Assembly (NCBI RefSeq): GCF_011765625.1
Contig: NZ_CP050315.1
Coordinates: forward strand, 148,171-212,170
Direction of reading: 5' to 3'
Length of the DNA: 64,000 bases
Source: Shewanella aestuarii
GTDB lineage: Bacteria; Pseudomonadota; Gammaproteobacteria; Enterobacterales; Shewanellaceae
The translations under genes were made by a program, and so were the position numbers. The notes beneath the pieces were generated by a model. That model saw only the letters and a program-made list of their open reading frames with translations. It ran no database searches and was not told the DNA's origin. Positions 1 to 64,000 of this stretch are shown piece after piece; position 1 is the stretch's first letter, and every line of letters begins with the position of its first letter.

Positions 1-131
1 ATTGGAACGAGGTAGAGTAGATGCAGAGCAAAATCTGCTGACGGGTTATCATAAAAACTGATGATATCGTTAAAACCAAATGCAGAGATTGAAACGACAA
101 TAACGGTATTAAACAATTGAGTGAATGACAT
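1..131 (-). CDS. Partial hypothetical protein, cut by window edge
   Basis: An open frame runs leftwards from an ATG at 131 to the window edge, giving 43 codons without a stop. The N-terminus (MSFTQLFNTVIVV...) is hydrophobic at first and could be a membrane or signal segment. I do not recognise the family. Support for a real gene comes mainly from what precedes it: the repeated leader hairpin with its ACGAGG ribosome site (139-172) and a promoter of the plasmid-wide type (190-231). The same pair stands in front of several other small genes here. Only the N-terminus is visible, so no function is proposed. Confidence 0.6.
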   Translation of the reverse strand, partial: MSFTQLFNTVIVVSISAFGFNDIISFYDNPSADFALHLLYLVP

Positions 132-138
132 AATGTGT

Positions 139-172
139 AGCCTCGTGATTGATTAGCGGGTCGCAATCGCTA
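139..172 (-). ncRNA. Leader hairpin element, copy 1
   Basis: On the minus strand the stem UAGCG/CGCUA (154-172) closes the loop AUUGCGACC, and a CACGAGG ribosome site (141-147) lies shortly before the ATG at 131. Eight further copies in this window keep the loop and the ribosome site but have different, still complementary stems. This suggests a structured 5'-UTR regulator. Confidence 0.65.
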
Positions 173-189
173 ATTGATTAAGTAAGTTA

Positions 190-231
190 ATAATAGGATA
201 AATTACGAACAAACGCAACCCTTAATTGATA
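190..231 (-). promoter_or_regulatory. Promoter with TATCAATTAAGAGTTG-type box
   Basis: On the minus strand a -35 TTGCGT (213-218) and a -10 TATTAT (190-195) are 17 bp apart, firing towards the gene at 131. The repeated 16-bp box, here TATCAATTAAGGGTTG (216-231), overlaps the -35 hexamer. Confidence 0.6.
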
Positions 232-484
232 TATTTTAAATTATTTTATCAGTGCTGCTAGAAATGCTGCTAGAAATGAATGTCAAATTTGTTGGGCAGA
301 AAACACGCCTGGTAGCATGCATGCCCTGGTGCAAGAAACTCACGCAGAAAACCACCAGCAGATCACCTTTCAAATACTTCTTAAGTACATTTCTATCAAC
401 ATGTGTTAAAGTAACTTTAAAAGACTTTGGCAGTGTTATTTGATAGCACTCTTGATCTTCGGGCCAATACCCAGAGGTGACAAC
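232..484. other. Intergenic stretch before the 485 gene
   Basis: This stretch holds the 15-bp palindrome TTAAAGTAACTTTAA (406-420), which recurs elsewhere in the window, and a Chi-type octamer (352-359, complement strand). A 63-codon frame (252-443) is open here but has no ribosome site and no recognisable product, so I do not call it a gene. Confidence 0.4.
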
Positions 485-1768
485 ATGATTGATAACGCGA
501 TACTTGAAAAAAGCCCTATCGAGATAGACGAATTAGATTCATTAACAAAGTACGGTCAACGCAACATATTGCCTGCTTATAACAGTGTTGAAGTATTGGG
601 CAAAACCGTTATTGAATTTTTAGACGCTTTTGCCATGAAATCGCTTTATCTGAGAAAGTTACTCGTGAAGGAACCGCTAGTGAAAGAACTTGAGCAGCGT
701 ATTGGTGCCATACAAGCTGCATCTGACGCAGCCACATTAACTTTTAGGGATATTGCGAAACCACTACTGACGTTTTTGAACCCAAATCATCCCAGCGCGA
801 AACCGCATGAAATAACGCAAATCATGAATGCGGTCGGGATAGCGCTGACAGGCAATTATGAAAAGATTTCGTCGTTAGTATGTAACGCAAATAGCAAGCT
901 CAGAAAGGTTTCTGATGCTCATGCAAGGATTCCGATCCTCTTAATGTTTCTGACTGACATAAAATATTCAACCATCATGACTGATTATTCGAGTATATAT
1001 GAATTCATTGGTAGGGAATTAAACTACGCCATACCAGGGAAGCGAAAAGTTTATCCGGTAATATCGCTTTTTGAAGAATTTTACGATGCAAGAAATGCCC
1101 GAATTTTATACAACAGGAAGTACACGCCCGAAAGATTTGACATTGTTGCATCCAATATTGCCATGTTTGATGATTATAATTTGTTAAATACGCTTGTGCA
1201 TAAAAGTTATGAGATGCGATTGATTTATTCAATGGAGAGCAGTTTTTACCACCACCAAAACACCACTCGTGAAAGCCAATATAAAAGTGATTTCAGAAAA
1301 TATGTTATTAACGAAATAAAAGGTGAATACAGTCTGTTCCATGGCCGATTTCATGTGTTTGATGACATCTGGGGTGAGTCAGAAAAAGCTGTTGTTAATA
1401 CTTTTCTTGATGATAAAGCGGCAATTGACATTGAACTTGCCGGAGGCGGTTGCTTTAAGCTTGTGTTCACGCAATTAGGTGAGATATATGCTACCGCAGA
1501 AACAACTACGCAATGCTATAAAGTTATTTTACGCCCCGCGAACAGGAAAAAATGTCGAGAGCTTTTCGCTTCTAGTCAAAGAAAATCGGTATTGCAAGAA
1601 GACCCTATTCACTACTCACCTATTTTTGATGATGACATTTTTATGGTTATAGCAAAAAGCGGTACGGATATCTGTGTAGACTTGATAACCCCTGAATATA
1701 TTGAACTTTATGATGAAACCCGTTTTACCTATAAGCAGATAGAAACAAAATTGAAAGAGTATGACTGA
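485..1768 (+). CDS. Hypothetical protein, 427 aa
   Basis: I do not recognise this protein. The start at 485 is preferred over upstream frame extensions because AGAGGTGA lies 5-12 bases ahead of it. The product is soluble and of mixed composition, with no signal peptide, no membrane segment and no visible catalytic motif. The first third (to about residue 130) looks helical. The C-terminal quarter is rich in acidic and aromatic residues and ends in a charged helix. The gene stands alone: a possible recombination repeat (1820-1842) follows and then a lipoprotein gene. No paralogue was noticed in the window. Confidence 0.7.
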   Translation: MIDNAILEKSPIEIDELDSLTKYGQRNILPAYNSVEVLGKTVIEFLDAFAMKSLYLRKLLVKEPLVKELEQRIGAIQAASDAATLTFRDIAKPLLTFLNPNHPSAKPHEITQIMNAVGIALTGNYEKISSLVCNANSKLRKVSDAHARIPILLMFLTDIKYSTIMTDYSSIYEFIGRELNYAIPGKRKVYPVISLFEEFYDARNARILYNRKYTPERFDIVASNIAMFDDYNLLNTLVHKSYEMRLIYSMESSFYHHQNTTRESQYKSDFRKYVINEIKGEYSLFHGRFHVFDDIWGESEKAVVNTFLDDKAAIDIELAGGGCFKLVFTQLGEIYATAETTTQCYKVILRPANRKKCRELFASSQRKSVLQEDPIHYSPIFDDDIFMVIAKSGTDICVDLITPEYIELYDETRFTYKQIETKLKEYD

Positions 1769-1819
1769 CTTCCTGAAAGAAAAACTTCGCGGTATCGTTT
1801 GTATCTCGGAGTTAAGATG

Positions 1820-1842
1820 AGGCTTTACGCGCTATTAGGTAA
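1820..1842 (+). repeat. 23-bp direct repeat, copy A
   Basis: The 23 bases at 1820-1842 (core GGCTTTACGCGCTATTAGGT) recur exactly at 11050-11072 in the same orientation. The two copies bracket about 9.2 kb of cargo, from the lipoprotein gene to the 93-aa gene. Both lie between genes. They could be recombination or attachment sites, or remnants of a duplicated gene end. Confidence 0.6.
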
Positions 1843-1913
1843 ATAGTGTTAATTACATAATTTGTAGTTTAATATCGGATCTCGTTAATCAATAAATAAT
1901 AAAGGGACTTCTG

Positions 1914-2447
1914 ATGAAAAAGGTATTTGTTTTGAGCTTATTATTAATAGGCGGCTGCTCGTCTATGATCGGTTATAATTTCACAGCAGGAAGCAAAGAG
2001 AGTGTCGCAAAAAAGATTGTCTATAATTATGATGAATTTGAGCGTGAAGGTTGGCTAGAAACAGAAATGTACAGAGGCAGTAGCGCCCAGCCGGGTACTA
2101 ATTACAAATACAGGGCATACTACACAAAAAATTCAGAACTCTCGTTTATACAAATTTACGCCAAAACTTTTAATTCTGACTGGTGCTTCATAAACAGAAT
2201 AAGTGAGTTCAATGGTAATGTGTATAATTTCCATGAAATTTCAAGGGATGTTTCATCAAGTGGCTCTGTATCCGTTGTCGAGTCTTTTGCCTTAGATGTT
2301 ACCAAATCCCAACTTGAACAACTTGCCCAAAATAACACCAAATTTAAAGCAATAGGTCAAAAATGCGATTCTACATTTGAAATTGATAAAAACGTTTCCA
2401 GCGCCTTTTTAGACGCTGTAAATGCAGACAACAAAAATCGTAGATAA
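1914..2447 (+). CDS. Predicted lipoprotein, 177 aa
   Basis: The N-terminus has a short positive start (MKK), a hydrophobic stretch and the lipobox LIGGC. Cleavage before Cys15 would leave a diacylglyceryl-modified cysteine followed by Ser-Ser, a context usual for outer-membrane sorting. The mature domain of about 160 residues is rich in Tyr, Ser and Asn and contains two cysteines (in SDWCF and GQKCD) that could form a disulphide in the periplasm. I do not recognise the mature domain. AAAGGGACTTCTG upstream gives a good ribosome site. A surface-exclusion or envelope role would fit a plasmid, but nothing in the sequence shows it. Confidence 0.75.
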   Translation: MKKVFVLSLLLIGGCSSMIGYNFTAGSKESVAKKIVYNYDEFEREGWLETEMYRGSSAQPGTNYKYRAYYTKNSELSFIQIYAKTFNSDWCFINRISEFNGNVYNFHEISRDVSSSGSVSVVESFALDVTKSQLEQLAQNNTKFKAIGQKCDSTFEIDKNVSSAFLDAVNADNKNRR

Positions 2448-2633
2448 ATATTGCGTCAATAAAAAGCAATCCAAAACGTTGGCATAAACTCACAATTCGG
2501 GTTGTGTTTCTTATGCCAGTGACATCCAAAATGCCGGTTGCATCCCGTCACACTCCGCAGAGTTAAGGCCAATTACCCCGCACGACAAAATAACGCCATT
2601 TCTAGGTTTGAGGGAGCACTTTGAAACAATGCG
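2448..2633. other. Intergenic region with long hairpin
   Basis: An outer inverted repeat GGCATAA/TTATGCC encloses an inner CACAA-TTCGGG-TTGTG stem at about 2480-2518. There is no T-run, so it may be a processed 3' end or a weak terminator of the lipoprotein gene. No gene is seen. Confidence 0.35.
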
Positions 2634-2672
2634 CAACTTTTAATTGATATATTATTTTTATTGTACTATAGT
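2634..2672 (+). promoter_or_regulatory. Promoter with 16-bp box (inverted)
   Basis: The box in inverse orientation, CAACTTTTAATTGATA (2634-2649), ends in the -35 TTGATA (2644-2649). A 17-bp spacer leads to the -10 TATAGT (2667-2672). Transcription would give a leader carrying the hairpin at 2694-2712. Confidence 0.65.
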
Positions 2673-2693
2673 GAAAACGTCCAATAAATAAAC

Positions 2694-2724
2694 AGCTAAT
2701 TGCGACCTAGCTGAAACCACGAGG
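2694..2724 (+). ncRNA. Leader hairpin element, copy 2
   Basis: Stem AGCUA/UAGCU (2694-2712) closes the loop AUUGCGACC. The ribosome site ACGAGG (2719-2724) sits 8 bases before the ATG at 2733. It is the same element as at 139-172 with a different stem. Confidence 0.65.
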
Positions 2725-2732
2725 TATCTAAG

Positions 2733-3134
2733 ATGAATTTAATCACTCAAGCCGAAGCGAAATTAATCAGAAAAGAATTAACGGCACTTTTAGAGCAATA
2801 TAACCAGACGAATGCACATGGGCTGACTGTTGCGCTGGGCAATGCTAGCTTCAGTGACCATCAAATCACATTCTCAACGACTGCAATCACGAAAATCGAA
2901 GGGACAGGAGATATCAAGCCATCGAAAGAAGCAGGTGATTTTCTAACCTATGCAGAATATTTGGGTTTATCTAAAGATGATTTGGGGAAACCGTTCAGCG
3001 CAAGCGGAAGAGAATTTAAACTTTGCGGTTATAAGCCTCGATCTACTAAGTACCCATTTTTGGGTCAAGATGATGAGGGTAACGTATACAAATTCACAAG
3101 CAAGGTTGTACTCAGCGCGTTTAATGCCGTTTAA
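2733..3134 (+). CDS. Small hypothetical protein, 133 aa
   Basis: I cannot name this family, though its layout resembles small cytoplasmic proteins often carried by phages and plasmids. An N-terminal helix (about residues 5-25) is followed by a segment with the pattern EYLGL..DDLGKPF...GREFKLCGYKPRSTKYPFLGQDDEGNVYKF, which looks like a compact beta-rich domain. There is no signal peptide or membrane segment. The start is fixed by the leader element's ACGAGG 8 bases upstream. Expression should depend on the promoter at 2634-2672 and on the leader hairpin. A factor-independent terminator (3151-3186) ends the unit, so it is monocistronic. Confidence 0.75.
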   Translation: MNLITQAEAKLIRKELTALLEQYNQTNAHGLTVALGNASFSDHQITFSTTAITKIEGTGDIKPSKEAGDFLTYAEYLGLSKDDLGKPFSASGREFKLCGYKPRSTKYPFLGQDDEGNVYKFTSKVVLSAFNAV

Positions 3135-3150
3135 CAAGCTAGTTATCAAC

Positions 3151-3186
3151 AAAGAGCGGTCTTTTGGGCTGCTCTTTTTTATTTTT
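3151..3186 (+). terminator. Rho-independent terminator
   Basis: Stem AAAGAGC/GCTCTTT (3151-3157 with 3171-3177) is followed by a run of T, just after the stop codon at 3134. Confidence 0.75.
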
Positions 3187-3293
3187 GCTTTTGATTTACT
3201 TATTATGTAGTTGTTAGGTAGAAATTTATTAGTTTTTGAACTACACTTGATGAACTATTATTGTCTTTTAACAGCCAGCTTTTGTGAGTTATT

Positions 3294-6200
3294 ATGCTGA
3301 ATCGCCTACTTTTTTTAGTGATATGTGCTTTACTCCATTCTGATGCTTTTGGATTGACAAAGGCAAATGAGCCTTTTGATGTCAATTCACTGGCTGTTTT
3401 GTTAAAGCATGACAAATTCACAGTATCAAATGGATTAACTCAAAATACCGTCACCAGTGTTGTGAAAGATAAAGAGGGCTTTATTTGGATCGGTACCGCA
3501 AATGGGTTAAATCGCTATGACGGAACTGAGTTCACCCATTATTTTTCGAATACCTACAGCGGTTTGCCAAGTTCGCTTATTCGAAATTTGCTGGTGGACA
3601 GCGAAGGTCAATTGCTCATCGGCACTGATAGCGGTGTAGTCCAGTACGATGCCATAAAAGATCGTTTTCAGCCTTATCTCCCGAATTTACCCCTCTCTCA
3701 AGAGCCAACATGGTCAATGCACAGTGAGAACGGGCTAACCTATGTTGCAACTGCAGGTCAGATCTACATCATCAACGCCAAAGATAAGCAGGTTGTAGAA
3801 TCCGTCAAGGATGATCGTCTAGCTGAAATTAAAAAAATACAGGTTAAAGCAAGTACCCTCTATTTTAAAAGTTATGATGGCCATTTATATCAATATCAAG
3901 ACAAAGCACTGACGTTACTAGACAAAGATATTACTGACTTTGCAGTCCTAGAAAAAGGGATGCTGACGTTAAAAGCGGGTAAACTGCAATTGAATGGCAG
4001 CGTAGTGACCGATAGATATGTATCGAATATCAGTCATCTCGGTAAGGATAGACTCTTAGCGGGGAGTGTAAATTCACTTTATTTAGTCACATTAACAGAT
4101 AAGGTGACATTTACGCTCATCGGGGATACACGTTTTAAGATGAATGAGATGGCCACCAGCTTTTTCTACTACAAAGATTATGAATTGTTTTTCTCCGACT
4201 ATGCAGGTGGCGTTGAATACATCAACAACACAGCCAATCTTATTCAAACGCTGAATCTTGATCTAAAAGTTTGGTCCATTGCGCAAAATAATGACTCGGT
4301 ATTTGTTGCAACGCATACGGGAACCACCAGCTATACAACCGACTTTACGCATCCTGTTGAACTCACATCAACTATTGGTTTTAAAACGCTAGCGGCAACG
4401 AATGACAGCCTATTTATTGGTAATAATAGCGGTTTGGTTCAATTAATACTGGATACAGGCGAGCAAAGAAGGCTATCGCAACAGGGTATTATCAGTCTAA
4501 CCATAGGTGAGAATGATGAATTAATCGCTGGCACAGTCAAAGGTCAGGTACTGCGCTTTGATCATGACGGGGTGCTAACGGATACGATAGATACACAAAT
4601 GGACTATCCCATCTTCAGTATAAAATCCATGGGTAACAAGGTGTTTATTGGATCGCAAAAAGGGCTGTTTGTGTATGAAAATGACCGTAAAGCATTAACT
4701 GAATTATTTAGCAGTGAATTTGTAACGGCGGTGAACAACGATGATAAGTACGTGTATTTTGGTACGCAGTCTACGTTGTATCGCATCGAACCTGAAACCA
4801 TGCAAATTAAAAATATGCTGAGTGTTGGCAAAATTATTAATGCGATTGAGGTAATAGACAATGAATTAGTGATTGCATCGAGCAACGAAATCAATGTTAT
4901 CGATAAAACGACAAACAAACGCACGAAATACACAAAACAAAATGGGGCGTTAGAAGATTATAGTCCGTCTGCGACAGCGCAAGTGGATGGTGATCGCATC
5001 ATTTTTGGTGGTGAATATGGTCTATCCGTCTACAAGACTGCCAATAAGTTGAATGCGAGAGATTCTTCGGACGAGCTCTCAGTTAGCATTAAAAACCTAT
5101 ATGTGTTCAATGAAAAAATCTCCCTGCCCTCACCCATTTTGACCAAGCCAATTCGATTCGAAAAGCTAATAACACTCAATCATTCTGATTACCCATTCAC
5201 TTTTGAATATGGGATTATCGGTAAGCAGTCGCAGTGGTTTGATTATTTCTACCGTCTAGAGGGCATCGATAATGGATATTTAACCAACAAAAACAGCTAT
5301 AGTGCGACATATACAAGCGTGCCGCATGGTGATTACCATTTTCATGTTTACGCTGTGAATAAGAAAACGGGGGTAAAAACCAAAGATACCCTTATCACTG
5401 TACGCATACTTCCTCCCTGGTGGCTATCGGATAAGGCTAAATTCATTTACGCAATTGTGCTGTTGATTGTCAGCTTATTGATATCAAAAGCGCTGCAAAA
5501 GCGCAGGCAAATACAATTGCAAATCAAACAAAGTGAAGAAAGATTGAAGCTTGCCCTTTGGGGGAGTGGAGATGAACTGTGGGATTGGGATATAGAAAGC
5601 GGTGAAATATATCGCTCAAACGTTTGGAAAAACCTCGAATTTCCGCAGGATGGAAACCGCGCAGGCCAATCCTGCGAAGAAAGTAATATTCACCCACATG
5701 ATGTTAAGCGTGTAAAAAAAGCGCTTGAGAGATGCTTAAACGGTACAACTGAGCATTTCGAGTCGGCCTATCGAGTCAAAACTAAAGATGGTCAATGGTT
5801 ATGGATACATGATCGCGCCAAGGTGGTTGAGCGAAGCAGCTTGAATGCGCCATTGCGTATGACAGGTACAATCAAAAATATCAGTCGATTTAAGACCAAT
5901 GAAGAGCGGTTAAAGTTAATTGCGCGTGCGCTTGCGAACATTTCTGAAGGGGTATTTATTCTTTCGCAAGATTTTCGTTTTGTTGAAGTGAATGAAGCTT
6001 GCTGCAAAATATCACAGACACATAAAAACCAGTTCATCGGAGAACCCTTCATTTTGACGCGCTATCCTGCATCGTATTCCGAGCAACTTAAGCAGGCGCT
6101 CAATTCACAGGGACAGTGGATAGGAGAAGTGGAAGCGGTGAAAGGTGACGGCTCCCTATTTCAAATGGAGCTCACCATCGATGCTATCCATAGCGATCAA

Positions 6201-7586
6201 GGCGAAATTAGTCATTTTGTCGGGGTTTTCTCAGATATTACACTCAGAAAGCAACAAGAAGATGAGCTACGTAAATTAACAAATAACGACATATTAACCG
6301 GTTTGCCGAACCGCTCTAGCTTGCAGGTGACAATTAACCATATTGTCAAAAATCAGATTAATCATACCTTGATGATCCTCGATATCGACAAATTCAAGCG
6401 GATCAATGACTCTCTTGGCCACAAAGTTGGCGATTTACTGCTGGTGGATGTAGCCCAGCGATTCCAGACCGTATTACCCAAAAATGCCGTGTTGTATCGT
6501 TTAGGGGGTGATGAATTTGCTGTCTTGGTGGATAACCATCAGGATGTGAGCAAAAGTGCCGTAATTGCATCAGCATTGATTAATTCACTCGATACGGCCT
6601 TTGCAGTCAATGGCGAATCCATGGTGTTAACCGTGAGTATTGGCATAGTGCTATTCCCTGATGACGAACAATCAGAACAAGGCCTAATGAAAAAGGCCGA
6701 TATCGCCATGTACCATGCTAAAACGGCGGGAGGTGGCAGGTACCAGTTTTATTCGGAGTCGATCAATCAAAACGCCATAATCCAATTAGATATCGAAAAC
6801 ATGATCCGTGATGCCATCAAGAATGATTATTTTGAAGTGTATTACCAACCTAAAATTGATATCCGCAAGGAACGGATTGTCGGCATGGAAGCGTTAGTTC
6901 GACTCAATCATCCAGAAAAAGGGTTAATCCCGCCCGATCAATTCATCCCGATGGCTGAAGACACAGGTTTAATACTCGAAATTGGCGAAACGGTGCTCAA
7001 AAAAGCCTGCTTTGCTGCTCAACATTGGATTAAGGAAGGGTTATTTGAAGGCCGAGTGGCAGTGAATATTTCATCACGCCAGTTCAGCCAGCCAGATTTA
7101 ATAGAGCGGATAAACGCAATATTACGTTTAACGCAGCTTTCTGTAGATAATCTAGAGCTAGAAATCACCGAAAGCACTGTCATTAAAAACCCAGAATACG
7201 CCATTAAAATCATGAAAAAACTGGCAAGAAGCGGTATACATCTCGCCCTTGATGATTTCGGTACGGGATACTCATCTCTGGCGTATTTAAAGTTATTTCC
7301 AATCAATACGCTCAAAATTGATAAATCCTTCGTTCAAGATATCGATTTGGCTGAACGAGATTTACAAATGGTCAATTCCATTGTCACCATTGCACATAAT
7401 CTTGGCCTTTCTGTGGTCGCGGAAGGAGTTGAGACATACACGCAACACAATATGCTTAAAGCGATTGGCTGTGAGCAGGTACAAGGCTATTTCTTTAGTA
7501 AACCCGTGACACAATCTGAATTCACAGACATTCTTAAATCAGAATTAAGCAAAGGAAAAATAAACGAAAAATCTGTGGCGGTGTAG
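3294..7586 (+). CDS. Sensor diguanylate cyclase/phosphodiesterase, 1430 aa
   Basis: This is a membrane-anchored c-di-GMP turnover protein. A signal peptide is followed by about 590 residues of two-component-regulator propeller repeats (for example DKEGFIWIGTANGLNRYDG near residue 58), then a Y_Y_Y-like beta domain (about 620-705) and one membrane helix (about 715-735). The cytoplasmic part has two PAS-like domains (about 745-990), GGDEF (YRLGGDEFAVLV near 1070) and EAL (GMEALVRLNHP near 1197). The EAL domain keeps its metal and catalytic residues (NISSRQF, EITES, DDFGTGYSSL, LKIDKSF, AEGVET), so phosphodiesterase activity is likely. GGDEF is intact, but the RxxD inhibitory site just upstream is replaced (PKNA), so product inhibition there is unlikely. 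It would sense a periplasmic ligand and tune biofilm or motility. It looks like stand-alone cargo. Confidence 0.93.
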   Translation: MLNRLLFLVICALLHSDAFGLTKANEPFDVNSLAVLLKHDKFTVSNGLTQNTVTSVVKDKEGFIWIGTANGLNRYDGTEFTHYFSNTYSGLPSSLIRNLLVDSEGQLLIGTDSGVVQYDAIKDRFQPYLPNLPLSQEPTWSMHSENGLTYVATAGQIYIINAKDKQVVESVKDDRLAEIKKIQVKASTLYFKSYDGHLYQYQDKALTLLDKDITDFAVLEKGMLTLKAGKLQLNGSVVTDRYVSNISHLGKDRLLAGSVNSLYLVTLTDKVTFTLIGDTRFKMNEMATSFFYYKDYELFFSDYAGGVEYINNTANLIQTLNLDLKVWSIAQNNDSVFVATHTGTTSYTTDFTHPVELTSTIGFKTLAATNDSLFIGNNSGLVQLILDTGEQRRLSQQGIISLTIGENDELIAGTVKGQVLRFDHDGVLTDTIDTQMDYPIFSIKSMGNKVFIGSQKGLFVYENDRKALTELFSSEFVTAVNNDDKYVYFGTQSTLYRIEPETMQIKNMLSVGKIINAIEVIDNELVIASSNEINVIDKTTNKRTKYTKQNGALEDYSPSATAQVDGDRIIFGGEYGLSVYKTANKLNARDSSDELSVSIKNLYVFNEKISLPSPILTKPIRFEKLITLNHSDYPFTFEYGIIGKQSQWFDYFYRLEGIDNGYLTNKNSYSATYTSVPHGDYHFHVYAVNKKTGVKTKDTLITVRILPPWWLSDKAKFIYAIVLLIVSLLISKALQKRRQIQLQIKQSEERLKLALWGSGDELWDWDIESGEIYRSNVWKNLEFPQDGNRAGQSCEESNIHPHDVKRVKKALERCLNGTTEHFESAYRVKTKDGQWLWIHDRAKVVERSSLNAPLRMTGTIKNISRFKTNEERLKLIARALANISEGVFILSQDFRFVEVNEACCKISQTHKNQFIGEPFILTRYPASYSEQLKQALNSQGQWIGEVEAVKGDGSLFQMELTIDAIHSDQGEISHFVGVFSDITLRKQQEDELRKLTNNDILTGLPNRSSLQVTINHIVKNQINHTLMILDIDKFKRINDSLGHKVGDLLLVDVAQRFQTVLPKNAVLYRLGGDEFAVLVDNHQDVSKSAVIASALINSLDTAFAVNGESMVLTVSIGIVLFPDDEQSEQGLMKKADIAMYHAKTAGGGRYQFYSESINQNAIIQLDIENMIRDAIKNDYFEVYYQPKIDIRKERIVGMEALVRLNHPEKGLIPPDQFIPMAEDTGLILEIGETVLKKACFAAQHWIKEGLFEGRVAVNISSRQFSQPDLIERINAILRLTQLSVDNLELEITESTVIKNPEYAIKIMKKLARSGIHLALDDFGTGYSSLAYLKLFPINTLKIDKSFVQDIDLAERDLQMVNSIVTIAHNLGLSVVAEGVETYTQHNMLKAIGCEQVQGYFFSKPVTQSEFTDILKSELSKGKINEKSVAV

Positions 7587-7626
7587 TGTGAGATAACGAA
7601 GATCCAGATTAATTCATATTTAATCG

Positions 7627-7665
7627 CAACTCTTAATTGATATATTTATAATGCTCAGTTATACT
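7627..7665 (+). promoter_or_regulatory. Promoter with 16-bp box (inverted)
   Basis: CAACTCTTAATTGATA (7627-7642) contains the -35 TTGATA (7637-7642). A 17-bp spacer leads to the -10 TATACT (7660-7665). This is the clearest promoter of its type here. Confidence 0.7.
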
Positions 7666-7687
7666 CAATATGTTCATTAAGACAATC

Positions 7688-7715
7688 AAGCTGAATGCGA
7701 CCCAGCTTAGCGAGG
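7688..7715 (+). ncRNA. Leader hairpin element, copy 3
   Basis: Stem AAGCUG/CAGCUU (7688-7693 with 7703-7708) closes the loop AAUGCGACC. GCGAGG (7710-7715) lies 5 bases before the ATG at 7721. The element shows that an upstream in-frame start at 7670 is not the real one. Confidence 0.65.
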
Positions 7716-7720
7716 CATCT

Positions 7721-8134
7721 ATGAATCAACAACAAATAAAAGAATTAACCCGAAACCCTAATGCACTACTCAGATTTCATATGTACGGGGAATTGCCCCG
7801 TTGCACCAATACGCCAGCCACCCCACTTCGCGACTTAATAGAAATTATCCCCAAAAGACTGTGGCGTGAATTTGCGGGTATCACACTGAGCCCAGAATTA
7901 GGATTTAAATCGAAAGCAACGTTTCACAGCCTAACCCAGTTGTACCAGTGGTTAGGCGGCAATAAGACCCTCATTGGTAATCAAACGCTTCCCTACATGA
8001 CTTGGCGTGCTACTCAATTTAGACGCCAATTAACACTTGAAGATTTGTTGGCACATTGCACTAAATCGCCTTCTCAACAGGTGTTATCACTTTATAACTT
8101 AAACAAAGGAGCACGCCACAATGAGCACAATTAA
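7721..8134 (+). CDS. Hypothetical protein, 137 aa
   Basis: I do not recognise this protein. The start at 7721 is chosen because the leader hairpin and its GCGAGG ribosome site end 5 bases before it. The product is basic and soluble, with Trp- and Arg-rich segments (RLWREFAGI, TWRATQFRRQL) that would suit nucleic-acid binding, although no defined motif is visible. The stop overlaps the start of the next gene by 14 bases, so the two are likely translationally coupled. The promoter at 7627-7665 serves both. Confidence 0.7.
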   Translation: MNQQQIKELTRNPNALLRFHMYGELPRCTNTPATPLRDLIEIIPKRLWREFAGITLSPELGFKSKATFHSLTQLYQWLGGNKTLIGNQTLPYMTWRATQFRRQLTLEDLLAHCTKSPSQQVLSLYNLNKGARHNEHN

Positions 8135-8516
8135 TCTCGACATTGACCAAGCGCAAACGCTTAATGCCTATTGTGAAAACGTCCAAGCGTTAATTAATCT
8201 TATGTATGCCAATGCTGAAATTAATGATGGCTTTTGCAAACAAGCTTTTATTGATGATCGGACACCCTACCAAGCAGCAACTGACTGGTTCACTGACGAA
8301 CCTATTTCATTCGCAATTGAAGAGCATTTTTCGAAGATGTTTAATTTGCTCGATATCGATATCGAAGGTTATCAAGATATCCGAAGAGCCGTATTTAGCC
8401 GCAACATTAAAGATGGCCAAATGTTCAACGTTTATCATGGCCAATCAAGCAAAAGCGGTGCGATTTGGAAAACAGACTTGATAACATCACTGAAAATCTT
8501 TACAGAAGAAGAGTGA
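8121..8516 (+). CDS. Hypothetical acidic protein, 131 aa
   Basis: I do not recognise this protein. It overlaps the 137-aa gene by 14 bases and is preceded by AAAGGAGCACGCCACA, a strong ribosome site inside the upstream gene. It is acidic and probably alpha-helical, with Phe and Asp clusters and no signal or membrane segment. The pairing of a small basic protein with a small acidic one in an overlapping cistron resembles partner pairs such as effector and antidote, but no toxin or antitoxin motif is visible and this is only a layout argument. The terminator at 8541-8575 closes the unit. Confidence 0.7.
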   Translation: MSTINLDIDQAQTLNAYCENVQALINLMYANAEINDGFCKQAFIDDRTPYQAATDWFTDEPISFAIEEHFSKMFNLLDIDIEGYQDIRRAVFSRNIKDGQMFNVYHGQSSKSGAIWKTDLITSLKIFTEEE

Positions 8517-8540
8517 ACGCGATTATTAAGCTCAATTAAG

Positions 8541-8575
8541 ACCTTTTACGATATTGATTGTAAAGGTTTTTATTT
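8541..8575 (+). terminator. Rho-independent terminator
   Basis: Stem ACCTTTTAC/GTAAAGGT with a T-rich tail lies 24 bases after the stop at 8516. Confidence 0.7.
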
Positions 8576-8590
8576 GACGAAAAGCAATAA

Positions 8591-9184
8591 ATGAGATTCG
8601 CCATGAAATTAAGCCATAAAGAAATTAAAACCCACCTAGCGCTAGTAGACAACAGCGGCACAGACAACACAGTGCTAGCACTAGCACTAGAGCTTGCCCG
8701 AAACATCGACCCCGACTACGAGTGGGGTGAGGTGCATATCGACCATAAAGAAAAGGCGGCGATAGTAGAAGCTATAGAGGTGGCTCAAGGATACCCAACA
8801 GTTGAACGGCTGTTGTGGTTGGTCGAGTCGGCCAACTTGCTGGCGAAAATCGAGTCGCCTGCGTGGTATGGGGTCAAGCGTGGCCTCGTGGAAATGGTCT
8901 ACGATCTGGACCCTGCCGCTATCACCAAAGATAAGCAGTCGTGGGGCTACGATTGCTATTCGTTGTACCACAAAGCTGTGGGGGTCATTTCAATCCATGA
9001 CCCACACGGCGAGTTGTCCCACTTGGATGTGGGCGCATCGGCGTTCACATGGTCAGGCGTAAGACGCCAATCTTGGGCATTACAATCCCTAATGTGTGAC
9101 CGCACCAAAAAAGCAGTCGCGTACCTCAGTGCGCCGCATAAACAATGCACTCGCGCTGACGAAATCATAGCGCGATTCGCCTAG
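8591..9184 (+). CDS. Hypothetical protein, 197 aa, GC-richer than neighbours
   Basis: The family is not recognised. A soluble protein of about 195 residues has an N-terminal helical half with many Ala, Leu and Glu. Trp- and His-rich segments follow in the second half (SWGYDCYSLYHKAVGVISIHDPHGE), which could bind a metal or nucleotide. The start is either 8591 or the second ATG at 8603; neither has a strong ribosome site. To the eye the base composition is distinctly more GC-rich than the flanks, and the codon use differs, which suggests a separate origin. Terminators sit on both sides (8541-8575 and 9189-9212), so it is its own transcription unit. Confidence 0.65.
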   Translation: MRFAMKLSHKEIKTHLALVDNSGTDNTVLALALELARNIDPDYEWGEVHIDHKEKAAIVEAIEVAQGYPTVERLLWLVESANLLAKIESPAWYGVKRGLVEMVYDLDPAAITKDKQSWGYDCYSLYHKAVGVISIHDPHGELSHLDVGASAFTWSGVRRQSWALQSLMCDRTKKAVAYLSAPHKQCTRADEIIARFA

Positions 9185-9188
9185 CAAT

Positions 9189-9212
9189 AGCCCCGCAAGG
9201 GGCTGTTTCATT
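9189..9212 (+). terminator. Rho-independent terminator
   Basis: AGCCCC-GCAA-GGGGCT followed by GTTTCATT lies directly after the stop at 9184. Confidence 0.75.
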
Positions 9213-9344
9213 AAGTACATTCTAACCAGTGTACTTAATGAAGCATGTGCTTCAAAGCCCGCTCAACAAAGAGCAATAAAGCTGAACCCACAGTGTTACA
9301 GCACTGTGGGTTCGGTAGTCATAATTCTTAAAAGGAGAATCCAA
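9213..9344 (+). other. Hairpin-rich intergenic segment
   Basis: Three inverted repeats occur in series: AAGTACA/TGTACTT (about 9214-9238), GAAGCA/TGTGCTTC (about 9239-9254) and a perfect 12-bp stem GAACCCACAGTG/CACTGTGGGTTC around a 6-base loop (9284-9313). None has a T-run. The segment ends in AAAGGAG (9330-9336), a textbook ribosome site. It may be a structured leader or an untranslated RNA. Confidence 0.35.
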
Positions 9345-9377
9345 ATGACTAATTCATCGTATCAGCTTCAGAGCTAA
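9345..9377 (+). CDS. Possible 10-codon peptide after strong ribosome site
   Basis: ATG at 9345 stands 8 bases after AAAGGAG and opens only ten codons (MTNSSYQLQS) before TAA. It may be a leader peptide or the broken start of a lost gene. Removing the first stop would not give a long frame. Its only support is the near-perfect ribosome site and the hairpins upstream. Confidence 0.25.
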   Translation: MTNSSYQLQS

Positions 9378-9389
9378 ACGCAAGTGATC

Positions 9390-9719
9390 TCAAGAGAGTT
9401 GAGTTAATATCGCTGCTATGCGGCAGTGATCGAGTCCAGACAACTCACAAATGGTGTTCACATGTTGGCAAATCCACGCTTTATTAAGCGAGGCCCAGTC
9501 AGTGACTTGGTATTGACCATTTTTCTTAGCGCCAACAAACGAAATTTGTACGTTCATGTCTGCTAAAGATAAGATCAGTTTTTGGATGCTACGATTTGGC
9601 CACCCCGTCATTTGCATTAACTTAGGCACTGTATTAACGCCATGTTCGATAAGGTAGGCCACCAGCAATCGCCTGTTAAACCGCATGCTTGCATTATTAA
9701 TGGGATATCTTACTTGCAC
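9390..9719 (-). CDS. Winged-helix DNA-binding protein, 109 aa
   Basis: This small basic protein is probably a transcription regulator. Residues about 11-70 read as a winged helix-turn-helix: RFNRRLLVAYLIEHGV, then PKLMQMTGWPNRSIQKLILSL as the turn and recognition helix, then a wing (SFVGAKKNGQYQVTDWASL). Proteins with this pattern are common on gammaproteobacterial plasmids and integrative elements, but I cannot give a family name with certainty. It lies alone, convergent with the preceding region and in the same direction as the next two genes. It is a possible, untested candidate for the factor that binds the repeated 16-bp box. Confidence 0.7.
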   Translation of the reverse strand: MQVRYPINNASMRFNRRLLVAYLIEHGVNTVPKLMQMTGWPNRSIQKLILSLADMNVQISFVGAKKNGQYQVTDWASLNKAWICQHVNTICELSGLDHCRIAAILTQLS

Positions 9720-9998
9720 TCAATTATCCTTTTTGATTATCAGAGGGCTATCTATTAAAAAGGCACCACTATAGGGTTAACCCTAACAACAGATTTGAAG
9801 TATATCCCAATTTATTTAACTGTACTGGCATTCTCATTTACTGCATTTTTTCTCTTTTTCAAGGCTGAAAAATACAGAAGAACGATGCCGAACTGATTGC
9901 ATTAATGACCTGAATGTTGCCCAGTGCGGATGTTGGTCCTATTGGGCATTAACAATTAAAGAGATCAAAAAGTCAGACTTAAAGTAACTTTAAATCTG
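9720..9998. other. Intergenic region with palindrome
   Basis: It contains a near-perfect 25-bp palindrome around TTAAAGTAACTTTAA (9979-9993, flanked by CAGA/TCTG), directly after the stop of the 183-aa gene on the minus strand. The remainder is AT-rich with no convincing gene. Confidence 0.4.
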
Positions 9999-10550
9999 TT
10001 ACCGGATGTGAAATTGTTGATGTGTCTTAAAATAGTTACTTTGGAATTGGTGTTCTGCGTTAACCAGTGCTGTTTCGAGTTCTAGCAATAGCGCTTCATC
10101 GACCAAAGGGATTTCACACAGAATGCCTTCCTCTTTTATCGCAGATCCCAAGCTTTGATAGTTAGCATCGCCTAGCACGCCACGCTCGACAGACCAAATG
10201 CTGCATTGATATGGGTACATTTCTCTATTGGTTTTTTGATTTGGCGTGATCGCTTTATACAAATCACCGCATAATACGACCAAAAAACCATTTTCAGCGT
10301 AAATATCAGTAAAACGCTTCAGGGTGGCGCCATTATTAACCGCCTCAAATTTGTTAAGCAAATAGGCACGCAATTGCGAGTTTGGATCATGCTCAAAAAA
10401 GGGATAATAGCTGGCTAGTTCACGATTGACGGCATCCTCGCCGTATTCCTTTGCGATGGTGCGCACATTGCGAATTAAAGCTTTGACGAGCATTCTGCTA
10501 TTGTTTTGATGCGTTTTAAAGATGCTGGCGATTTGATTGTGAACTGACAT
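9999..10550 (-). CDS. Hypothetical protein, 183 aa
   Basis: The family is not recognised. It is a mostly helical, soluble protein with a conserved-looking centre (YAENGFLVVLCGDLYKAITPNQ) and no signal peptide. CGGAG lies 9 bases upstream of the ATG at 10550. The leader contains a hairpin (CGCTGGT/ACCAGCG, about 10578-10600) unlike the repeated leader element; its arm includes a Chi-type octamer. It lies downstream of, and in line with, the 93-aa gene at 10615, so the promoter at 10953-10981 may serve both. Confidence 0.7.
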   Translation of the reverse strand: MSVHNQIASIFKTHQNNSRMLVKALIRNVRTIAKEYGEDAVNRELASYYPFFEHDPNSQLRAYLLNKFEAVNNGATLKRFTDIYAENGFLVVLCGDLYKAITPNQKTNREMYPYQCSIWSVERGVLGDANYQSLGSAIKEEGILCEIPLVDEALLLELETALVNAEHQFQSNYFKTHQQFHIR

Positions 10551-10614
10551 GATAGTGACTCCGAAGCGTTATTCTTACGCTGGTAGCCAATCCACCAGCG
10601 ATTAAGCAAGACAA

Positions 10615-10896
10615 TTAGCAATGGGTAAATTTCACGCCTTGGTGGTCGTTTAATACCGTATCGGATTGCAAACAGTCATACACAAAGAGATTCGTCACAG
10701 TGCAGTTAATCCAACTGTTGTGTAGTCTTTGCCAAGCACCAATGTATTGACCGGCGCACTTTTTCTTTTGTGCGGTTGATTTTGCTTTATGCACATTCGC
10801 AATATAGGCCTGCTCATGCTCAACAGACGCTTTATCAAGAATTAATTGTGATAATTTGGATTGGTGTTCTGCATCAAGATGGGTAAAGTATGCCAT
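10615..10896 (-). CDS. Small hypothetical protein, 93 aa
   Basis: The start at 10896 (MAYFTHL) is chosen because an upstream in-frame ATG lies inside the leader element, between the hairpin and its ACGAGG ribosome site. The N-terminal half is a charged helix rich in Lys, His and Gln. The second half has several Cys residues and a basic-aromatic stretch (GAWQRLHNSW). I do not recognise it. It carries both regulatory signals typical of the cargo: the leader hairpin (10912-10932) and a promoter whose spacer is exactly the 16-bp box (10960-10975). Confidence 0.7.
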   Translation of the reverse strand: MAYFTHLDAEHQSKLSQLILDKASVEHEQAYIANVHKAKSTAQKKKCAGQYIGAWQRLHNSWINCTVTNLFVYDCLQSDTVLNDHQGVKFTHC

Positions 10897-10902
10897 ATTA
10901 AC

Positions 10903-10932
10903 CTCGTGCATTATCTGGGTCGCAATCAGATA
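10903..10932 (-). ncRNA. Leader hairpin element, copy 4
   Basis: Stem UAUCUG/CAGAUA (10912-10932, minus strand) closes the loop AUUGCGACC, and GCACGAGG follows before the ATG at 10896. The stem differs at several positions from the other copies while staying complementary. Confidence 0.65.
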
Positions 10933-10952
10933 GTTATTTTGAAACTGGGTTT

Positions 10953-10981
10953 ATTATAGTATCAATTAAGAGTTGTGGCAA
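10953..10981 (-). promoter_or_regulatory. Promoter whose spacer contains the 16-bp box
   Basis: On the minus strand TTGCCA (10976-10981) and TATAAT (10953-10958) are separated by 17 bp, of which 16 are the box CAACTCTTAATTGATA. A protein on the box would block this promoter, so repression is the simplest reading. Confidence 0.7.
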
Positions 10982-11049
10982 GCCGTTTTTTGACGATAAA
11001 ATCATCGATTTTAAGCGTGCAAATGAAGGGAAAATAGGCGCAACTGGGC

Positions 11050-11072
11050 AGGCTTTACGCGCTATTAGGTAA
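11050..11072 (+). repeat. 23-bp direct repeat, copy B
   Basis: Exact second copy of the repeat at 1820-1842, 13 bp downstream of the end of the 1241-aa repeat gene on the minus strand. Confidence 0.6.
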
Positions 11073-11084
11073 CGTTAATCCATA

Positions 11085-14000
11085 TTATACGTTTTCAGCA
11101 TCAGTCAAATGTTGTTGTTTGAGTCGCGCTGATTCTTTCTTATGAAATAAGGCACGCAATTGCGGAAGCTTGCCATTTTTGATGATGGCTTTATAAAGTT
11201 TTGGCTTGTTAAACCGAAAGTCATCTATGTCCTCTGATCCAATAAAAGCAAAGCTAATTTCTGTCAGTTGAGCGGCAGAAAAAGATTCTTTCCAAAAACC
11301 GTCGCTAAAAACAGAATCAATTAATTTTTGCTCATGCAACGTGAAGGGTTTCTCATCATTGTTTATACACTTCAAGCCAGCTTCTGCATAACACTCATCA
11401 AGCCTGTTGTGCTCTTTTAAATACCGTAATGCATTGGGAAATCTTTGCGAAAACTCGTCGCGAGTTAGGCACTGTTTTGCTAAATAGACACATTCATCAT
11501 ACGTAACAATAACTGCATCAGCAGGTAAGTTTGCTTCATCCATGCATTCATCAAGTCGATCTTTTAACATCAGAAATTCGACTTCATTTGGGTATTGGGT
11601 TACAAATTCGCTGCGTGAATCGCATTCCTTTGCCAATTGGAGACACTTTTTATAGGAGTACACGACACGTTTGAGCCCGGCTTCAATAAAACATTTAACC
11701 CGCAGTTCGTGTTCGTTTAAAAATTTTAAATGACTTGAATGTTTTCGAGAAAACTCAGTGCAAGAATTGCATTGCTTTGCTAACTCGACGCAGTATTCAA
11801 AGGTTAATGATGCTGGTGGGACTGAGTTATAAGTCTTCTGTAATCCTGCTTCTGCATAACATTGTTCCAATTTGTTATGTCTATATAAGTATGAAATCGC
11901 GCCGGTGTATTTCTTTCGAAACTCAGAACGAGTTTGACACTGCTTTGCTAACTCGACACAGGATTTAAAGGTGTATAATGCGAGTTTTCCGTTAAGCTTA
12001 CCATGGACTAAACCAGCCTCGGCAAAGCACTCATCACGGCGATTGATCCTGCGTAAAAATAATGATGCGCCATAATGTTTTCTTGCGAACTCACCACGGG
12101 ACTTGCACTGTTTGGCCAATCCGACGCAAACTTCATAGCTAAATTTTGACTCGCTTTGTTTTAAACCAGCCTCGTTAAAGCAATCTTCAAGCCTGTTCTG
12201 TCTTCTCAACTCTTTTGATGCGTAAGCGTGTTTCTTGTAAAACTCACCACGAGACTTGCACTGTTTGGCCAATCCGACGCAAACTTCATAGCTTAATTTA
12301 GACTTGTATTTACTCAGGCCTGCTTCATTAAAAAATTCTTCTAATCTGTTGTTTTTAATTAAAAATCTAGATGCACCACAATGTTTTTTGTTAAACTCAG
12401 CACGAGTAGCGCATTGCTTTGCTAACTCAAGGCAAACTTCATAGCTGTATTTAGATTTGTATTTACTCAGGCCTGCTTCATTAAAACATTCTTCTAATCT
12501 ATTGTTTTTAGTTAAAAATCCAGATGCACCACAATGTTTTTTGTTAAACTCAGCACGAGACTCGCACTGTTTGGCCAATCCGACGCAAACTTCATAGCTA
12601 AATTTTGACTCGCTTTGTTTTAAACCAGCCTCGTTAAAGCAATCTTCAAGCCTGTTCTGTCTTCTCAACTCTTTTGATGCGTAAGCGTGTTTTTTGTTAA
12701 ACTCAGCGCGAGTAGCGCATTGCTTTGCTAACTCAAGGCAAACGTCATAGCTGTATTTAGAAGTGTATTTACGCAGGCCTGCTTCATTAAAACATTCATC
12801 TAATCTATTGTTTTTAATCAAAAATATATATGCACCACAATGTTTTTTGTAAAACTCAGTACGAGTTGCACAGTGCTTTGCTAGCTCAACGCATTTCTCG
12901 TAACTGAATTTAGACTGGTATTTACCTAGACCAGCCTCAACAAAACAATCTTCAAGTCTTTTTTGCCTCATTAAAAATACTGCTGCGCTGCCATATTTCT
13001 TGTGAAACTCACTACGAGATTGACACTGTTTGGCCAATCCGACGCAACCTTCATAGCTGTATTTAGACTTGTTTATACTTAGACCAGCTTGAATAAAACA
13101 CTCTTCAAGTCGATTCTCTCTACTTAAAAATTCTGCTGCGCCGCCATATTTCTTAATAAACGCAGTGCGATTCGCGCATTGCTTTGCTAACTTGACGCAA
13201 ATCTCATAGGTGTATTTTGAGGTCTTTTTTTGCTTGTTATCACCTAAACCCGCCTCATTAAAGCAATCTTCAGCTCTTTTTTCTTGATACAAGAATGCTG
13301 CTGCGCTGCCATATTTCTTGTTAAACTCAGAACGAGTCGCGCATTGCTTTGCTAACTCGACGCAAATCTCAAAGGTGTATATGGTGGGGTCTTTTCTACG
13401 AATACCAGGCACTAAACCAGCTTCGTTAAAGCATTTTTCAATCAGATTGTTATTGCGTAAGTATGTTAATGCACCACCATTCTTTTTCGAAAACTCTGCG
13501 CGAGTTGCGCAGTGCTTTGCTAGCTCAACGCATTTCTCGTAACTGTATTTAGACTTGTATCTACCTAGACCAGCCTCGTCAAAGCAATCGTCAAGCCTTT
13601 TCTCTCTGTTCAAAAATGATGATGCGATGGGATATTTCTTGTGAAACTCAGTACGAGATTGGCACTGTTTGGCTAACTCGACACAAGATGCAAAGGTGTA
13701 TGATGAGGGATCAGCTTTACGAACACGACGCGCTAACCCAGCCTCTTTGTAGCACTCTTGAAGTCTGTTGATTTTACGTAAAAATCCAAATGCGCCGCCA
13801 TGTTTTCTACTAAACTCAACACGAGTTGTGCATTGTTTCGCTAACGCGACACAAGACTCATAGGTGTGTTTTGACTTGTATACCGGTAAACAAGCCGCAT
13901 TAAAACACTCTTCAAGTCTTTTTTTCTTGTTTAAAAATGCTGATGCGCTGGGATATTTCTTGTGAAACTCAGTACGAGATTGGCACTGTTTCGCTAACTC

Positions 14001-14810
14001 GACACAAGATGCAAAAGTGTATGTGATGTTACCATACTGGCTTTTTAGGCCTGCTTCGTTAAAGCAATCTTGGTGTCTGTTAATTTTGCGTAAGAATGCC
14101 AATGCGCCACGATGTTTTTTGTTAAACTCATCACGAGTAGCGCATTGCTTTGCTAGCTCAACGCAAGTTTCGTAACTGTATTTAGAATTGAATTTACTTA
14201 GACCAGCCTCATCAAAGCAATCGTCAAGCCTTTTCTCTCTAATCAAAAATGCTGATGCGTTGTGATATTTCTTGTGAAACTCAGTACGAGATTGGCACTG
14301 TTTAGCTAACTCGACACAATCCTCAAAAGTATACGTGGTGTTATCGTATTTATGTTCTAGACCTGCTTGTTTATAGCACTCTTGGAGTCTTTTATTTTTG
14401 CGTAAGTATACCAATGCGCCATGATGTTTTTTATGAAACTCAGAACGTGATTGGCACTGTTTGGCTAGTTCGACGCAACGCTCAAAAGAAAGCGGTATAC
14501 GCTCTCTTTTCTTCCCTTTTATCTCTCTGCTTTTACTGGGTCCAATATCGGGCGTTTCAATAGCGGGTGTTTCAATAGCGGGTGTTTCAATAGCGGGTGT
14601 TTCAATAGCAGGTGTTTCAATAGCGGGTGCTTCTTTGCGGTAGGGTACTTTATTATCGATGACGGCATAACACTGTTGAAGCCAGTAGTTTTCCTTAGCT
14701 GCATCATAGTAAATTTTGTATTTGTTAAACTCAATTCTATCACTGCAAAACTCAGCAAATAACAAACAGTCAGAGAGTGTAATTTGTTGCATAAGGCAGT
14801 CCACCAGCAA
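11085..14810 (-). CDS. Giant tandem-repeat protein, 1241 aa
   Basis: About twenty units of roughly 50 residues fill residues 105-1150. Each reads like YSYE-x-CVELAKQC-x-[ST]R-x-EF-x-KK-x(4)-A-x(2)-FL-x(4)-RLEECFNEAGL, joined by short Lys/Ser linkers. A degenerate unit sits at the N-terminus, followed by a linker of five PAIET pentapeptides and a basic stretch. A non-repeat C-terminus of about 90 residues ends the chain. Cys and the SRxEFxKK core are nearly constant, while positions after KK and around FL vary. From memory the unit resembles short helical modules found beside phage homing endonucleases, which bind DNA. Serial DNA or RNA reading is therefore possible but unproven. Units at about residues 610-660 and 760-810 are almost identical, so the array is still changing by duplication. 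Confidence 0.85.
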   Translation of the reverse strand: MLVDCLMQQITLSDCLLFAEFCSDRIEFNKYKIYYDAAKENYWLQQCYAVIDNKVPYRKEAPAIETPAIETPAIETPAIETPAIETPDIGPSKSREIKGKKRERIPLSFERCVELAKQCQSRSEFHKKHHGALVYLRKNKRLQECYKQAGLEHKYDNTTYTFEDCVELAKQCQSRTEFHKKYHNASAFLIREKRLDDCFDEAGLSKFNSKYSYETCVELAKQCATRDEFNKKHRGALAFLRKINRHQDCFNEAGLKSQYGNITYTFASCVELAKQCQSRTEFHKKYPSASAFLNKKKRLEECFNAACLPVYKSKHTYESCVALAKQCTTRVEFSRKHGGAFGFLRKINRLQECYKEAGLARRVRKADPSSYTFASCVELAKQCQSRTEFHKKYPIASSFLNREKRLDDCFDEAGLGRYKSKYSYEKCVELAKHCATRAEFSKKNGGALTYLRNNNLIEKCFNEAGLVPGIRRKDPTIYTFEICVELAKQCATRSEFNKKYGSAAAFLYQEKRAEDCFNEAGLGDNKQKKTSKYTYEICVKLAKQCANRTAFIKKYGGAAEFLSRENRLEECFIQAGLSINKSKYSYEGCVGLAKQCQSRSEFHKKYGSAAVFLMRQKRLEDCFVEAGLGKYQSKFSYEKCVELAKHCATRTEFYKKHCGAYIFLIKNNRLDECFNEAGLRKYTSKYSYDVCLELAKQCATRAEFNKKHAYASKELRRQNRLEDCFNEAGLKQSESKFSYEVCVGLAKQCESRAEFNKKHCGASGFLTKNNRLEECFNEAGLSKYKSKYSYEVCLELAKQCATRAEFNKKHCGASRFLIKNNRLEEFFNEAGLSKYKSKLSYEVCVGLAKQCKSRGEFYKKHAYASKELRRQNRLEDCFNEAGLKQSESKFSYEVCVGLAKQCKSRGEFARKHYGASLFLRRINRRDECFAEAGLVHGKLNGKLALYTFKSCVELAKQCQTRSEFRKKYTGAISYLYRHNKLEQCYAEAGLQKTYNSVPPASLTFEYCVELAKQCNSCTEFSRKHSSHLKFLNEHELRVKCFIEAGLKRVVYSYKKCLQLAKECDSRSEFVTQYPNEVEFLMLKDRLDECMDEANLPADAVIVTYDECVYLAKQCLTRDEFSQRFPNALRYLKEHNRLDECYAEAGLKCINNDEKPFTLHEQKLIDSVFSDGFWKESFSAAQLTEISFAFIGSEDIDDFRFNKPKLYKAIIKNGKLPQLRALFHKKESARLKQQHLTDAENV
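14541..14640 (-). repeat. Pentapeptide-coding minisatellite (PAIET)5
   Basis: A 15-bp unit (GCTATTGAAACACCC-like on the coding strand) is repeated about five times near the start of the 1241-aa gene. The number of copies may differ between isolates. Confidence 0.7.
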
Positions 14811-14904
14811 AATAAATAGAAATTAGCCATAAATAATATTCATATAGTATCAATTAATTGTCGGAATATCTTGCAAAAATTTATCTTTTCTATTGGCTTA
14901 AACA
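14811..14904. promoter_or_regulatory. Upstream region of repeat-protein gene with partial box
   Basis: A degenerate box TATCAATTAATTGTCG lies at 14848-14863. The start codon at 14810 is preceded by a Chi-type octamer (14801-14808 on the complement) overlapping the first codons. No clear -35/-10 pair can be chosen. Confidence 0.35.
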
Positions 14905-14967
14905 TATCAATTAAGAGTTGCATTGTAATAAATTCACCCTTATACTGTTTATATCAATTAAATGTTG
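14905..14967 (+). promoter_or_regulatory. Promoter with two 16-bp boxes
   Basis: The box TATCAATTAAGAGTTG (14905-14920) runs into the -35 TTGCAT (14918-14923). A 17-bp spacer leads to the -10 TATACT (14941-14946). A second box (14952-14967) covers the expected start of transcription, so repression by two bound proteins is plausible. Confidence 0.7.
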
Positions 14968-14976
14968 GGGCTGAAA

Positions 14977-16635
14977 ATGTTAAACGCGATGTCGATGAAT
15001 GAAAGTGAGCTGTCGATGCACCAGCATCATGAACATGCTTTAGCTTGTGTTCCGCAGCAGATTGCTGGATTGAGTGTGTTTAAAAATCCCGATGCCCAAT
15101 CTATTTCAAATCTCATCACATCCTATCAAACAGATGTAAAGCGTATCGAAACGATGTTAGCAGTGCTCAAGTCATCGGATGCCGTATTTGCGCTTAATTA
15201 TCTTCAGTCAGGTCCACGAAATTGGGTAAGAACGTCCCTATCGAGTATTGATGAAGCCTTGAAAGGGTTAAGTGCCGATTATTGGAAAAAGGCGCTGGAT
15301 TTGACAGATGTATTAGATCATATGACCGCAGAATCCCGCATTCAATGGCAGGAAAATATTGCTGGATGGGAAGTCCCATTATTTGAGCAAGAAACGGTCA
15401 TTACAACTATTTTAGATTTGCTCACCAACCGCGATAAATTCCTTGCGCAAAAAGTCGAGGGCATATTTAAATCATTATCAAAGGTCCATGTCACTAACTC
15501 ACCATCGGGCTTTACCCAGCGATTTATTATTGAAAACATTTTAAGCTCAACATACCGCAAAGAAGCGATTGACGATTTAAGGCAGCTTATCGCTAAATTT
15601 ATGGGTCGTGAAATTTCAAGAATGCGAGACATGAACACTGGTTCAATCATAGAAAACGCTTGGAAAAATGACACGGGTAAATGGCTTGAGATGGATGGTG
15701 GCGCCCTAAAGTTTAAAGTGTTTAAAAAGCAAACCATTCACATTGAGATCCATCCAGATATCGCATGGCGATTAAATGAAATTCTCGCAGTGTTACACCC
15801 ACACGCCATTCCTCAAGAGTTCAAAACGCGCAAAGCTGGCAAGAAAATTAAGGATTTTCAATTGACACAGCACTTGCTGAGCAATGACTTGCTGAACATG
15901 GTAGCCAGCCTTGTTCCAACAAGGATTTGGGATAAAACAGGGTATGAGCCGCGTGTCACTGGCTGCAAAGAAAACAGTGTGTCTACACGTTACTACAATG
16001 ACAACAACGCGCAGGTAAAGGAATTAGATAGTTTTTTAGCGAGCTGCGGTGCAGTACGTATTAACAAGTTTTCACAAGAATGGCAGTTTGAGTACGATTT
16101 TCTGTCAATTCGTGACGAAATTGTGCGAGTGGGTAAAGCGCCAGAACACATCTCACATCAGTATTTTCCAACGCCGACTGACTTAGCGCTTGAGGTATTA
16201 GAGCGATTGGAGATTGTAAGCACAGATACCATCTTGGAGCCGTCAGCAGGCCAAGCCGGTCTTGCTAAGCATCTTAAGGGCTGTGGTAAGTCTGTTACCT
16301 GTGTAGAAGTATCAAAGCTTAATTCGTTAGTGCTTGAAGCCATCGGCTTTGATGCGGTTGTTAATCAAGACTTCATTCAATATGCCAACAACGCACCCAA
16401 ATTCGACAAGATAGCCATGAACCCGCCATTTAGTGCTGGGCGAGCAAAATTACACGTTGAAACGGCGATGGAATTGCTCAGTAAAACGGGCGCTAAGCTG
16501 GTGGCCATCGTCCCGCCAACACTGAAAAACAAACTGAATGCTGATGGTTACGATATTTCGTGGTCTGCAACACTGCATAATCGATTCGAAAATACCGGTG
16601 TGACTGTTTGCATCGTTGAAATTACCAAGTTATAG
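14977..16635 (+). CDS. DUF4942-type protein with adenine-N6 methyltransferase domain, 552 aa
   Basis: The C-terminal 150 residues are a class-I SAM-dependent methyltransferase: DTILEPSAGQAGLAKHL (about 417-433) is the SAM-binding motif and AMNPPF (about 480) the catalytic NPPF of adenine-N6 enzymes. The first 370 residues match the layout I know as DUF4942, including the stretch KVFKKQTIHIEIHPDIAWRLNEIL. A paralogue without methyltransferase lies at 29683-30567. The start at 14977 is preferred over 14962 because GTTGGGG then lies at ribosome-site distance; the other methyltransferase gene (41884) has the same GTTGGGG leader. It probably methylates plasmid or host DNA as protection against restriction; no restriction gene is adjacent. 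Confidence 0.85.
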   Translation: MLNAMSMNESELSMHQHHEHALACVPQQIAGLSVFKNPDAQSISNLITSYQTDVKRIETMLAVLKSSDAVFALNYLQSGPRNWVRTSLSSIDEALKGLSADYWKKALDLTDVLDHMTAESRIQWQENIAGWEVPLFEQETVITTILDLLTNRDKFLAQKVEGIFKSLSKVHVTNSPSGFTQRFIIENILSSTYRKEAIDDLRQLIAKFMGREISRMRDMNTGSIIENAWKNDTGKWLEMDGGALKFKVFKKQTIHIEIHPDIAWRLNEILAVLHPHAIPQEFKTRKAGKKIKDFQLTQHLLSNDLLNMVASLVPTRIWDKTGYEPRVTGCKENSVSTRYYNDNNAQVKELDSFLASCGAVRINKFSQEWQFEYDFLSIRDEIVRVGKAPEHISHQYFPTPTDLALEVLERLEIVSTDTILEPSAGQAGLAKHLKGCGKSVTCVEVSKLNSLVLEAIGFDAVVNQDFIQYANNAPKFDKIAMNPPFSAGRAKLHVETAMELLSKTGAKLVAIVPPTLKNKLNADGYDISWSATLHNRFENTGVTVCIVEITKL

Positions 16636-16644
16636 GGGATTATC

Positions 16645-17139
16645 ATGAGTCAATCAAAGCAACGTTGGGCAAAGGAATTATTCACCCAATCAGAATTCCA
16701 TCTCGATATGCTAAAGAAGATCCAAGATAAAGGTTTTGTCACGATAGGTATTCAACCTGAAGAAGATAACTTTCCCTTTGTTTATACCGTTGGATTAGCT
16801 GATAAAGGAATGCCAGATTTAATCGTAGTTGGGAATATGTCACAATCACTGATGAGCACCATTATCATAAAAGTGGCAAAATTATTCGAAGAAAATGGCC
16901 CAACTGTCGGCATAATTGAAGGTTTGATAAAAGTGCCTTTAAAGATAGTCAGTGTCGATCCAGAAATTGTGGCAGACAAGATGCTCGTTACAGACGCATA
17001 CAATGCGTACAAAGCACATGATAATTATTTTGTGCAAATTCTTTGGCCTGACGAAGAAGGTCGTTTTCCAGATAATGTGAACTTTTCCAAAAAATTTGCT
17101 GATGCAACAGAGATATTGCCTTTAAGAAAAGCGCATTGA
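16645..17139 (+). CDS. DUF4262-like protein, 164 aa
   Basis: The features are those I associate with DUF4262: FVYTVGLADKGMPDLIVVG near residue 48 and FVQILWPDEEGRFPD near residue 130. The biochemical role of this family is not established. The protein is soluble, with no signal peptide. It starts 9 bases after the methyltransferase stop, behind AGGGGATTATC, so the two form an operon under the two-box promoter at 14905-14967. A hairpin at about 17151-17190 may end the transcript. Confidence 0.75.
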   Translation: MSQSKQRWAKELFTQSEFHLDMLKKIQDKGFVTIGIQPEEDNFPFVYTVGLADKGMPDLIVVGNMSQSLMSTIIIKVAKLFEENGPTVGIIEGLIKVPLKIVSVDPEIVADKMLVTDAYNAYKAHDNYFVQILWPDEEGRFPDNVNFSKKFADATEILPLRKAH

Positions 17140-17150
17140 TACGGTTAACC

Positions 17151-17190
17151 TAGTTGCCTGACAAGATGTAGGCAACTTGGTTTGCATTAT
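17151..17190 (+). terminator. Possible terminator
   Basis: Stem AGTTGCCT/AGGCAACT is followed by a T-rich but interrupted tail. It is weaker than the other terminators here. Confidence 0.4.
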
Positions 17191-17230
17191 ATTTGCATTA
17201 CAAATCAGGTGTTATATCGCTTTTTTGTAC

Positions 17231-17857
17231 TTACTGTACGAACTCATGCCTACAGTAGCGACATATTTTGGCAGCTTCTTTCACCACTTCAGCACAATCT
17301 GGACAGACTTTCCCTGTTTCGACAGGATCATCAGGCGCTTGAATACTTTTCTCGCTTTGTTTTTCATATGTCACCGTCAGCGTACCATCCGGCTTGACTA
17401 TGAGCATGTAGATGAAAACCAAGATCCCGACGAAAATAAAACACAGTAGCAATGCTATTAAGAAGCCGCCGCAACCATATGAACCCTCAGCCCAAGTTTG
17501 GTTCGTTGGTACATAGCCATCTGATGCCATCCTTTCAGCATCATCTTTAAACGCATTTATTGCTACTTCTTGTTTTCCTACATAACGCTTAACCACAATC
17601 CGCTCTTGACTGATATTTGCCAGTGTCACACCCAAAGATTGTGTTTTAGCTACAATAGTTAATTTTTCTGAACCTCTTAAAACAAGGTACTTGCTTTCGT
17701 TTTCTACCGTGTACGCAACCAACGTTCTTAACTGACTGGCATCTGTTAATACTTCATCATTGAACTTAAGAATAACATCACCTTTTTTAAACCCTACGGA
17801 TTCGCCATAAGAGTGAGGATCTATTTCAATTATTTTGACTCTTGCGACCTCTGACAT
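17231..17857 (-). CDS. PDZ-domain membrane protein with C-terminal zinc ribbon, 208 aa
   Basis: Residues 1-75 read as a PDZ domain (SVGFKKGDVILKFNDEVLTDASQLRTLV). Then comes a linker, a hydrophobic helix (about 132-152, GGFLIALLLCFIFVGILVFIY) and a cytoplasmic C-terminus ending in a zinc ribbon, CPDC...CRYC (about 185-203). There is no cleavable signal, so the PDZ part would sit on the N-terminal side of a single membrane anchor. It may gather proteins at the membrane; partners are unknown. AGGGAAGCGAGT upstream gives the ribosome site. It is convergent with the DUF4262-like gene and downstream of the 329-aa gene on the same strand, with a gap of about 190 bp. Confidence 0.75.
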   Translation of the reverse strand: MSEVARVKIIEIDPHSYGESVGFKKGDVILKFNDEVLTDASQLRTLVAYTVENESKYLVLRGSEKLTIVAKTQSLGVTLANISQERIVVKRYVGKQEVAINAFKDDAERMASDGYVPTNQTWAEGSYGCGGFLIALLLCFIFVGILVFIYMLIVKPDGTLTVTYEKQSEKSIQAPDDPVETGKVCPDCAEVVKEAAKICRYCRHEFVQ

Positions 17858-18044
17858 ACTCGCTTCCCTATTAAATTTGTTTCAAAACATAGAAATCAAA
17901 CCTTCACGTAAAATCACATTCGGTTCAATCGTACTTGGCTTGGCGGTGTTGCAATCGTTATCCCTGGTATGCAAAAGTCACCAAACATAACAAATTTGTG
18001 TACATCGTTTTTGATCGGAAATCCTGTCCTGCTTGGATAGACGC

Positions 18045-19034
18045 TCAATGATGCGTCTTGTCAGATAGGTCAATCACCAGCAAATCTTCCGCAAGGACTT
18101 TAAGCATGTATTGCTCAGCAGTCATATTCATTAAGCGTGACTTGCAAAGTATTTGTTGAATTATGTCGTTTTGAAAAAGTCGCATCTGAGACTCAACAAC
18201 CTCTTTGAGCATGCTGTGAGCCTCTTCGTCATCTTCAATGTCGTCATCATCGTCGTCATCGTCATCGTCGTCGTCATCGTCATCGTCAATCTCATCGTCA
18301 TCTTCAATCTCATCGTCATCGTCATCGACTATACCGTCCATTGCTTGAAAATAATCCAACATAGAATTCGTGCAGAAATAGCACACATCCTCAGTACCAT
18401 TTTCTCTCGCAACAGCGACAAATCTTGCAAATACATTGAGCAAAGAAAAAGGAGGAATATCTGCTTTTGAAAAAGGAATACCCAGCTTTTCTTCAATGAT
18501 TAATTGCAAATCATAATCTGCATAAAACATGATCAAGGTTTTAAAACGAATGTTTGGCAATAGATCAAGCAAAAATGGGTTTTTTATATGACTTGCAGCA
18601 GGATTAAAGGTGAGTTCTTTGTGGCTATCAACGTTGTAAACGATTTCATCATCAAGAGAGGTATTTAAAATAACAGACTCTACATTCGAACCATCCATGT
18701 CAAACGAAACATATGCCACTTCGAATAAGATGATATTTGAATTTTCAACGTAATCCTTTGTCGCGGCGATGCTCACAAACTGCTTTAACTGCGCATAATA
18801 TTCGCTATATGGACTTGATTCAGTTTCACCTGCGGCAATAACACGAGCGATAAAAGAACTATCGTCGATATGTCCATGGGAATAGCCGATGATATCTTCC
18901 AATTTAAAAGCGTTGAAAGTGAACGGATCTTTAGCCGGTTGATAGTGAAGGTAGATATAATCACCCTCAAACGCCAAACATAACACCAACAAAGGACCGG
19001 TATTAAAAAAGCTCACTAACTCAATTTGATTCAT
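18045..19034 (-). CDS. Hypothetical protein with long Asp run, 329 aa
   Basis: The family is not recognised. A folded-looking N-terminal part of about 230 residues is followed by an almost pure aspartate and glutamate tract of about 45 residues (near 232-275) coded by GAT/GAC repeats, then a helical C-terminus of about 50 residues. The acidic tract could mimic DNA or bind basic proteins, as in some antirestriction or histone-like inhibitors; this is inference only. The repeat tract is prone to length change. It lies directly downstream of the Rep_3 gene on the same strand, with a gap of 24 bp, so the two may be co-transcribed. Confidence 0.7.
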   Translation of the reverse strand: MNQIELVSFFNTGPLLVLCLAFEGDYIYLHYQPAKDPFTFNAFKLEDIIGYSHGHIDDSSFIARVIAAGETESSPYSEYYAQLKQFVSIAATKDYVENSNIILFEVAYVSFDMDGSNVESVILNTSLDDEIVYNVDSHKELTFNPAASHIKNPFLLDLLPNIRFKTLIMFYADYDLQLIIEEKLGIPFSKADIPPFSLLNVFARFVAVARENGTEDVCYFCTNSMLDYFQAMDGIVDDDDDEIEDDDEIDDDDDDDDDDDDDDDDIEDDEEAHSMLKEVVESQMRLFQNDIIQQILCKSRLMNMTAEQYMLKVLAEDLLVIDLSDKTHH

Positions 19035-19058
19035 GCTACATCCCTGCTATTTACCGCT

Positions 19059-20162
19059 TCACTGGTGTTCTATTGTTGTATTGTCGCTCATGCTGTCATG
19101 GCCACCAGCATTATTATTGGCCAAAGCTTCTGTCATCGCCTTGGTGAAATTCGACATAAAGGCCGCATCCAGTTGATAGCCATTTTCTGCTAGTTTCGGT
19201 GACATGCTCATCATGTTATTAAGCTCTTGAAGAGTTGGATTGCCACCTTGACCCGACACAAATTCAGACACTAACGTATACGTAAGTTCAGCTTGCAAGT
19301 ATGGCGATGGCGTGTTGGCTAGCTCATTTCTTTCATCCGATTCATCTTTTGCAATTTGTTTAGATTGGTTCCAGCGAAACAAAAACTTGATTGCAACAAC
19401 TTTCCTGCCTTTTTTGATGAACTCGAAGCCGTAATGCTTTTTTGATTCATCAGCATAAAAAAATTCGATGTTGGGTTCATGGTCATCAATCAATTCAATT
19501 GAAGGCTTCAGAATAAATTGTACGAACTTAGCTGTTTTTTCATACGTTTTTTTCAGTAAATTCCCTTGTTCATCTAAAAGGCCGAAATAAGCGTGTAAGT
19601 CATCGATTGTGAGGGGGTGAAAGACTGAGAACTTATTATTACGAAACCGGCAAAGCATCGTATACAGTCGTTTAGCATGGTCTTGTTTAATATTTCGAAA
19701 CGTGCGATGAGGAACTTGACTGTGACCGCCAGATAGCGATAGATATTCTTCGATTAACAAGTCATTGGGAATAACGATGAGGTGACCATTTTCATATGCG
19801 ATTCGTTTAAATAGCGTGGTGAATTCAAACTTTTCGGTTTCGTCATTTTTTAACCCTATGGCTTTTTTACTCAGTCTATTGGCCGGTAGCATTAACGTTG
19901 GATATAAAGCGGTTTTTTCTAAATCAAACCAATCCATCAAAACTTCGCTTGAAAAGATGTAAGTAGGACTGTGAATTTCATGGTGATTTAAAAATGGTTC
20001 CCAATGATCGGCATGTAATCTGGATAAGAAAAGCGCCAAAATATCATGTTCCACTGGTGATAAAGATAATTGACTAAAAACGAGGCGATGACTTTTTTTA
20101 AAGAAGCTGCTTTGTAATTCTTTAATACGCTTTGTTGAAATTATTGTTGTATTTTTATTCAC
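19059..20162 (-). CDS. Rep_3-type plasmid replication initiator, 367 aa
   Basis: The protein fits the Rep_3/RepA initiator family of iteron plasmids: two winged-helix domains, the first at about 15-160 (VEHDILALFLSRL, DWFDLEKTALYPTLMLPANRLSKKAI) and the second at about 170-290 (RLYTMLCRFRN, LHAYFGL, IKPSIELID-like and KKHYGFEFIKKGRKVVAIKF). The start is a GTG at 20162. Its position beside about 16 iterons, an AT-rich tract and a DnaA box (20230-21010) is the strongest evidence. It would bind the iterons, melt the origin and limit its own synthesis. The C-terminal 80 residues extend past the usual family length. A second Rep gene of a different family lies at 50958. Confidence 0.85.
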   Translation of the reverse strand: MNKNTTIISTKRIKELQSSFFKKSHRLVFSQLSLSPVEHDILALFLSRLHADHWEPFLNHHEIHSPTYIFSSEVLMDWFDLEKTALYPTLMLPANRLSKKAIGLKNDETEKFEFTTLFKRIAYENGHLIVIPNDLLIEEYLSLSGGHSQVPHRTFRNIKQDHAKRLYTMLCRFRNNKFSVFHPLTIDDLHAYFGLLDEQGNLLKKTYEKTAKFVQFILKPSIELIDDHEPNIEFFYADESKKHYGFEFIKKGRKVVAIKFLFRWNQSKQIAKDESDERNELANTPSPYLQAELTYTLVSEFVSGQGGNPTLQELNNMMSMSPKLAENGYQLDAAFMSNFTKAMTEALANNNAGGHDSMSDNTTIEHQ

Positions 20163-20229
20163 TGGGTAATCAGATATTACAAATTAATGAACGTTAATAG
20201 AAACCTACCAGAATAATGAACCATAGTTA

Positions 20230-20895
20230 AGATAAAAAAATGGTTTTCAATAAGAACGTATCACTTTTAACGGTTTTTGGCTAACAAGGTGTCATTTTAA
20301 TTGGTTTTTTACTAAGAATATGTCACTTTAATTGTTTTTATGACTAAGAACATGTCACTTTTATTGTTTTTATGACTAAGGACATGTCTCTTTAAGTTGG
20401 TGTTGACTAAGAATATGTCACTTTAAGTTGTGTTAACTAAGAATATGTCACTTTTAATGTGAAATTAGCCCAGGAGTATGCAGGGATCGGCTTGTTTTCT
20501 ACGACTAAACTACACCTTGGCAGGTTTTAACTAATAAAATGTCACTTTTGAGCTAACCGCAGACCCAAATTGGCAAATCCTGACTAATAAGATATCACTT
20601 TTGAGCTAACCGCAGACCCAAATTGGCAAATCTTGACTAATAAAATGTCACTTTTCTTGTAACCACAGGCAAAATTTGCCTATTTAAAGTAACTTTAAGT
20701 GCAAACGAGCCTACAAACCGAATCTGTTGTTAAGGGATTAAAATAACTCACAATTTCAAAGCGTTTTACTAAGAAGATGTCACAGTTAGCTAATAAAATG
20801 TCACTTTATAACTAAGAAGATGTCACTTTTTAACTAAGAAGATAGCACAGTTGGCTAATAAGATATCATTTTTGACTAAGATTTTATCACTCTTC
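20230..20895 (+). repeat. Iteron array of replicon 1, about 16 copies
   Basis: Units close to ACTAAGAANATGTCACTTTT recur with spacings near 20, 30 and 50 bp. Copies are seen at about 20252, 20281, 20310, 20341, 20371, 20404, 20434, 20529, 20581, 20635, 20767, 20790, 20812, 20834, 20856 and 20876, all on the plus strand. The array sits just upstream of the Rep_3 gene and fits initiator-binding iterons that also control copy number. Confidence 0.85.
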
Positions 20896-20924
20896 GGTCT
20901 GTAAGTTTATGATACTGCTTAATT

Positions 20925-21010
20925 AATTCGATCCTATAGATCTTTATAGATCTTTTATAGATCTTTATAGATCATATATACTTATTATAGAGGCTGTGGA
21001 TTGTGGATAA
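20925..21010. other. Origin of replication core (replicon 1)
   Basis: Tandem TATAGATCTTT-like units give five GATC sites in an AT-rich stretch (20930-20985), as expected for a duplex-unwinding element sensitive to Dam methylation. A perfect DnaA box (TTATCCACA on the complement) follows at 21002-21010. Confidence 0.75.
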
Positions 21011-21112
21011 CTGTTATCAAACAATGCACTAGCTACTCATCAAATACGTTGATTGATTAATTATTTTATCGCCTTGATAGTATGTGACCTATTACTCACT
21101 ATGGACCAATTA
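20996..21112 (+). repeat. Long direct repeat, copy 1
   Basis: About 117 bp are nearly the same as 21793-21904. The repeat contains the DnaA box and a copy of the last 17 codons of the 185-aa gene at 21854, so it is a duplicated gene end. The two copies flank the 221-aa gene. Confidence 0.85.
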
Positions 21113-21766
21113 AAAGAACGAAAGATCTGGTCAAAAAGGCCAAGCGTGATTAATAATGAAACAGCCCAGCAAACGAAAAGGAATAGAGGTATGCAACTTT
21201 CCCTCACACCCACTGCGAATGGTGGCGGTGTTACGATCAAATCTGATGCTCAGACGGCCAGAAAAATTGAAAGACTTCTGGTGAATACGGCGTTAAATTC
21301 GCACAACTGTCATGACGACGGTTTGTGTATGAAATTATCGAATGCCTTCGAACAAAGTAACAAATCCAAAACGGTTGACTGGATTATTCTTATCGCCGGA
21401 GTTAGCGCACTAAGATCAAGTTTAGGCTACTGTTTGTCCAGAGAAAACCATGCTCTTTTGTGCCTGCTCGAACATGAAGTATTTGAGGCTGCTTGCGCAT
21501 TTGTTGAAGACAGAGAGGCCGTTGAGGAAGTATTTAGTCATTTAAAAATAAGCGATTATATTGGCGGCTCTAAAGTCGAGAGCCGAGCTGTCTATCTCTA
21601 TTCACTGAAAACAAAAGAGGCACGAAAGGCAGAACTGCTCGATATCATAAAGTCGTTGAACGTCATGCAAGAAGTATTTATGAAGGATTACAACAAACGA
21701 TTTGAAGGGCTGAATTTCAGTATTTTTTATACGAAAAAGCCTGAACCCTTCGCATTCCCTTTATAA
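21101..21766 (+). CDS. Hypothetical protein, 221 aa, in a duplicated context
   Basis: The family is not recognised. The frame is open from 21053, but its first part lies in the direct repeat and encodes the antisense of another gene's end. The likelier starts are the ATG at 21101, created by a T-to-A difference between the repeat copies, or the ATG at 21191. The product is soluble, with a helical region containing several Cys and His (NSHNCHDDGLCMKL near 80) and a C-terminal half rich in charged helices. The gene sits between origin 1 and the 185-aa gene, and may have come in by recombination that duplicated the flank. Confidence 0.6.
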   Translation: MDQLKERKIWSKRPSVINNETAQQTKRNRGMQLSLTPTANGGGVTIKSDAQTARKIERLLVNTALNSHNCHDDGLCMKLSNAFEQSNKSKTVDWIILIAGVSALRSSLGYCLSRENHALLCLLEHEVFEAACAFVEDREAVEEVFSHLKISDYIGGSKVESRAVYLYSLKTKEARKAELLDIIKSLNVMQEVFMKDYNKRFEGLNFSIFYTKKPEPFAFPL

Positions 21767-21792
21767 TTTAAAGAAGAATACTTCATAGTTAA

Positions 21793-21904
21793 GTGGATTG
21801 TGGATAACGGTTATCAAACAATCCACTAGCTACTCATCAAATAGGTTGATTAATTATTTTATCGCCTTGATAGTATCTAACGTATTACTCACTTTGGACC
21901 AATT
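21793..21904 (+). repeat. Long direct repeat, copy 2
   Basis: Second copy of the repeat at 20996-21112, with a few substitutions and a 4-5 base length difference. It includes a second DnaA box (21799-21807) and the authentic 3' end of the 185-aa gene. Confidence 0.85.
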
Positions 21905-22411
21905 ATCTGCATCAATTTCAGTAAACCCCGCCTGTGAGTCCATCTTTTGTTTGATAGCATCATAATTTTTGTCGTACTCAGCCAGAAACGAAACGCAATT
22001 TTTGTCGGATAATGCGCTTGCCCTATCCTTGTTGATCGCGCTATCGCAGAAACGACTGTATATTGCTACAAGGCCCAATTCCTTCATATCGCTGCTTGAA
22101 GGTTGAGGTTTGTAAGTGCCTAGAGTCAGTCTGATCTGCTTATGACGAACCGAAAGCTTCTCCAAATCTCGATCATCACTTTTTGTCCAGTTGGCCCCAT
22201 TCATGTCACGCTTGATGTTCGGTAAGTTGCTTTCCAGAAAACGTTCAGCCTCTTTGCAAAGCTTAATCGTATCAGGTGCCTTGCTATCGACTTTGACCCT
22301 GTAATAACAATCATTGATTTTTGTTAACGCTGAGCCTAAATAAGCAGATTCTGCACTAACTTGAGATGACATCACGGTGAGCAGTGAAAGGGCTAATAGT
22401 TTTAATTTCAT
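21854..22411 (-). CDS. Predicted secreted protein, 185 aa
   Basis: A clear signal peptide (MKLKLLALSLLTVMSSQVSA, probable cleavage after VSA) is followed by a periplasmic domain of about 165 residues. It carries four Cys in two pairs (NDCYY..KLCKEA and SRFCDSA..KNCVSF), which suggests two disulphides. I do not recognise the domain. AGGATACTT before the ATG is the ribosome site. The 3' end of the gene was duplicated to 21055-21112, on the far side of the 221-aa gene. It is divergent from the 197-aa gene at 22540. Confidence 0.75.
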   Translation of the reverse strand: MKLKLLALSLLTVMSSQVSAESAYLGSALTKINDCYYRVKVDSKAPDTIKLCKEAERFLESNLPNIKRDMNGANWTKSDDRDLEKLSVRHKQIRLTLGTYKPQPSSSDMKELGLVAIYSRFCDSAINKDRASALSDKNCVSFLAEYDKNYDAIKQKMDSQAGFTEIDADNWSKVSNTLDTIKAIK

Positions 22412-22539
22412 AAGTATCCTGTATATAGGTCAAATTACACGAGCAATAGTATCAATATTTGATTTTAAACGATGGATCAAGCTCTTAAAAATACATATAA
22501 TTTTGTTACAAGGAAGAAAAATAATGAGAAAGTTGCAGC

Positions 22540-23133
22540 ATGCAAGACAAGTACAAGTCAGTTATCTCCGGTTTTTGTAGGCACAATCTTATCAGCCTTT
22601 ATCTCCATGTCGCTGAATGTGGTCGTCACGTACCGACGAAAAACCGAAATGCCTTTTTGTTAAAGCGCTTTAAAGATCAGTACAAACTCCCGATAAATAA
22701 ACCTATCAAAAAAGAAATCAAAGCTCTCATCGTCAAGTCGAGTGCAATAGACCTGGAAAAGCAGTTAATTGCGTTAAACTCTCTGGTCGAAGACAATGAA
22801 ATGTTAATTAACGCCGAAGAAAAATGGTACGAATATTTATATCAATTACAAGAAGATACTGGTTTTAAAGTAGAGTCGTACAACAATCAATTAATGAATG
22901 AGCACGAAGATGCTGTGTTCGTCATAAAAGATGAAATCTTCGAGAATTTCCAACGCAACAAGACGCCTGGGCCAATGACATTGTTTATTAAAACCCAAAC
23001 TCGGGACGCTGAGATAAACGAGTGGCTTGAGAAGAATTGCACTGCGCTCTCCATTAAATCAAAAGAGCGCAATGCCAATCAAACGGTGGTTAAATTAGAC
23101 TTTTCTGACGACAAGCCGACATCGTTGCAATAA
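22540..23133 (+). CDS. Hypothetical protein, 197 aa, start uncertain
   Basis: The family is not recognised. From about residue 50 on it is a charged helical protein (KKEIKALIVKSSAIDLEKQLIALNSLVEDNE) with a compact C-terminal half. The frame starts at 22540, but the only good ribosome site (AAGGAAG, about 22509) serves an ATG at 22524 in another frame that stops after 18 codons. The true start may lie downstream, or the 5' end may carry a frameshift. Residues 1-45, rich in Cys and His, look less protein-like than the rest. The gene is convergent with the 83-aa gene. Confidence 0.55.
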   Translation: MQDKYKSVISGFCRHNLISLYLHVAECGRHVPTKNRNAFLLKRFKDQYKLPINKPIKKEIKALIVKSSAIDLEKQLIALNSLVEDNEMLINAEEKWYEYLYQLQEDTGFKVESYNNQLMNEHEDAVFVIKDEIFENFQRNKTPGPMTLFIKTQTRDAEINEWLEKNCTALSIKSKERNANQTVVKLDFSDDKPTSLQ

Positions 23134-23144
23134 TTGAACTGAGA

Positions 23145-23396
23145 TCAGTTCACTTTCAGGTACTCATATCCACCAGCTTCAGCACGCTTCCTTTTAAAGC
23201 TCGCGCTATTCCCAAGAATGCGATCAAAAGCAAAGCGTAGCTTTTTGCTGGCAACGTCAACAGGATCTGAGTTGCCTAGCTCGAAAGTTTCTCTTGTGCA
23301 TCGCGGTGATATGCTTTCACCTATTTCGCAGTTAATCGAAATTGATTTAACAAAACCTGAGTAATCAAACTTTCCGCTTCTTGTGGTAAATGACAT
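23145..23396 (-). CDS. Small hypothetical protein, 83 aa
   Basis: I do not recognise it. GGGAGGCACCT gives a strong ribosome site before the ATG at 23396. The product is basic, with an SPRCTRETFELGNSDPVDVASKK segment and a Lys/Arg-rich C-terminus. It starts 17 bp after the 162-aa gene and on the same strand, so it is probably the last gene of the 24594-23145 transcription unit. A Chi-type octamer (23170-23177) lies inside. Confidence 0.6.
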   Translation of the reverse strand: MSFTTRSGKFDYSGFVKSISINCEIGESISPRCTRETFELGNSDPVDVASKKLRFAFDRILGNSASFKRKRAEAGGYEYLKVN

Positions 23397-23413
23397 AGGT
23401 GCCTCCCAAGCCG

Positions 23414-23902
23414 TTAAATATCAATTTTAACAACAACGTGAACTGACGGCTTGGCACAAGATTTAACCTTGACCGCTTCACCTGAAGCGATTAGTTCACC
23501 AATAGCCACTTCTGCATCCGAATAATCAAGCATCAGCTCATCCCAGCGGGATTTTTTCACTTGAAAGTCAAGAAAATCATGATCATCTATATAGTGCTTG
23601 CGCACAATGATATCGGGTGTTGGCAGCACAAAATGTTCGTTAATGCGTTCACAAATATATTGGCAAACATTTTGATAGCTTTGCGAGTTAACTGCCCCAA
23701 AATAGCCGCAGCAATCGTCAATGATCCCGATTAATTCACCGGTAGAGATGTCATGCCAATCGCAATAACATTCGTCAATCTCAAAACCGTATGGCTTATC
23801 CTGATAACCAGCTTCTTTAGCCAGTTCTTCAACTTTAGTGATACTATTTCTAATGCAATCGCTAATAGCAGTAATTTCTTTTAAATTGAAAACTACGTTC
23901 AT
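23414..23902 (-). CDS. Hypothetical protein, 162 aa
   Basis: The start at 23902 (MNVVFNLKEI) follows the leader element's ACGAGG; a longer frame would start inside the leader. The protein is acidic, soluble and unrecognised. It has a helical N-terminus, then a Cys/Trp-rich part (DECYCDWHDISTGELIGIIDDCCGYFG) and a C-terminal strand-rich segment. Cys-rich clusters could bind metal. It has its own leader hairpin but no clear promoter, so it is probably read through from the gene at 24594 and regulated separately at translation. Confidence 0.7.
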   Translation of the reverse strand: MNVVFNLKEITAISDCIRNSITKVEELAKEAGYQDKPYGFEIDECYCDWHDISTGELIGIIDDCCGYFGAVNSQSYQNVCQYICERINEHFVLPTPDIIVRKHYIDDHDFLDFQVKKSRWDELMLDYSDAEVAIGELIASGEAVKVKSCAKPSVHVVVKIDI

Positions 23903-23909
23903 TATTAAG

Positions 23910-23940
23910 CCTCGTGATTTTATGGCGGGTCGCAATCGCC
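23910..23940 (-). ncRNA. Leader hairpin element, copy 5
   Basis: Stem GGCG/CGCC (23924-23940, minus strand) closes the loop AUUGCGACC, with AUCACGAGG before the ATG at 23902. This copy lies between two genes of one unit, which argues that the element acts after transcription. Confidence 0.65.
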
Positions 23941-24006
23941 AAGTTGATAAGTTTTGGTTGTTTACAAGGCCAGTGAATCACCGGCCTTAGCTGGATTTAG
24001 ATGGAT

Positions 24007-24594
24007 TTAGCAGCCTTGGTGAAACAAGATGTACGCGATATCGTTAGCGTGTGCTTCTTTTATTAACTCAGACAAAAAACCTTCAGGTATATGCTCATAC
24101 TCAAGGTTGGTATTCAAAATAAAGTCATGCACACCAGACTCTCCATTGTCTTTGCAGAGATAAGAGGCATTCTTTTCAATCCAATGCCACTCGGGTATTT
24201 CGTCTGGGCAGTCATAATCGAAAAAGTCTGTCATATCCAAATCTAGGATGCCTAGAATGCGCTGTTTGGCATGATTTAAATATTGTTGGATAGAAGATGG
24301 CTCACCTATATCACCTCCCTCTTCCTCGACAGGCTCATCGCGATTGGAAATTCTCGCGCCTTCCAGAGATATGATATGAGTTGGATCTTCCTGATTGATA
24401 TCACCGTAGAGGATCACACGGAGTTGATTATCGAAATGTTCAATATAGATAGGAGTGCCATTGGCATCGTTACTGCAAAAATCTGAATAACCATCAAAAT
24501 GAAGTGCAAGGCCAAGCGCTGATTTGTTGTCAATATAACCAGTTATAGTGGCCGTTGGTGAATCTGATGAGTGAAGCAAAAAGGATGTATTCAT
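24007..24594 (-). CDS. Hypothetical acidic protein, 195 aa
   Basis: I do not recognise it. It is strongly acidic and soluble, with beta-type repeats in the first half (YIDNKSALGLALHFDGYSDF, DNQLRVILYGDINQED) and a helical C-terminus containing paired Trp (EIPEWHWIEKNASYLC). The start at 24594 follows CACGAGGTTTATCAT. It carries a leader hairpin (24617-24633) and a good promoter (24649-24689). It probably heads a unit with the 162-aa and 83-aa genes. Confidence 0.7.
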   Translation of the reverse strand: MNTSFLLHSSDSPTATITGYIDNKSALGLALHFDGYSDFCSNDANGTPIYIEHFDNQLRVILYGDINQEDPTHIISLEGARISNRDEPVEEEGGDIGEPSSIQQYLNHAKQRILGILDLDMTDFFDYDCPDEIPEWHWIEKNASYLCKDNGESGVHDFILNTNLEYEHIPEGFLSELIKEAHANDIAYILFHQGC

Positions 24595-24602
24595 ATGATA
24601 AA

Positions 24603-24633
24603 CCTCGTGATTTTATGGCGGGTCGCAATCGCC
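24603..24633 (-). ncRNA. Leader hairpin element, copy 6
   Basis: Stem GGCG/CGCC (24617-24633, minus strand), loop AUUGCGACC, then AUCACGAGG and the ATG at 24594. It is nearly the same as copy 5 over about 30 bases. Confidence 0.65.
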
Positions 24634-24648
24634 TTTTAATTTCAATTA

Positions 24649-24689
24649 ATTATAGCTATTCAAACAAATAACTCAACCTTTAATTGATA
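24649..24689 (-). promoter_or_regulatory. Promoter with 16-bp box
   Basis: On the minus strand the box TATCAATTAAAGGTTG (24674-24689) runs into the -35 TTGAGT (24671-24676). A 16-bp spacer leads to the perfect -10 TATAAT (24649-24654). Confidence 0.7.
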
Positions 24690-24695
24690 TAAAAT

Positions 24696-24986
24696 CTATT
24701 TTTTTTGCATTCCACGTAGCGCATACCAAACCCATTTAGGTATTTGAGTTCGCTTCCATTTACTGACCGCCTGTTCAGTAATACCGACTCGCTGACAGAA
24801 CGTTTTTTGAGTGATACCTAATTCACGCAATTTGCTATTAAATCCAGCGATAGCATTTCGATGAAGCAGGAATTGTTTGAGTATTTCGTAGTGATAGATA
24901 TTGATATCCTCCCCCATCTCGCTTAGCGCCCGACAAGTCGGGGAAGAAGGGGGATTCCCATTACTGGGTGAACACTGATTGCTCAT
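24696..24986 (-). CDS. Cro/CI-type helix-turn-helix protein, probably altered at its N-terminus by the IS
   Basis: Residues 45-90 form a helix-turn-helix of the Cro/CI type (KLRELGITQKTFCQRVGITEQAVSKWKRTQIPKWV), so this is probably a small DNA-binding regulator. The first 24 residues of the open frame are Pro/Ser-rich and are coded by the terminal hairpin region of the IS605-type element. The native start is therefore either ATG near 24918 (MGEDINIYHYEI) or lost. The gene ends just before the promoter box at 24674, which belongs to the next gene. It may be inactive, or expressed from the element. Confidence 0.6.
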   Translation of the reverse strand: MSNQCSPSNGNPPSSPTCRALSEMGEDINIYHYEILKQFLLHRNAIAGFNSKLRELGITQKTFCQRVGITEQAVSKWKRTQIPKWVWYALRGMQKK

Positions 24987-25063
24987 TGTTCTGGTTCCTG
25001 TTGCTGGTCGCTAATGCAACTCACTTCACAGGCGCTACGGACATACCCTGCCCTGATAACCCT

Positions 25064-26320
25064 TTACGCTGCTTGTTCTAGTTCGGACAAGTAGCGATTT
25101 AAGATATTATTGGCTGCGTTCTTATCAGCATTCAACGAATGACCGCAATCAACACAAACAAAGTTAGATTGAGTCGTGCGGTTTTCTTTTGCTTTGTGGC
25201 CACAGCAGCAGCATATTTGGCTTGTGTACGCTGGATTTACCTCTGCATATACTCCACCTTTCCAAAGCATTTTATACTTAAGTTGACGGCGCAGCTCACC
25301 CCATCCCTCATCTAGAATAGACTTATTGAGTCCTGCTTTTTGCTTAACCATCTTGCCGTGGTTCTCACTGTCACCTTTCGCAGACTTACTCATATTAGCT
25401 ACCTTTAACGCTTCACATACTATCATTGCGTGGTTATTGCAGATTTCTGTTGTAGCTTTCTGTTGGTAGTCTCTACGAATATTGGCTATGCGCTGGTGAA
25501 TTTTAGACACTTTGAGCTTTTGCTTCTTCCAGTTCGCCGAACCCAAGACCTTTCTGGATAGCTTTTTCTGTTGAATGGCTAACTTACCTTGTAGTGCTCT
25601 GAATGAGTGGACGCCCTCAAAAACGCCATTGTCGCCGCAAAAGTCAGTGGATAAGGTCATGTTTTTGGCGATACCCATATCAATGCCTGCCATGCCGCCT
25701 TGCACATGTGTTGCCAGCTCAATATCCACTAAGCACATGATAGATATATGCCACTCGCCAACTGCATTTAGTGATACTGTAGCATTGCGTAATTCGCCCT
25801 CAACTTCACGACTGTTACGATACTTAACCAAGCCCAATTTGTTTGGTAGCTTGATGTGATTATGATTTATGCGTAGCTGCTTCTTTGGCTCAGGAAAACG
25901 CATGGTTGAATGGTGTGCTAGCTTTCGAGTCCTGAATACTGGAAAGCCTGACTTTCCCTTAACCCACCTCTTAATACCTTTATCTACCAAGTCGCGCTGG
26001 CGTTGCTGTAAACAGGCGTTAAAAGCTTCAGACAGCCAAAGGCGATTATCTAATTTTTTCCAGCTAGTTAGTTGCTTATTAAGGCTTGCTGAGCTTGGGA
26101 ATAGATTATTAAGCGCTTTGCGTTCAGCAAGGGGCAAAGAATTAAGGTGCTTGTATAGTGCTTTCCTGTCGATGATCCCTGACTGTTTCCGAGCGATACT
26201 AAGTATTAACTCAAGGCTGTCATTGAACACAACGCGCCCACAGCCAGCCATTTGAGCAAGCCTTTCGGCTTGCTCTGGTGTTGGCTCTAGCTTGAACTTG
26301 TAGGCTTTTTCTATTTTCAC
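25064..26320 (-). CDS. tnpB: TnpB, RNA-guided nuclease of IS605 family, 418 aa
   Basis: TnpB proteins are RNA-guided DNA endonucleases related to Cas12 that help keep their element in place. The RuvC-type active residues are all visible: Asp214 in GIDMGIAKN, Glu in CEALKVANMSK and the last Asp in SLNADKNAANN. The zinc ribbon CCCCGHKAKEN...CVDCGH lies between the latter two. An N-terminal helix-turn-helix-like segment (KLEPTPEQAERL) is normal for the family, and length is normal. The nuclease is therefore probably intact. It is divergent from a small gene that may control it through the inverted repeat at 26341-26372. Confidence 0.95.
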   Translation of the reverse strand: MKIEKAYKFKLEPTPEQAERLAQMAGCGRVVFNDSLELILSIARKQSGIIDRKALYKHLNSLPLAERKALNNLFPSSASLNKQLTSWKKLDNRLWLSEAFNACLQQRQRDLVDKGIKRWVKGKSGFPVFRTRKLAHHSTMRFPEPKKQLRINHNHIKLPNKLGLVKYRNSREVEGELRNATVSLNAVGEWHISIMCLVDIELATHVQGGMAGIDMGIAKNMTLSTDFCGDNGVFEGVHSFRALQGKLAIQQKKLSRKVLGSANWKKQKLKVSKIHQRIANIRRDYQQKATTEICNNHAMIVCEALKVANMSKSAKGDSENHGKMVKQKAGLNKSILDEGWGELRRQLKYKMLWKGGVYAEVNPAYTSQICCCCGHKAKENRTTQSNFVCVDCGHSLNADKNAANNILNRYLSELEQAA

Positions 26321-26340
26321 AATGGCATCTTAGTGTTAAT

Positions 26341-26372
26341 GTACGTACCTAACTGTAAACTATGGTACGTAC
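26341..26372. promoter_or_regulatory. Operator-like inverted repeat between tnpB and small gene
   Basis: GTACGTACC (26341-26349) and GGTACGTAC (26364-26372) form a perfect 9-bp inverted repeat with a 14-bp centre, in the short gap between divergent genes. It is a natural site for the small neighbouring protein to regulate both. Confidence 0.65.
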
Positions 26373-26374
26373 CT

Positions 26375-26521
26375 ATGCAAGTAAAAAGAGATAACTCAGA
26401 CAGAAAACAAATCCGATTTGGTGAATTGCTAGAGCAAATTGACGAAGCTCGTGGTAAAACACCACTTGCCACTTGGGTTAAACAGGCTTGCAAAGAAAAG
26501 CTAAATCGCGACTCCAAGTAG
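26375..26521 (+). CDS. Small ribbon-helix-helix-like protein of the IS element, 48 aa
   Basis: The product (MQVKRDNSDRKQIRFG...) has a polar strand-like start (RKQIRFGELLEQID) followed by a helix (PLATWVKQACKEKL), the outline of a short ribbon-helix-helix DNA-binding protein. Similar small genes often sit next to tnpB in IS605-type elements of marine gammaproteobacteria. The ATG at 26375 is chosen because it begins right after the inverted repeat; the frame is open from 26333. It probably represses tnpB and itself. Confidence 0.6.
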   Translation: MQVKRDNSDRKQIRFGELLEQIDEARGKTPLATWVKQACKEKLNRDSK

Positions 26522-26533
26522 CGCTCGCTCCCC

Positions 26534-26980
26534 CTACCTGAAGGAAGGGGCTTGCCGCTCGCGGTCAAAGTTAAGCGCTAGATTTGAGCGGGTCACTCCA
26601 CCAGCGTAAAAACCTGAATTGATATTGATAACTTCAGAGCAGTCACCAAAAAATACTTTATCATTTAAGTAATCTCTATCTAATTCGGTTTCATCTACCA
26701 TGTCGTAAAGATCTTCAAGATAATCCTCTTCACCACTTACCAAACCGTCCAAACCGCCCAAACCATCGCCATATAAAATAGTAAGACCAAGCACATCATC
26801 AATAGAATCTTTTTCAGTATTGATTCCATGCTCACTTGCAATAACGTTTAATTTATCAACTTTTTCTTGATCATCATCAGTGCCATCGAGAAGGACATCA
26901 ATGACTTGAAAAAATGCAGTTCTATTTTCAACTAAATCATTCGAATCAAGATAATTTTTCAACATAACGATATCATTCAT
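26534..26980 (-). CDS. Hypothetical acidic protein, 148 aa, C-terminus from IS
   Basis: I do not recognise it. The start at 26980 follows AGAGGTTCCATT. The protein is very acidic (DDDQEKVDKLN, EEDYLEDLYDMVDETELDRDY), with a central Gly-rich turn (YGDGLGGLDGL). The last dozen residues (FDRERQAPSFR) are coded by the end of the IS605-type element, so the native C-terminus is lost or changed. The original frame might have continued into the helix-turn-helix segment on the other side of the element; this cannot be settled without an empty-site sequence. Confidence 0.6.
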   Translation of the reverse strand: MNDIVMLKNYLDSNDLVENRTAFFQVIDVLLDGTDDDQEKVDKLNVIASEHGINTEKDSIDDVLGLTILYGDGLGGLDGLVSGEEDYLEDLYDMVDETELDRDYLNDKVFFGDCSEVININSGFYAGGVTRSNLALNFDRERQAPSFR

Positions 26981-27007
26981 AATGGAACCTCTTAAAATTC
27001 CCAATAA

Positions 27008-27042
27008 TTAAACTAGGTTTCATTAAGAATGAAACTCAGTTT
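27008..27042 (-). promoter_or_regulatory. Operator-like palindrome with promoter
   Basis: GGTTTCATT-AAG-AATGAAACT, extended by AAACT/AGTTT, forms an inverted repeat. On the minus strand a TTGACA (about 27046-27051) stands just upstream, so the palindrome lies across the promoter of the 148-aa gene. Autoregulation is plausible. Confidence 0.5.
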
Positions 27043-27075
27043 AATTGTCAATCAATGTTGATGGTTTTTTATCCA

Positions 27076-27106
27076 AAAAAAAGCCCTCAATGAGAGCAAT
27101 TTTTCG
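27076..27106 (-). terminator. Rho-independent terminator
   Basis: On the minus strand GCTCTCA-T-TGAGGGC is followed by eight T, 15 bases after the stop at 27121. Confidence 0.8.
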
Positions 27107-27120
27107 TCAAGAAGATTGAA

Positions 27121-28185
27121 TTAACTCTTGAATTTTTCCAGTGTTTTATCAATCACATTGCGCCATGCCTTGTCATTGCGATAATCCTCTGAATACAAGT
27201 TGGATTTGTGCAAAGGGATCTTGCCGCCAAAGGTATCTGGCTTTCTCAAGAAGCAACTGTGAACAGAAAATGAGCCGATATGTAGATTGCCAGTAAAGAA
27301 GCCATCGCATCCTACCTCGTACAAGGTTTTGCTGCCTGCAAGGTTAGATGAAGCCGTTGTTATCACGGTGTTCCATTGTAAAAGTCCAATCTGAGACTCT
27401 TCAAACGTTGTTTTGCGATTGATTTCATTAATTTCTGCGACCGAATCATTGATGAGTTGGTGAAATTTGGCGGTAAAATTTTCAATACTTTGTTTGTATT
27501 GAGCTTCATTTCCTAGTATTTCGTCATTTCTTTTGGACCATAACGCTTTGATAGCCTCTGGGTCTGTCACTTCCCAGTTGGTCACGATGTTCGGCATATC
27601 GTCTAACAAAAGTGGATTACTGGTTTTGCAGGCCGCATCACTTAGCGTTTGGTGAACAAATGCAGAAAACTCAGGTTTGTTAGCATCATAGATTTTGCTG
27701 TAAATGACCTCTAATTCTGCATCAACCTCTTCAAGCGATTTGGTTGCATTGGCTCGAAACTCTTTTTGTGCTGAGTATTCAGCAACAAATTGCAAATATA
27801 ATTCATCTTCAGGTTCATAATTTAACAGCTTTTCAAACCTTTCTAGTCCTTCTTCCAATTCCTCGTCTGATCTGTATCCATAACGTTCTTTAAATTCAAT
27901 TAATTGTGCCATTTCGGGTGTTTCTGCACTAAATAATTCATTTGCTTTATCATCGATTTGCCTTAGATAATCGGCAGGATATGTGCCAAGGTTAACACGG
28001 CTAATCAAACTATCCGCGCTTTCATTTGGCAGCGCTTTAACGCCGCAAAACGACACTGCACCATCATCGATGGAAAGGTTTGGATTCACGGTCATCTTTA
28101 AATAGGTTTCATGCAGCGTTCCTTTAAAGACAAAACCGACTGCGGCCAAGGCTATCGCCGGAATTAAGACAATGGATTTATTCAT
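27121..28185 (-). CDS. Predicted exported or anchored protein, 354 aa
   Basis: The N-terminus (MNKSIVLIPAIALAAVGFVFKG) is a signal sequence or membrane anchor without a clear cleavage site. The remaining 330 residues are charged and mainly helical, with coiled-coil-like stretches around residues 90-160 and 235-260, and four to five Cys mostly near the C-terminus (EVGCDGFF, VHSCFLR). The family is not recognised. It is monocistronic, closed by the terminator at 27076-27106, and has its own short upstream region after radA. Confidence 0.7.
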   Translation of the reverse strand: MNKSIVLIPAIALAAVGFVFKGTLHETYLKMTVNPNLSIDDGAVSFCGVKALPNESADSLISRVNLGTYPADYLRQIDDKANELFSAETPEMAQLIEFKERYGYRSDEELEEGLERFEKLLNYEPEDELYLQFVAEYSAQKEFRANATKSLEEVDAELEVIYSKIYDANKPEFSAFVHQTLSDAACKTSNPLLLDDMPNIVTNWEVTDPEAIKALWSKRNDEILGNEAQYKQSIENFTAKFHQLINDSVAEINEINRKTTFEESQIGLLQWNTVITTASSNLAGSKTLYEVGCDGFFTGNLHIGSFSVHSCFLRKPDTFGGKIPLHKSNLYSEDYRNDKAWRNVIDKTLEKFKS

Positions 28186-28259
28186 AATTCATCTCACTTT
28201 TTTTATATTGGTTTTTTTGTCATATTTTTCGAAAGTCAACGTGAATACTGCTCGAAAAG

Positions 28260-29672
28260 TCAAATTAAAGCATCCTTTAGATCGGAAATTGTCGCGATTT
28301 GGGTGATGCTGGCACCATCTGGCATATCTTTGAGCATATTGGCGTGATAGTTCGCTTTGGAAATGTAGATATTTTTAAAGCCAATTTTCAATGCCTCGCG
28401 CACTCGCGGGACGCCGTTTGATACAGGGCGCACTGAGCCATTAAGTGATACCTCACCGATGAAGCACGATGTTGTTGGAATAATGATGTCGTTAAGGCTA
28501 GACAGTAACGCCGCTGCGGTGGCCAAGTCAGTTGAGGTGTCGGTTTCTGGTATTTTTAAACCGCCCACAAGGTTGATATAGACATCGTGATTAATTCTTG
28601 CGCCAGTATGTTTGCGACAGACAGCGATGATCATCTTCAAGCGGCTCATGCTTATGCCAAGTGCATTTCTTGTAGCAAATTCCCCTTCGGCTTCAGACGT
28701 TAGGCACTGTATTTCGAGTGCAAGGTTTCTGTTACCGTTTTGGACCATAGTGATCGCACTACCAGGTGACTGGACATCCGAGACAAGGAAGAATTTTGAG
28801 GGATTTGAGATAGAAGTCATGCCTCTTTCTTGCATAACGAATAGACCGATTTCGTCCGTGTCACCAAAGCGATTTTTGGACGCCCGAGCGGTTCTGACAT
28901 TACCTGAATCGGCCACTTCGATATGTAAAATTGTGTCGGCAACATGCTCTATCAATTTAGGACCGGCTAATTCTGACGATTTATTAACATGAGCGATCAT
29001 AAAAATGGTGATGCCGCGTTTTTTTGCGAAAGCGTTAATGGTTTTAGCGCAATAGCTGACTTGTGCTATCCCGCCGGGCTGACCACTGATTGATTGACTA
29101 AATAATGTTTGGATTGAGTCAATAAAGACGAAGTTTGAAGATAACTGTTCGATTTCTGCCAGTAGTAATTCCACCTCCGTCGAGGTAGAAAGACGAAACG
29201 AATCTTCTCTTTCGCCGCCCCAATCGTGGCCAAAGCGTTCTTCACTGCGTTGTTTAAATTGGGAAGATGATTCCTCACCCGTGACGTACAGCACCTTACC
29301 TGCTAATGCCAGCTCGTGTGCAACGCTGGTTAAGAGTGAGGTTTTACCGCTACCAGGATCGCCTGATAACAACACAACGCTGCCTAACGTCACACCGCCG
29401 CCTAATACGCGGTCAAATTCAGACGAGCCGGTTGATGCTCGACTGAATTGGAGTTGATTTATTTCCGACATTTTAAGTGGTTTAACATTGTCACTGCCTG
29501 CATAGCCAGAAAAGCCTGCATTTTTGCCAATGTTGCTGGTGGGTAACACTTTGGCGATTTTCAGCTCAACCACCGTGTTCCAGTTTTTGCACTCGACACA
29601 TTGGCCGACCCATTTACTCGTTGTGGCGCCGCATTCTGAGCAGCCCCATACGCTATCGGATTTTTTAGCCAT
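28260..29672 (-). CDS. radA: RadA/Sms-like recombination ATPase, 470 aa
   Basis: RadA is a hexameric DnaB-like ATPase that drives branch migration during recombination. All hallmarks are present: N-terminal zinc finger CSEC...CVEC (about 11-30), Walker A GDPGSGKTS (about 107-115), the RadA-specific KNRFG motif (SKNRFGDTDEIG) and the C-terminal Lon-like domain (INLVGGLKIPETDTSTDLA). The start at 29672 (MAKKSDSVWGC) matches family length; the longer frame to 29714 is not needed. AAGGAATCCCAA is the ribosome site. It starts 11 bp after the DUF4942 gene, so both are probably co-transcribed. It is a plasmid-borne copy, divergent enough from typical RadA to be an old resident, and pairs functionally with the plasmid recA. 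Confidence 0.93.
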   Translation of the reverse strand: MAKKSDSVWGCSECGATTSKWVGQCVECKNWNTVVELKIAKVLPTSNIGKNAGFSGYAGSDNVKPLKMSEINQLQFSRASTGSSEFDRVLGGGVTLGSVVLLSGDPGSGKTSLLTSVAHELALAGKVLYVTGEESSSQFKQRSEERFGHDWGGEREDSFRLSTSTEVELLLAEIEQLSSNFVFIDSIQTLFSQSISGQPGGIAQVSYCAKTINAFAKKRGITIFMIAHVNKSSELAGPKLIEHVADTILHIEVADSGNVRTARASKNRFGDTDEIGLFVMQERGMTSISNPSKFFLVSDVQSPGSAITMVQNGNRNLALEIQCLTSEAEGEFATRNALGISMSRLKMIIAVCRKHTGARINHDVYINLVGGLKIPETDTSTDLATAAALLSSLNDIIIPTTSCFIGEVSLNGSVRPVSNGVPRVREALKIGFKNIYISKANYHANMLKDMPDGASITQIATISDLKDALI

Positions 29673-29682
29673 TTGGGATTCC

Positions 29683-30567
29683 TTATGCCTTTTCGGGCAA
29701 ATAGTTAAATTCACTTAACTTGTTATTTAAAAAGGCCACGATTTCGGGATCGAGGTGTAAATGCGCTCGAAAATTATTGAAAAATTGAATGCGCAAACCA
29801 CCATAGGAAATAATGAGGCCTTTGACGTTTGTCAGTTCACGGTCTTGAGAGAGTGAGCGTTTTACTTCGCTGATTAAATCGGTATCAACAATCACCTTAC
29901 CTATCCCGCCTCTATTTTGTTGCCCAAAGACGGTCTTGCTCAAAAAGCTAAGCGCATCCAGAAACTGCGAGCTGTTTGAGAGTGCGTAGTAAACACCATT
30001 TTGCAGAAATGTAGCCCCTTCAAACACGGTGCGCGATTTAAATCGCTTTTTATCGTTTGATACAAATTGGCTTGGGTTCTCGCTAAGACAATCAAATAAA
30101 CTTTCGTAAAGCATCTGCTCTTTGCTGTTAATGATGCTGGTGAGCGTAGACATGACGTTATCTTGAGAAAAAACGCGGTGTTCAACGGCTAATTGCTGCC
30201 TAAACGCTTTTTTTGCGTTGGATGACATGAGCGAATATATATTGAGCCGATTAAATAACATTGACCACAAATTAGAGTCAACGATGTTGGTAAATTGAGC
30301 CATCATGTCTTTGATGTTGCCATTGATAATATTGACGTCTTGAGGACTGTGACGATTGAAATTTTCTTTTAGTAACGATTTAAATTGAAGAAACACGATG
30401 CTCATATAATCATAAAGCGCATCTTCATGTGCGGGTATTGTGTTATCTATTGCACTTGTAATGTCGTGACAACGACGCACTGCTTCAAGTTGTGATTGAT
30501 AAGCGATAAGCAACTGTTCGCGATAATGGCAAAGCTGTTCAATGAGTTCGACTTTAATAATATCCAT
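29683..30567 (-). CDS. DUF4942-like protein without methyltransferase, 294 aa
   Basis: Residues about 120-290 follow the same pattern as the first part of the methyltransferase fusion at 14977: LNIYSLM..., VFSQDNVMSTLTSIINSKEQ, a FKSRTVFEG segment, and near the end RIQFFNNFRAHLHLDPEIVAFLNNKL. It is therefore a stand-alone DUF4942-type protein. The role of this domain is unknown; in the fusion it may guide the methyltransferase to DNA. The start follows the leader hairpin (30586-30606) and its ACGAGG. It is the middle gene of 31202-30642, 30567-29683 and radA. Confidence 0.75.
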   Translation of the reverse strand: MDIIKVELIEQLCHYREQLLIAYQSQLEAVRRCHDITSAIDNTIPAHEDALYDYMSIVFLQFKSLLKENFNRHSPQDVNIINGNIKDMMAQFTNIVDSNLWSMLFNRLNIYSLMSSNAKKAFRQQLAVEHRVFSQDNVMSTLTSIINSKEQMLYESLFDCLSENPSQFVSNDKKRFKSRTVFEGATFLQNGVYYALSNSSQFLDALSFLSKTVFGQQNRGGIGKVIVDTDLISEVKRSLSQDRELTNVKGLIISYGGLRIQFFNNFRAHLHLDPEIVAFLNNKLSEFNYLPEKA

Positions 30568-30576
30568 GTTTAATGC

Positions 30577-30606
30577 CTCGTAGATTAGCTGGGTCGCAAT
30601 CAGCTA
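30577..30606 (-). ncRNA. Leader hairpin element, copy 7
   Basis: Stem UAGCUG/CAGCUA (30586-30606, minus strand), loop AUUGCGACC, then CUACGAGG before the ATG at 30567. It is internal to a unit, like copy 5. Confidence 0.65.
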
Positions 30607-30607
30607 T

Positions 30608-30629
30608 AAGGGCGAGAATTCCCGCCCTA
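30608..30629 (-). other. Hairpin between cistrons
   Basis: AGGGCG/CGCCCT with an 8-base loop lies just after the stop of the 186-aa gene. With no T-run, it may stabilise a processed 3' end or attenuate read-through rather than terminate. Confidence 0.4.
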
Positions 30630-30641
30630 AGAACGTAAAGG

Positions 30642-31202
30642 TTAATGATTGGTCACGCGAGGGACGAAATGCCAAGGGCAATCGAATCGGCTTTCAATCA
30701 CACTGGCTACAGCGCAAAGACTAAACAATTCGGCCACTTCTGCAATGCTAGATACACAAGCGCTAAAGCCTTTTCTGAATGGGTATGTGTCAGACTCAGG
30801 CGTAAACGAAACCTGATTGGCTATCGGGCTGGCAAGTTTGTGTATTGACTCAGATACGTTAAATCTATGCAGATCATACTGAGCAATGATGTCATCGTTA
30901 AGCGTGACGGCATTATTCATTAAACGATGAATGTGCTGAGTGAACCCTATGGCGCTTGATTCGAATTCACTTGCGATAGATTGGCTAAGGCCATCATCAT
31001 AGAAGTACCCCATTGCAGAGGTGTAATGATGCAAATCCTGTTTTCTGCCAATCCAATCAACACGCGAAGTCCAGCATCTAGGGTAAGTATTGTTGCTACT
31101 TGTGTAACACAACACGGCATATAATGGCTCATCGCTAAAAGCGTTTGTCATCTCAAATGGTAAAGCGCAAACAGTAAAACTTTTAAATGTATCAGAACTC
31201 AT
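30642..31202 (-). CDS. Hypothetical protein, 186 aa
   Basis: I do not recognise it. The start at 31202 (MSSDTFKSFTV) follows the leader's ACGAGG; an upstream start would lie in the leader. The product is soluble, rich in aromatic residues and Ser, with scattered Cys (CYTSSNN, PRCWTSR) and a helical C-terminus (IAEVAELFSLCAVASVI). It is first in a likely three-gene unit with the DUF4942-like protein and radA, which hints at a DNA-related role but proves nothing. Confidence 0.7.
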   Translation of the reverse strand: MSSDTFKSFTVCALPFEMTNAFSDEPLYAVLCYTSSNNTYPRCWTSRVDWIGRKQDLHHYTSAMGYFYDDGLSQSIASEFESSAIGFTQHIHRLMNNAVTLNDDIIAQYDLHRFNVSESIHKLASPIANQVSFTPESDTYPFRKGFSACVSSIAEVAELFSLCAVASVIESRFDCPWHFVPRVTNH

Positions 31203-31206
31203 ATAA

Positions 31207-31243
31207 ACCTCGTATCTCAGAATTAAGGCGGGTCGCATTCGCC
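31207..31243 (-). ncRNA. Leader hairpin element, copy 8
   Basis: Stem GGCG/CGCC (31227-31243, minus strand), loop AAUGCGACC, and AUACGAGG before the ATG at 31202. The spacing between hairpin and ribosome site is longer than in other copies. Confidence 0.6.
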
Positions 31244-31255
31244 AATTAACTTCCT

Positions 31256-31299
31256 TAATACTAGAGTATATTTGTTCTTTTTGCAACTCTTAATTGATA
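31256..31299 (-). promoter_or_regulatory. Promoter with 16-bp box
   Basis: On the minus strand the box TATCAATTAAGAGTTG (31284-31299) runs into TTGCAA (31282-31287). A TAGTAT 17 bp further on, or TATACT used with an alternative -35 in the box, would be the -10. The same TTGCAA-17-TAGTAT pair occurs at 36353-36381. Confidence 0.55.
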
Positions 31300-31334
31300 T
31301 ATAGTGTGTGTATTTTCAATATCGCGACAACGAT

Positions 31335-32201
31335 TTACTGGTTTCTTTTTTGTTCTTCTAGTTGAGATAATTGATCTGCCAATTGCTTGCCCATCCCCGC
31401 GATATGCTTTAATACATCAAGCGTCATTTGGCAGTCACCGATAGCAGTATGCGCGGCTTTATATTTTAAGCGCGACATTTTCACAGCTTGTGACAGTGAC
31501 ATCCTTCTTTTGTCGAGAAAATGCTGTGCTGCAATGACCATCGCATCGTACCAATCCAATTGCTCTAACCAGAAATCATCCTCATCGAAAGCAAGGCAAG
31601 TATTACTCATTTTTTCAGCGTCAAAATCGCAGTTGTAGGCCCAAATGATTTTGTCGGCGGTTATCGCTTTGATTTCATCAATACACTCTTTCCAAGTAGG
31701 TTCGTTTTCTAAATCCGCATCTTTGATATGGTGGATTCGGATAGCCCCATCCTCAATCGCAACAGTTGGTTTAAATCGTTGCTGATATAACACATTCCCT
31801 TTTGCATCGATGATCCCCAACTCGATGACCTGCGCGTTATGATTTAATCCCGTCGTTTCTGTGTCGATGATCAGCACATCATCAAACATTTCCGTCCAAA
31901 GTTGATAGAATTGATAACTCATCTCCATCTTGATTTTGTTTTTAAAAGCCAATATTTTTCCAGCGAGAATTTGCTTAGGCGTCGGCGGTGTTGTTGAGGC
32001 GTTAGTGACCCGCAAAGGCACGCACTCCGTCAGAAGATAAATAGGATTTTTACCACCGTTATAGGGTGATTTAACATAATCATGGACCTTTGCGTCAGGC
32101 TTTGGCTTCATTTTAAATTCTGAGCGCAAACGAGTAACACCGAATGCGAGCTTATCCGCTATCGCTTTTTGCCTAAGAATCTCTAGTGCTTCGTCCATCA
32201 T
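31335..32201 (-). CDS. DnaQ-like 3'-5' exonuclease, 288 aa
   Basis: The DEDDh exonuclease motifs are present: DTETTGL (Exo I), a YNCDFDAEKM version of Exo II, and HTAIGDCQMT (Exo III, His plus Asp). The fold occupies about residues 115-285. The first 110 residues are an unusual basic extension rich in Lys and Pro. The family trims 3' ends in proofreading or repair; this copy may support plasmid replication or process DNA ends with RecA and RadA. The start at 32201 follows GGGAGGGATTGCAC. Its promoter (32253-32294) has the 16-bp box but no leader hairpin was found. Confidence 0.88.
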   Translation of the reverse strand: MMDEALEILRQKAIADKLAFGVTRLRSEFKMKPKPDAKVHDYVKSPYNGGKNPIYLLTECVPLRVTNASTTPPTPKQILAGKILAFKNKIKMEMSYQFYQLWTEMFDDVLIIDTETTGLNHNAQVIELGIIDAKGNVLYQQRFKPTVAIEDGAIRIHHIKDADLENEPTWKECIDEIKAITADKIIWAYNCDFDAEKMSNTCLAFDEDDFWLEQLDWYDAMVIAAQHFLDKRRMSLSQAVKMSRLKYKAAHTAIGDCQMTLDVLKHIAGMGKQLADQLSQLEEQKRNQ

Positions 32202-32252
32202 GTGCAATCCCTCCCAGTAATATTAAGGTTGTAGCAACGCTTGTCTTACATA

Positions 32253-32294
32253 ATATTATCTAATACCACATTATTTAACAACTCTTAATTGATA
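32253..32294 (-). promoter_or_regulatory. Promoter with 16-bp box
   Basis: On the minus strand the box TATCAATTAAGAGTTG (32279-32294) runs into TTGTTA (32276-32281). A 17-bp spacer leads to TAATAT (32253-32258). Confidence 0.6.
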
Positions 32295-32347
32295 TATTTT
32301 AAGGTGTAATTTACCTTTGTTACCTCAGTTTTGTGCTGGTGGATAAT

Positions 32348-32830
32348 CTATTTTTTGGCATGTTCCTTTAAAATTGAGACAATTTTCTCAAATGCCTTAC
32401 AAGATCTAACAATGTTCGGATACACAATTTTGTTTTCAAGTTCATCCATTTCATTAATTTGTTGCATCGCTGCGGTGTAACTCAGTTGTTGTTTAAATAC
32501 TAAGGTAAATAACATCCGATATTCCGGTTTGGGCGGGCGTTTATGTAACAGACAGATTAAATCAATGCCTTTATCGGTCAGCAGGTCTAATGATTTAAAT
32601 CGCCGCAAATGGGTAATCGCATTTCGTTTATTTACAAACACATCAAACGCCGTCGTAATGTACCGGCTAAGCGGGTAGCGAACCTCATTTAAATCGATGT
32701 CTTTACCCGTTAAAAAGGCACTATGGATGATTTTGGCGCAGTCAGGATCGCGATTTTCAGTGATAAATTGCCGTACAAACGCGATTTCTTCTTCTGAAAG
32801 CGCTTTAAATGGGTTTTTTAAGATTCTCAT
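32348..32830 (-). CDS. Hypothetical protein downstream of the DndC-like gene, 160 aa
   Basis: I do not recognise it. It is a basic, mostly helical protein (LSEEEIAFVRQFI, AITHLRRFKSLDLLTDKGIDLICLL) ending in a Lys-rich tail. It starts 22 bp after the 1136-aa DndC-like gene and on the same strand, so it is probably part of the module. Its size is near that of DndE, but I see no DndE-like motif. Confidence 0.7.
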   Translation of the reverse strand: MRILKNPFKALSEEEIAFVRQFITENRDPDCAKIIHSAFLTGKDIDLNEVRYPLSRYITTAFDVFVNKRNAITHLRRFKSLDLLTDKGIDLICLLHKRPPKPEYRMLFTLVFKQQLSYTAAMQQINEMDELENKIVYPNIVRSCKAFEKIVSILKEHAKK

Positions 32831-32851
32831 GATGACCTCGATATATTCTGT

Positions 32852-35800
32852 TTAGCTAGCGGCTAGCATGGCATTAAATTGTTGAATGTTATGTTTCATT
32901 AAAGTCGCAAGTTTTGCGGTTTTAACGGACGCTGATAATGTTGATTTGGCCTCGCTTTTACTGACATCGCTATAAGTTAGCCATTTATCAAAGCAAGCAT
33001 GTTGGGTCAGTAAGCATGTGTTTAACGCATTTTGTAACTGTTCCATACTGTTGTTGTAACGATGCTGTATTTTTAATTCCGTATTCGCATAGGAAAGGTC
33101 TGAAATAATGCCATATCCCAAGTAAACCTGATGATTGGCATAGGCTAAGACTTGGGTTAATTGGTTTGCAACGAGACATTGATTTGCCCTATCAAAGTGC
33201 AAACTAACAAATTGACTCAGTTTATCGACCAATTCACCTGTCTTGCCACCAGCAAAGTAAGTGGCATCTTGCGCGGCGATAGATAAAGTATCACTTTGCG
33301 CCATGGCCATGAGTGTACCTAACGCATCGTGCGGTATATTTGCGAATTCAGTTAAAGTAACTTTAATCGTATTAATATGGTTTGAGAAGGCATTAAGATA
33401 GACAGAAAAGTCATCAAAATTGCCGGTGATCTCATTCGCTTCGTCCTTAACTGACAGAACAGTTAACGCCTGGTTCGGTTCGGAAATGACCTGGGCATAC
33501 TCATCGAGCCACATGCCCAATTTCTTTGCTCTTAATGCTGCATCTGGATTAAACGCGGCATACACCTGAGCGGCGAGATAGCTTTTGCTAATCTGAATAT
33601 AATGACGAACAAACTCATTTAATCTGTCTGTGACATTCATTAAAGCGATATTGCCGTTGGCATTAGCCAGTTTTTGTTTCATGTCACGACGTTCTATATG
33701 TTTGATGTAGCGAACTGCCAATAAATGATCAACTTTCTGTGCGCGATGCTCATCCATACAGATCACGTTATCGAGTGATAATAACGCTTCACGGCTGAGA
33801 TTAGCGACGTTAAATAAGCCTGCATGATGAAAGACTTCAGTGCGTTTTAATGTGTTTTGGAAATTACTGGCTAATCGGGTACTGATACTCAGGCCAGTTG
33901 TATTAGTAATCGTGTATACCGGTCCCGTTCCATAGAATTGTCGGATCGGCTTTCTATCTTTAATACGATTGGCCAATACCGTGTCATGATGCTCAAGTAA
34001 TCTTTCTATGCCGCCTTCAGACATCCATATCGCAAATAACGCCTCATCGAAGATAAAGTTCAATGATAAGTCATCGGTATCTAACTCACTGGTCCCAATA
34101 TTGATTGACTGATTAATTTGGTACGCAGGCAACCAGTAGCTAACAAGATTAATGCGCTGCTCGACTTCAGACGCACGCTCATTAGCACTATACATTTTTA
34201 ACGAAGCACGACCCGTTACATAACGGCCAGTAGATTTATCAAACACCCGTTTTCTTTCTGAGAATTGTCGGGTTTTAGTCGCTTTAAGGCGTTTTTCTTG
34301 ACTGTAATGAGCAATGGGACTGGTGAATAATACTTGGTCTGATAGTTCATGATCAGATACGCGCTTTTGCAGGTTATGGCCATGTTGTTCGAAATCCTGC
34401 TTTGCAAGCGTTAAGCATACATCGCGTAAATGCGTATTTGCATCTAAATTAATGATTTTGCTAGTTTGTAAGCATTTGACCGATAGGTTTTCTTTGCCTG
34501 TCACACTATCGCGTTGATAAGTAATGCGGATTTTTCGGGTGTTGGCACTGGTGTTTTGGCTAAATAGCTGTAAGTCATGATGCTGGTGGAACTGAACGGC
34601 AGCGTCTTGCCAATATTGCGCTAATTCAAAAGGCAAAAGTGTTTGTAAATGGGATTTATTCAGTAAGTCACCATGCTGCTTTTTGAGTTTCGCAAACGAT
34701 TGTTTGGCTGGTGTAAATAGCTGCGCAACTACGGCGTCTGGGATAGATTGAGTGCGCAGTTCCTCTTGAAACGAGATAAGGCCTTGTTGTGCGCGTTTGG
34801 CATTTAATTCAGCATTCGTCATCGGAAATGGAAGGCGTTTCCCTTTCAATACGGCCTCATAGATAGCAAGAGGACGATAAGGTAGCGCGGTGATCCCATG
34901 GAGGCTCCATAAAAGTGACAGCAATACCGCATGCTGGTGGCTAAACAAGGTAAACATCGGTCCTTTGAGCATCCGATTGGTGTACATCTCAATATATTGT
35001 TTCCGAACACTGGCGTTCAGTGAGGGGTCGGATTGAATGTCTTTAATGCCAATATCTTGATCAACTTTACCCGTATGATAGAGCGCCACGAAAGATTCAT
35101 GGATTTGTTGGCTATCCAGTGAGATTTGTGAGGCATACCATACCAACTTTTCCAAAACCGATGCTTTTAGGATATTTGGCTGAAAGAACACGTTGTTATT
35201 GCCACTGCGGTCATAGGCTCTTGCGTGAAATGCACGACAATGAATATCATCACTCACACGAGTCAGGAAATCACGAAAGCGCAATGTAGAATCACCAAAG
35301 CGTGACCACCGAACATATTCGTTTAATTCTTTAGCGCTTTTATCATCGCCCACCATACCGCATGTCACGCAGCCGAAACGGGCCACTTTCCCGCACCCGC
35401 TTTGCTTAGGTTTGTCATCTTCAGAGGCCACCAGCTCACATCGTTCATTGCTACCTTCACCATAAATAGACAATAAAAGCCCAAAATTTTCGCTATAACA
35501 GGAAATTTGGGTGCCAGGTAAACATTTGTTGATAGCGTTAGTCCCAGCATGGGTTAAATAAGCGATGACATCATCAAGCACCCAATGTCCAATCGGCGCA
35601 AAACGAAACACTTTTCCTGAATGCCCTTCTGCTTTTATTTGATCAAGCAATGCTTCCGCTTTAAGTGACTTTACGCCTTGTTTAGACATATTGTTGCTTC
35701 TGCGTGAAGATTCGTCGGAACGCTGCCCAGCAACAGAAACCCACGGCGCCATTTGGTATTTTTCGGGTAAACCTGCTTTTATCGCTTTAAGGGCGCGAAT

Positions 35801-36262
35801 ATTGGTATCTACTTTAAAGATTTTAGAGCAATCTGCCGAGCGACCTGACGATGCGGTAGCAAATAATTTTTGGGCATTGGCAAATAAGATCATCAGTTGA
35901 TGATGAAACGGGGGAGTAACGATTTTTGCGTAAAGATTAATCCCTAGCGCTTCACAACGTTTGATCACATTTTGATGCGCGTAATCGACATAGCACTGAA
36001 TAGGTTCAGGCTCTAGCAAGGTATCGACAGTTAACACGACCAAAGGGTGATCTTGTGCAATCACCCCAGCGTTAAGCGCCCTACCCATGGCTTCAATGGC
36101 GGCATTGGTGATAGAGGTGGAGTCTTTACCGTGAGAAGTTGAGATCTGCAAACAAACACCGGCCTTTAATAGCGTCATGTATTCAGCGATTAGCGCTTCA
36201 CTGAGCTGATATGCATGTTTTGCAACCTCTGCCTTGTGGGAACCTAAATCAAATATTTGCAT
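32852..36262 (-). CDS. DndC-like PP-loop protein with large C-terminal extension, 1136 aa
   Basis: The first 350 residues match the DndC/PAPS-reductase type of ATP pyrophosphatase used in DNA phosphorothioation: a PP-loop SHGKDST (43-49, His replacing the second residue of SGGKDS), VDTLLEPEPI, GQRSDESSRRS, WVLDDVIAYL, and the Fe-S type cluster CGKVARFGCVTCGMVGDDKS. The remaining 780 residues, far beyond DndC length, are helical and unrecognised. ATG at 36262 (MQIFDLG) is preferred to 36322 because it places the start after the promoter. The protein may insert sulphur or a related group into DNA or RNA. It is divergent from the DndB-like gene, and dndD and dndE are missing; dndA/iscS could be supplied by the chromosome. 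Confidence 0.8.
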   Translation of the reverse strand: MQIFDLGSHKAEVAKHAYQLSEALIAEYMTLLKAGVCLQISTSHGKDSTSITNAAIEAMGRALNAGVIAQDHPLVVLTVDTLLEPEPIQCYVDYAHQNVIKRCEALGINLYAKIVTPPFHHQLMILFANAQKLFATASSGRSADCSKIFKVDTNIRALKAIKAGLPEKYQMAPWVSVAGQRSDESSRRSNNMSKQGVKSLKAEALLDQIKAEGHSGKVFRFAPIGHWVLDDVIAYLTHAGTNAINKCLPGTQISCYSENFGLLLSIYGEGSNERCELVASEDDKPKQSGCGKVARFGCVTCGMVGDDKSAKELNEYVRWSRFGDSTLRFRDFLTRVSDDIHCRAFHARAYDRSGNNNVFFQPNILKASVLEKLVWYASQISLDSQQIHESFVALYHTGKVDQDIGIKDIQSDPSLNASVRKQYIEMYTNRMLKGPMFTLFSHQHAVLLSLLWSLHGITALPYRPLAIYEAVLKGKRLPFPMTNAELNAKRAQQGLISFQEELRTQSIPDAVVAQLFTPAKQSFAKLKKQHGDLLNKSHLQTLLPFELAQYWQDAAVQFHQHHDLQLFSQNTSANTRKIRITYQRDSVTGKENLSVKCLQTSKIINLDANTHLRDVCLTLAKQDFEQHGHNLQKRVSDHELSDQVLFTSPIAHYSQEKRLKATKTRQFSERKRVFDKSTGRYVTGRASLKMYSANERASEVEQRINLVSYWLPAYQINQSINIGTSELDTDDLSLNFIFDEALFAIWMSEGGIERLLEHHDTVLANRIKDRKPIRQFYGTGPVYTITNTTGLSISTRLASNFQNTLKRTEVFHHAGLFNVANLSREALLSLDNVICMDEHRAQKVDHLLAVRYIKHIERRDMKQKLANANGNIALMNVTDRLNEFVRHYIQISKSYLAAQVYAAFNPDAALRAKKLGMWLDEYAQVISEPNQALTVLSVKDEANEITGNFDDFSVYLNAFSNHINTIKVTLTEFANIPHDALGTLMAMAQSDTLSIAAQDATYFAGGKTGELVDKLSQFVSLHFDRANQCLVANQLTQVLAYANHQVYLGYGIISDLSYANTELKIQHRYNNSMEQLQNALNTCLLTQHACFDKWLTYSDVSKSEAKSTLSASVKTAKLATLMKHNIQQFNAMLAAS

Positions 36263-36293
36263 GATAGTAGCCGGGAAGTTAAATGTTGAACCC

Positions 36294-36394
36294 AATATAA
36301 CAATATCAACTGAGGGTTGCAACCTTTACGTGATACTTATATCAATTAAGAGTTGCAATGGTTCGACTGTTGATTTAGTATCAATTAAAAGTTG
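36294..36394. promoter_or_regulatory. Divergent promoter region with three 16-bp boxes
   Basis: The leftward promoter has TTGCAA (36317-36322) and TATATT (36294-36299), 17 bp apart, with a variant box TATCAACTGAGGGTTG (36304-36319) covering its spacer. The rightward promoter has TTGCAA (36353-36358) and TAGTAT (36376-36381), 17 bp apart. Boxes at 36340-36355 and 36379-36394 cover its -35 and its -10/start. Both genes are thus probably controlled together by the same factor. Confidence 0.7.
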
Positions 36395-36412
36395 TCAAAT
36401 AGGGGTTTAACC

Positions 36413-37588
36413 ATGGAACATCTAGAACGCGAAATACACATTCCAAAATACGCCATTACCGCCGATTCTGATTTAACCATGCTGGTGGTTGAAGGCAAAG
36501 AAGGCATTGGTAGTACATTCAGCACAAAATTAAGCTTCGATGAATGTGAACGATTTATCGATATTGAAGATGAAAGCATCCCCGAGCGAGAACGATTACA
36601 GCGAAATGCCGATAAGGGTCGGGTCAATGGCATACGAGATTATCTGATTAATCGTGATAACACGTTTTTCCCAAGTGTGATTTTGGTTGTATCATCATTG
36701 GAATTGGTGCCAGTAGAAGTGGGTTTCGGTGAAGTTCGAGTCCATAAAGCCACGTTAAAAGCCAATGTGGATCGACTATTAATCGATGGCCAAGGACGCT
36801 TAACGGGTATTCGACAAGCGCTTAAAGTCAGACCTGAGTTAGCTTCACATCATCTTGATGTAAAAATAGTCGTGCTGAATACAGCCAAAATCAGAGATTC
36901 AGCAAAATTTGTTACGCAAATATTTGCAGACTTGCATCTCAATCTGAAAAAACCAAATGCAAGTCAATCTATCTGGTTTGATAGTGAAACCAATCTAAAC
37001 CGTTTAACGAATGATGTACTAGAAACCACAGAGCGAATGGGTATCCCTTTTGCCGACTCGGTAGCGGTCAATGGGAAATTGTCTTGTGGCCAGATTTTTA
37101 CGCTAGCCAATGTGACCGATTTTATTTCTATTATGGCAGCGTCCAGTACCAGCAAAAAATCCGTGAATGCCGTGTTAAATGATACAGATAATTACGATCT
37201 GTATAGGGTTCTCGTCGCGCAATACATACAAGCTATTTATCACACGCTGCCCTTACAAGAGGTCCATGATGCCGATGATGCGCAATGGAAGTCAGCATTA
37301 AATAACCAAATATTACTTTGCGCCATCGGGTTAAAAGCATTGGCTTGGGTTGGAAGATCGATTATAGAAGATGCGTTAGCTAATGATCGCACCCAACTAG
37401 ACTTTACGCCGCTCAACAAACTGCACGACTTACCGTTGTCCGATAAGGCGAATGAATTGTGGTTAAAAAAAGGGATTTTTAATAAGGATGTCGATGGCAA
37501 AATTAAAATAGTTAAAGGCTCTGAAAAACGGTTAGCCGCCGTTCTATGTCAATCAATCCGTCTGCTCCCAGCAGCAGAATTGGTATAA
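36413..37588 (+). CDS. DndB-like DGQ-motif protein, 391 aa
   Basis: The motif IDGQGRLTGIRQAL (about residues 123-136) is the signature of DndB/DGQHR proteins, here with Gly in place of His. DndB is the regulatory and modification-linked partner in phosphorothioation systems and can act as a transcription repressor. Upstream strands (TFFPSVILVVSS) and downstream helices (KFVTQIFADLHLNLKKPNASQ) fit the family, as does the length. ATG at 36413 follows AGGGGTTTAACC. It is divergent from the DndC-like gene under shared boxes and is followed 11 bp later by a small gene. Confidence 0.82.
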   Translation: MEHLEREIHIPKYAITADSDLTMLVVEGKEGIGSTFSTKLSFDECERFIDIEDESIPERERLQRNADKGRVNGIRDYLINRDNTFFPSVILVVSSLELVPVEVGFGEVRVHKATLKANVDRLLIDGQGRLTGIRQALKVRPELASHHLDVKIVVLNTAKIRDSAKFVTQIFADLHLNLKKPNASQSIWFDSETNLNRLTNDVLETTERMGIPFADSVAVNGKLSCGQIFTLANVTDFISIMAASSTSKKSVNAVLNDTDNYDLYRVLVAQYIQAIYHTLPLQEVHDADDAQWKSALNNQILLCAIGLKALAWVGRSIIEDALANDRTQLDFTPLNKLHDLPLSDKANELWLKKGIFNKDVDGKIKIVKGSEKRLAAVLCQSIRLLPAAELV

Positions 37589-37599
37589 GGAGGCAGTAT

Positions 37600-37908
37600 A
37601 TGCAAATCTTTGACTTAAAGACGACACGTTGCCCTGAAGCCATGATTTACGTGCGACGCGCCTTAAGCAGTGCAATAAGTGATAATTTTAAAGGTGATCT
37701 TCAATTACGCACGATTGAGCAAAGTATGAAAAGAGATCTCCCGTATTATCTTGCACAATTAGAGCATTCTGACGTAAAGCTGATCAGTGCTATCACATCG
37801 CCATTAGAGGAAAGCGTGAAAGAACGATGGCTAGAAGATGCGGAAGCGATAGAAGATGATTTACTAAACATTGACGAGCAAATTATTTTTAACATTAAAT
37901 TCAGTTAA
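37600..37908 (+). CDS. Small module protein sharing N-terminus with DndC-like protein, 102 aa
   Basis: The protein starts MQIFDL, exactly as the DndC-like protein does, and is then unlike it. It is helical and acidic at the C-terminus (EDAEAIEDDLLNIDEQ). AAGGAGG 6 bases before the ATG is the best ribosome site in the region, and the gap to the DndB-like gene is 11 bp, so it is in the same operon. The shared N-terminus might be a docking peptide for a common partner. No known DndE motif is visible. Confidence 0.75.
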   Translation: MQIFDLKTTRCPEAMIYVRRALSSAISDNFKGDLQLRTIEQSMKRDLPYYLAQLEHSDVKLISAITSPLEESVKERWLEDAEAIEDDLLNIDEQIIFNIKFS

Positions 37909-38026
37909 TTACGAAGCTTTACATCTTATTTAACCTTTATGCGGCTATTTTTTTGCCATCCAATAGTGCTTTTAAGGTTAAATTAATGTACTTTAAAGGT
38001 ACTCGATCTATCTATTGGGGTGTGCT

Positions 38027-38545
38027 ATGGGACATGCAAGAATCAAAATAAAGCGACGACACAGCTCGATACTAAAAGGGTTGTATGCCTTTACGACACA
38101 ATTTCACTTGATGTTGATAGCAAAAATCGCCCGAAAAGAAAAAACCCTCGCACTACTTTTTGGCCGATTAAGATATTGCCGATTTCTCTTCGATGAAGAG
38201 ATCACCAAAGAAAATTATATTCGCAATTGGTATTTAACCAGACGTTCACTAGACGATCTAATTGTGATGTATGCCATATCCGAACCCCACTCAGGAGCAT
38301 ACACATTCAAGCTGCTCAAAAAGATTGTTGAGCTGTACACCTGCACCGAAAAAAACGTCAAAACAGAGTTGAGTGATGAAAAACTCAATGAAGAATGGCT
38401 GTGGATGCGGCGTTCACTGTCAGTGTTATTGTTGCAAGAACCTAACGAAGTAACGCCGTATGCGAAACGATACCTGGCTAAAATAAAAGAAGATGAAAAG
38501 AGCTATTTTAAAATTCCATATTTAAAGTTACTGAAAACTGAATAA
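38027..38545 (+). CDS. Hypothetical basic protein, 172 aa
   Basis: I do not recognise it. It has a highly basic N-terminus (RIKIKRRHSSILKGL), then helices with many Arg, Leu and Trp, and no signal peptide. ATG at 38027 follows GGGGTGTGCT. It lies 118 bp after the DndB operon and may be transcribed separately. It is convergent with the 142-aa gene, the two stop codons almost touching. Confidence 0.65.
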   Translation: MGHARIKIKRRHSSILKGLYAFTTQFHLMLIAKIARKEKTLALLFGRLRYCRFLFDEEITKENYIRNWYLTRRSLDDLIVMYAISEPHSGAYTFKLLKKIVELYTCTEKNVKTELSDEKLNEEWLWMRRSLSVLLLQEPNEVTPYAKRYLAKIKEDEKSYFKIPYLKLLKTE

Positions 38546-38546
38546 C

Positions 38547-38975
38547 TTATCCTTCTTTGCCTAGCATAGCATCTGCTCGGCCTTTGGACCAAAATCGCTG
38601 AGTCATATCTATCACGGCTATGCGTTCGGCAATCGACCAGCTGGCAACCTTGCTGTGCAACTTCTCAAGCGTGGTATCTGCGTTTTCGATTAACTCCCCT
38701 ATTGTAGCGTCGTATTTAAAGCCTTCAGCTAACTGCCACTCAATGCTTTGTGCTTCAAGTTTAATGTTGTCATTTAGCATGTGACCATTGTATAGCGACG
38801 CAAAGACTAGCGCTTCTTGCTCTGATAACTCTGGCATAACATTCTCAATTAACAGGTTGTAGCGATGCGCAAGCGCGTTAAGTGAGCCTGAATAATTTGG
38901 CTCGCCATAAGGCGATAGAAGATAACAGAGGCGTTCTGCCTCGTCTGATAATCTGACTGATTTTTTAATGCTCAT
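38547..38975 (-). CDS. Hypothetical protein, 142 aa
   Basis: I do not recognise it. The start at 38975 (MSIKKSVRLSDEAERLC) follows AAGGATTCAAAA; the longer frame to 39071 runs into the upstream gap. The N-terminus (SVRLSDEAERLCYLL) resembles the strand-helix start of small DNA-binding proteins, but the rest is a helical acidic domain. It ends immediately before the stop of the convergent gene. It is probably cotranscribed with the 169-aa gene, 55 bp upstream. Confidence 0.65.
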   Translation of the reverse strand: MSIKKSVRLSDEAERLCYLLSPYGEPNYSGSLNALAHRYNLLIENVMPELSEQEALVFASLYNGHMLNDNIKLEAQSIEWQLAEGFKYDATIGELIENADTTLEKLHSKVASWSIAERIAVIDMTQRFWSKGRADAMLGKEG

Positions 38976-39030
38976 TTTTGAATCCTTAATAGCCGCTATC
39001 GCGGCCATGTTTAATTCTGATGATATAGTT

Positions 39031-39540
39031 CTACATATCATCTTTGATACAGGCCAAGCCTGTTTGCTCATCTATGTCGTATGCTTCGGGGTCATCGCAA
39101 AGATTAAGCTCATACGCATAACTCTGAGCCATGCCGTTGTTGTCCATAAGTTCATCATAAGCTGCTCTAATACAAGCTATGCTTTCAATGTTAGGGCATA
39201 CTTCTTGCCATTCACTAATAATTTCCGCTTGTTGCTCGGCAGGCATTGATTCCATTTCATCAATATCACAAGCATACAGCCCGTTTAGTGACTCTAAAAA
39301 AGGGTCAGTACCACCTGCTTCTGACAGTTCAATTTCAGCACTCGGTAATGATACGTCATTGTTGAAGTAACTAAGGCCGCTTTGATATACAGCGTTATAA
39401 TCTTTACCGTGGATCTTGATAACGTTGAAAATATCAATGTTATGCCTAACGTAGTCGCGATGATTGTGATTGCCGTGAACTTCAGTTGAGTGAAGAATGT
39501 GGTCAAAGTAGGTGGTGGTGATGTCTTTTGAAGTGATCAT
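39031..39540 (-). CDS. Hypothetical protein, 169 aa
   Basis: I do not recognise it. The start at 39540 follows AAGGAATTTGGCT. The protein is acidic, with a His-rich segment near the N-terminus (HSTEVHGNHNHRDYVRHN) that could bind metal and a Cys-containing C-terminal part. Its promoter and leader (39552-39648) are a duplicate of those before the 252-aa gene, so the two genes are probably expressed together. Confidence 0.65.
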   Translation of the reverse strand: MITSKDITTTYFDHILHSTEVHGNHNHRDYVRHNIDIFNVIKIHGKDYNAVYQSGLSYFNNDVSLPSAEIELSEAGGTDPFLESLNGLYACDIDEMESMPAEQQAEIISEWQEVCPNIESIACIRAAYDELMDNNGMAQSYAYELNLCDDPEAYDIDEQTGLACIKDDM

Positions 39541-39547
39541 AGCCAAA

Positions 39548-39648
39548 TTCCTTACATTATGCCTTGCAGATGCGAGCTTCTTTGTTGATGTGCTAAGTGA
39601 ACAATTAAAGCTTATCGCACTCTTGTCGCACCTGCAAGCTTTTCTTAT
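39548..39648 (-). repeat. Duplicated promoter-leader, copy 1
   Basis: About 100 bp match 40426-40525 with scattered changes. On the minus strand it contains TTGCAG, a 17-bp spacer with repeated GTGCGA, and a weak -10 TAAGCT. It ends in the leader before the ATG at 39540 with the same AAGGAATTT ribosome site as the other copy. Confidence 0.75.
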
Positions 39649-39659
39649 CGAGTTGCTGG

Positions 39660-40418
39660 TTAAATGTTGACTGAGTAGTTGTAAGCATTGGCTAAAACCC
39701 GAAGCTCATTGATGTATGGCGATGCGAGAGATGGGCATTTTCTTACTGCCTCTTCTATCTGTCTTGGGGTATAGGCGTTTTTTATGCTTAGTCCGAAATC
39801 ATCACAGAAAGACTTAATGCCTGCGTCACAAAAGCCGAGCTTTTTGCAGTCTTTCCACGACACTTTTTCAGCGGCAAATTTAACGCCATTGGCTGATGCG
39901 CGAATTTTTTTGAACAGGCCTTTAAGTAGGTTTGCTTTCTTGTCATCGTGATAAGTTACGCCCATTGGCGAGACAATCACATAGTCAACGGGTGCTTTTA
40001 GTAGTGTTCTTTCGTAGATCTTAAAGCCGCGAACCGTTCTGATTAACTTTGCATCAAACGCTTTGTGCAAGCGGATAGTTAGCGGTAATGTTGAATTTTT
40101 TGGTTCTAAGCCAGCCTCAACAACTGCATTTTCAAGATAATTACCTGACCAGCTATTAACGTAGACTCGCTTAGATGTAACGCCACGGCCACACTTTCGA
40201 GAAAACGTAACATAGCGACCGATTACAGTGTATTTGGGTCCGTACTTGCGATGCCAACCTTTTGAGTAGCAATTTCTATCTTCGTCAATATCCTGATGCG
40301 TTTTGACTGTCCATGTGTTTAACTTAATTTCTTCTGCAGTCAGGCGCCCATAGTTGTGATCTTTAATGTCTAGCTTAGATTTGATTTCAGATAGTGCGAT
40401 AAATGTTGAGTTGTTCAT
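39660..40418 (-). CDS. Hypothetical basic protein, 252 aa
   Basis: I do not recognise it. The start at 40418 (MNNSTFIALSEIK) follows AAGGAATTTAAAA. It is rich in Lys, Arg and Tyr, with beta-type centre segments (YTVIGRYVTFSRKCGRG, YVIVSPMGVTYHDDK) and a helical C-terminus. The basic charge suggests nucleic-acid binding but no motif supports this. It lies between the cytosine methyltransferase and the 169-aa gene, on the same strand, with its own promoter copy. Confidence 0.65.
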   Translation of the reverse strand: MNNSTFIALSEIKSKLDIKDHNYGRLTAEEIKLNTWTVKTHQDIDEDRNCYSKGWHRKYGPKYTVIGRYVTFSRKCGRGVTSKRVYVNSWSGNYLENAVVEAGLEPKNSTLPLTIRLHKAFDAKLIRTVRGFKIYERTLLKAPVDYVIVSPMGVTYHDDKKANLLKGLFKKIRASANGVKFAAEKVSWKDCKKLGFCDAGIKSFCDDFGLSIKNAYTPRQIEEAVRKCPSLASPYINELRVLANAYNYSVNI

Positions 40419-40425
40419 TTTTAAA

Positions 40426-40525
40426 TTCCTTACATTATGCCCTGCAGATGCGAGCGTCTTTGTTGATATGCTAAGTGAACAATTAAAGTATATCGCACCC
40501 TTGTCGCACCCGCAAGTTTTTCTTA
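40426..40525 (-). repeat. Duplicated promoter-leader, copy 2
   Basis: Partner of 39548-39648. On the minus strand TTGCGG, a 17-bp spacer and TATACT form a better promoter than in copy 1. It begins at the very stop of the cytosine methyltransferase gene. Confidence 0.75.
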
Positions 40526-41884
40526 TCAATTTGTCAATACATCGCGTAGCAAACATTGAAATATCCCGAAGGCCTGCAAGAAATCCACGCCCTGCCCTAG
40601 CCCTTCATAGGCTGTTGAATCACATACATTTTGAATGAGGTGTGCAGGTACACTCTGCGCTCTGGCTAATTCTGATGGTGTGAGTAAACGCATCGTATTG
40701 TTGGGACCGGCAATGTGGCATTCAGTAGCTCGGTCTTTTTGGTACCCCTTGCCGATTGTACCTATTCTTTGAGTGATGTTTGGGTCAACGAGGTTAAAGC
40801 CAAAGCCTTTACCTGCTGCTTTATTGACTGCGGCTTTGCGAATTTTTTCTTTTGTTGACTTCCACATATTCGAGGCATGAGGAATGCAATCAAGAAGGGA
40901 TGCCAGATTGCTGTATTTGGGTGCAAATTTTGGAAAGTTAGCCAAATCAACAGTTGGCAAGTTTTGGGATGTGGCGACAAACCAATAACGCTCTCGATTC
41001 TCAAAAGAATTCGTTTGTTCAGAGCTGAGCGTCCTTTCTGCTATGTTGTAGCCGTACATGGCCAGCAAGCTTTTTAACAGCACATAGGTTGCAGAATGCA
41101 TTGCTGGTACAACATTCTCGCTGACCAAGATAGAGGGGTTGCATGCGTCAATGATCTTAATTAAACCGAAGACTGCGGTTGCGTCGGTAGCATGTTCCTC
41201 TGGGATCTTAATACGGTTTTTGGAACGCCCAGAAAGGCTCATGCCGCTGCAAGGTAAGCTAAAAGAAAGAATATCGACATAATCAAGCAATTCTGGCTCG
41301 ATTTCTTCTAGACTGGCTTCGAAAATTTTGGTGGTACCATCGATTGCGTGATTGTTTTGAGTCAATAGATCAAGATACTTGCGCTCTCTGTCTACAACAA
41401 ACTTCGTTTTGCAATGAAGTTGAGAACTCAAAGCATCATGACCTGCAGCTGCGCTAACACCGATACCCACACAAACGACACCTTTGGTTATTTCACCATT
41501 AGTCACATTGCGTTTTAAGCGTGCTTCACGCTCTTCAATTTTGCAATCTAGATGATGTATCGAAATGTGGATTTCATTTTCGTAAAAATCTACGCGAACC
41601 TTAGTTGCTTGTCCCGTGATATCGATTAACTTTGATTTGGCCAGCTCGATAATGGGCGTCACAATCTTTGTTTTGTTGTTAACCCTGCCAGAGACAAAGC
41701 GGCAGTTTTCATTAGGCGTATCAAGCAATCGTAAAACGATAGTGCGCGTATCTATATTAAAAACGGTTTCAAAGGGCTGACCTTTGTGAAAGTTTGACGC
41801 GGTTAAATTGCCGCCCTGCAACCAAATTCTTGGCACACCTTTGTTTGTACCCACTTTGTAATAGCCATGCTGCTTTGCTCTCAT
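40526..41884 (-). CDS. Divergent DNA cytosine-C5 methyltransferase, 452 aa
   Basis: The C5-methyltransferase motifs appear in order after an unusual N-terminal domain of about 145 residues: motif I (VGIGVSAAAGHDAL), motif IV SLPCSGMSLSG with the catalytic Cys (PCS rather than PCQ), motif VI SENV, motif VIII ENRERYWFVA, and motifs IX/X LLTPSELARAQSVP with GLGQGVDFLQAF in place of QIGNSVP. It probably methylates cytosine in DNA to avoid restriction. ATG at 41884 is preferred to a TTG at 41896; the GTTGGGG leader is shared with the adenine methyltransferase gene. No cognate endonuclease is seen. The promoter lies at 41930-41959. Confidence 0.85.
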   Translation of the reverse strand: MRAKQHGYYKVGTNKGVPRIWLQGGNLTASNFHKGQPFETVFNIDTRTIVLRLLDTPNENCRFVSGRVNNKTKIVTPIIELAKSKLIDITGQATKVRVDFYENEIHISIHHLDCKIEEREARLKRNVTNGEITKGVVCVGIGVSAAAGHDALSSQLHCKTKFVVDRERKYLDLLTQNNHAIDGTTKIFEASLEEIEPELLDYVDILSFSLPCSGMSLSGRSKNRIKIPEEHATDATAVFGLIKIIDACNPSILVSENVVPAMHSATYVLLKSLLAMYGYNIAERTLSSEQTNSFENRERYWFVATSQNLPTVDLANFPKFAPKYSNLASLLDCIPHASNMWKSTKEKIRKAAVNKAAGKGFGFNLVDPNITQRIGTIGKGYQKDRATECHIAGPNNTMRLLTPSELARAQSVPAHLIQNVCDSTAYEGLGQGVDFLQAFGIFQCLLRDVLTN

Positions 41885-41930
41885 GATTAACCCCAACTTT
41901 AGTCATTTACATTAAAAATGAAGATACTAC

Positions 41931-41959
41931 GTTTTTAAATATATATCAATTAAGAGTTG
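41931..41959 (-). promoter_or_regulatory. Promoter with 16-bp box (inverted)
   Basis: On the minus strand CAACTCTTAATTGATA (41944-41959) contains the -35 TTGATA. A 17-bp spacer leads to a weak -10 TATCTT near 41921-41926, driving the cytosine methyltransferase. Confidence 0.55.
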
Positions 41960-42042
41960 CGTTAAAATCAATGATTATTTTAAATTATTAAAATGCATGT
42001 ATTTTTTTTCAATGGGAGGAATAAGCGAGGAAATTAAAAAAA

Positions 42043-42129
42043 ATGGGCGGCTGGAAAAACACACTTAAGGGAGAGGGAGGGTTAACCAGCCACCAAATGA
42101 ACAAGATTCACTTTACAAGTACACAATAG
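42043..42129 (+). CDS. Possible 28-aa peptide
   Basis: A short frame (MGGWKNTLKGEGG...) lies inside an inverted repeat (GGCTGG/CCAGCC). GCGAGG is rather far upstream. Weak evidence; it may be only part of a structured RNA. Confidence 0.2.
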   Translation: MGGWKNTLKGEGGLTSHQMNKIHFTSTQ

Positions 42130-42203
42130 GTGTACTACAGAAATTTGTCAATGAAAGAGAAAATAAAAGAGTTCACGGTAGAGAGCTAGAAAGGGTTGAG
42201 GAT

Positions 42204-42256
42204 GTAGGGCAGCGAAGTTTGCGACCCGCTGCCCTACGGTGCTGAAGGCCACGAGG
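42204..42256 (+). ncRNA. Leader hairpin element, copy 9, without a coding frame
   Basis: A perfect 11-bp stem GUAGGGCAGCG/CGCUGCCCUAC (42204-42214 with 42227-42237) closes the loop AAGUUUGCGACC, the longest stem of the family. CACGAGG follows at 42250-42256, but no ATG, GTG or TTG stands at the usual distance. A 40-codon open stretch follows without a start. It is either a broken leader or a free RNA. parA starts 170 bp further on. Confidence 0.55.
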
Positions 42257-42369
42257 CTATCGGCAAGATCATCTTATCAATAACGCAATTTAATTCAAGC
42301 GATAATCCTTCATTCTTTCTCAAATGTGGCATGCAAAGCAAAAAACCTCTTGCTACGCTTTTTAAATGC

Positions 42370-42398
42370 TTGCGTAAAAAAACGTAGTAACATATATT
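42370..42398 (+). promoter_or_regulatory. parA promoter
   Basis: TTGCGT (42370-42375), a 17-bp spacer and TATATT (42393-42398) stand 28 bp before the parA start. ACGT repeats around an A-run within the spacer could be the site for autorepression by ParA. Confidence 0.6.
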
Positions 42399-42426
42399 AA
42401 GCTAAACCACTATTGGAGACACTTTT

Positions 42427-43626
42427 ATGAACCAAACGCAAACTCAAGAAAAATTTGATTATCTAGCAAAAAGCTTTGCAGCTATTACTGTCGATGACAT
42501 AGAAGTGTACGCCAATGGTGATGCCCCAAATGGTAAGTATTACCGCACATACAACCAACGTGAGGCGTTAGCGGCGATCCCGGAGGCTAGGACAAACCGA
42601 ATCATAAATAAAGTTTGCGATGACCTTGGTATTCAATACAAATACGGTAATACGTGGCGTGTAAACCAATTAGAAATCAATCAAATAAAAGAGTTCTTTA
42701 ATAGTAAGCGTAAAGATGCTTCTCAAAATAAAAAACCAACTCAAGCACAAATTGTGATGATCGGGATTCTTAAAGGTGGTGTGGGTAAGACCGCGACGGC
42801 TACTATGCTCGCAACCGGTATTGCTTCATTGCCATCTAAAATTTATAAAGTGCTAGTAATTGATCTTGACCCACAAAAAACGGCTAGTTCTCAGTTAGTT
42901 CCAAATATGAAAGCTAATGAAATTTCAATTGGCGATTTAATGATGGATGATAGCGATGATGACACTTTTAAGATTAAATTGGACAAATCAATAAAGAAAA
43001 CAAACTTCCCGAACCTTGATGTAATTACATCATCTGACAGAGATCGTCAGTACGATATTTATGTAAGATCAATGGAACAAGCTGCTGACAAAGCAGGTAA
43101 AGAATATAACAGTTACAAAGACCTTAAGCGGGTTACTGACGCATTAAAGTCGCGTTATGACATTATTATTATTGATACTCCACCTCACTTTACTGCGTCT
43201 AACACTGCTGCGCATTATGTTTCTGATCATCTAATCATGCCTGTTAAGCCTAGCGAATATGATTGGGACTCGGCGGGTGTCTACATGAGTTTCTTGAGTC
43301 GTACATACGGTGTGATCAAATATCTTGGTCATCAAGGTTTTAAGTCTACAAAATTACTGATTTCGTCAATTTCAGTTAATAGTAATGCAGAAGCAAGAAC
43401 TGCTCACAAGCTTAGGCTAGCGGCAGGAATTGAAAATTGTTTTACGGCAAGCATTCCGCGTTCAGATGCAATCATATCGTGTGCAGAGCAGCGTTGTACT
43501 ATTTTTGATATTTCAGTATCAGAATTTGATGGTACCAAAAAATCGTTGATGAAAGCACAAGAAGCTGGGGCCGCTTTAGTTAATGAATTTGAATTTATGA
43601 TTAGCGACGCGAATAAGGAGCTTTAA
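42427..43626 (+). CDS. parA: ParA partition ATPase, 399 aa
   Basis: This is a type Ia ParA/SopA. A helix-turn-helix-like N-terminal region of about 100 residues (RTNRIINKVCDDLGIQYKYG) precedes the deviant Walker A KGGVGKTATATM (about 115), LVIDLDPQKTASS, and Walker B DIIIIDTPPH. Type Ia ParAs both move plasmids on the nucleoid and repress their own operon, which agrees with the N-terminal DNA-binding part. GGAGACACTTTT precedes the ATG. The stop is followed directly by parB (gap of 1 base). Confidence 0.95.
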   Translation: MNQTQTQEKFDYLAKSFAAITVDDIEVYANGDAPNGKYYRTYNQREALAAIPEARTNRIINKVCDDLGIQYKYGNTWRVNQLEINQIKEFFNSKRKDASQNKKPTQAQIVMIGILKGGVGKTATATMLATGIASLPSKIYKVLVIDLDPQKTASSQLVPNMKANEISIGDLMMDDSDDDTFKIKLDKSIKKTNFPNLDVITSSDRDRQYDIYVRSMEQAADKAGKEYNSYKDLKRVTDALKSRYDIIIIDTPPHFTASNTAAHYVSDHLIMPVKPSEYDWDSAGVYMSFLSRTYGVIKYLGHQGFKSTKLLISSISVNSNAEARTAHKLRLAAGIENCFTASIPRSDAIISCAEQRCTIFDISVSEFDGTKKSLMKAQEAGAALVNEFEFMISDANKEL

Positions 43627-43627
43627 A

Positions 43628-44748
43628 ATGACCTTAACCATACCAGGCATGAATAAAGCCGCTTTAGAATCCGCACAAAAAGCTGCTGAGGCAGAAAAAG
43701 CAAGTCGCTTATCTAGACGAAATTCTCCGAAAAGACAAGAACGCAATTACGAACAGATCGTAGAGAAAGTAAAATCAGAAGTTAGCGAAGACTTTACAAA
43801 TATCAGCAACGATAGCGTTCAAGATGGCTCAATTGATTCAATTGAGTCAATTGATATAGCAAACAACACCCCCCTTCCCTGCATGGATATCAATTGCTTA
43901 ACGAAAAGCCATTGTTAAAAATAATGCAATCAGGCCGTACTGTTAAGTTTTATGAAATTCATATACCGCATGACAAACTCAAAGAAGCAATCCTAATACC
44001 GGATATAAACCCGCGAGCTCAAAATGTTCTTTCGGAGCACAATACTCACCAGTTAATTGAAAGTTTGAAAACTGGGCAAGAAAGAAACTGCTTCGGTCAA
44101 CTACTGCCAGATGGCCGGATCTTGGCGTGGGATGGTTCTCGACGTACATATGCGGCGAGACTAGCAGAAGTAGGATTAAATTTTTCTGTTACTACTGAAT
44201 CAGACATATCAGCGGTTGACATAACTGCTGTGATCCGAAAGATTAATTTGCAAGAAAAACAGTCAATTTATGATACTGCGTTACAATATCAATCACTAAA
44301 GCATAAGTACAAATACACTAATGTTGAATTAGCAAAAGCCATCAAAGTAAGTAAGGGAGTAATAACTAAATACTTAAAGCTATTGGATATACCTGCGTGT
44401 TTTATCTCTATTTTCCCGGTGACAAACGAGTTAACTTACAGAGATTTAGTAAATCTACTGCTGATAAAGAACAAATTGGATAAACTCGATCTTAATTATG
44501 ACAATTTTTTAGAACAGTTAGATATTGAGATAGGAACGCCGAAAGAAGTCATTTTAAACAAAATAAAAATTTCTCTGGCAGCGCTATCACACAATGATAC
44601 AGATACAGAAGACGCTGAAGATGCGGCTCTAAAAGTAAGATTCAAATTAACAGACAAGCATAATCAGACTTACAGCTGCACAGTAAATAAACTAACTGAA
44701 GAAAAAAAGAAAAAACTAGAAATATTTTTAAATGAGTTAAATCAATAA
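43628..44748 (+). pseudogene. parB: ParB partition protein, split by a -1 frameshift at C6
   Basis: Frame 1 (43628-43918) encodes MTLTIPGMNK... and a charged N-terminus of about 80 residues. Frame 2 is open from before 43894 to 44748 and holds the core: NPRAQNVLSEHNTHQLIESLKTGQ, GQLLPDGRILAWDGSRRTYAARLAEVG, then a helix-turn-helix (YTNVELAKAIKVSKGVITKYLKLLDIP). Joining them at the six C at 43870-43875 by a -1 shift gives one ParB of about 370 residues with the usual order. It is annotated as broken, but it may be intact in reality (assembly error) or made by ribosomal slippage. The protein should bind the 16-bp palindromes downstream (46440-49640). Confidence 0.8.
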
Positions 44749-44820
44749 GAGAAAAGTTGCCGGATGTACGCCAATACATCCGACTATCAACCCTCATGCT
44801 TAACGGACCGAGGAATTAAC

Positions 44821-44946
44821 GTGAAAAATATAACACCCCAACACGCTGGCCACAAGTGCTCACAAAAGGTAATCCTTTGCAGACCAAGTAGTTTTGCAAA
44901 TTGGAGTGAGAGCATTACTCTTCTAAAACAATTACTAAAGAATTAA
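44821..44946 (+). CDS. Possible small protein, 41 aa, GTG start
   Basis: GTG at 44821 follows GAGGAATTAAC, a good ribosome site, and opens a basic Cys/Ser-rich frame ending 6 bases before the next gene. No family is recognised. The rest of the 44749-44951 gap shows nothing else. Confidence 0.35.
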   Translation: MKNITPQHAGHKCSQKVILCRPSSFANWSESITLLKQLLKN

Positions 44947-44951
44947 ATATT

Positions 44952-46343
44952 ATGGGAAATATTAACGTAGTTAAGAAGTTGGCAGCAAAAATGGAAGATT
45001 CGAGCTTTCCAATATTATTGTTGGACAGTGAGATTATTGACGAGTGCAAAATCAATGAAGATTTGAAAAGTTTAGATGATATCATTAATAACTCCACTCT
45101 AATCCCGTACAACGAATGGAGTTATATCAAGCTAAAAAGTGAACCAGATTTAGTTTATGTTACTATTTGGAGATCATTAACAAAATTAAAAAAATCCGGC
45201 CATATATCATCACATCTAATTCTTCGCGGAAAGCTCAAATGCACAATTTGGTATCCTACTAAGGAAAATAAATCAGAATATTTGAAGGAAGGTAAGGCAG
45301 CTGTAAGTCATAAGAGCCAACAACAATTTGATCTACAGTGGGCAAATCCAATTAATGAAGAACACCAATCAATATATATAACACGTTCGTTAATAAATTT
45401 GTTTCAAGAGTTATTCATAAATCCAAAAGCTGAAGATGATAACGAAGAGATAAAAGAAACCACCCTACCCTCATTGCAACCTATTTATAATGGCCCCGTA
45501 AGAGCAACATTAAAAACGACAACAGGAAGCCAATTACCCAAAAATGACGATATCATTATCTATGGAGCTTTAATAAAATGTGTTGTATCTAGCAGGCTAG
45601 AGCACTCTCGAAGGGGATTCGACCAACAAATTCAGGCCCAGAAAATGTCATTTGAGGTACCTGTTAATTCGATAATACAACAAGTTAACATGACTAAAAC
45701 AGTGCAAGCTACAACAAGAGCCACTGTGACACAGGCATTATTACGCCTCAACTATGCAACCATCACGATTAGCCCTGAGTTCAGCGAATTATCTAATTTA
45801 GAAATTAATGAAGAATTCATGGTAATAAACCCAATTAGCAATCTATTCACCACTCTTAAACGACAAGTTGATGGGGAAAATTATAGAGGCAGTGGGCTGT
45901 TGGTAGCAAACTTTAACTTACCAGGTTTTATTTGTGACGCTATCGACAAGATGGTGGATATGGATGAACTTGCAACAGAAGGTAATTTAATTTTAAACAA
46001 AAATACCGAAAACCTACATGAAATCAGCAGCTTATTTGTTAACCTGCAAAATAGAACGCTATCTCTTTTAATCCTGTTTTTAATGTCAAAATCAAATGAA
46101 GATGGAACGGTAGAAGCAAGTTGGAATCAAATTGCAACAGCAATAGAACATGGGCTAACCGCATCAAAAATTAAAACTCAAGTGACTAACATCTTCAACC
46201 AGAGCAATGCAAAGAAAATTTCTGGAAAAGGATTGGCTTTGGAAGATAAAGACCAGAAAGTAAGTATTTACCCAAACAAAGTTGTTTATGAAATTAAAAA
46301 TCATCATAAAAGGCCAACAACGACACCAGATAACAATTTTTAA
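44952..46343 (+). CDS. Hypothetical protein between parB and the centromere array, 463 aa
   Basis: I do not recognise it. The protein is large and soluble. Its first 180 residues look like an alpha/beta part (LLLDSEIIDECKINEDL, EWSYIKLKSEPDLVYVTIWRSLTKL). A long helical middle follows (IYGALIKCVVSSRLEHSRRGFDQQIQAQ), and a winged-helix-like C-terminus (LLILFLMSKSNEDGTVEASWNQIATAIEHGLTASKIKTQVTNIF). It follows parAB in the same direction and ends 97 bp before the palindrome array. A replication initiator or a third partition component would fit the position, but no motif decides this. Confidence 0.75.
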   Translation: MGNINVVKKLAAKMEDSSFPILLLDSEIIDECKINEDLKSLDDIINNSTLIPYNEWSYIKLKSEPDLVYVTIWRSLTKLKKSGHISSHLILRGKLKCTIWYPTKENKSEYLKEGKAAVSHKSQQQFDLQWANPINEEHQSIYITRSLINLFQELFINPKAEDDNEEIKETTLPSLQPIYNGPVRATLKTTTGSQLPKNDDIIIYGALIKCVVSSRLEHSRRGFDQQIQAQKMSFEVPVNSIIQQVNMTKTVQATTRATVTQALLRLNYATITISPEFSELSNLEINEEFMVINPISNLFTTLKRQVDGENYRGSGLLVANFNLPGFICDAIDKMVDMDELATEGNLILNKNTENLHEISSLFVNLQNRTLSLLILFLMSKSNEDGTVEASWNQIATAIEHGLTASKIKTQVTNIFNQSNAKKISGKGLALEDKDQKVSIYPNKVVYEIKNHHKRPTTTPDNNF

Positions 46344-46439
46344 TAGACTTATCATAGTCTTATCTTGTGATTGGTTTGCAGGCTGATTACCACTTAGAAG
46401 TGAATAGACGACATCTGGCAATTAAAGCTATCTACAATA

Positions 46440-49400
46440 GTTGAACATGTTCAACTCTTAGAAGTAAATAGACGACATCTGGCAACTGAAACCCTCAACA
46501 TGAGTTGAACATGTTCAACTCTTCGAGGTGAACTTACCAATATAATGAAAACACACCTATCTATATCAGTTGAACATGTTCAACTCTTAGAACTAAACTC
46601 ACCATAACGGCCAATTAAAGCTATCTACAATAGTTGAACATGTTCAACTATTAGAGCTGAACTCACCGAAACTGGAAATTGAAGCCCTCTACCTCCATAT
46701 GAGTTGAACATGTTCAACTCTTCGAAGTGGGCTAGCTAGTCAAATAAAAACACACCTATCTATATCAGTTGAACATGTTCAACCCTTAGAAGTGGACTCA
46801 CCAATTTAATGAAAACATACCTATCAACACGAGTTGAACATGTTCAACTCTTAGAAGTGATCTTGCCAATAATGAAAACATACCTATCAATATGAGTTGA
46901 ACATGTTCAACTCTTAGAAGTGATCTTGCCAATAATGAAAACATACCTATCAATATGAGTTGAACATGTTCAACTCTTAGAAGTAAATAGACGACATCTG
47001 GCAACTGAAACCCTCAACATGAGTTGAACATGTTCAACTCTTCGAGGTGAACTTACCAATATAATGAAAACACACCTATCTATATCAGTTGAACATGTTC
47101 AACTCTTAGAACTAAACTCACCATAACGGCCAATTAAAGCTATCTACAATAGTTGAACATGTTCAACTATTAGAGCTGAACTCACCGAAACTGGAAATTG
47201 AAGCCCTCTACCTCCATATGAGTTGAACATGTTCAACCCTTAGAAGTGGACTCACCATAACTGCCAATTAAAGCTATCTACAATAGTTGAACATGTTCAA
47301 CTATTAGAGCTGAACTCACCGAAACTGGAAATTGAAGCCCTCTACCTCCATATGAGTTGAACATGTTCAACTCTTAGAAGTGATCTTGCCAATAATGAAA
47401 ACATACCTATCAATATGAGTTGAACATGTTCAACTCTTAGAACTAAACTCACCATAACGGCCAATTAAAGCTATCTACAATAGTTGAACATGTTCAACTC
47501 TCAGAAGTGAACTTGCCAATTTAATGAAAACATACCTATCAACACGAGTTGAACATGTTCAACTCTCAGAAGTGAACTTGCCAATATAATGAAAACATAC
47601 CTATCAATATGAGTTGAACATGTTCAACTCTTAGAAGTGATCTTGCCAATAATGAAAACATACCTATCAATATGAGTTGAACATGTTCAACTCTTAGAAG
47701 TGATCTTGCCAATAATGAAAACATACCTATCAATATGAGTTGAACATGTTCAACTCTTAGAAGTGATCTTGCCAATAATGAAAACATACCTATCAATATG
47801 AGTTGAACATGTTCAACTCTTAGAAGTAAATAGACGACATCTGGCAACTGAAACCCTCAACATGAGTTGAACATGTTCAACTCTTCGAGGTGAACTTACC
47901 AATATAATGAAAACACACCTATCTATATCAGTTGAACATGTTCAACTCTTAGAACTAAACTCACCATAACGGCCAATTAAAGCTATCTACAATAGTTGAA
48001 CATGTTCAACTATTAGAGCTGAACTCACCGAAACTGGAAATTGAAGCCCTCTACCTCCATATGAGTTGAACATGTTCAACTCTTCGAAGTGGGCTAGCTA
48101 GTCAAATAAAAACACACCTATCTATATCAGTTGAACATGTTCAACCCTTAGAAGTGGACTCACCAATTTAATGAAAACATACCTATCAACACGAGTTGAA
48201 CATGTTCAACTCTTAGAAGTGATCTTGCCAATAATGAAAACATACCTATCAATATGAGTTGAACATGTTCAACTATTAGAGCTGAACTCACCATAACGGC
48301 CAATTAAAGCTATCTACAATAGTTGAACATGTTCAACTATTCGAAGTGAACTTACCAATATAATGAAAACATACCTATCAATATGAGTTGAACATGTTCA
48401 ACTCTCAGAAGTGAACTTACCAATATAATGAAAACATACCTATCAATATGAGTTGAACATGTTCAACTCTCAGAAGTGAACTTGCCAATAATGAAAACAT
48501 ACCTATCAATATGAGTTGAACATGTTCAACTCTTAGAACTAAACTCACCATAACGGCCAATTAAAGCTATCTACAATAGTTGAACATGTTCAACTCTCAG
48601 AAGTGAACTTGCCAATATAATGAAAACATACCTATCAATATGAGTTGAACATGTTCAACTATTAGAGCTGAACTCACCGAAACTGGAAATTGAAGCCCTC
48701 TACCTCCATATGAGTTGAACATGTTCAACTCTCAGAAGTGAACTTGCCAATATAATGAAAACATACCTATCAATATGAGTTGAACATGTTCAACTATTAG
48801 AGCTGAACTCACCGAAACTGGAAATTGAAGCCCTCTACCTCCATATGAGTTGAACATGTTCAACCCTTAGAAGTGGACTCACCATAACGGCCAATTAAAG
48901 CTATCTACAATAGTTGAACATGTTCAACTATTAGAGCTGAACTCACCGAAACTGGAAATTGAAGCCCTCTACCTCCATATGAGTTGAACATGTTCAACCC
49001 TTAGAAGTGGACTCACCATAACGGCCAATTAAAGCTATCTACAATAGTTGAACATGTTCAACTATTAGAGCTGAACTCACCGAAACTGGAAATTGAAGCC
49101 CTCTACCTCCATATGAGTTGAACATGTTCAACTCTTCGAAGTGGGCTAGCTAGTCAAATAAAAACACACCTATCTATATCAGTTGAACATGTTCAACCCT
49201 TAGAAGTGGACTCACCAATTTAATGAAAACATACCTATCAACACGAGTTGAACATGTTCAACTCTTAGAAGTGATCTTGCCAATAATGAAAACATACCTA
49301 TCAATATGAGTTGAACATGTTCAACTCTTAGAAGTAAATAGACGACATCTGGCAACTGAAACCCTCAACATGAGTTGAACATGTTCAACTCTTAGAAGTA

Positions 49401-49640
49401 AATAGACGACATCTGGCAACTGAAACCCTCAACATGAGTTGAACATGTTCAACTCTTCGAGGTGAACTTACCAATATAATGAAAACACACCTATCAATAT
49501 GAGTTGAACATGTTCAACTCTTAGAAGTGATCTTGCCAATAATGAAAACATACCTATCAATATGAGTTGAACATGTTCAACTCTTAGAAGTGAATAGGCA
49601 ACATCTGGCAATTGAAGATCCCAACATGAGTTGAACATGT
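46440..49640. repeat. Centromere-like array: about 50 copies of GTTGAACATGTTCAAC
   Basis: A 16-bp perfect palindrome recurs about every 50-70 bp over 3.2 kb; I count 50 copies by eye, a few ending in CAACCC. The spacers fall into about seven recurring types (for example one ending CATATGA and one containing CTAGCTAGTC), and blocks of several hundred bases are themselves duplicated, as at 46990-47215 and 47830-48060. The layout resembles sopC of plasmid F (twelve 43-bp units, each with a 16-bp inverted repeat) beside sopAB, but is about four times larger. It is probably the ParB-binding partition site. Recombination between units would readily change its size. Confidence 0.85.
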
Positions 49641-49689
49641 TCAACTATTCAAGTTATTGAAATTTGATATTAATAGCCTAATTCACTGA

Positions 49690-50580
49690 ATCACTTACTA
49701 AAAATTTAACGCACACCAGTCTTAAGGGTGGGTGAAATTTGAGCAAATTAAGGGGTTGAAATTTGATGAAATTTGATGAAATTTGATATAAATGATTGAA
49801 TTATTTAGTAAAATTGAAACCAAAATTAGCGTTAGTGGTGGGTGAAATTTGAGCAAATTAAGGGGTTGAAATTTGATGAAATTTGATATAAATGATTGAA
49901 TTATATAGTAAAATTGAAACCAAAATTAGCGTTGGTAGTGGGTGAAATTTGAGCAAATTAAGGGGTTGAAATTTGATGAAATTTGACATAAACGATTGAA
50001 TTATATGATAAAATTGAAACCAAAATTAGCGTTAGTGGTGGGTGAAATTTGATGAAATTTGATATAAACGATTGAATTATATAGTAAAATTGAAACAAAA
50101 ATTAGCGTTAGTGGTGGGTGAAATTTGAGCAAATTAAGGGGTTGAAATTTGATGAAATTTGATATAAACGATTGAATTATATAGTAAAATTGAAACCAAA
50201 ATTAGCGTTAGTGGTGGGTGAAATTTGAACAAATTAAGGGGTTGAAATTTGATGAAATTTGATATAAATGATTGAATTATATAGTAAAATTGAAACCAGA
50301 ATTAGCGTTGGTAGTGGGTGAAATTTGAGCAAATTAAGGGGTTGAAATTTGATGAAATTTGATATAAATGATTGAATTATATAGTAAAATTGAAACCAAA
50401 ATTAGCGTTGGTGGTGGGTGAAATTTGAACAAATTAAGGGGTTGAAATTTGATGAAATTTGATATAAATGATTGAATTATATAGTAAAATTGAAACCAAA
50501 ATTAGCGTTGGTAGTGGGTGAAATTTGAACAAATTAAGGGGTTGAAATTTGATGAAATTTGATATAAACGATTGAATTTA
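49690..50580 (+). repeat. About nine tandem ~100-bp AT-rich repeats
   Basis: Each unit contains GGTGAAATTTGAGCAAATTA, GGGGTTGAAATTTGATG, AAATTTGATATAAATGATTG and a segment ending in AATTAGCGTTRGTRGTGG. Units begin near 49723, 49840, 49937, 50034, 50108, 50210, 50308, 50410 and 50512. GAAATTTG occurs two to four times per unit. The array lies upstream of the second rep gene and could bind its initiator or a copy-number factor. Confidence 0.8.
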
Positions 50581-50753
50581 AAGTAATAAAAGTTTTATGC
50601 AATCAGCTAATGAGTGGCGATAGTGAAATTTGATAGTTGAGGTACTGAATAAAAATCAACCAATTGAAAAAAAAGCTATTTCATATATAAATATCTGAAT
50701 TTTCGATTAAAAATACAAATATTCAAACAAATGCATTGTATATTTTTTACCCA

Positions 50754-50835
50754 TTAAGCAGTTGAAATTTGTCAATAAGCAGTTGAAATTTGTCAATAAG
50801 CAGTTGAAATTTGTCATTAAGCAGTTGAAATTTGA
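50754..50835 (+). repeat. Four 21-bp direct repeats upstream of repA
   Basis: Units AAGCAGTTGAAATTTGTCAA repeat four times with a 21-bp period (two turns of DNA). The last unit ends GAAATTTGATAG. The GTTGAAATTTG core is the same as in the ~100-bp repeats, so one protein may bind both. Confidence 0.8.
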
Positions 50836-50957
50836 TAGATCTGAGGCTAAACATATAAAAACAAAGGCTTTTTTGTAAAGATCTCTGTGGTTTGCGCTTC
50901 TATATCGGATCGTATAGATTTGATCAAATTCGATCTAATGCATTTATTAACTACCAA
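50836..50957 (+). promoter_or_regulatory. Leader of repA with GATC-rich inverted repeat
   Basis: TAGATTTGATCAAATTCGATCTA forms a partial inverted repeat with two GATC sites (about 50926-50938), just before the start codon. No clear ribosome site is present, so translation may be coupled or controlled, as in IncFII plasmids. Confidence 0.4.
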
Positions 50958-51842
50958 ATGAATCAACCTTTGCCAACTTTTAGCCCACAAAAAAAGCGCC
51001 ACAAGCTTATTAGCCGTATGGTTGCGATGGCTGGTGCTCATGATTGGCAAGCTGACAAGTCGATACTTGTACTTCGTAACATACTCAATCTACGTTCACG
51101 CATAAGATCAAGATTTCTAGCAGCTATCTCAGCTGTCACACAATGTCTCGCATACAACGCACAACTGACACCCACAACTACGAGTGAGGGGAGTAGAGTG
51201 CTATTTGCTATTCCTGATTATCTTTACGTGAGCAATATAGCCTCACAATGCGGTGTATCGCGCTATACGGTGTATCGAGTGCTCGATTATTTGGAAGCAA
51301 TCGGTGATTTAGTAACAACAACCAAGTTCGATCCAGTCACTAAAGAATACTCACCGATGCAAATAATCCTGACGGAATCTTTTTATATTCGAATAGGTTT
51401 TACATTTGAGCAATTAAAGGACGCAATCAAATCAGTAAATAAACAGCAAGGCGATGATCAACAGGAGAAGAAGGAGCTGACGAAGAATATTAAAAACGGC
51501 TTTAAACAAATGCGACCATCTGTAAAAAGACGTTTAACCAAGTCTACAGAACGAATTCTATCGAATAATACTTCTGAAACTGAGAATAAAGCAAAATTCG
51601 AAAAAAATGTTACATCAAACAGCAACGCAATAAAAACCTTTGCTGGTAACATGACAATCAATCGAGGCCAATCAGCTAACGACTATGCACCAGCATCGAA
51701 CAATGGTCCAACTACTGCACCAGCACAACAGTATTTGGATGACCCTCAATACAAAGAGATGATAATTCAGTTGAAAGAAGCAGGCGTCCCAATTAGTCAG
51801 TTACACAATAAAGCCCTCGAAGCACTAAAAAATTCTAAATAA
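50958..51842 (+). CDS. repA: IncFII-like RepA replication initiator, 294 aa
   Basis: The middle of the protein follows IncFII-type RepA: an N-terminal basic segment (FSPQKKRHKLISRMVAMAG), helices around ILNLRSRIRSRFLAAISAVTQCL, then a winged helix (YVSNIASQCGVSRYTVYRVLDYLEAIGDLVTTTKFDPVTKEYSPMQIILTESFY), which lines up in order with the IncFII family. The C-terminus (about 175-294) is low-complexity, rich in Asn and Lys, and unlike IncFII. ATG at 50958 is preferred to a TTG at 50892. The DnaA box 150 bp downstream (51991-51999) also matches the IncFII plan, where the origin follows repA. Confidence 0.8.
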   Translation: MNQPLPTFSPQKKRHKLISRMVAMAGAHDWQADKSILVLRNILNLRSRIRSRFLAAISAVTQCLAYNAQLTPTTTSEGSRVLFAIPDYLYVSNIASQCGVSRYTVYRVLDYLEAIGDLVTTTKFDPVTKEYSPMQIILTESFYIRIGFTFEQLKDAIKSVNKQQGDDQQEKKELTKNIKNGFKQMRPSVKRRLTKSTERILSNNTSETENKAKFEKNVTSNSNAIKTFAGNMTINRGQSANDYAPASNNGPTTAPAQQYLDDPQYKEMIIQLKEAGVPISQLHNKALEALKNSK

Positions 51843-52077
51843 GCCCTATCGCGGCACAGATCTATCCAAAATTCACTAAATCCCCATATTTTCGACTAAT
51901 TCCAGCTTAATCCACACATTTTTGAGCCTTACCATCCCTAATTTCGTATTTTCGGGCAGGTGCCATTTCCGTTTTAGTAACAATGCTGACTTATCCACAT
52001 TATCTGCAACAGGTAATGCGCAAGGTAGTGACACACTTCAACAATACTATATGCCCAAATATCATTCTTCATAAATG
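51843..52077. other. Probable origin of replicon 2
   Basis: The stretch has no gene. It contains a perfect DnaA box TTATCCACA (51991-51999) and a partial one (TAATCCACACA, near 51909). As in IncFII plasmids, the origin is expected downstream of repA. A strong bidirectional terminator bounds it. Confidence 0.6.
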
Positions 52078-52114
52078 AAGAGCCTCCCCCCCGAGGGAGG
52101 GAGGGCTCTTTCAT
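52076..52114. terminator. Strong hairpin, probably bidirectional terminator
   Basis: AAGAGCC/GGCTCTT (52078-52084 with 52104-52110), with C-rich and G-rich inner arms and an A-rich stretch before and T-rich after. Confidence 0.7.
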
Positions 52115-52189
52115 TTAGAGTCAGTAAAAGATTTTTTTCTTTTTTTAAAAGTAATAAAGCAGGGTAGGGATCTGATAGTTTGAACCAAA

Positions 52190-52228
52190 AAAAATCCCAC
52201 AAACAATATGTTGTTTATGGGATTTTAA
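52190..52228 (-). terminator. recA terminator
   Basis: On the minus strand AAATCCCATAAACAA pairs with TTGTTTGTGGGATTT around a short loop and is followed by a T-run, 20 bp after the stop at 52246. Confidence 0.85.
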
Positions 52229-52245
52229 TTTGGCGATGAAGGAGC

Positions 52246-53322
52246 TTATAAAAGTTCAATGGCTTCGTCTTGCTCCATTTCCGCTTCAAAGACGTCTGAA
52301 TCATCCAGAGAAGCATTTGGGTTAATTGATGCAATCACCTTAGCTTTAACTTCGTTTAGCAGCAAAGAGTCTTTCTCAAGAGCTTCACAAGCATTCTTTC
52401 TGCCTTGGCCTATGTTATCGCCATCGTATGCGAACCACGCACCTGCTTTTTGTATAATTCCATATTCAACTGCAAGATCTAAAATCTCCCCTGTCTTGTT
52501 TATCCCTTTGCCATAAATAATTTCAAATTCAGCTTGCTTGAATGGTGCCGCAATTTTGTTTTTAACCACTTTTACGCGAGTTTGGTTACCCACTACTACA
52601 TCACCTTCTTTAATCGCACCTGTACGGCGAATATCAAGACGGACTGAAGCATAGAATTTTAATGCATTGCCACCGGTAGTGGTTTCAGGGTTACCAAACA
52701 TGACCCCAATCTTGTGGCGAATTTGGTTTATGAAGATAAGCATGGTGTTTGACTGCTTTAAATTACCAGCCAGCTTACGCATTGCTTGGCTCATCATACG
52801 AGCAGCTAAACCCATGTGAGAATCACCAATTTCACCTTCAATTTCAGCTTTAGGTGTTAAAGCCGCAACCGAGTCAACAACAATCACATCAACGGCACCG
52901 CTACGGGATAAAGCATCACAAATTTCTAGTGCTTGCTCACCGGTATCTGGCTGAGAACATAAGAGGTTATCAATATCAACGCCAAGGTTTTTTGCGTAAA
53001 TAGGGTCTAAAGCGTGCTCAGCATCTATGAAAGCACAGGTCTTGCTTTCTCGTTGCGCTTGTGCAATAATCTCTAAGCAGAGTGTAGTCTTGCCACTCGA
53101 TTCATTCCCATAAATCTCAATGATCCTCCCAGTGGGAAGCCCTCCCGCGCCTATTGCAACGTCTAATGAAAGTGAACCTGTTGAAATCGTTTCCACATCC
53201 ATCGTGCGGTCATCACCCAATTTCATGATTGACCCTTTACCAAACTGCTTCTCAATTTGAGCAAGAACCCCTGCAAGTGCATCTTGGCGGGTGCCGTTTT
53301 TTGCGTTTGTCATGTTAGTCAT
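52246..53322 (-). CDS. recA: RecA recombinase, plasmid-encoded, 358 aa
   Basis: Full-length RecA: Walker [10 protein letters not shown] (about 71-79), [19 protein letters not shown], loop L1/L2 region [36 protein letters not shown] and the acidic C-terminus. RHKIG has His where most RecAs have Met. It would promote strand exchange and LexA cleavage. ATG at 53322 follows CAGGAAACA. A complete recA on a plasmid is uncommon. No LexA-type CTGT-N8-ACAG box is visible; instead the promoter carries the 16-bp box and the GGCTTAAAGCC palindrome. It is convergent with nothing and ends in its own terminator. Confidence 0.97.
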
Positions 53323-53358
53323 GGCTTTGTTTCCTGTTGTGATTTAACTTACACGTTA

Positions 53359-53400
53359 ACAATAGGCTTAAAGCCTTCCGTGGTCAACCCTTAATTGATA
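53359..53400 (-). promoter_or_regulatory. recA promoter with two operator candidates
   Basis: On the minus strand TTGACC (53382-53387), a 17-bp spacer and TATTGT (53359-53364) form the promoter. The spacer holds most of the palindrome found complete at 54731-54747 (here ATAGGCTTAAAGCCTT, 53362-53377). The 16-bp box TATCAATTAAGGGTTG (53385-53400) overlaps the -35. Confidence 0.7.
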
Positions 53401-53506
53401 TATTTTTTAAAATAATTTTGTTGCAATACATTTAAAGTTACTTTACATTTATATCAAATATATATTTAACCGATACACGAAAAGTATATTTAACGAGGAA
53501 AAAGCT

Positions 53507-54616
53507 ATGTTTAACACTATCGATACTAAATATGAAGAATTGCAGTCAGCTCGTTTAAGAGATATGTACCGTCACGAAAAAGAGCATTCAGCTCCCGAAG
53601 ATATGAAGGTGGGAACTCTAAACAGTTATGTGGTGACAACGGATCGTATCTTTGTTGAAGAAGGATTTAATATCAGGGACTTGAATGAAAATCACGTGAC
53701 TAATTTTGCGAATGCATATAGAGAGAACAAAACAGTACCTCAAATCATCGTGAAAGTGGTTAAAAATGCAGAAGGCGAGTATATCTGCATTGTGAGAGAT
53801 GGCCACCATCGCTTTGCAGGTGGCATTCAAGCGGGTAAGACTGAGTTCGAAGTAAATGAATTTCAAGGTGACAAAATCGATGAGGTTTTGTTAATGATAG
53901 ATACTGCTAATGGACTTCCGTTGAATCAATTGGATTTAGCGGCTGCGGTTTCACGTTTAAAAAATGAAGGGTTAAATAATTCTGAGATAGGCAGAAGGAT
54001 TAACAAAAGCTCTGCCCATGTTGGGCATTTACTAGATTTGCTCAATATGCCACAGCGATTAAAAGATATGGTGCGAAATGACATGATTTCTGCCACCTAT
54101 GCTCGCGAACTATTTAAAGAACATGGCGATAAAGTGATGTCTGTTATCGCATCTTCGTCCAATAATTCAAATCAACCACAAACTTTAATGGATTTTGTAC
54201 CGACTGAAGATGAATCAGACGACAAAAAGGTCGAAGAAATTCATTCGTTTGTTGAGCAGATTAAGAAAGATAGCAAACCAGATAAGCAGATGACAGAGGA
54301 TAACAAAGAAAAGCAAATCGATATTGAAGATGTAATCGCTGCTGATGATCTTGCCTATTTAAATGAAATTGGACAAAAGTTTGAGGAAGTTGATAACAGC
54401 GACGACTCAACAGAAAGTGATTCGATTGAGCCAACAGTCAGAGTAACCAAGAAATCTGTCAAGGGGAAATCAATACCCAAATCTATTAGCACCGATGTCA
54501 GAACCTTCATTTTAAAATTAGCGTCACAAGTCAACCAGGATGAAGATCAGGTAATCAAACTCACAGACGATGAATATTATGAGTTAAAGCGATTTGAAGA
54601 GGCGTTAATCAAATAA
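53507..54616 (+). CDS. KorB/ParB-family DNA-binding protein, 369 aa
   Basis: The N-terminal ParB-type domain (about 30-130: FNIRDLNENHVTNFANAYRENKTVPQIIV, RDGHHRFAGGIQAGK) is followed by a helix-turn-helix (about 155-215: LKNEGLNNSEIGRRINKSSAHVGHLLDLLNMPQRLKDMV) and an acidic C-terminus. The DGHHR variant replaces the usual G-E-R-R nucleotide motif. The protein is unlike the parB at 43628 and is more similar in layout to KorB, a repressor and partition factor, so global regulation of plasmid genes is plausible. ATG follows GAGGAAAAAGCT. The upstream region has the palindrome TTAAAGTTACTTTA (53432-53445). A terminator ends the gene at 54647-54674. Confidence 0.85.
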   Translation: MFNTIDTKYEELQSARLRDMYRHEKEHSAPEDMKVGTLNSYVVTTDRIFVEEGFNIRDLNENHVTNFANAYRENKTVPQIIVKVVKNAEGEYICIVRDGHHRFAGGIQAGKTEFEVNEFQGDKIDEVLLMIDTANGLPLNQLDLAAAVSRLKNEGLNNSEIGRRINKSSAHVGHLLDLLNMPQRLKDMVRNDMISATYARELFKEHGDKVMSVIASSSNNSNQPQTLMDFVPTEDESDDKKVEEIHSFVEQIKKDSKPDKQMTEDNKEKQIDIEDVIAADDLAYLNEIGQKFEEVDNSDDSTESDSIEPTVRVTKKSVKGKSIPKSISTDVRTFILKLASQVNQDEDQVIKLTDDEYYELKRFEEALIK

Positions 54617-54646
54617 ACAACACCTTTGAGCGACGGTCAGCAAAGG

Positions 54647-54674
54647 AGCTATCTATAAATTGATAGCTTTTTTA
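54647..54674 (+). terminator. Rho-independent terminator
   Basis: AGCTATC-loop-GATAGCT followed by six T, 30 bases after the stop at 54616. Confidence 0.8.
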
Positions 54675-54724
54675 TAGCTCATTTAGTATATACTTATCAT
54701 GTGCATCATACATGCAAATTTTCG

Positions 54725-54753
54725 TTGACAATAGGCTTAAAGCCTATCATAAT
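54725..54753 (+). promoter_or_regulatory. Protease promoter with perfect spacer palindrome
   Basis: TTGACA (54725-54730) and CATAAT (54748-54753) are separated by exactly the 17-bp perfect palindrome ATAGGCTTAAAGCCTAT (54731-54747). A dimeric repressor or a MerR-type activator could bind here. The same core sits in the recA promoter. Confidence 0.75.
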
Positions 54754-54783
54754 GAATGTAATTAAACTACTGAGGGTAATCTC

Positions 54784-56723
54784 ATGAACAACTTTAATCA
54801 CTTCACGAAATCGGCTCTAGCTCTGGCTTTAATCGCTGCTGGCAGCGCCAACGCAACGTCATTTAAAGCTGAAGTAACACCAGAGCAAGTGTCTGCGTAC
54901 AATGCGAAAGAAGAGAGAATGCAAACCCTCAGAAACCAAAAAATCGCAGAAATTAAGCAGGTGATGACCAAAAAAGGCGTACCTCAAGCCATGATCAACC
55001 AAGTTACCAATGCGATGCAAAACGGGGATGACGAAAACTTGGAAATTGAAACATCAACTTTCTTTAAGTTCTATGGTTGCGAGTATCGCGGCAATTCGGA
55101 TGAATGTGATCGCCAACCTGCCGATATGTCAAATAACACCATAGATATTGCATTTGTCTATGATCCACATTCTTTGGGATTGCAGCGCACAAAAGGGGCT
55201 TTCTACCGCTTTGTAGCCGATACAGTTGACAGGATGAATCAGGGTTTAATTGACTCGAAAGTGAATACCAGAGTGCGACTAGCTGATTTTTCGCAAATCG
55301 ACATCAGCGATTGGTACGAGAAACAGCAACAAGCACTAAGCGATTCGGATATGCTTTGGGTCTATGAGTTGGACAAAAAAGCTTATGTTCCAGAAAATCT
55401 CAGCTTTGATTTCCCTAGTTATGACTTTTTGGATGATGATGGCGATGCAGTGAAAGGTTTGTCAGGATTTGCGTGGCAAATCTGGGAGCAAGCGCATGGA
55501 TATTATATTAATGCGTACCAAAACAATTTCACAAAGAGATTGAAAAATAGCGGTGCGGATACCTTCATGTACATCACTCGTGAGTCGAAAACATTGTGTG
55601 GTGCGGCAGGGGGGCAGGTCATGCAACAGTGCTAGCTGGTTATGAAAATATGTCAATCGACAACAAATACAATTCCTGTGGACCTGCGGCCTTGCACGAA
55701 CTGGGGCATGTCCTCGAAGCGGGACATGAGCGCGGTTATGGTAGTAGCTATCATCAAGAGGATTACAATAGAGCTGCTGCGGCCATTTCTTGCGCCATTG
55801 ATGAAAATGGCAATGAGCAGCCTTCGGTGATGTTCCATGTGTCAAAAGGTTTTAATGTTTTCAGTTCGCCAGAAGTCATTAACGACGGGATAGTTTGTGG
55901 TCACGAAACAGAAGCGAATAATGCAAAGCAAATCGGGTTTGCCACACCTTATGTGGCAAACATAACCGATGAAATGACCACCGTTGGTACGGTATCTATA
56001 GCAAGTGAACTGGAAACAAGTACCGACATTAACGAAAGTGGTGTGGCAATAACCATCTCTCGGGATGGGGATTTAACAGCTTCTACTGAAATCAGTCTAT
56101 ATCTTGATGGCAGCTTAATCTTGCACCACGACGAATGGGGCGGGGTCGAGAGCACAACAGAAATCTTCCAAGAAGACTATATCACAATTAATTTTGGCGC
56201 AGACGAAAGCAGCAAGGTTGTCACGCTTAATTTCACAGAGGGCTTAACTTTGGCAGAAAATGTCACCGTTAATGCCAAACTTGTCGTTCCAATGATGCTA
56301 GATGTTAATGTTGATGCAGCCAATGTAGTGTTAACCGTTTTGGCGAATGATGTTGAGCCAACGCCAGAACCAGAACCAGAGCCAACGCCAGATCCTGACC
56401 CAACGCCAGATCCTGACCCAACGCCAGATCCTGACCCAACGCCAGATCCTGACCCAACCCCAGAACCTGACCCAACCCCAGAACCTGACCCAACCCCAGA
56501 TCCAGGTACAGGAGATTCAGGTGATTCAGGTGACTCAGGTGATTCAGGTGATTCAGGTGATTCAGGTGATTCAGGTGACTCAGGTGACTCAGGAACGGGC
56601 GGCACACCAACACCAACACCAACACCAACACCCGAACCAGAAAAGAAAGATAGTAGCTCAGGTGGTTCTTTGGGCTGGTTAAGCTTACTAGCCTTGGCTT
56701 GGGTTTCAAGAATGCGCAAATAA
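54784..56723 (+). pseudogene. Secreted metalloprotease with GlyGly-CTERM tail, split by a -1 frameshift at G6
   Basis: Frame 1 (54784-55635) encodes a signal peptide (ending ...AGSANA), a propeptide-like region and the first half of the catalytic domain. Frame 2 (through 56723) holds the zinc site HELGHVLEAGH (HExxH plus a third His, with Glu where metzincins have Gly), a beta domain, PDPTPDP-repeat and GDS-repeat linkers, and the tail SSSGGSLGWLSLLALAWVSRMRK. That tail is a GlyGly-CTERM signal for rhombosortase cleavage, typical of proteins exported by type II secretion in Shewanella and Vibrio. The frames join by a -1 shift at six G (55611-55616), restoring CGAAGG-AGHATVLAG. It is either a broken gene or a base miscall. 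Promoter at 54725-54753. Confidence 0.85.
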
Positions 56724-56766
56724 GCAGACGAAGGGTGGTTGATTCCACCCTTTTCGGAGGTGATGA

Positions 56767-57996
56767 ATGAGCACATTTAACGATTGGGATATTAAAGCCC
56801 TGAAGTCAGATGCGGTGTTAGCCAATCAAGTGGTGCTTTCCTCAGTGCTCATTGCAATCGAAGAGAACGCCTACTCAACTTGGTTAGATGAAATTTTCGA
56901 ATTGGTGAGAGAAGAGTGTCATTTTTTTGATCTCGATAAAAAGCATTCACCGCAAGAAGCTTTTGCCTTCACGATTGAGTCAGCTAATCAATATAATTCC
57001 GTGTTATCAAATTTTGCCCCGATAGATTTTGAGGCAATTCTAGATAAAATTAACACATATTATCAGGAAGATAGTTATGAAGAAGACGAAGACGAAGAAT
57101 ATTACTACGAGCCGCTTTCAACTGAACAGTTGATAAGCCAGTTTGTATACTTAATTATCCATTGTGAAAACAGCAATGAAGTATTAGATAACATAGGTAT
57201 AACTGAAGAGTACCAAGAATTTAAGTCACTGTTGGATTTTATAAACAGAGATATGGAATGTAGAAAAATAGCGACAATAGAACATGACGAGATAAATAAT
57301 TATAAAATTACACTTACATCGGGATCTACGTTTACGGTCGATTCCTTGGAAGTAGAGGGAGACAATATTACATTGAGCACTGGATGTGCCGTAATAGAAG
57401 ATATTTATATCAGTATCAATGAACCAATTTTAAGTAACATTTCAATGCTCTGTCCAAGTGTACTGAAAATAGCGGATTTTGAGGAAATGGACTTGAACAA
57501 GATCATGTCGCAAAGTCCAGATGAGTTGTTTAGAGAGTACCTTTTTCCAACGGTAGAGTTAAAGCATTACATAAAAGCATTGATTAGCCACTTGGAAGAC
57601 AGCAACAAAATGGTTTTACAGTCAAATGGATGGTTATTTGGTGAAATTCAATCACTGATAGCATCCGACACCACATTGAAGCTGTTTTGCGAAAATATAC
57701 ATGATGAAGCCGTAGATAAGATATTTGAGTTAGTAGCAACAACTTTTTCAATAGATGAGTCACAAAAGTATTTGAAAGCGCAAATATTATCTCTGAATGA
57801 AAAAGTGCTCAAGCCAGAATTTAATACATTATTGTATTACTGCAACGAAGTGGCGTTTATCAACCAGAGTCAAGCAGTCAGCCAGCAAGTAAAAGATTTC
57901 GTCATTGAAAATGGGTTGCCCTTAGCTTCAAACCAAATGCAATGGGAGCAGATGCCATTACAAATTGAGGACCAAAATCATGTACTCAGTTTATAA
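56767..57996 (+). CDS. Hypothetical acidic protein, 409 aa
   Basis: I do not recognise it. It is a helical, acidic cytoplasmic protein, with a very acidic stretch at about 102-113 (YEEDEDEEYYYE) and an isolated beta part in the middle (ITLTSGSTFTVDSLEVEGDNITLSTG). TTTTCGGAGGTGATGA gives a strong ribosome site. It is the first gene of a four-gene unit (to 59603): it overlaps the next gene by 17 bases. Its start lies only 43 bp after the protease stop, so it might be read from the protease promoter. Confidence 0.75.
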   Translation: MSTFNDWDIKALKSDAVLANQVVLSSVLIAIEENAYSTWLDEIFELVREECHFFDLDKKHSPQEAFAFTIESANQYNSVLSNFAPIDFEAILDKINTYYQEDSYEEDEDEEYYYEPLSTEQLISQFVYLIIHCENSNEVLDNIGITEEYQEFKSLLDFINRDMECRKIATIEHDEINNYKITLTSGSTFTVDSLEVEGDNITLSTGCAVIEDIYISINEPILSNISMLCPSVLKIADFEEMDLNKIMSQSPDELFREYLFPTVELKHYIKALISHLEDSNKMVLQSNGWLFGEIQSLIASDTTLKLFCENIHDEAVDKIFELVATTFSIDESQKYLKAQILSLNEKVLKPEFNTLLYYCNEVAFINQSQAVSQQVKDFVIENGLPLASNQMQWEQMPLQIEDQNHVLSL

Positions 57997-59032
57997 GTGC
58001 TTAAATAATTGCAAGCTGGATGATTTAATTGAATTAAGAAATTCGACCTACGAAGCTCGCAGTTTATTAAATAATCTTGTGACATTTATGAATAGCGGTA
58101 TGGGTTTTACACTAGATCAAATAGCGACGCTCAACAAAGTACCCTTGGAGTTTACAACAGACTTGCAGCCACAGTTAACAACGAAGGTGACAGAAAAGTT
58201 GTCTGTTTTAGGCTTTCCAAAAGGAATGCATAGCAATGCGCTCTCACAGGCGATGTTACTGAGAATGGGTAAGCATTTTAGAAACGTATCCGTCACCGAA
58301 GACTTTAGTTTGTCGCTATCAATCGGTAAACAGCATTATGAGATGCAATTTAAAAATGACGGTTTAACTATTTTTAATGAGCGTAAAGATGTAATAGCAA
58401 ATATAAAAGCCAGAACTGAACATGATTGTTGCTTATGGAAGAAAATTGAGAACGCAATTTACCAAATAGACAAGCATGTAAGGTTGGATGGCGAAAAAGG
58501 CTTATTAAACGCTTGTAAAATGACCTTTTTGGAACGCTTGGACAACAAATTGGTTAATTTACACAATTTTAAAGAAATTGGTCCTCATATAAACGAAGCT
58601 GTTGGGTTGAATGATGAAAGTTTTACTAAAGAATTAAGGGTATTAGTGGGTCAAGCGGAAGTTGCTGAAGGTTTGTTTGACGATTTAAAGTTAAATATTT
58701 CAGAAGCCAAAGTGCTTCAATATGTAGATGAATTAGTCACTTATTTGCAGCATGCGCATGTAAGCCCAATAGATTTGATATGCCAATTTATCGAGAGTTG
58801 TGATCGAAGATATAATGTGTCTTCAGTCGCATTGGAAAACATAGTGAATAGCAAAGCGTTTAGCGTCATTCAGTTAAGTGATCTTAATAAGCTTGATTCT
58901 TCAGAGTTTAAAGAGCGCTTGAAGGCGATAAAGTTCACATCAGACATCGATGCAGTTATAAATGCTGAAAGTGGCGTAGAAGTGATACCAGAAGCGCAAA
59001 CGAATGTTGTTGAGTTATCGAATAGTTTATAA
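57980..59032 (+). CDS. Hypothetical protein, 350 aa
   Basis: I do not recognise it. The start at 57980 (MYSVYKCLNN) overlaps the end of the 409-aa gene and has GAGG upstream; a longer frame from 57965 would not add a ribosome site. The protein is mainly helical with a small beta patch (FSLSLSIGKQHYEMQFKNDGLTIF). It has no signal or membrane segment. Overlap suggests coupled expression and perhaps a complex with the 409-aa protein. Confidence 0.75.
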   Translation: MYSVYKCLNNCKLDDLIELRNSTYEARSLLNNLVTFMNSGMGFTLDQIATLNKVPLEFTTDLQPQLTTKVTEKLSVLGFPKGMHSNALSQAMLLRMGKHFRNVSVTEDFSLSLSIGKQHYEMQFKNDGLTIFNERKDVIANIKARTEHDCCLWKKIENAIYQIDKHVRLDGEKGLLNACKMTFLERLDNKLVNLHNFKEIGPHINEAVGLNDESFTKELRVLVGQAEVAEGLFDDLKLNISEAKVLQYVDELVTYLQHAHVSPIDLICQFIESCDRRYNVSSVALENIVNSKAFSVIQLSDLNKLDSSEFKERLKAIKFTSDIDAVINAESGVEVIPEAQTNVVELSNSL

Positions 59033-59050
59033 ATAATGCGAGGTGATACC

Positions 59051-59185
59051 ATGAACGAGCATCAAAAAGAACAGGCAGTAGAGGAAAAATGCAAAGTGTG
59101 CAATCACAAGTCTTTTCATTCGCCTTGGTGCTGGGAAAAAACAGTACCGAAATTTGAAAAAAAACGGGTGGTATTCGATGAATAA
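59051..59185 (+). CDS. Small Cys-rich protein, 44 aa
   Basis: ATG at 59051 follows GCGAGGTGATACC and opens 44 codons with a KCKVCNHKSFHSPWCW stretch, which contains three Cys and two His and could form a small zinc site. It stands 18 bp after the 350-aa gene, and its end (ATGAATAA) overlaps the next start by 8 bases, a typical operon joint. No family is recognised. Confidence 0.6.
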   Translation: MNEHQKEQAVEEKCKVCNHKSFHSPWCWEKTVPKFEKKRVVFDE

Positions 59186-59603
59186 AAAAGAGCGAGCGAG
59201 AAAATATTATGCGTCGCTTATGCTTCAAAGCGCCGATGACGTTGACGAATTTGCGACAGTATTAGGTTTATCTAATAAAATGGAGAAAATCACTAAGAAC
59301 GATCTAGCAAAAAAATTGAGACATTCGAGTACAGCTTCATCGCGGGGAATAACTAAGTCAGATTTTTTAAATGTGCAGTTGATGGCTCTGTTAAAACATC
59401 AAGGTTTTGATTTTGGCACAGCGAAGTTTGATGAAAATATGATGCTAACAAGGATCTCTGGCCCCAAAAAAAAGGTATTTGGCTTCAAAGTCAAAGAATC
59501 AGATGAGGAATTAGCAGTCTCAGAAACCATAACCTCTTTGTTTGGTATGGATGCAGAGCAGAAAGAGGAAATAATAGATATATGCCGCTTAACCCAAATA
59601 TAA
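59178..59603 (+). CDS. Hypothetical basic protein, 141 aa
   Basis: I do not recognise it. The start at 59178 lies inside ATGAATAA, overlapping the stop of the Cys-rich gene, so translation is probably coupled. It is a basic, helical protein (KKERARKYYASLMLQSADDVDEF, KNDLAKKLRHSSTAS) with a compact C-terminal half. It is the last gene of the unit beginning at 56767; a bidirectional terminator follows at once. Confidence 0.7.
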   Translation: MNKKERARKYYASLMLQSADDVDEFATVLGLSNKMEKITKNDLAKKLRHSSTASSRGITKSDFLNVQLMALLKHQGFDFGTAKFDENMMLTRISGPKKKVFGFKVKESDEELAVSETITSLFGMDAEQKEEIIDICRLTQI

Positions 59604-59612
59604 TCGCCAATC

Positions 59613-59648
59613 AAAAAGCCCCAACTACTCGGTTTGGGGCTTTTTTTT
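59613..59648. terminator. Bidirectional rho-independent terminator
   Basis: GCCCCAA/TTGGGGC with an A-run before and a T-run after, between convergent genes ending at 59603 and 59657. Confidence 0.9.
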
Positions 59649-59656
59649 GTTCAAAT

Positions 59657-60241
59657 TCAGACATTTTGTATAAAGTATTGGCGAATGTTAGAAAACGAAA
59701 CTTCGCGCACCCAGAGTGTAGAAGTACCATTAAAAATGCGAAGGCGATTTCCTTCAGGGTCATAACCCGTAATCACCATTTCCGTTTTATTCGGCTTAAA
59801 CTTAACCCCGAGCCATGCAGGATTAAATTCAATAGACGAGCAGTGCGACAAATATGAGCGCCCGTAATGGTCAAGGCCGAAGAAGTTCACTGTAGAGGCG
59901 TTAAGGCCAATTTTTAGTGTAGATTGGTCCTCACTGACCTTACAGATAACATCCGTAACACTCAGTCCCAATTCAAGAGCAAGTTTCACTGTCAAATTGG
60001 TTAAGAGCGCTTTGAATTCAGCAGTGTGTTCTTCAGTGATCTTATCAACACAAGCTACACCTTTGCTGTTTGTGAAATTAAGTGCGTTCTCTTTCGGAGC
60101 TGGCTTAGGTTTATTGCTAGCAAGAAATTCATCAGCAATCGTTGAAACAGTTTTGAATTCACCAGCAGGCTTCTTATCTACAACGCTCATAAGAGGCGAT
60201 TCAGAACCGGTATTGATAACTTTGGCTGTGTTAGTATTCAT
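59657..60241 (-). CDS. Hypothetical protein of the transfer operon, 194 aa
   Basis: I do not recognise it. An N-terminal disordered, Pro/Lys-rich part (about 1-60) precedes an alpha/beta domain (about 65-194). That domain has AWLGVKFKPNKTEMVITGYDPEGNRLRIFNGT, which looks like a small beta-sheet domain. GGAGATATT precedes the ATG. It lies 10 bp after the DotL-like gene and in the same direction, so it is probably part of the transfer operon 63917-59657. It is the last gene before the terminator. Confidence 0.7.
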   Translation of the reverse strand: MNTNTAKVINTGSESPLMSVVDKKPAGEFKTVSTIADEFLASNKPKPAPKENALNFTNSKGVACVDKITEEHTAEFKALLTNLTVKLALELGLSVTDVICKVSEDQSTLKIGLNASTVNFFGLDHYGRSYLSHCSSIEFNPAWLGVKFKPNKTEMVITGYDPEGNRLRIFNGTSTLWVREVSFSNIRQYFIQNV

Positions 60242-60251
60242 AATATCTCCA

Positions 60252-62690
60252 TTATCGATTAGATAAGTCTTTTTTAAGGTTTTTCAAAAGTTGTAACTGA
60301 CGCTCAGGATTTGCCTGCAATCGTTGTTTGCCGGGGTACCCAGTTACATCAGCGATGTTTTCAATGGTTTTCTTGGTAACACGTTTGATAGTCTCTTTAG
60401 ATTTTTCAGGTTGAATGAGTGAGTTGATAGCTTCGAGGTTGGTAGAGAGTGAGTCTTTATCCAACGTCCCGTTTGAGAATATATTGGTGAATAACGATTT
60501 GTTTTCTAGCGCTGTTTTTTCGGCTTCTTCTTCAATATCACTGGCATACTCGGTAGAAGTATCAGAATCAAATGACTCTTCATCAAAGGTATTATTAATA
60601 TCAATCTGATCTTCGACTTTTTCATCGGCATCAGAAGTTTCAACAGGTTTATCGGGAGTGGAATTCGCCTGAGCATAGCTGGCGGTAAAGATGTTATTGT
60701 ATTCTTGTTCCAGACGCGCAAGGAAAATCATAAAGACCCCAGCTGCTTGTGCTTCACTAGGCACATCAGCTTGATTAGCTAACATAAAATCACGGTTAAT
60801 ATTTAAGAGCTCACTTTCAGAGCCGCGAGTGGTTTCAATTTTGGATTCTTGTTCCAAAATTTTAATGAAGGCGTTGCTATATTGATTAACGCCGTCCAAT
60901 AAAATTGATAATTCATGAGGATTGAATTTAGGGCAGGGAACAAAGTCATTAAGCGCAGTAACCTTGAGTTCTTTAGCGGTGATTTGTGGAATATTCACTT
61001 TAAAGAAACGGTCTTGTTGCTGAAGATAAACTTCACCCTCGATCAAGGTATTAAAATCACGGATATCCACGCGGCTGCGGCGAACTGTATTGACCTGATT
61101 GGCGATTTGATTGCCGTGAAAAACCCCGCCTTTTTCTAAATCTTTACGATCTTCTTCAACCGTGTACGCCTCTCCCATTTGATCTCTAAACATTTCTACA
61201 GACTGTTTATCCATCAAAAAGCCACCAAGTTTTGTAACAGTGTTACCAATTACAGAGTCGGTTTCTTTGCTTGCCATATCGGAAAGACGACGCATACCAG
61301 GTAGGTCTTGCGCTGCGTAAATCATTGATATAAAGAGGGATCTGGACTGGGCGCTGGCAACTGCAGTTCCTTCAACGAAGTAATAGCCCACCTCATCGTT
61401 GATAGATAAGTACGGAACGCTTGCAGAAGTAGCAGAGTTTTTAATATTGGTTTGGACGTCACCTTCAAATTGATGGCCAAGAGAAGAACCCATCATAGAT
61501 TTTTGGGCAGCAAGAGAAATACGCCCTAGATTTGCTAATGAAGATGGCGATTTTTCCAATGCAGGTAATAAAACCATTAAAATGCGACGATTGATCACAC
61601 AGTCTTTCATGCTCACTTGGCCCATGATGCATTGGAAGATAAATGAGTAATCGCCCACGAGCATATTAATTAAAGGAATTATTTGCATGGTAATAAAACC
61701 AAATTGGTCATATACCGTTGTGGATTGTGGTGATTGGCCTTTTAATAATTGGCTAAATGACGCTTCTGTCATACCAGGAATGGTTCGAATGAATTCAACT
61801 AATTCTGAAGATGCAGCTAGAGGTAAATCACTACGTCCGGCGAGCTTACCGACAGACTCTAAGCTCAGGTAAGGGATAAATGAACTCACTGATAGTTGAA
61901 TTTCACCAATATCACGACGATAAACCATAACCTTAGTCAAAGCTGAGAGGAATGATTCAGCTCGTTTTGCCCAAATATCACCATCACCATCAAGGAGAGA
62001 TTTTTGTAATTCAGAAATATCAGAGTAACTAGAACTGTAATAGGGGTTAAAAGTGTTAGACATTTGGTGTTCAGTTCTGCCCCAAATATCCTGTCCACCC
62101 GTGATATAGGAAATCATTAAGAAATCTAATGCACGATTGAAGCGCATTGCATTAGATAAATGCTCAACACTCAGGTCAAGCTGAGCTTTACCATCGGTGA
62201 ATGAGTAACCCGAACCCATTACTAAGGCGCCACTGATGGTCAAGGTTGTTAAGCCAACTGATTTACCGCCACCGGTTGTGGCAAGAAAAAGTAAATGTCT
62301 TCTGGATTTTTCAATTGTATTCCAAACTTCATATCCATCATCAGTAACGCCAAGATATACAACACCAGCAGGTTTACCTTGAACTCTACCCTTTTGGCTG
62401 GGTACCCAATCGTTTGGATCGATATCTTGTTTTGCACCTGCAGGCACATATAAAGGCATGCTTAATAATTCTGGTTTACAAAAAAGCCAAATAAAAACCA
62501 GTAGAGGAAAAAGGATCTTAGTAATAGTTGGCGATATAATTAACAAAAAGCCCAGCACCATGAGTACATAGCCATACTTCCTACCCCGAAACAGTGATAT
62601 GACTTCTGTAATAGGGTCTTTGTAATGACGAACAACCTTATCCTTGTTAATTTCGTCTGTAGCTGAAATACCAAATTTGTTATGGGCCAT
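60252..62690 (-). CDS. DotL/IcmO/TrbC-like type IV coupling ATPase, 812 aa
   Basis: Two membrane helices (about 37-72) anchor a large cytoplasmic ATPase domain with Walker A ATTGGGKSVGLTT (138-150). Downstream segments match the type IVB group: INDEVGYYFVEGTAVASAQSRSLFISMIYAAQDLPGMRRLS, then VIGNTVTKLGGFLMDKQSVEMF. Type IVB coupling proteins bring the relaxase-DNA complex to the secretion channel at the inner membrane. The C-terminal 200 residues are acidic and disordered, then basic. It starts 8 bp after the 163-aa gene behind AGGTGGAATT. It implies a Dot/Icm or IncI-type conjugation system, whose remaining genes would lie beyond the window. Confidence 0.88.
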   Translation of the reverse strand: MAHNKFGISATDEINKDKVVRHYKDPITEVISLFRGRKYGYVLMVLGFLLIISPTITKILFPLLVFIWLFCKPELLSMPLYVPAGAKQDIDPNDWVPSQKGRVQGKPAGVVYLGVTDDGYEVWNTIEKSRRHLLFLATTGGGKSVGLTTLTISGALVMGSGYSFTDGKAQLDLSVEHLSNAMRFNRALDFLMISYITGGQDIWGRTEHQMSNTFNPYYSSSYSDISELQKSLLDGDGDIWAKRAESFLSALTKVMVYRRDIGEIQLSVSSFIPYLSLESVGKLAGRSDLPLAASSELVEFIRTIPGMTEASFSQLLKGQSPQSTTVYDQFGFITMQIIPLINMLVGDYSFIFQCIMGQVSMKDCVINRRILMVLLPALEKSPSSLANLGRISLAAQKSMMGSSLGHQFEGDVQTNIKNSATSASVPYLSINDEVGYYFVEGTAVASAQSRSLFISMIYAAQDLPGMRRLSDMASKETDSVIGNTVTKLGGFLMDKQSVEMFRDQMGEAYTVEEDRKDLEKGGVFHGNQIANQVNTVRRSRVDIRDFNTLIEGEVYLQQQDRFFKVNIPQITAKELKVTALNDFVPCPKFNPHELSILLDGVNQYSNAFIKILEQESKIETTRGSESELLNINRDFMLANQADVPSEAQAAGVFMIFLARLEQEYNNIFTASYAQANSTPDKPVETSDADEKVEDQIDINNTFDEESFDSDTSTEYASDIEEEAEKTALENKSLFTNIFSNGTLDKDSLSTNLEAINSLIQPEKSKETIKRVTKKTIENIADVTGYPGKQRLQANPERQLQLLKNLKKDLSNR

Positions 62691-62698
62691 AATTCCAC

Positions 62699-63190
62699 CT
62701 AATTGTCTTTAAATAAATCGGCTGGAACCCATTTATCTTCTTTTGGTTTAGATTGAATCCGTCCACCAGGCTCGATAGGTGGTCGTACAATAGGTGGTTT
62801 AGTAATCGGTGGTGTGATCATAGGTGGTTTCGGTGAAGGTTTAGGTGTTGATGATTTGCCTCCGCTAGATCCGCCGCTAGAACCGCCATATTTAGAGCCG
62901 CCAGAACCTCCGGGAAAACTATTGCCACTGTACTCTCCATAAAAGCCCATGAGATCATTAGTGCCAAAGCCACAAAACAAATCAGCACCAAAGCTCGGCA
63001 TCGATGGCATATCGATAACAAGATCACCAAGACCGCAAGATTCAAGAAGGCTCGGTACCTCATCTATCATGTATCGTTCAAATTTATCTTGATGAGATTC
63101 CCTTGGCGATTGCGAGCAGGAATCAGCAGCAAAACCATTGAGTGAGATAATAGAAAATAGGCAAGACAGTAAAGTAACTTTAATTTTCAT
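62699..63190 (-). CDS. Predicted secreted Gly/Pro-rich transfer protein, 163 aa
   Basis: A signal peptide (MKIKVTLLSCLFSIISLNGFAA) is followed by a short Cys-containing domain (about 23-80), a Gly/Ser-rich linker and a Pro/Ile repeat region (PPMITPPITKPPIVRPPIE) ending in a charged tail. The extended Pro region would suit a periplasm-spanning link. The family is not recognised. It overlaps the 245-aa gene by 11 bases and precedes the DotL-like gene by 8 bp, so it is surely in the same operon. Confidence 0.75.
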   Translation of the reverse strand: MKIKVTLLSCLFSIISLNGFAADSCSQSPRESHQDKFERYMIDEVPSLLESCGLGDLVIDMPSMPSFGADLFCGFGTNDLMGFYGEYSGNSFPGGSGGSKYGGSSGGSSGGKSSTPKPSPKPPMITPPITKPPIVRPPIEPGGRIQSKPKEDKWVPADLFKDN

Positions 63191-63917
63191 CTGAATTCTC
63201 TTTTCCGGTATCGCTAATGTCGTCTAAATCCAATCCATCTTCGTCGAAACCAACTGAGGTCGTCGTAGCTGCAACTTGCTTATTAGTTTCTGTAGTCTTC
63301 TCTTTAATGAAGCCATCAACCTGTTGAACATCAGCTTCAACATCAGCTTCAATATCAGCTTCAATATCAGCTTCAATATCAGCTTCAACATCGGCTTCAA
63401 CATCGGCTTCTACTTCTGTAGCTGGTGCGGTTGCTGTAGCTGTAGAAGGAGTGGAGGATTGGGGTTTAATTTTTTCGTTTAATTTAGTGAATATAATTTT
63501 GGTTCGTTCACTGCTAAAAATTTTAAGCATTAAAAAAGTGCGAGCAGTGTAAGAAATTCTGACGTAAAGCATCTCAAGGAATTGCTTCGATTCTTCATCG
63601 ATAGCTAAAGATTTATCAGTAAGGCTTGCAAGTTTGTCTGGATCGGCAGTGCCGAGGATATTAATCAGGCGAAGAGTGCGCGGAAATGAAAATAAGGCAG
63701 ATAGGCCGAGCAATGTAGAGTTGTCTAACGATTTAATAATTTCGATTTCATTAGATTGAGTGATGTCAGTTAGGGCAGATGATATGTCTTCGATTAATTC
63801 TTTTATGTTTTTTTCTTCGTCGGATGGCCAATCTTCACGCAAAGACGCATCAACAGCGGCTTTTGCTGTGTTACCAAGAGTTACAAGCCAGTCTTTTAAG
63901 CTTCTATCATCCAACAT
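63180..63917 (-). CDS. Transfer-operon protein with EAD(V/I) repeats, 245 aa
   Basis: I do not recognise it. Residues 1-150 are a helical domain (LVTLGNTAKAAVDASL, LDNSTLLGLSALFSFPRTLRLINILG). Then comes a Ser/Thr/Ala-rich linker and seven repeats of a VEAD/IEAD unit (about 170-198, coded by a 12-bp minisatellite at 63333-63415), and an acidic C-terminus. Its position as the first gene before the DotL-like gene suggests an adaptor or chaperone for the coupling protein, an inference from location only. A variant of the TTAAAGTAACTTTAA palindrome lies at its 3' end (63169-63183). Confidence 0.72.
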   Translation of the reverse strand: MLDDRSLKDWLVTLGNTAKAAVDASLREDWPSDEEKNIKELIEDISSALTDITQSNEIEIIKSLDNSTLLGLSALFSFPRTLRLINILGTADPDKLASLTDKSLAIDEESKQFLEMLYVRISYTARTFLMLKIFSSERTKIIFTKLNEKIKPQSSTPSTATATAPATEVEADVEADVEADIEADIEADIEADVEADVQQVDGFIKEKTTETNKQVAATTTSVGFDEDGLDLDDISDTGKENSDEN

Positions 63918-64000
63918 AATTTGTTTTTCACTTTACTTAACATGTTATTGATACGTATACTAGCACCAGAAAGTAAAAAATGGAATACATGGTGGTAACA
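63918..64000. other. Upstream end of transfer operon
   Basis: No gene is visible. On the minus strand the sequence before the ATG at 63917 is AT-rich with a GTATACGTATC segment; a promoter is likely but no -35/-10 pair is convincing. Confidence 0.3.

Follow-up and report, generated by a model that had tools for sequence, protein, structure and literature searches.

The analysed window of 64,000 nucleotides covers the terminal part of a Shewanella plasmid of 212 kb (contig C3, 212,170 bp). Nine copies of a short hairpin, as listed in a preliminary description of this DNA, were all located in the window. In total, the plasmid carries 13 copies, since four further hairpins are located upstream of the window at a distance of up to 16 kb (C3:132520+, 136469-, 140171+ and 147296-). 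The genes preceded by these hairpins are arranged in units started by a plasmid-specific -35 operator. Hairpins with their ribosome sites (SD) and operators are listed below in window coordinates.

152-174, minus strand: hairpin ATTAGCG-ATTGCGACC-CGCTAAT; SD ACGAGG at 141-146; ATG start at 131
215-231, minus strand: operator TATCAATTAAGGGTTGC
2633-2649, minus strand: operator, orientation opposite to the gene
2693-2713, plus strand: hairpin CAGCTA-ATTGCGACC-TAGCTG; SD ACGAGG at 2719-2724; gene 2733-3134
7626-7642, minus strand: operator, orientation opposite to the gene
7688-7708, plus strand: hairpin AAGCTG-AATGCGACC-CAGCTT; SD GCGAGG at 7710-7715; gene 7721-8134
10912-10932, minus strand: hairpin TATCTG-ATTGCGACC-CAGATA; SD ACGAGG at 10902-10907; gene 10615-10896
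10960-10976, plus strand: operator with one mismatch, orientation opposite to the gene
23923-23941, minus strand: hairpin TGGCG-ATTGCGACC-CGCCA; SD ACGAGG at 23910-23915; gene 23414-23902; within a transcription unit
24617-24633, minus strand: hairpin GGCG-ATTGCGACC-CGCC; SD ACGAGG at 24603-24608; gene 24007-24594
24673-24689, minus strand: operator with one mismatch; begins the unit with hairpins 24617 and 23923
30586-30606, minus strand: hairpin TAGCTG-ATTGCGACC-CAGCTA; SD ACGAGG at 30576-30581; DUF4942 gene 29683-30567; within a transcription unit
31227-31243, minus strand: hairpin GGCG-AATGCGACC-CGCC; SD ACGAGG at 31208-31213; gene 30642-31202
31283-31299, minus strand: operator; begins the unit with hairpins 31227 and 30586
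36304-36395, no strand assigned: operator cluster between divergent PAPS-reductase-like (32852-36322, minus) and DndB-like (36392-37588, plus) genes
41944-41960, plus strand: operator upstream of the double-hairpin stretch
42204-42237, plus strand: part A of a double hairpin, an 11-bp stem displaying loop AAGTTTGCGACC; no gene start follows
42240-42265, plus strand: part B of the double hairpin, TGCTGAAGGCC-ACGA-GGCTATCGGCA; carries CCACGAGG, with ACGA in the loop and GG in the stem

Downstream of 12 of the 13 plasmid hairpins, an [A/G]CGAGG ribosome site and an ATG were observed. The exception is the copy at 42204-42237, which has a 12-nt loop, compared with the 9-nt-loop geometry of the 12 others. 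Within the window, an ATG follows eight of the nine hairpins, as had been claimed, and the two copies described as internal to transcription units are those at 23923-23941 and 30586-30606, as judged from gene order. The constancy of the loop amid changing stems was likewise recovered; the stems pair as described, with some of them being longer than originally given (e.g., 7 bp at 152-174).

Within the window, 12 occurrences of the loop motif TGCGACC contrast with 3.67 expected; none of 100 shuffles reached 12, and hairpins account for nine of the sites. On both strands of the whole plasmid, 29 sites were counted. With the loop length fixed at 9 nt, 12 of the 29 are enclosed by four or more Watson-Crick pairs, as opposed to 0.51% of all positions, and all 12 stem-bearing sites are sense-direction copies before an ATG, although the search covered both strands and required no gene. 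In the 4.47-Mb genome, the loop pattern yielded 14 matches, 13 of them on the plasmid and one on contig C2, the latter being absent from the structure-filtered list. Moreover, a ranking of loops performed without naming the loop placed TGCGAC/GCGACC at the top on C3 (12 of 115 sites), and among GAGG-type gene starts RCGAGG was found for all nine counted element genes versus two of 37 others. An IS605-type end at C3:173185 (loop ATTAGCGACCA) resembles the hairpin and was excluded, as it lies behind a TnpB-like gene.

On a related contig of S. inventionis (G044:C8, in the following G44), the hairpin is kept before four of eight orthologous genes, among them the ortholog of gene 24007-24594. The loop core of these copies is RCGAC, with changed or variable flanks. 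The hairpin of the DUF4942 ortholog is doubtful, and none was seen by eye before the orthologs of 155840, 158785 and 171584 (three of the eight). Furthermore, the same layout with a different constant loop, ACUCCUAC, is present on plasmids of S. xiamenensis, Alteromonas (two) and Vibrio nigripulchritudo, where stems covary and CGAGG is usual. For S. xiamenensis, the ranking without a named loop returned CTCCTA/TCCTAC at the top (9 of 117 sites), and RCGAGG was found at six of six element genes versus seven of 33 others among GAGG-type starts. No enriched loop was obtained for A. caviae, A. wodanis and V. campbellii with the loop ranking, run without a shuffle control.

The compensatory stem changes proposed earlier are borne out by strong covariation in an alignment (A1) of 15 of the 17 copies from C3 and G44, omitting C3:190374 and G44:71089 with their longer loops. 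In A1, 91.7% of 84 cells are paired and the covariation score amounts to 0.894, neither value being reached by any of 500 shuffles. Double changes affect six of six pairs, yet 50 of the 500 shuffles match that count alone; two of the five measures were equalled by 50 and 42 shuffles, respectively. A second, independent alignment (A2) consists of eight copies picked for 8-nt loops, including SX:166556, which carries GCGGGG in place of RCGAGG; here, 85.7% of cells are paired and the covariation score was reached by 0 of 500 shuffles, while two measures were equalled by 228 and 3 of 500. The CTCCTAC copies outside A2 have other loop lengths, and AM:89441, without CGAGG, repeats the stem of 85687. 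Considering 36 elements from six plasmids (AM:89441 and SX:166556 not being part of this set), RCGAGG is present in 31 and NCGAGG in 33, leaving five without RCGAGG. In predicted folds, the mean stem pairing is 0.79 for the 35 elements with a stem found (the row of G44:71084, for which the script restricted loop offsets, has no good stem), and the loop of the 36-element set is unpaired at 0.91. GAGG is predicted to be unpaired at just 0.37 on average; additional pairing around the ribosome site could therefore play a role.

DNA sites, too, may take the form of inverted repeats flanking a fixed spacer, and dyad operators do exist nearby on the plasmid. Accordingly, the element might act as DNA, i.e., as a dyad-arm operator, a cruciform or a single-strand promoter during plasmid entry. 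This is very improbable, because a dyad operator would preserve its arms, whereas here the arms vary and the spacer is constant. Copies are moreover placed on both strands (five plus, eight minus), twelve of them sense-oriented just before an ATG, and many sites have promoter-like boxes and the operator upstream of the hairpin. In Frpo/ssi-type single-stranded promoters, promoter boxes lie within the hairpin and on one strand only; this identity was rejected on account of the two-strand distribution and the upstream boxes.

The best -10 box is located 12-22 nt upstream of the stem in 19 of 28 elements, placing the hairpin near the predicted mRNA start. This position would also suit a structure that merely stabilises the mRNA 5' end or serves ribosome standby, was copied together with its promoter and lacks a specific reader; duplicated promoter modules would account for many copies before unrelated genes. 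Such a role is nevertheless quite unlikely, as it requires a stem and not an invariant 7-nt loop amid changing stems. Two lineages maintain two different loops, and neither the RCGAGG preference nor the double hairpins described below would be explained.

The data favour the earlier proposal that the hairpin is a selected RNA structure located near the ribosome site and recognised via its loop. In support of it are the compensatory changes, the conservation in S. inventionis, the sense placement before ATG, the upstream promoter-like boxes and operator, the lack of an Rfam match and the reuse of the layout with another loop.

The distribution of the element was evaluated with several searches. 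The exact-loop pattern matched in 13 of 129 genus genomes, with more than two matches in the own genome only, and in four of 152 family genomes. Structure filtering reduced 254 collected loci to the own plasmid plus L063, L078 and L158, whose weak hits resemble chance matches. Genome contigs of GTDB, scanned with a pattern for one stem type only, yielded two matches, and IMG/VR was covered by two exact-loop scans, the first of them as far as its matches were listed. First protein-based scans of genome contigs and IMG/VR found nothing. By eye, no hairpin was present near partial homologs of gene 24007 in three more genus genomes, or before DUF4942 in three inspected records of 15 DUF4942 plasmids. 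Since the loops of S. inventionis are changed, exact-loop searches underestimate the spread. The pattern ACTCCTACN{2,26}CGAGG matched in five of 12 plasmid records and in none of the other seven, whereas its reversed control gave one hit altogether; one of the five, an Acidovorax record, is a pattern match only.

The odd ninth copy of the window is one half of a double hairpin, in which a longer-stemmed loop hairpin is followed by a hairpin holding CGAGG. Double hairpins displaying the lineage's own loop were found on C3 and in S. xiamenensis, A. mediterranea, V. nigripulchritudo and A. macleodii; thus, all four ACUCCUAC plasmids hold counterparts. One double hairpin was found per site, with two sites in A. 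mediterranea, and a formal search found none in S. inventionis. The same search missed the C3 pair, in which the GG of CGAGG is within the stem. Double hairpins are found a short distance downstream of genes or open frames and may belong to 3'UTRs rather than being free RNAs. In A. mediterranea, the pair at 85519 overlaps an annotated small gene on the opposite strand (85400-85576). The preliminary description mentions neither the -35 operator nor the second loop type, and does not recognise the ninth copy as part of a double hairpin.

Based on these results, we propose that the hairpin acts in cis as an RNA element close to the 5' end of plasmid mRNAs. Its constant loop and the [A/G]CGAGG ribosome site that follows would be recognised jointly by a factor acting in trans, probably an RNA-binding protein. 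This factor would thereby control translation of small, unrelated genes, the simplest way being to cover the ribosome site. The double hairpin, offering the lineage's own loop and CGAGG, would titrate the factor and thereby release the regulon. To this reading, including the titrating decoy, we assign a probability of about 0.55. We infer control at the level of translation or mRNA stability. No protein was found that all six element plasmids share and three element-free plasmids lack; several backbone proteins are present in five of the six.

Instead of a protein, the factor could be an antisense small RNA kissing the loop. The loops are short, exposed and changed wholesale between lineages, which would be easy for an antisense RNA, and a decoy could titrate a small RNA equally well. 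However, S. inventionis keeps just RCGAC with variable flanks, which is poor for a long duplex, and a search of the plasmids gave no good candidate. An exact complement in a hairpin loop was encountered only where an element is read on its reverse strand; this includes the S. xiamenensis hit 223925+, which is the opposite strand of its own double hairpin. If one G-U wobble is permitted, complementary-loop hairpins appear at C3:116692+, G44:59061+ and G44:105290+, but these fall in protein-coding stretches, and the GGTCGCA sites of C3 outside long frames (42961, 134089 and 142859) are not in hairpin loops according to the filter. An antisense RNA is considered unlikely.

Under the protein-based reading, the specificity of the factor would differ by lineage along with the loop, which is UGCGACC on C3, RCGAC in S. 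inventionis and ACUCCUAC in S. xiamenensis, Alteromonas and V. nigripulchritudo. More tentatively, and at less than even odds, a family of large plasmids of aquatic gammaproteobacteria may run a post-transcriptional regulon of its own with a lineage-specific loop code, in which the layout of stem-loop and CGAGG persists, loop and reader are swapped together between lineages, and the plasmids supply the decoy RNA themselves. Such a code would insulate related plasmids from one another through their RNA, just as operators and centromeres already do. The two loop types on one layout would represent a natural experiment on the way in which RNA recognition can change and yet remain orthogonal. If the proposed mechanism is right, plasmid orphan genes become testable as a single regulon, and the hairpins would provide short parts for synthetic translation control.

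In agreement with the earlier statement that no known riboswitch or regulator was recognised, Rfam 15 gave 0 matches for the window and for stretches of A. mediterranea, V. nigripulchritudo and S. xiamenensis; window positions 41900-42450 produced a single match far under its gathering score, whereas rRNA and tRNA were detected as positive control. For the operator hairpins of phage coat proteins and T4 gp43, the loop of a stem beside the ribosome site is recognised by a protein. These are single autoregulatory sites, in contrast to the dispersed regulon, two loop types and putative decoy of the plasmids. The TwoAYGGAY motif consists of paired hairpins with conserved loops, and its loop sequence (AYGGAY) differs from UGCGACC or ACUCCUAC. 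Its hosts include gammaproteobacteria according to a table in Weinberg et al. 2010 (PMC2864571). The Guanidine-II (mini-ykkC) riboswitch resembles the double hairpin in its two hairpins, C3 part B having an ACGA loop; here, however, each mRNA has one hairpin with a 7-9-nt constant loop, and the riboswitch was rejected, its tandem ACGR-loop hairpins giving no Rfam match at gathering score in the window. Mimicry of rRNA for a ribosomal protein was discarded: TGCGACC is absent from the rRNA operon, and ACTCCTAC occurs once in 16S rRNA, but 8% of all 8-mers are present in the operon anyway. Cas6e as hairpin reader was dismissed, none being found in the own genome. In the portions of open-licence PMC papers covered, no report of the hairpin element was found.

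Csr/Rsm binding sites are situated both in the loops of hairpins and at ribosome sites. CsrA/RsmA with CsrB/RsmZ is alike in principle, having many targets and a noncoding RNA showing both sites. The plasmid loops (UGCGACC, RCGAC and CUCCUAC; A1 and A2) lack GGA, however; the search for double hairpins found one per site, not the many binding hairpins of a Csr/Rsm noncoding RNA, and the hairpin has no Rfam match. A single CsrA in the genome scored above cut-off; it is encoded on chromosome C1, the plasmid has none, and a further hit (E 0.87) is below cut-off. On the best reading, the decoy would be CsrB-like in principle, yet unrelated to Csr. Hairpin layout and decoy-like RNA point to an undescribed, plasmid-run translation control system; if right, it would be a plasmid-encoded counterpart of Csr, in which many orphan genes are switched jointly via a short loop and released by a decoy.

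All nine copies of a hairpin with variable stem and constant loop that the preliminary description had claimed for the window proved to be real, and four further copies were found within 16 kb upstream of it, giving 13 on C3 (Shewanella aestuarii contig NZ_CP050315.1). Twelve of these are followed by ACGAGG or GCGAGG, 5–9 bases and an ATG, the exception being the copy at window 42204–42237. Stems of the twelve comprise 4 to 7 bp with a closing G-C, A-T or T-A pair, and the loop reads ATTGCGACC in ten and AATGCGACC in two. Proteins encoded downstream are mutually unrelated (best BLASTP E-value among the twelve, 0.12). Pfam reported a domain, DUF4942, in one of nine scanned proteins; among ten scanned, the DUF4942 protein alone matched PHROGs and none matched PADLOC. 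Moreover, a hairpin with loop ATTAGCGACCA is located at the downstream end (about 25015) of a TnpB-like IS605-type gene at window 25064–26320 and is probably a chance look-alike of the element.

A flanking Watson-Crick stem of at least 4 bp was observed at 12 of 29 TGCGACC sites on C3, as compared to 0.51% of all positions at the same geometry. Orthologs of eight of the twelve C3 hairpin genes were detected by tblastn in S. inventionis (contig C8 of G044, 138,642 bp), where the hairpin is kept before four, absent by eye before three and doubtful before one:

47690, + strand, loop CCTACGACA, before the ortholog of C3 gene 178812
49209, + strand, loop CTTGCGACC, before the ortholog of C3 gene 172177
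68755, + strand, loop ATCGCGACT, before the ortholog of C3 gene 146839
71089, − strand, AATGC-AGTAGCGACCA-GCATT, before the ortholog of C3 gene 140216, with ribosome site TAGAGG

The core kept between the loops of both replicons is RCGAC. When 15 copies from the two replicons were aligned, 91.7% of cells were paired and the covariation score was 0.894, each value being reached in 0 of 500 shuffles, and sliding one arm never gave more than 38.1% pairing. The coarser measures, namely pairs with double changes and further pair types, were reached in 50 and 42 of 500 shuffles, respectively. The hairpin is real, structured and conserved.

C3 (212,170 bp, of which the window forms the final 64,000; host genome of three contigs and 4.47 Mb) is a plasmid and probably conjugative, because it shares a long conserved backbone with S. 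xiamenensis plasmid NZ_CP106875.1, on which Dot/Icm-type secretion genes are annotated; PLSDB typing classifies this relative as non-mobilizable. Furthermore, 50 copies of the palindrome GAACATGTTC, with approximately 64-bp spacing where inspected, occupy window 46443–49642, 3' of the partition genes, and represent a probable centromere. On the S. inventionis contig, AACGCGTT repeats at 31707–34794 take their place.

A match to the dyad TATCAATTAARRGTTGC, in either orientation, is located 44–62 nt 5' of the stem at nine of the twelve C3 elements and by eye overlaps the promoter −35 region. The remaining three (140171, 172104 and 178768) lie, according to gene order, within units starting at this operator; one such operator is found 260 nt 5' of the copy at 190374. 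Allowing up to three mismatches, 24 operators were counted on C3, where five mononucleotide shuffles gave 0–4, and 21 on the S. inventionis contig, where shuffles gave 1–4; exact copies occur in two of 152 family genomes. For 19 of 28 elements, a simple promoter scan placed the best −10 box 12–22 nt 5' of the stem; 15 of the 28 were matched by at most 10 of 100 shuffles, the others by more. Operators also cluster at window 36304–36395 between divergent DndB-like and PAPS-reductase-like genes, and are clustered in S. inventionis too. Candidate regulators of these operators are the DndB-like protein and the HTH_43 protein encoded at window 9390–9719(−).

A search for over-represented hairpin loops, none named beforehand, yielded CTCCTAC on the S. 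xiamenensis plasmid. On inspection, these hairpins feature variable stems and loop ACTCCTAC or near it, followed by GCGAGG or ACGAGG and ATG; the DNA dyad 5' of them often reads TGGCGYATTRCGCCA. Hairpins of this type were also found on three other plasmids:

Alteromonas mediterranea: 65195−, 85687+, 89527+
V. nigripulchritudo: 4500+, 13488+, 146794−, ribosome sites TCGAGG or ATGAGG
A. macleodii: 290309−, 289432−

Eight copies whose loops are 8 nt long, taken from three of the CTCCTAC plasmids, had 85.7% of cells paired and a covariation score of 1.046 (each 0 of 500 shuffles). In addition, hairpins before GAGG-type gene starts were collected blindly and their 6-mers ranked per plasmid, the ranks carrying no shuffle control. 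A constant-loop 6-mer came top on C3, where it occurred at 12 of 115 sites, as well as on S. xiamenensis (9 of 117 sites) and V. nigripulchritudo (3 of 98 sites), and shared first place with A/T-rich words on A. mediterranea (3 of 108). In this ranking no loop 6-mer was prominent for A. macleodii, A. caviae, A. wodanis or V. campbellii.

The exceptional ninth copy of the window belongs to a double hairpin:

window 42204–42265, hairpin with 11-bp stem showing AAGTTTGCGACC, then a second hairpin with CCACGAGG

The next gene start is that of parA (42427), for which a separate ribosome site was seen by eye. Nine plasmids were searched blindly for any hairpin followed by one with CGAGG in its loop. 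Among seven matches, the first loop contained TCCTAC in four (S. xiamenensis, A. mediterranea, V. nigripulchritudo, A. macleodii) and lacked it in three (two A. caviae, one V. campbellii). The filter missed the C3 pair because the GG of its CGAGG is paired, and it found no double hairpin on the S. inventionis contig; an additional pair occurs at A. mediterranea 89275. In double hairpins, both components of the mRNA site are displayed, on stems of 5–11 bp; by eye, the pairs lie closely 3' of a gene or open frame. The pairs of S. xiamenensis, V. nigripulchritudo and A. mediterranea 89275 are intergenic per annotation; A. mediterranea pair 85519 overlaps an annotated small gene on the opposite strand. 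Also 5' of parA (window 41975–42200), purine-rich AAGGGAGAGG lies in an apparent hairpin whose stem differs in S. inventionis yet pairs; this stretch may correspond to a short reading frame or to a second noncoding RNA.

Because the ribosome site lies beyond the end of the stem, it is not part of the hairpin itself. In folding predictions the loop is open in the mRNA (0.91 unpaired) and the mean unpaired fraction for GAGG is only 0.37, so additional masking of the ribosome site is possible. The C of RCGAGG, retained in 33 of the 36 elements, adds nothing to pairing with the 16S tail. That the loop stays constant while the stem is free to vary implies that something reads the loop. In the mechanism we infer, the simplest account would have one factor touch both the loop and CGAGG of the mRNA and block translation, helping translation being less likely; the double hairpin, displaying both parts, would act as decoy. 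Screens for a protein shared among element plasmids, Cas6e, plasmid CsrA, complementary RNA and rRNA mimicry gave no good candidate. A gene annotated Cas6/Cse3/CasE lies beside a helicase on S. xiamenensis NZ_CP106875.1 (139421–140047; L300 39421–40047), with no other Cas genes nearby within the 50-kb listing.

No Rfam family matched at gathering score, one match being far sub-threshold, with a positive control run. No description was found among the open-licence papers listed by literature searches, and in the sources searched the element is not described. Csr sites are defined by GGA in the loop, and the element differs in having loops without GGA; in principle, it would work like Csr/Rsm.
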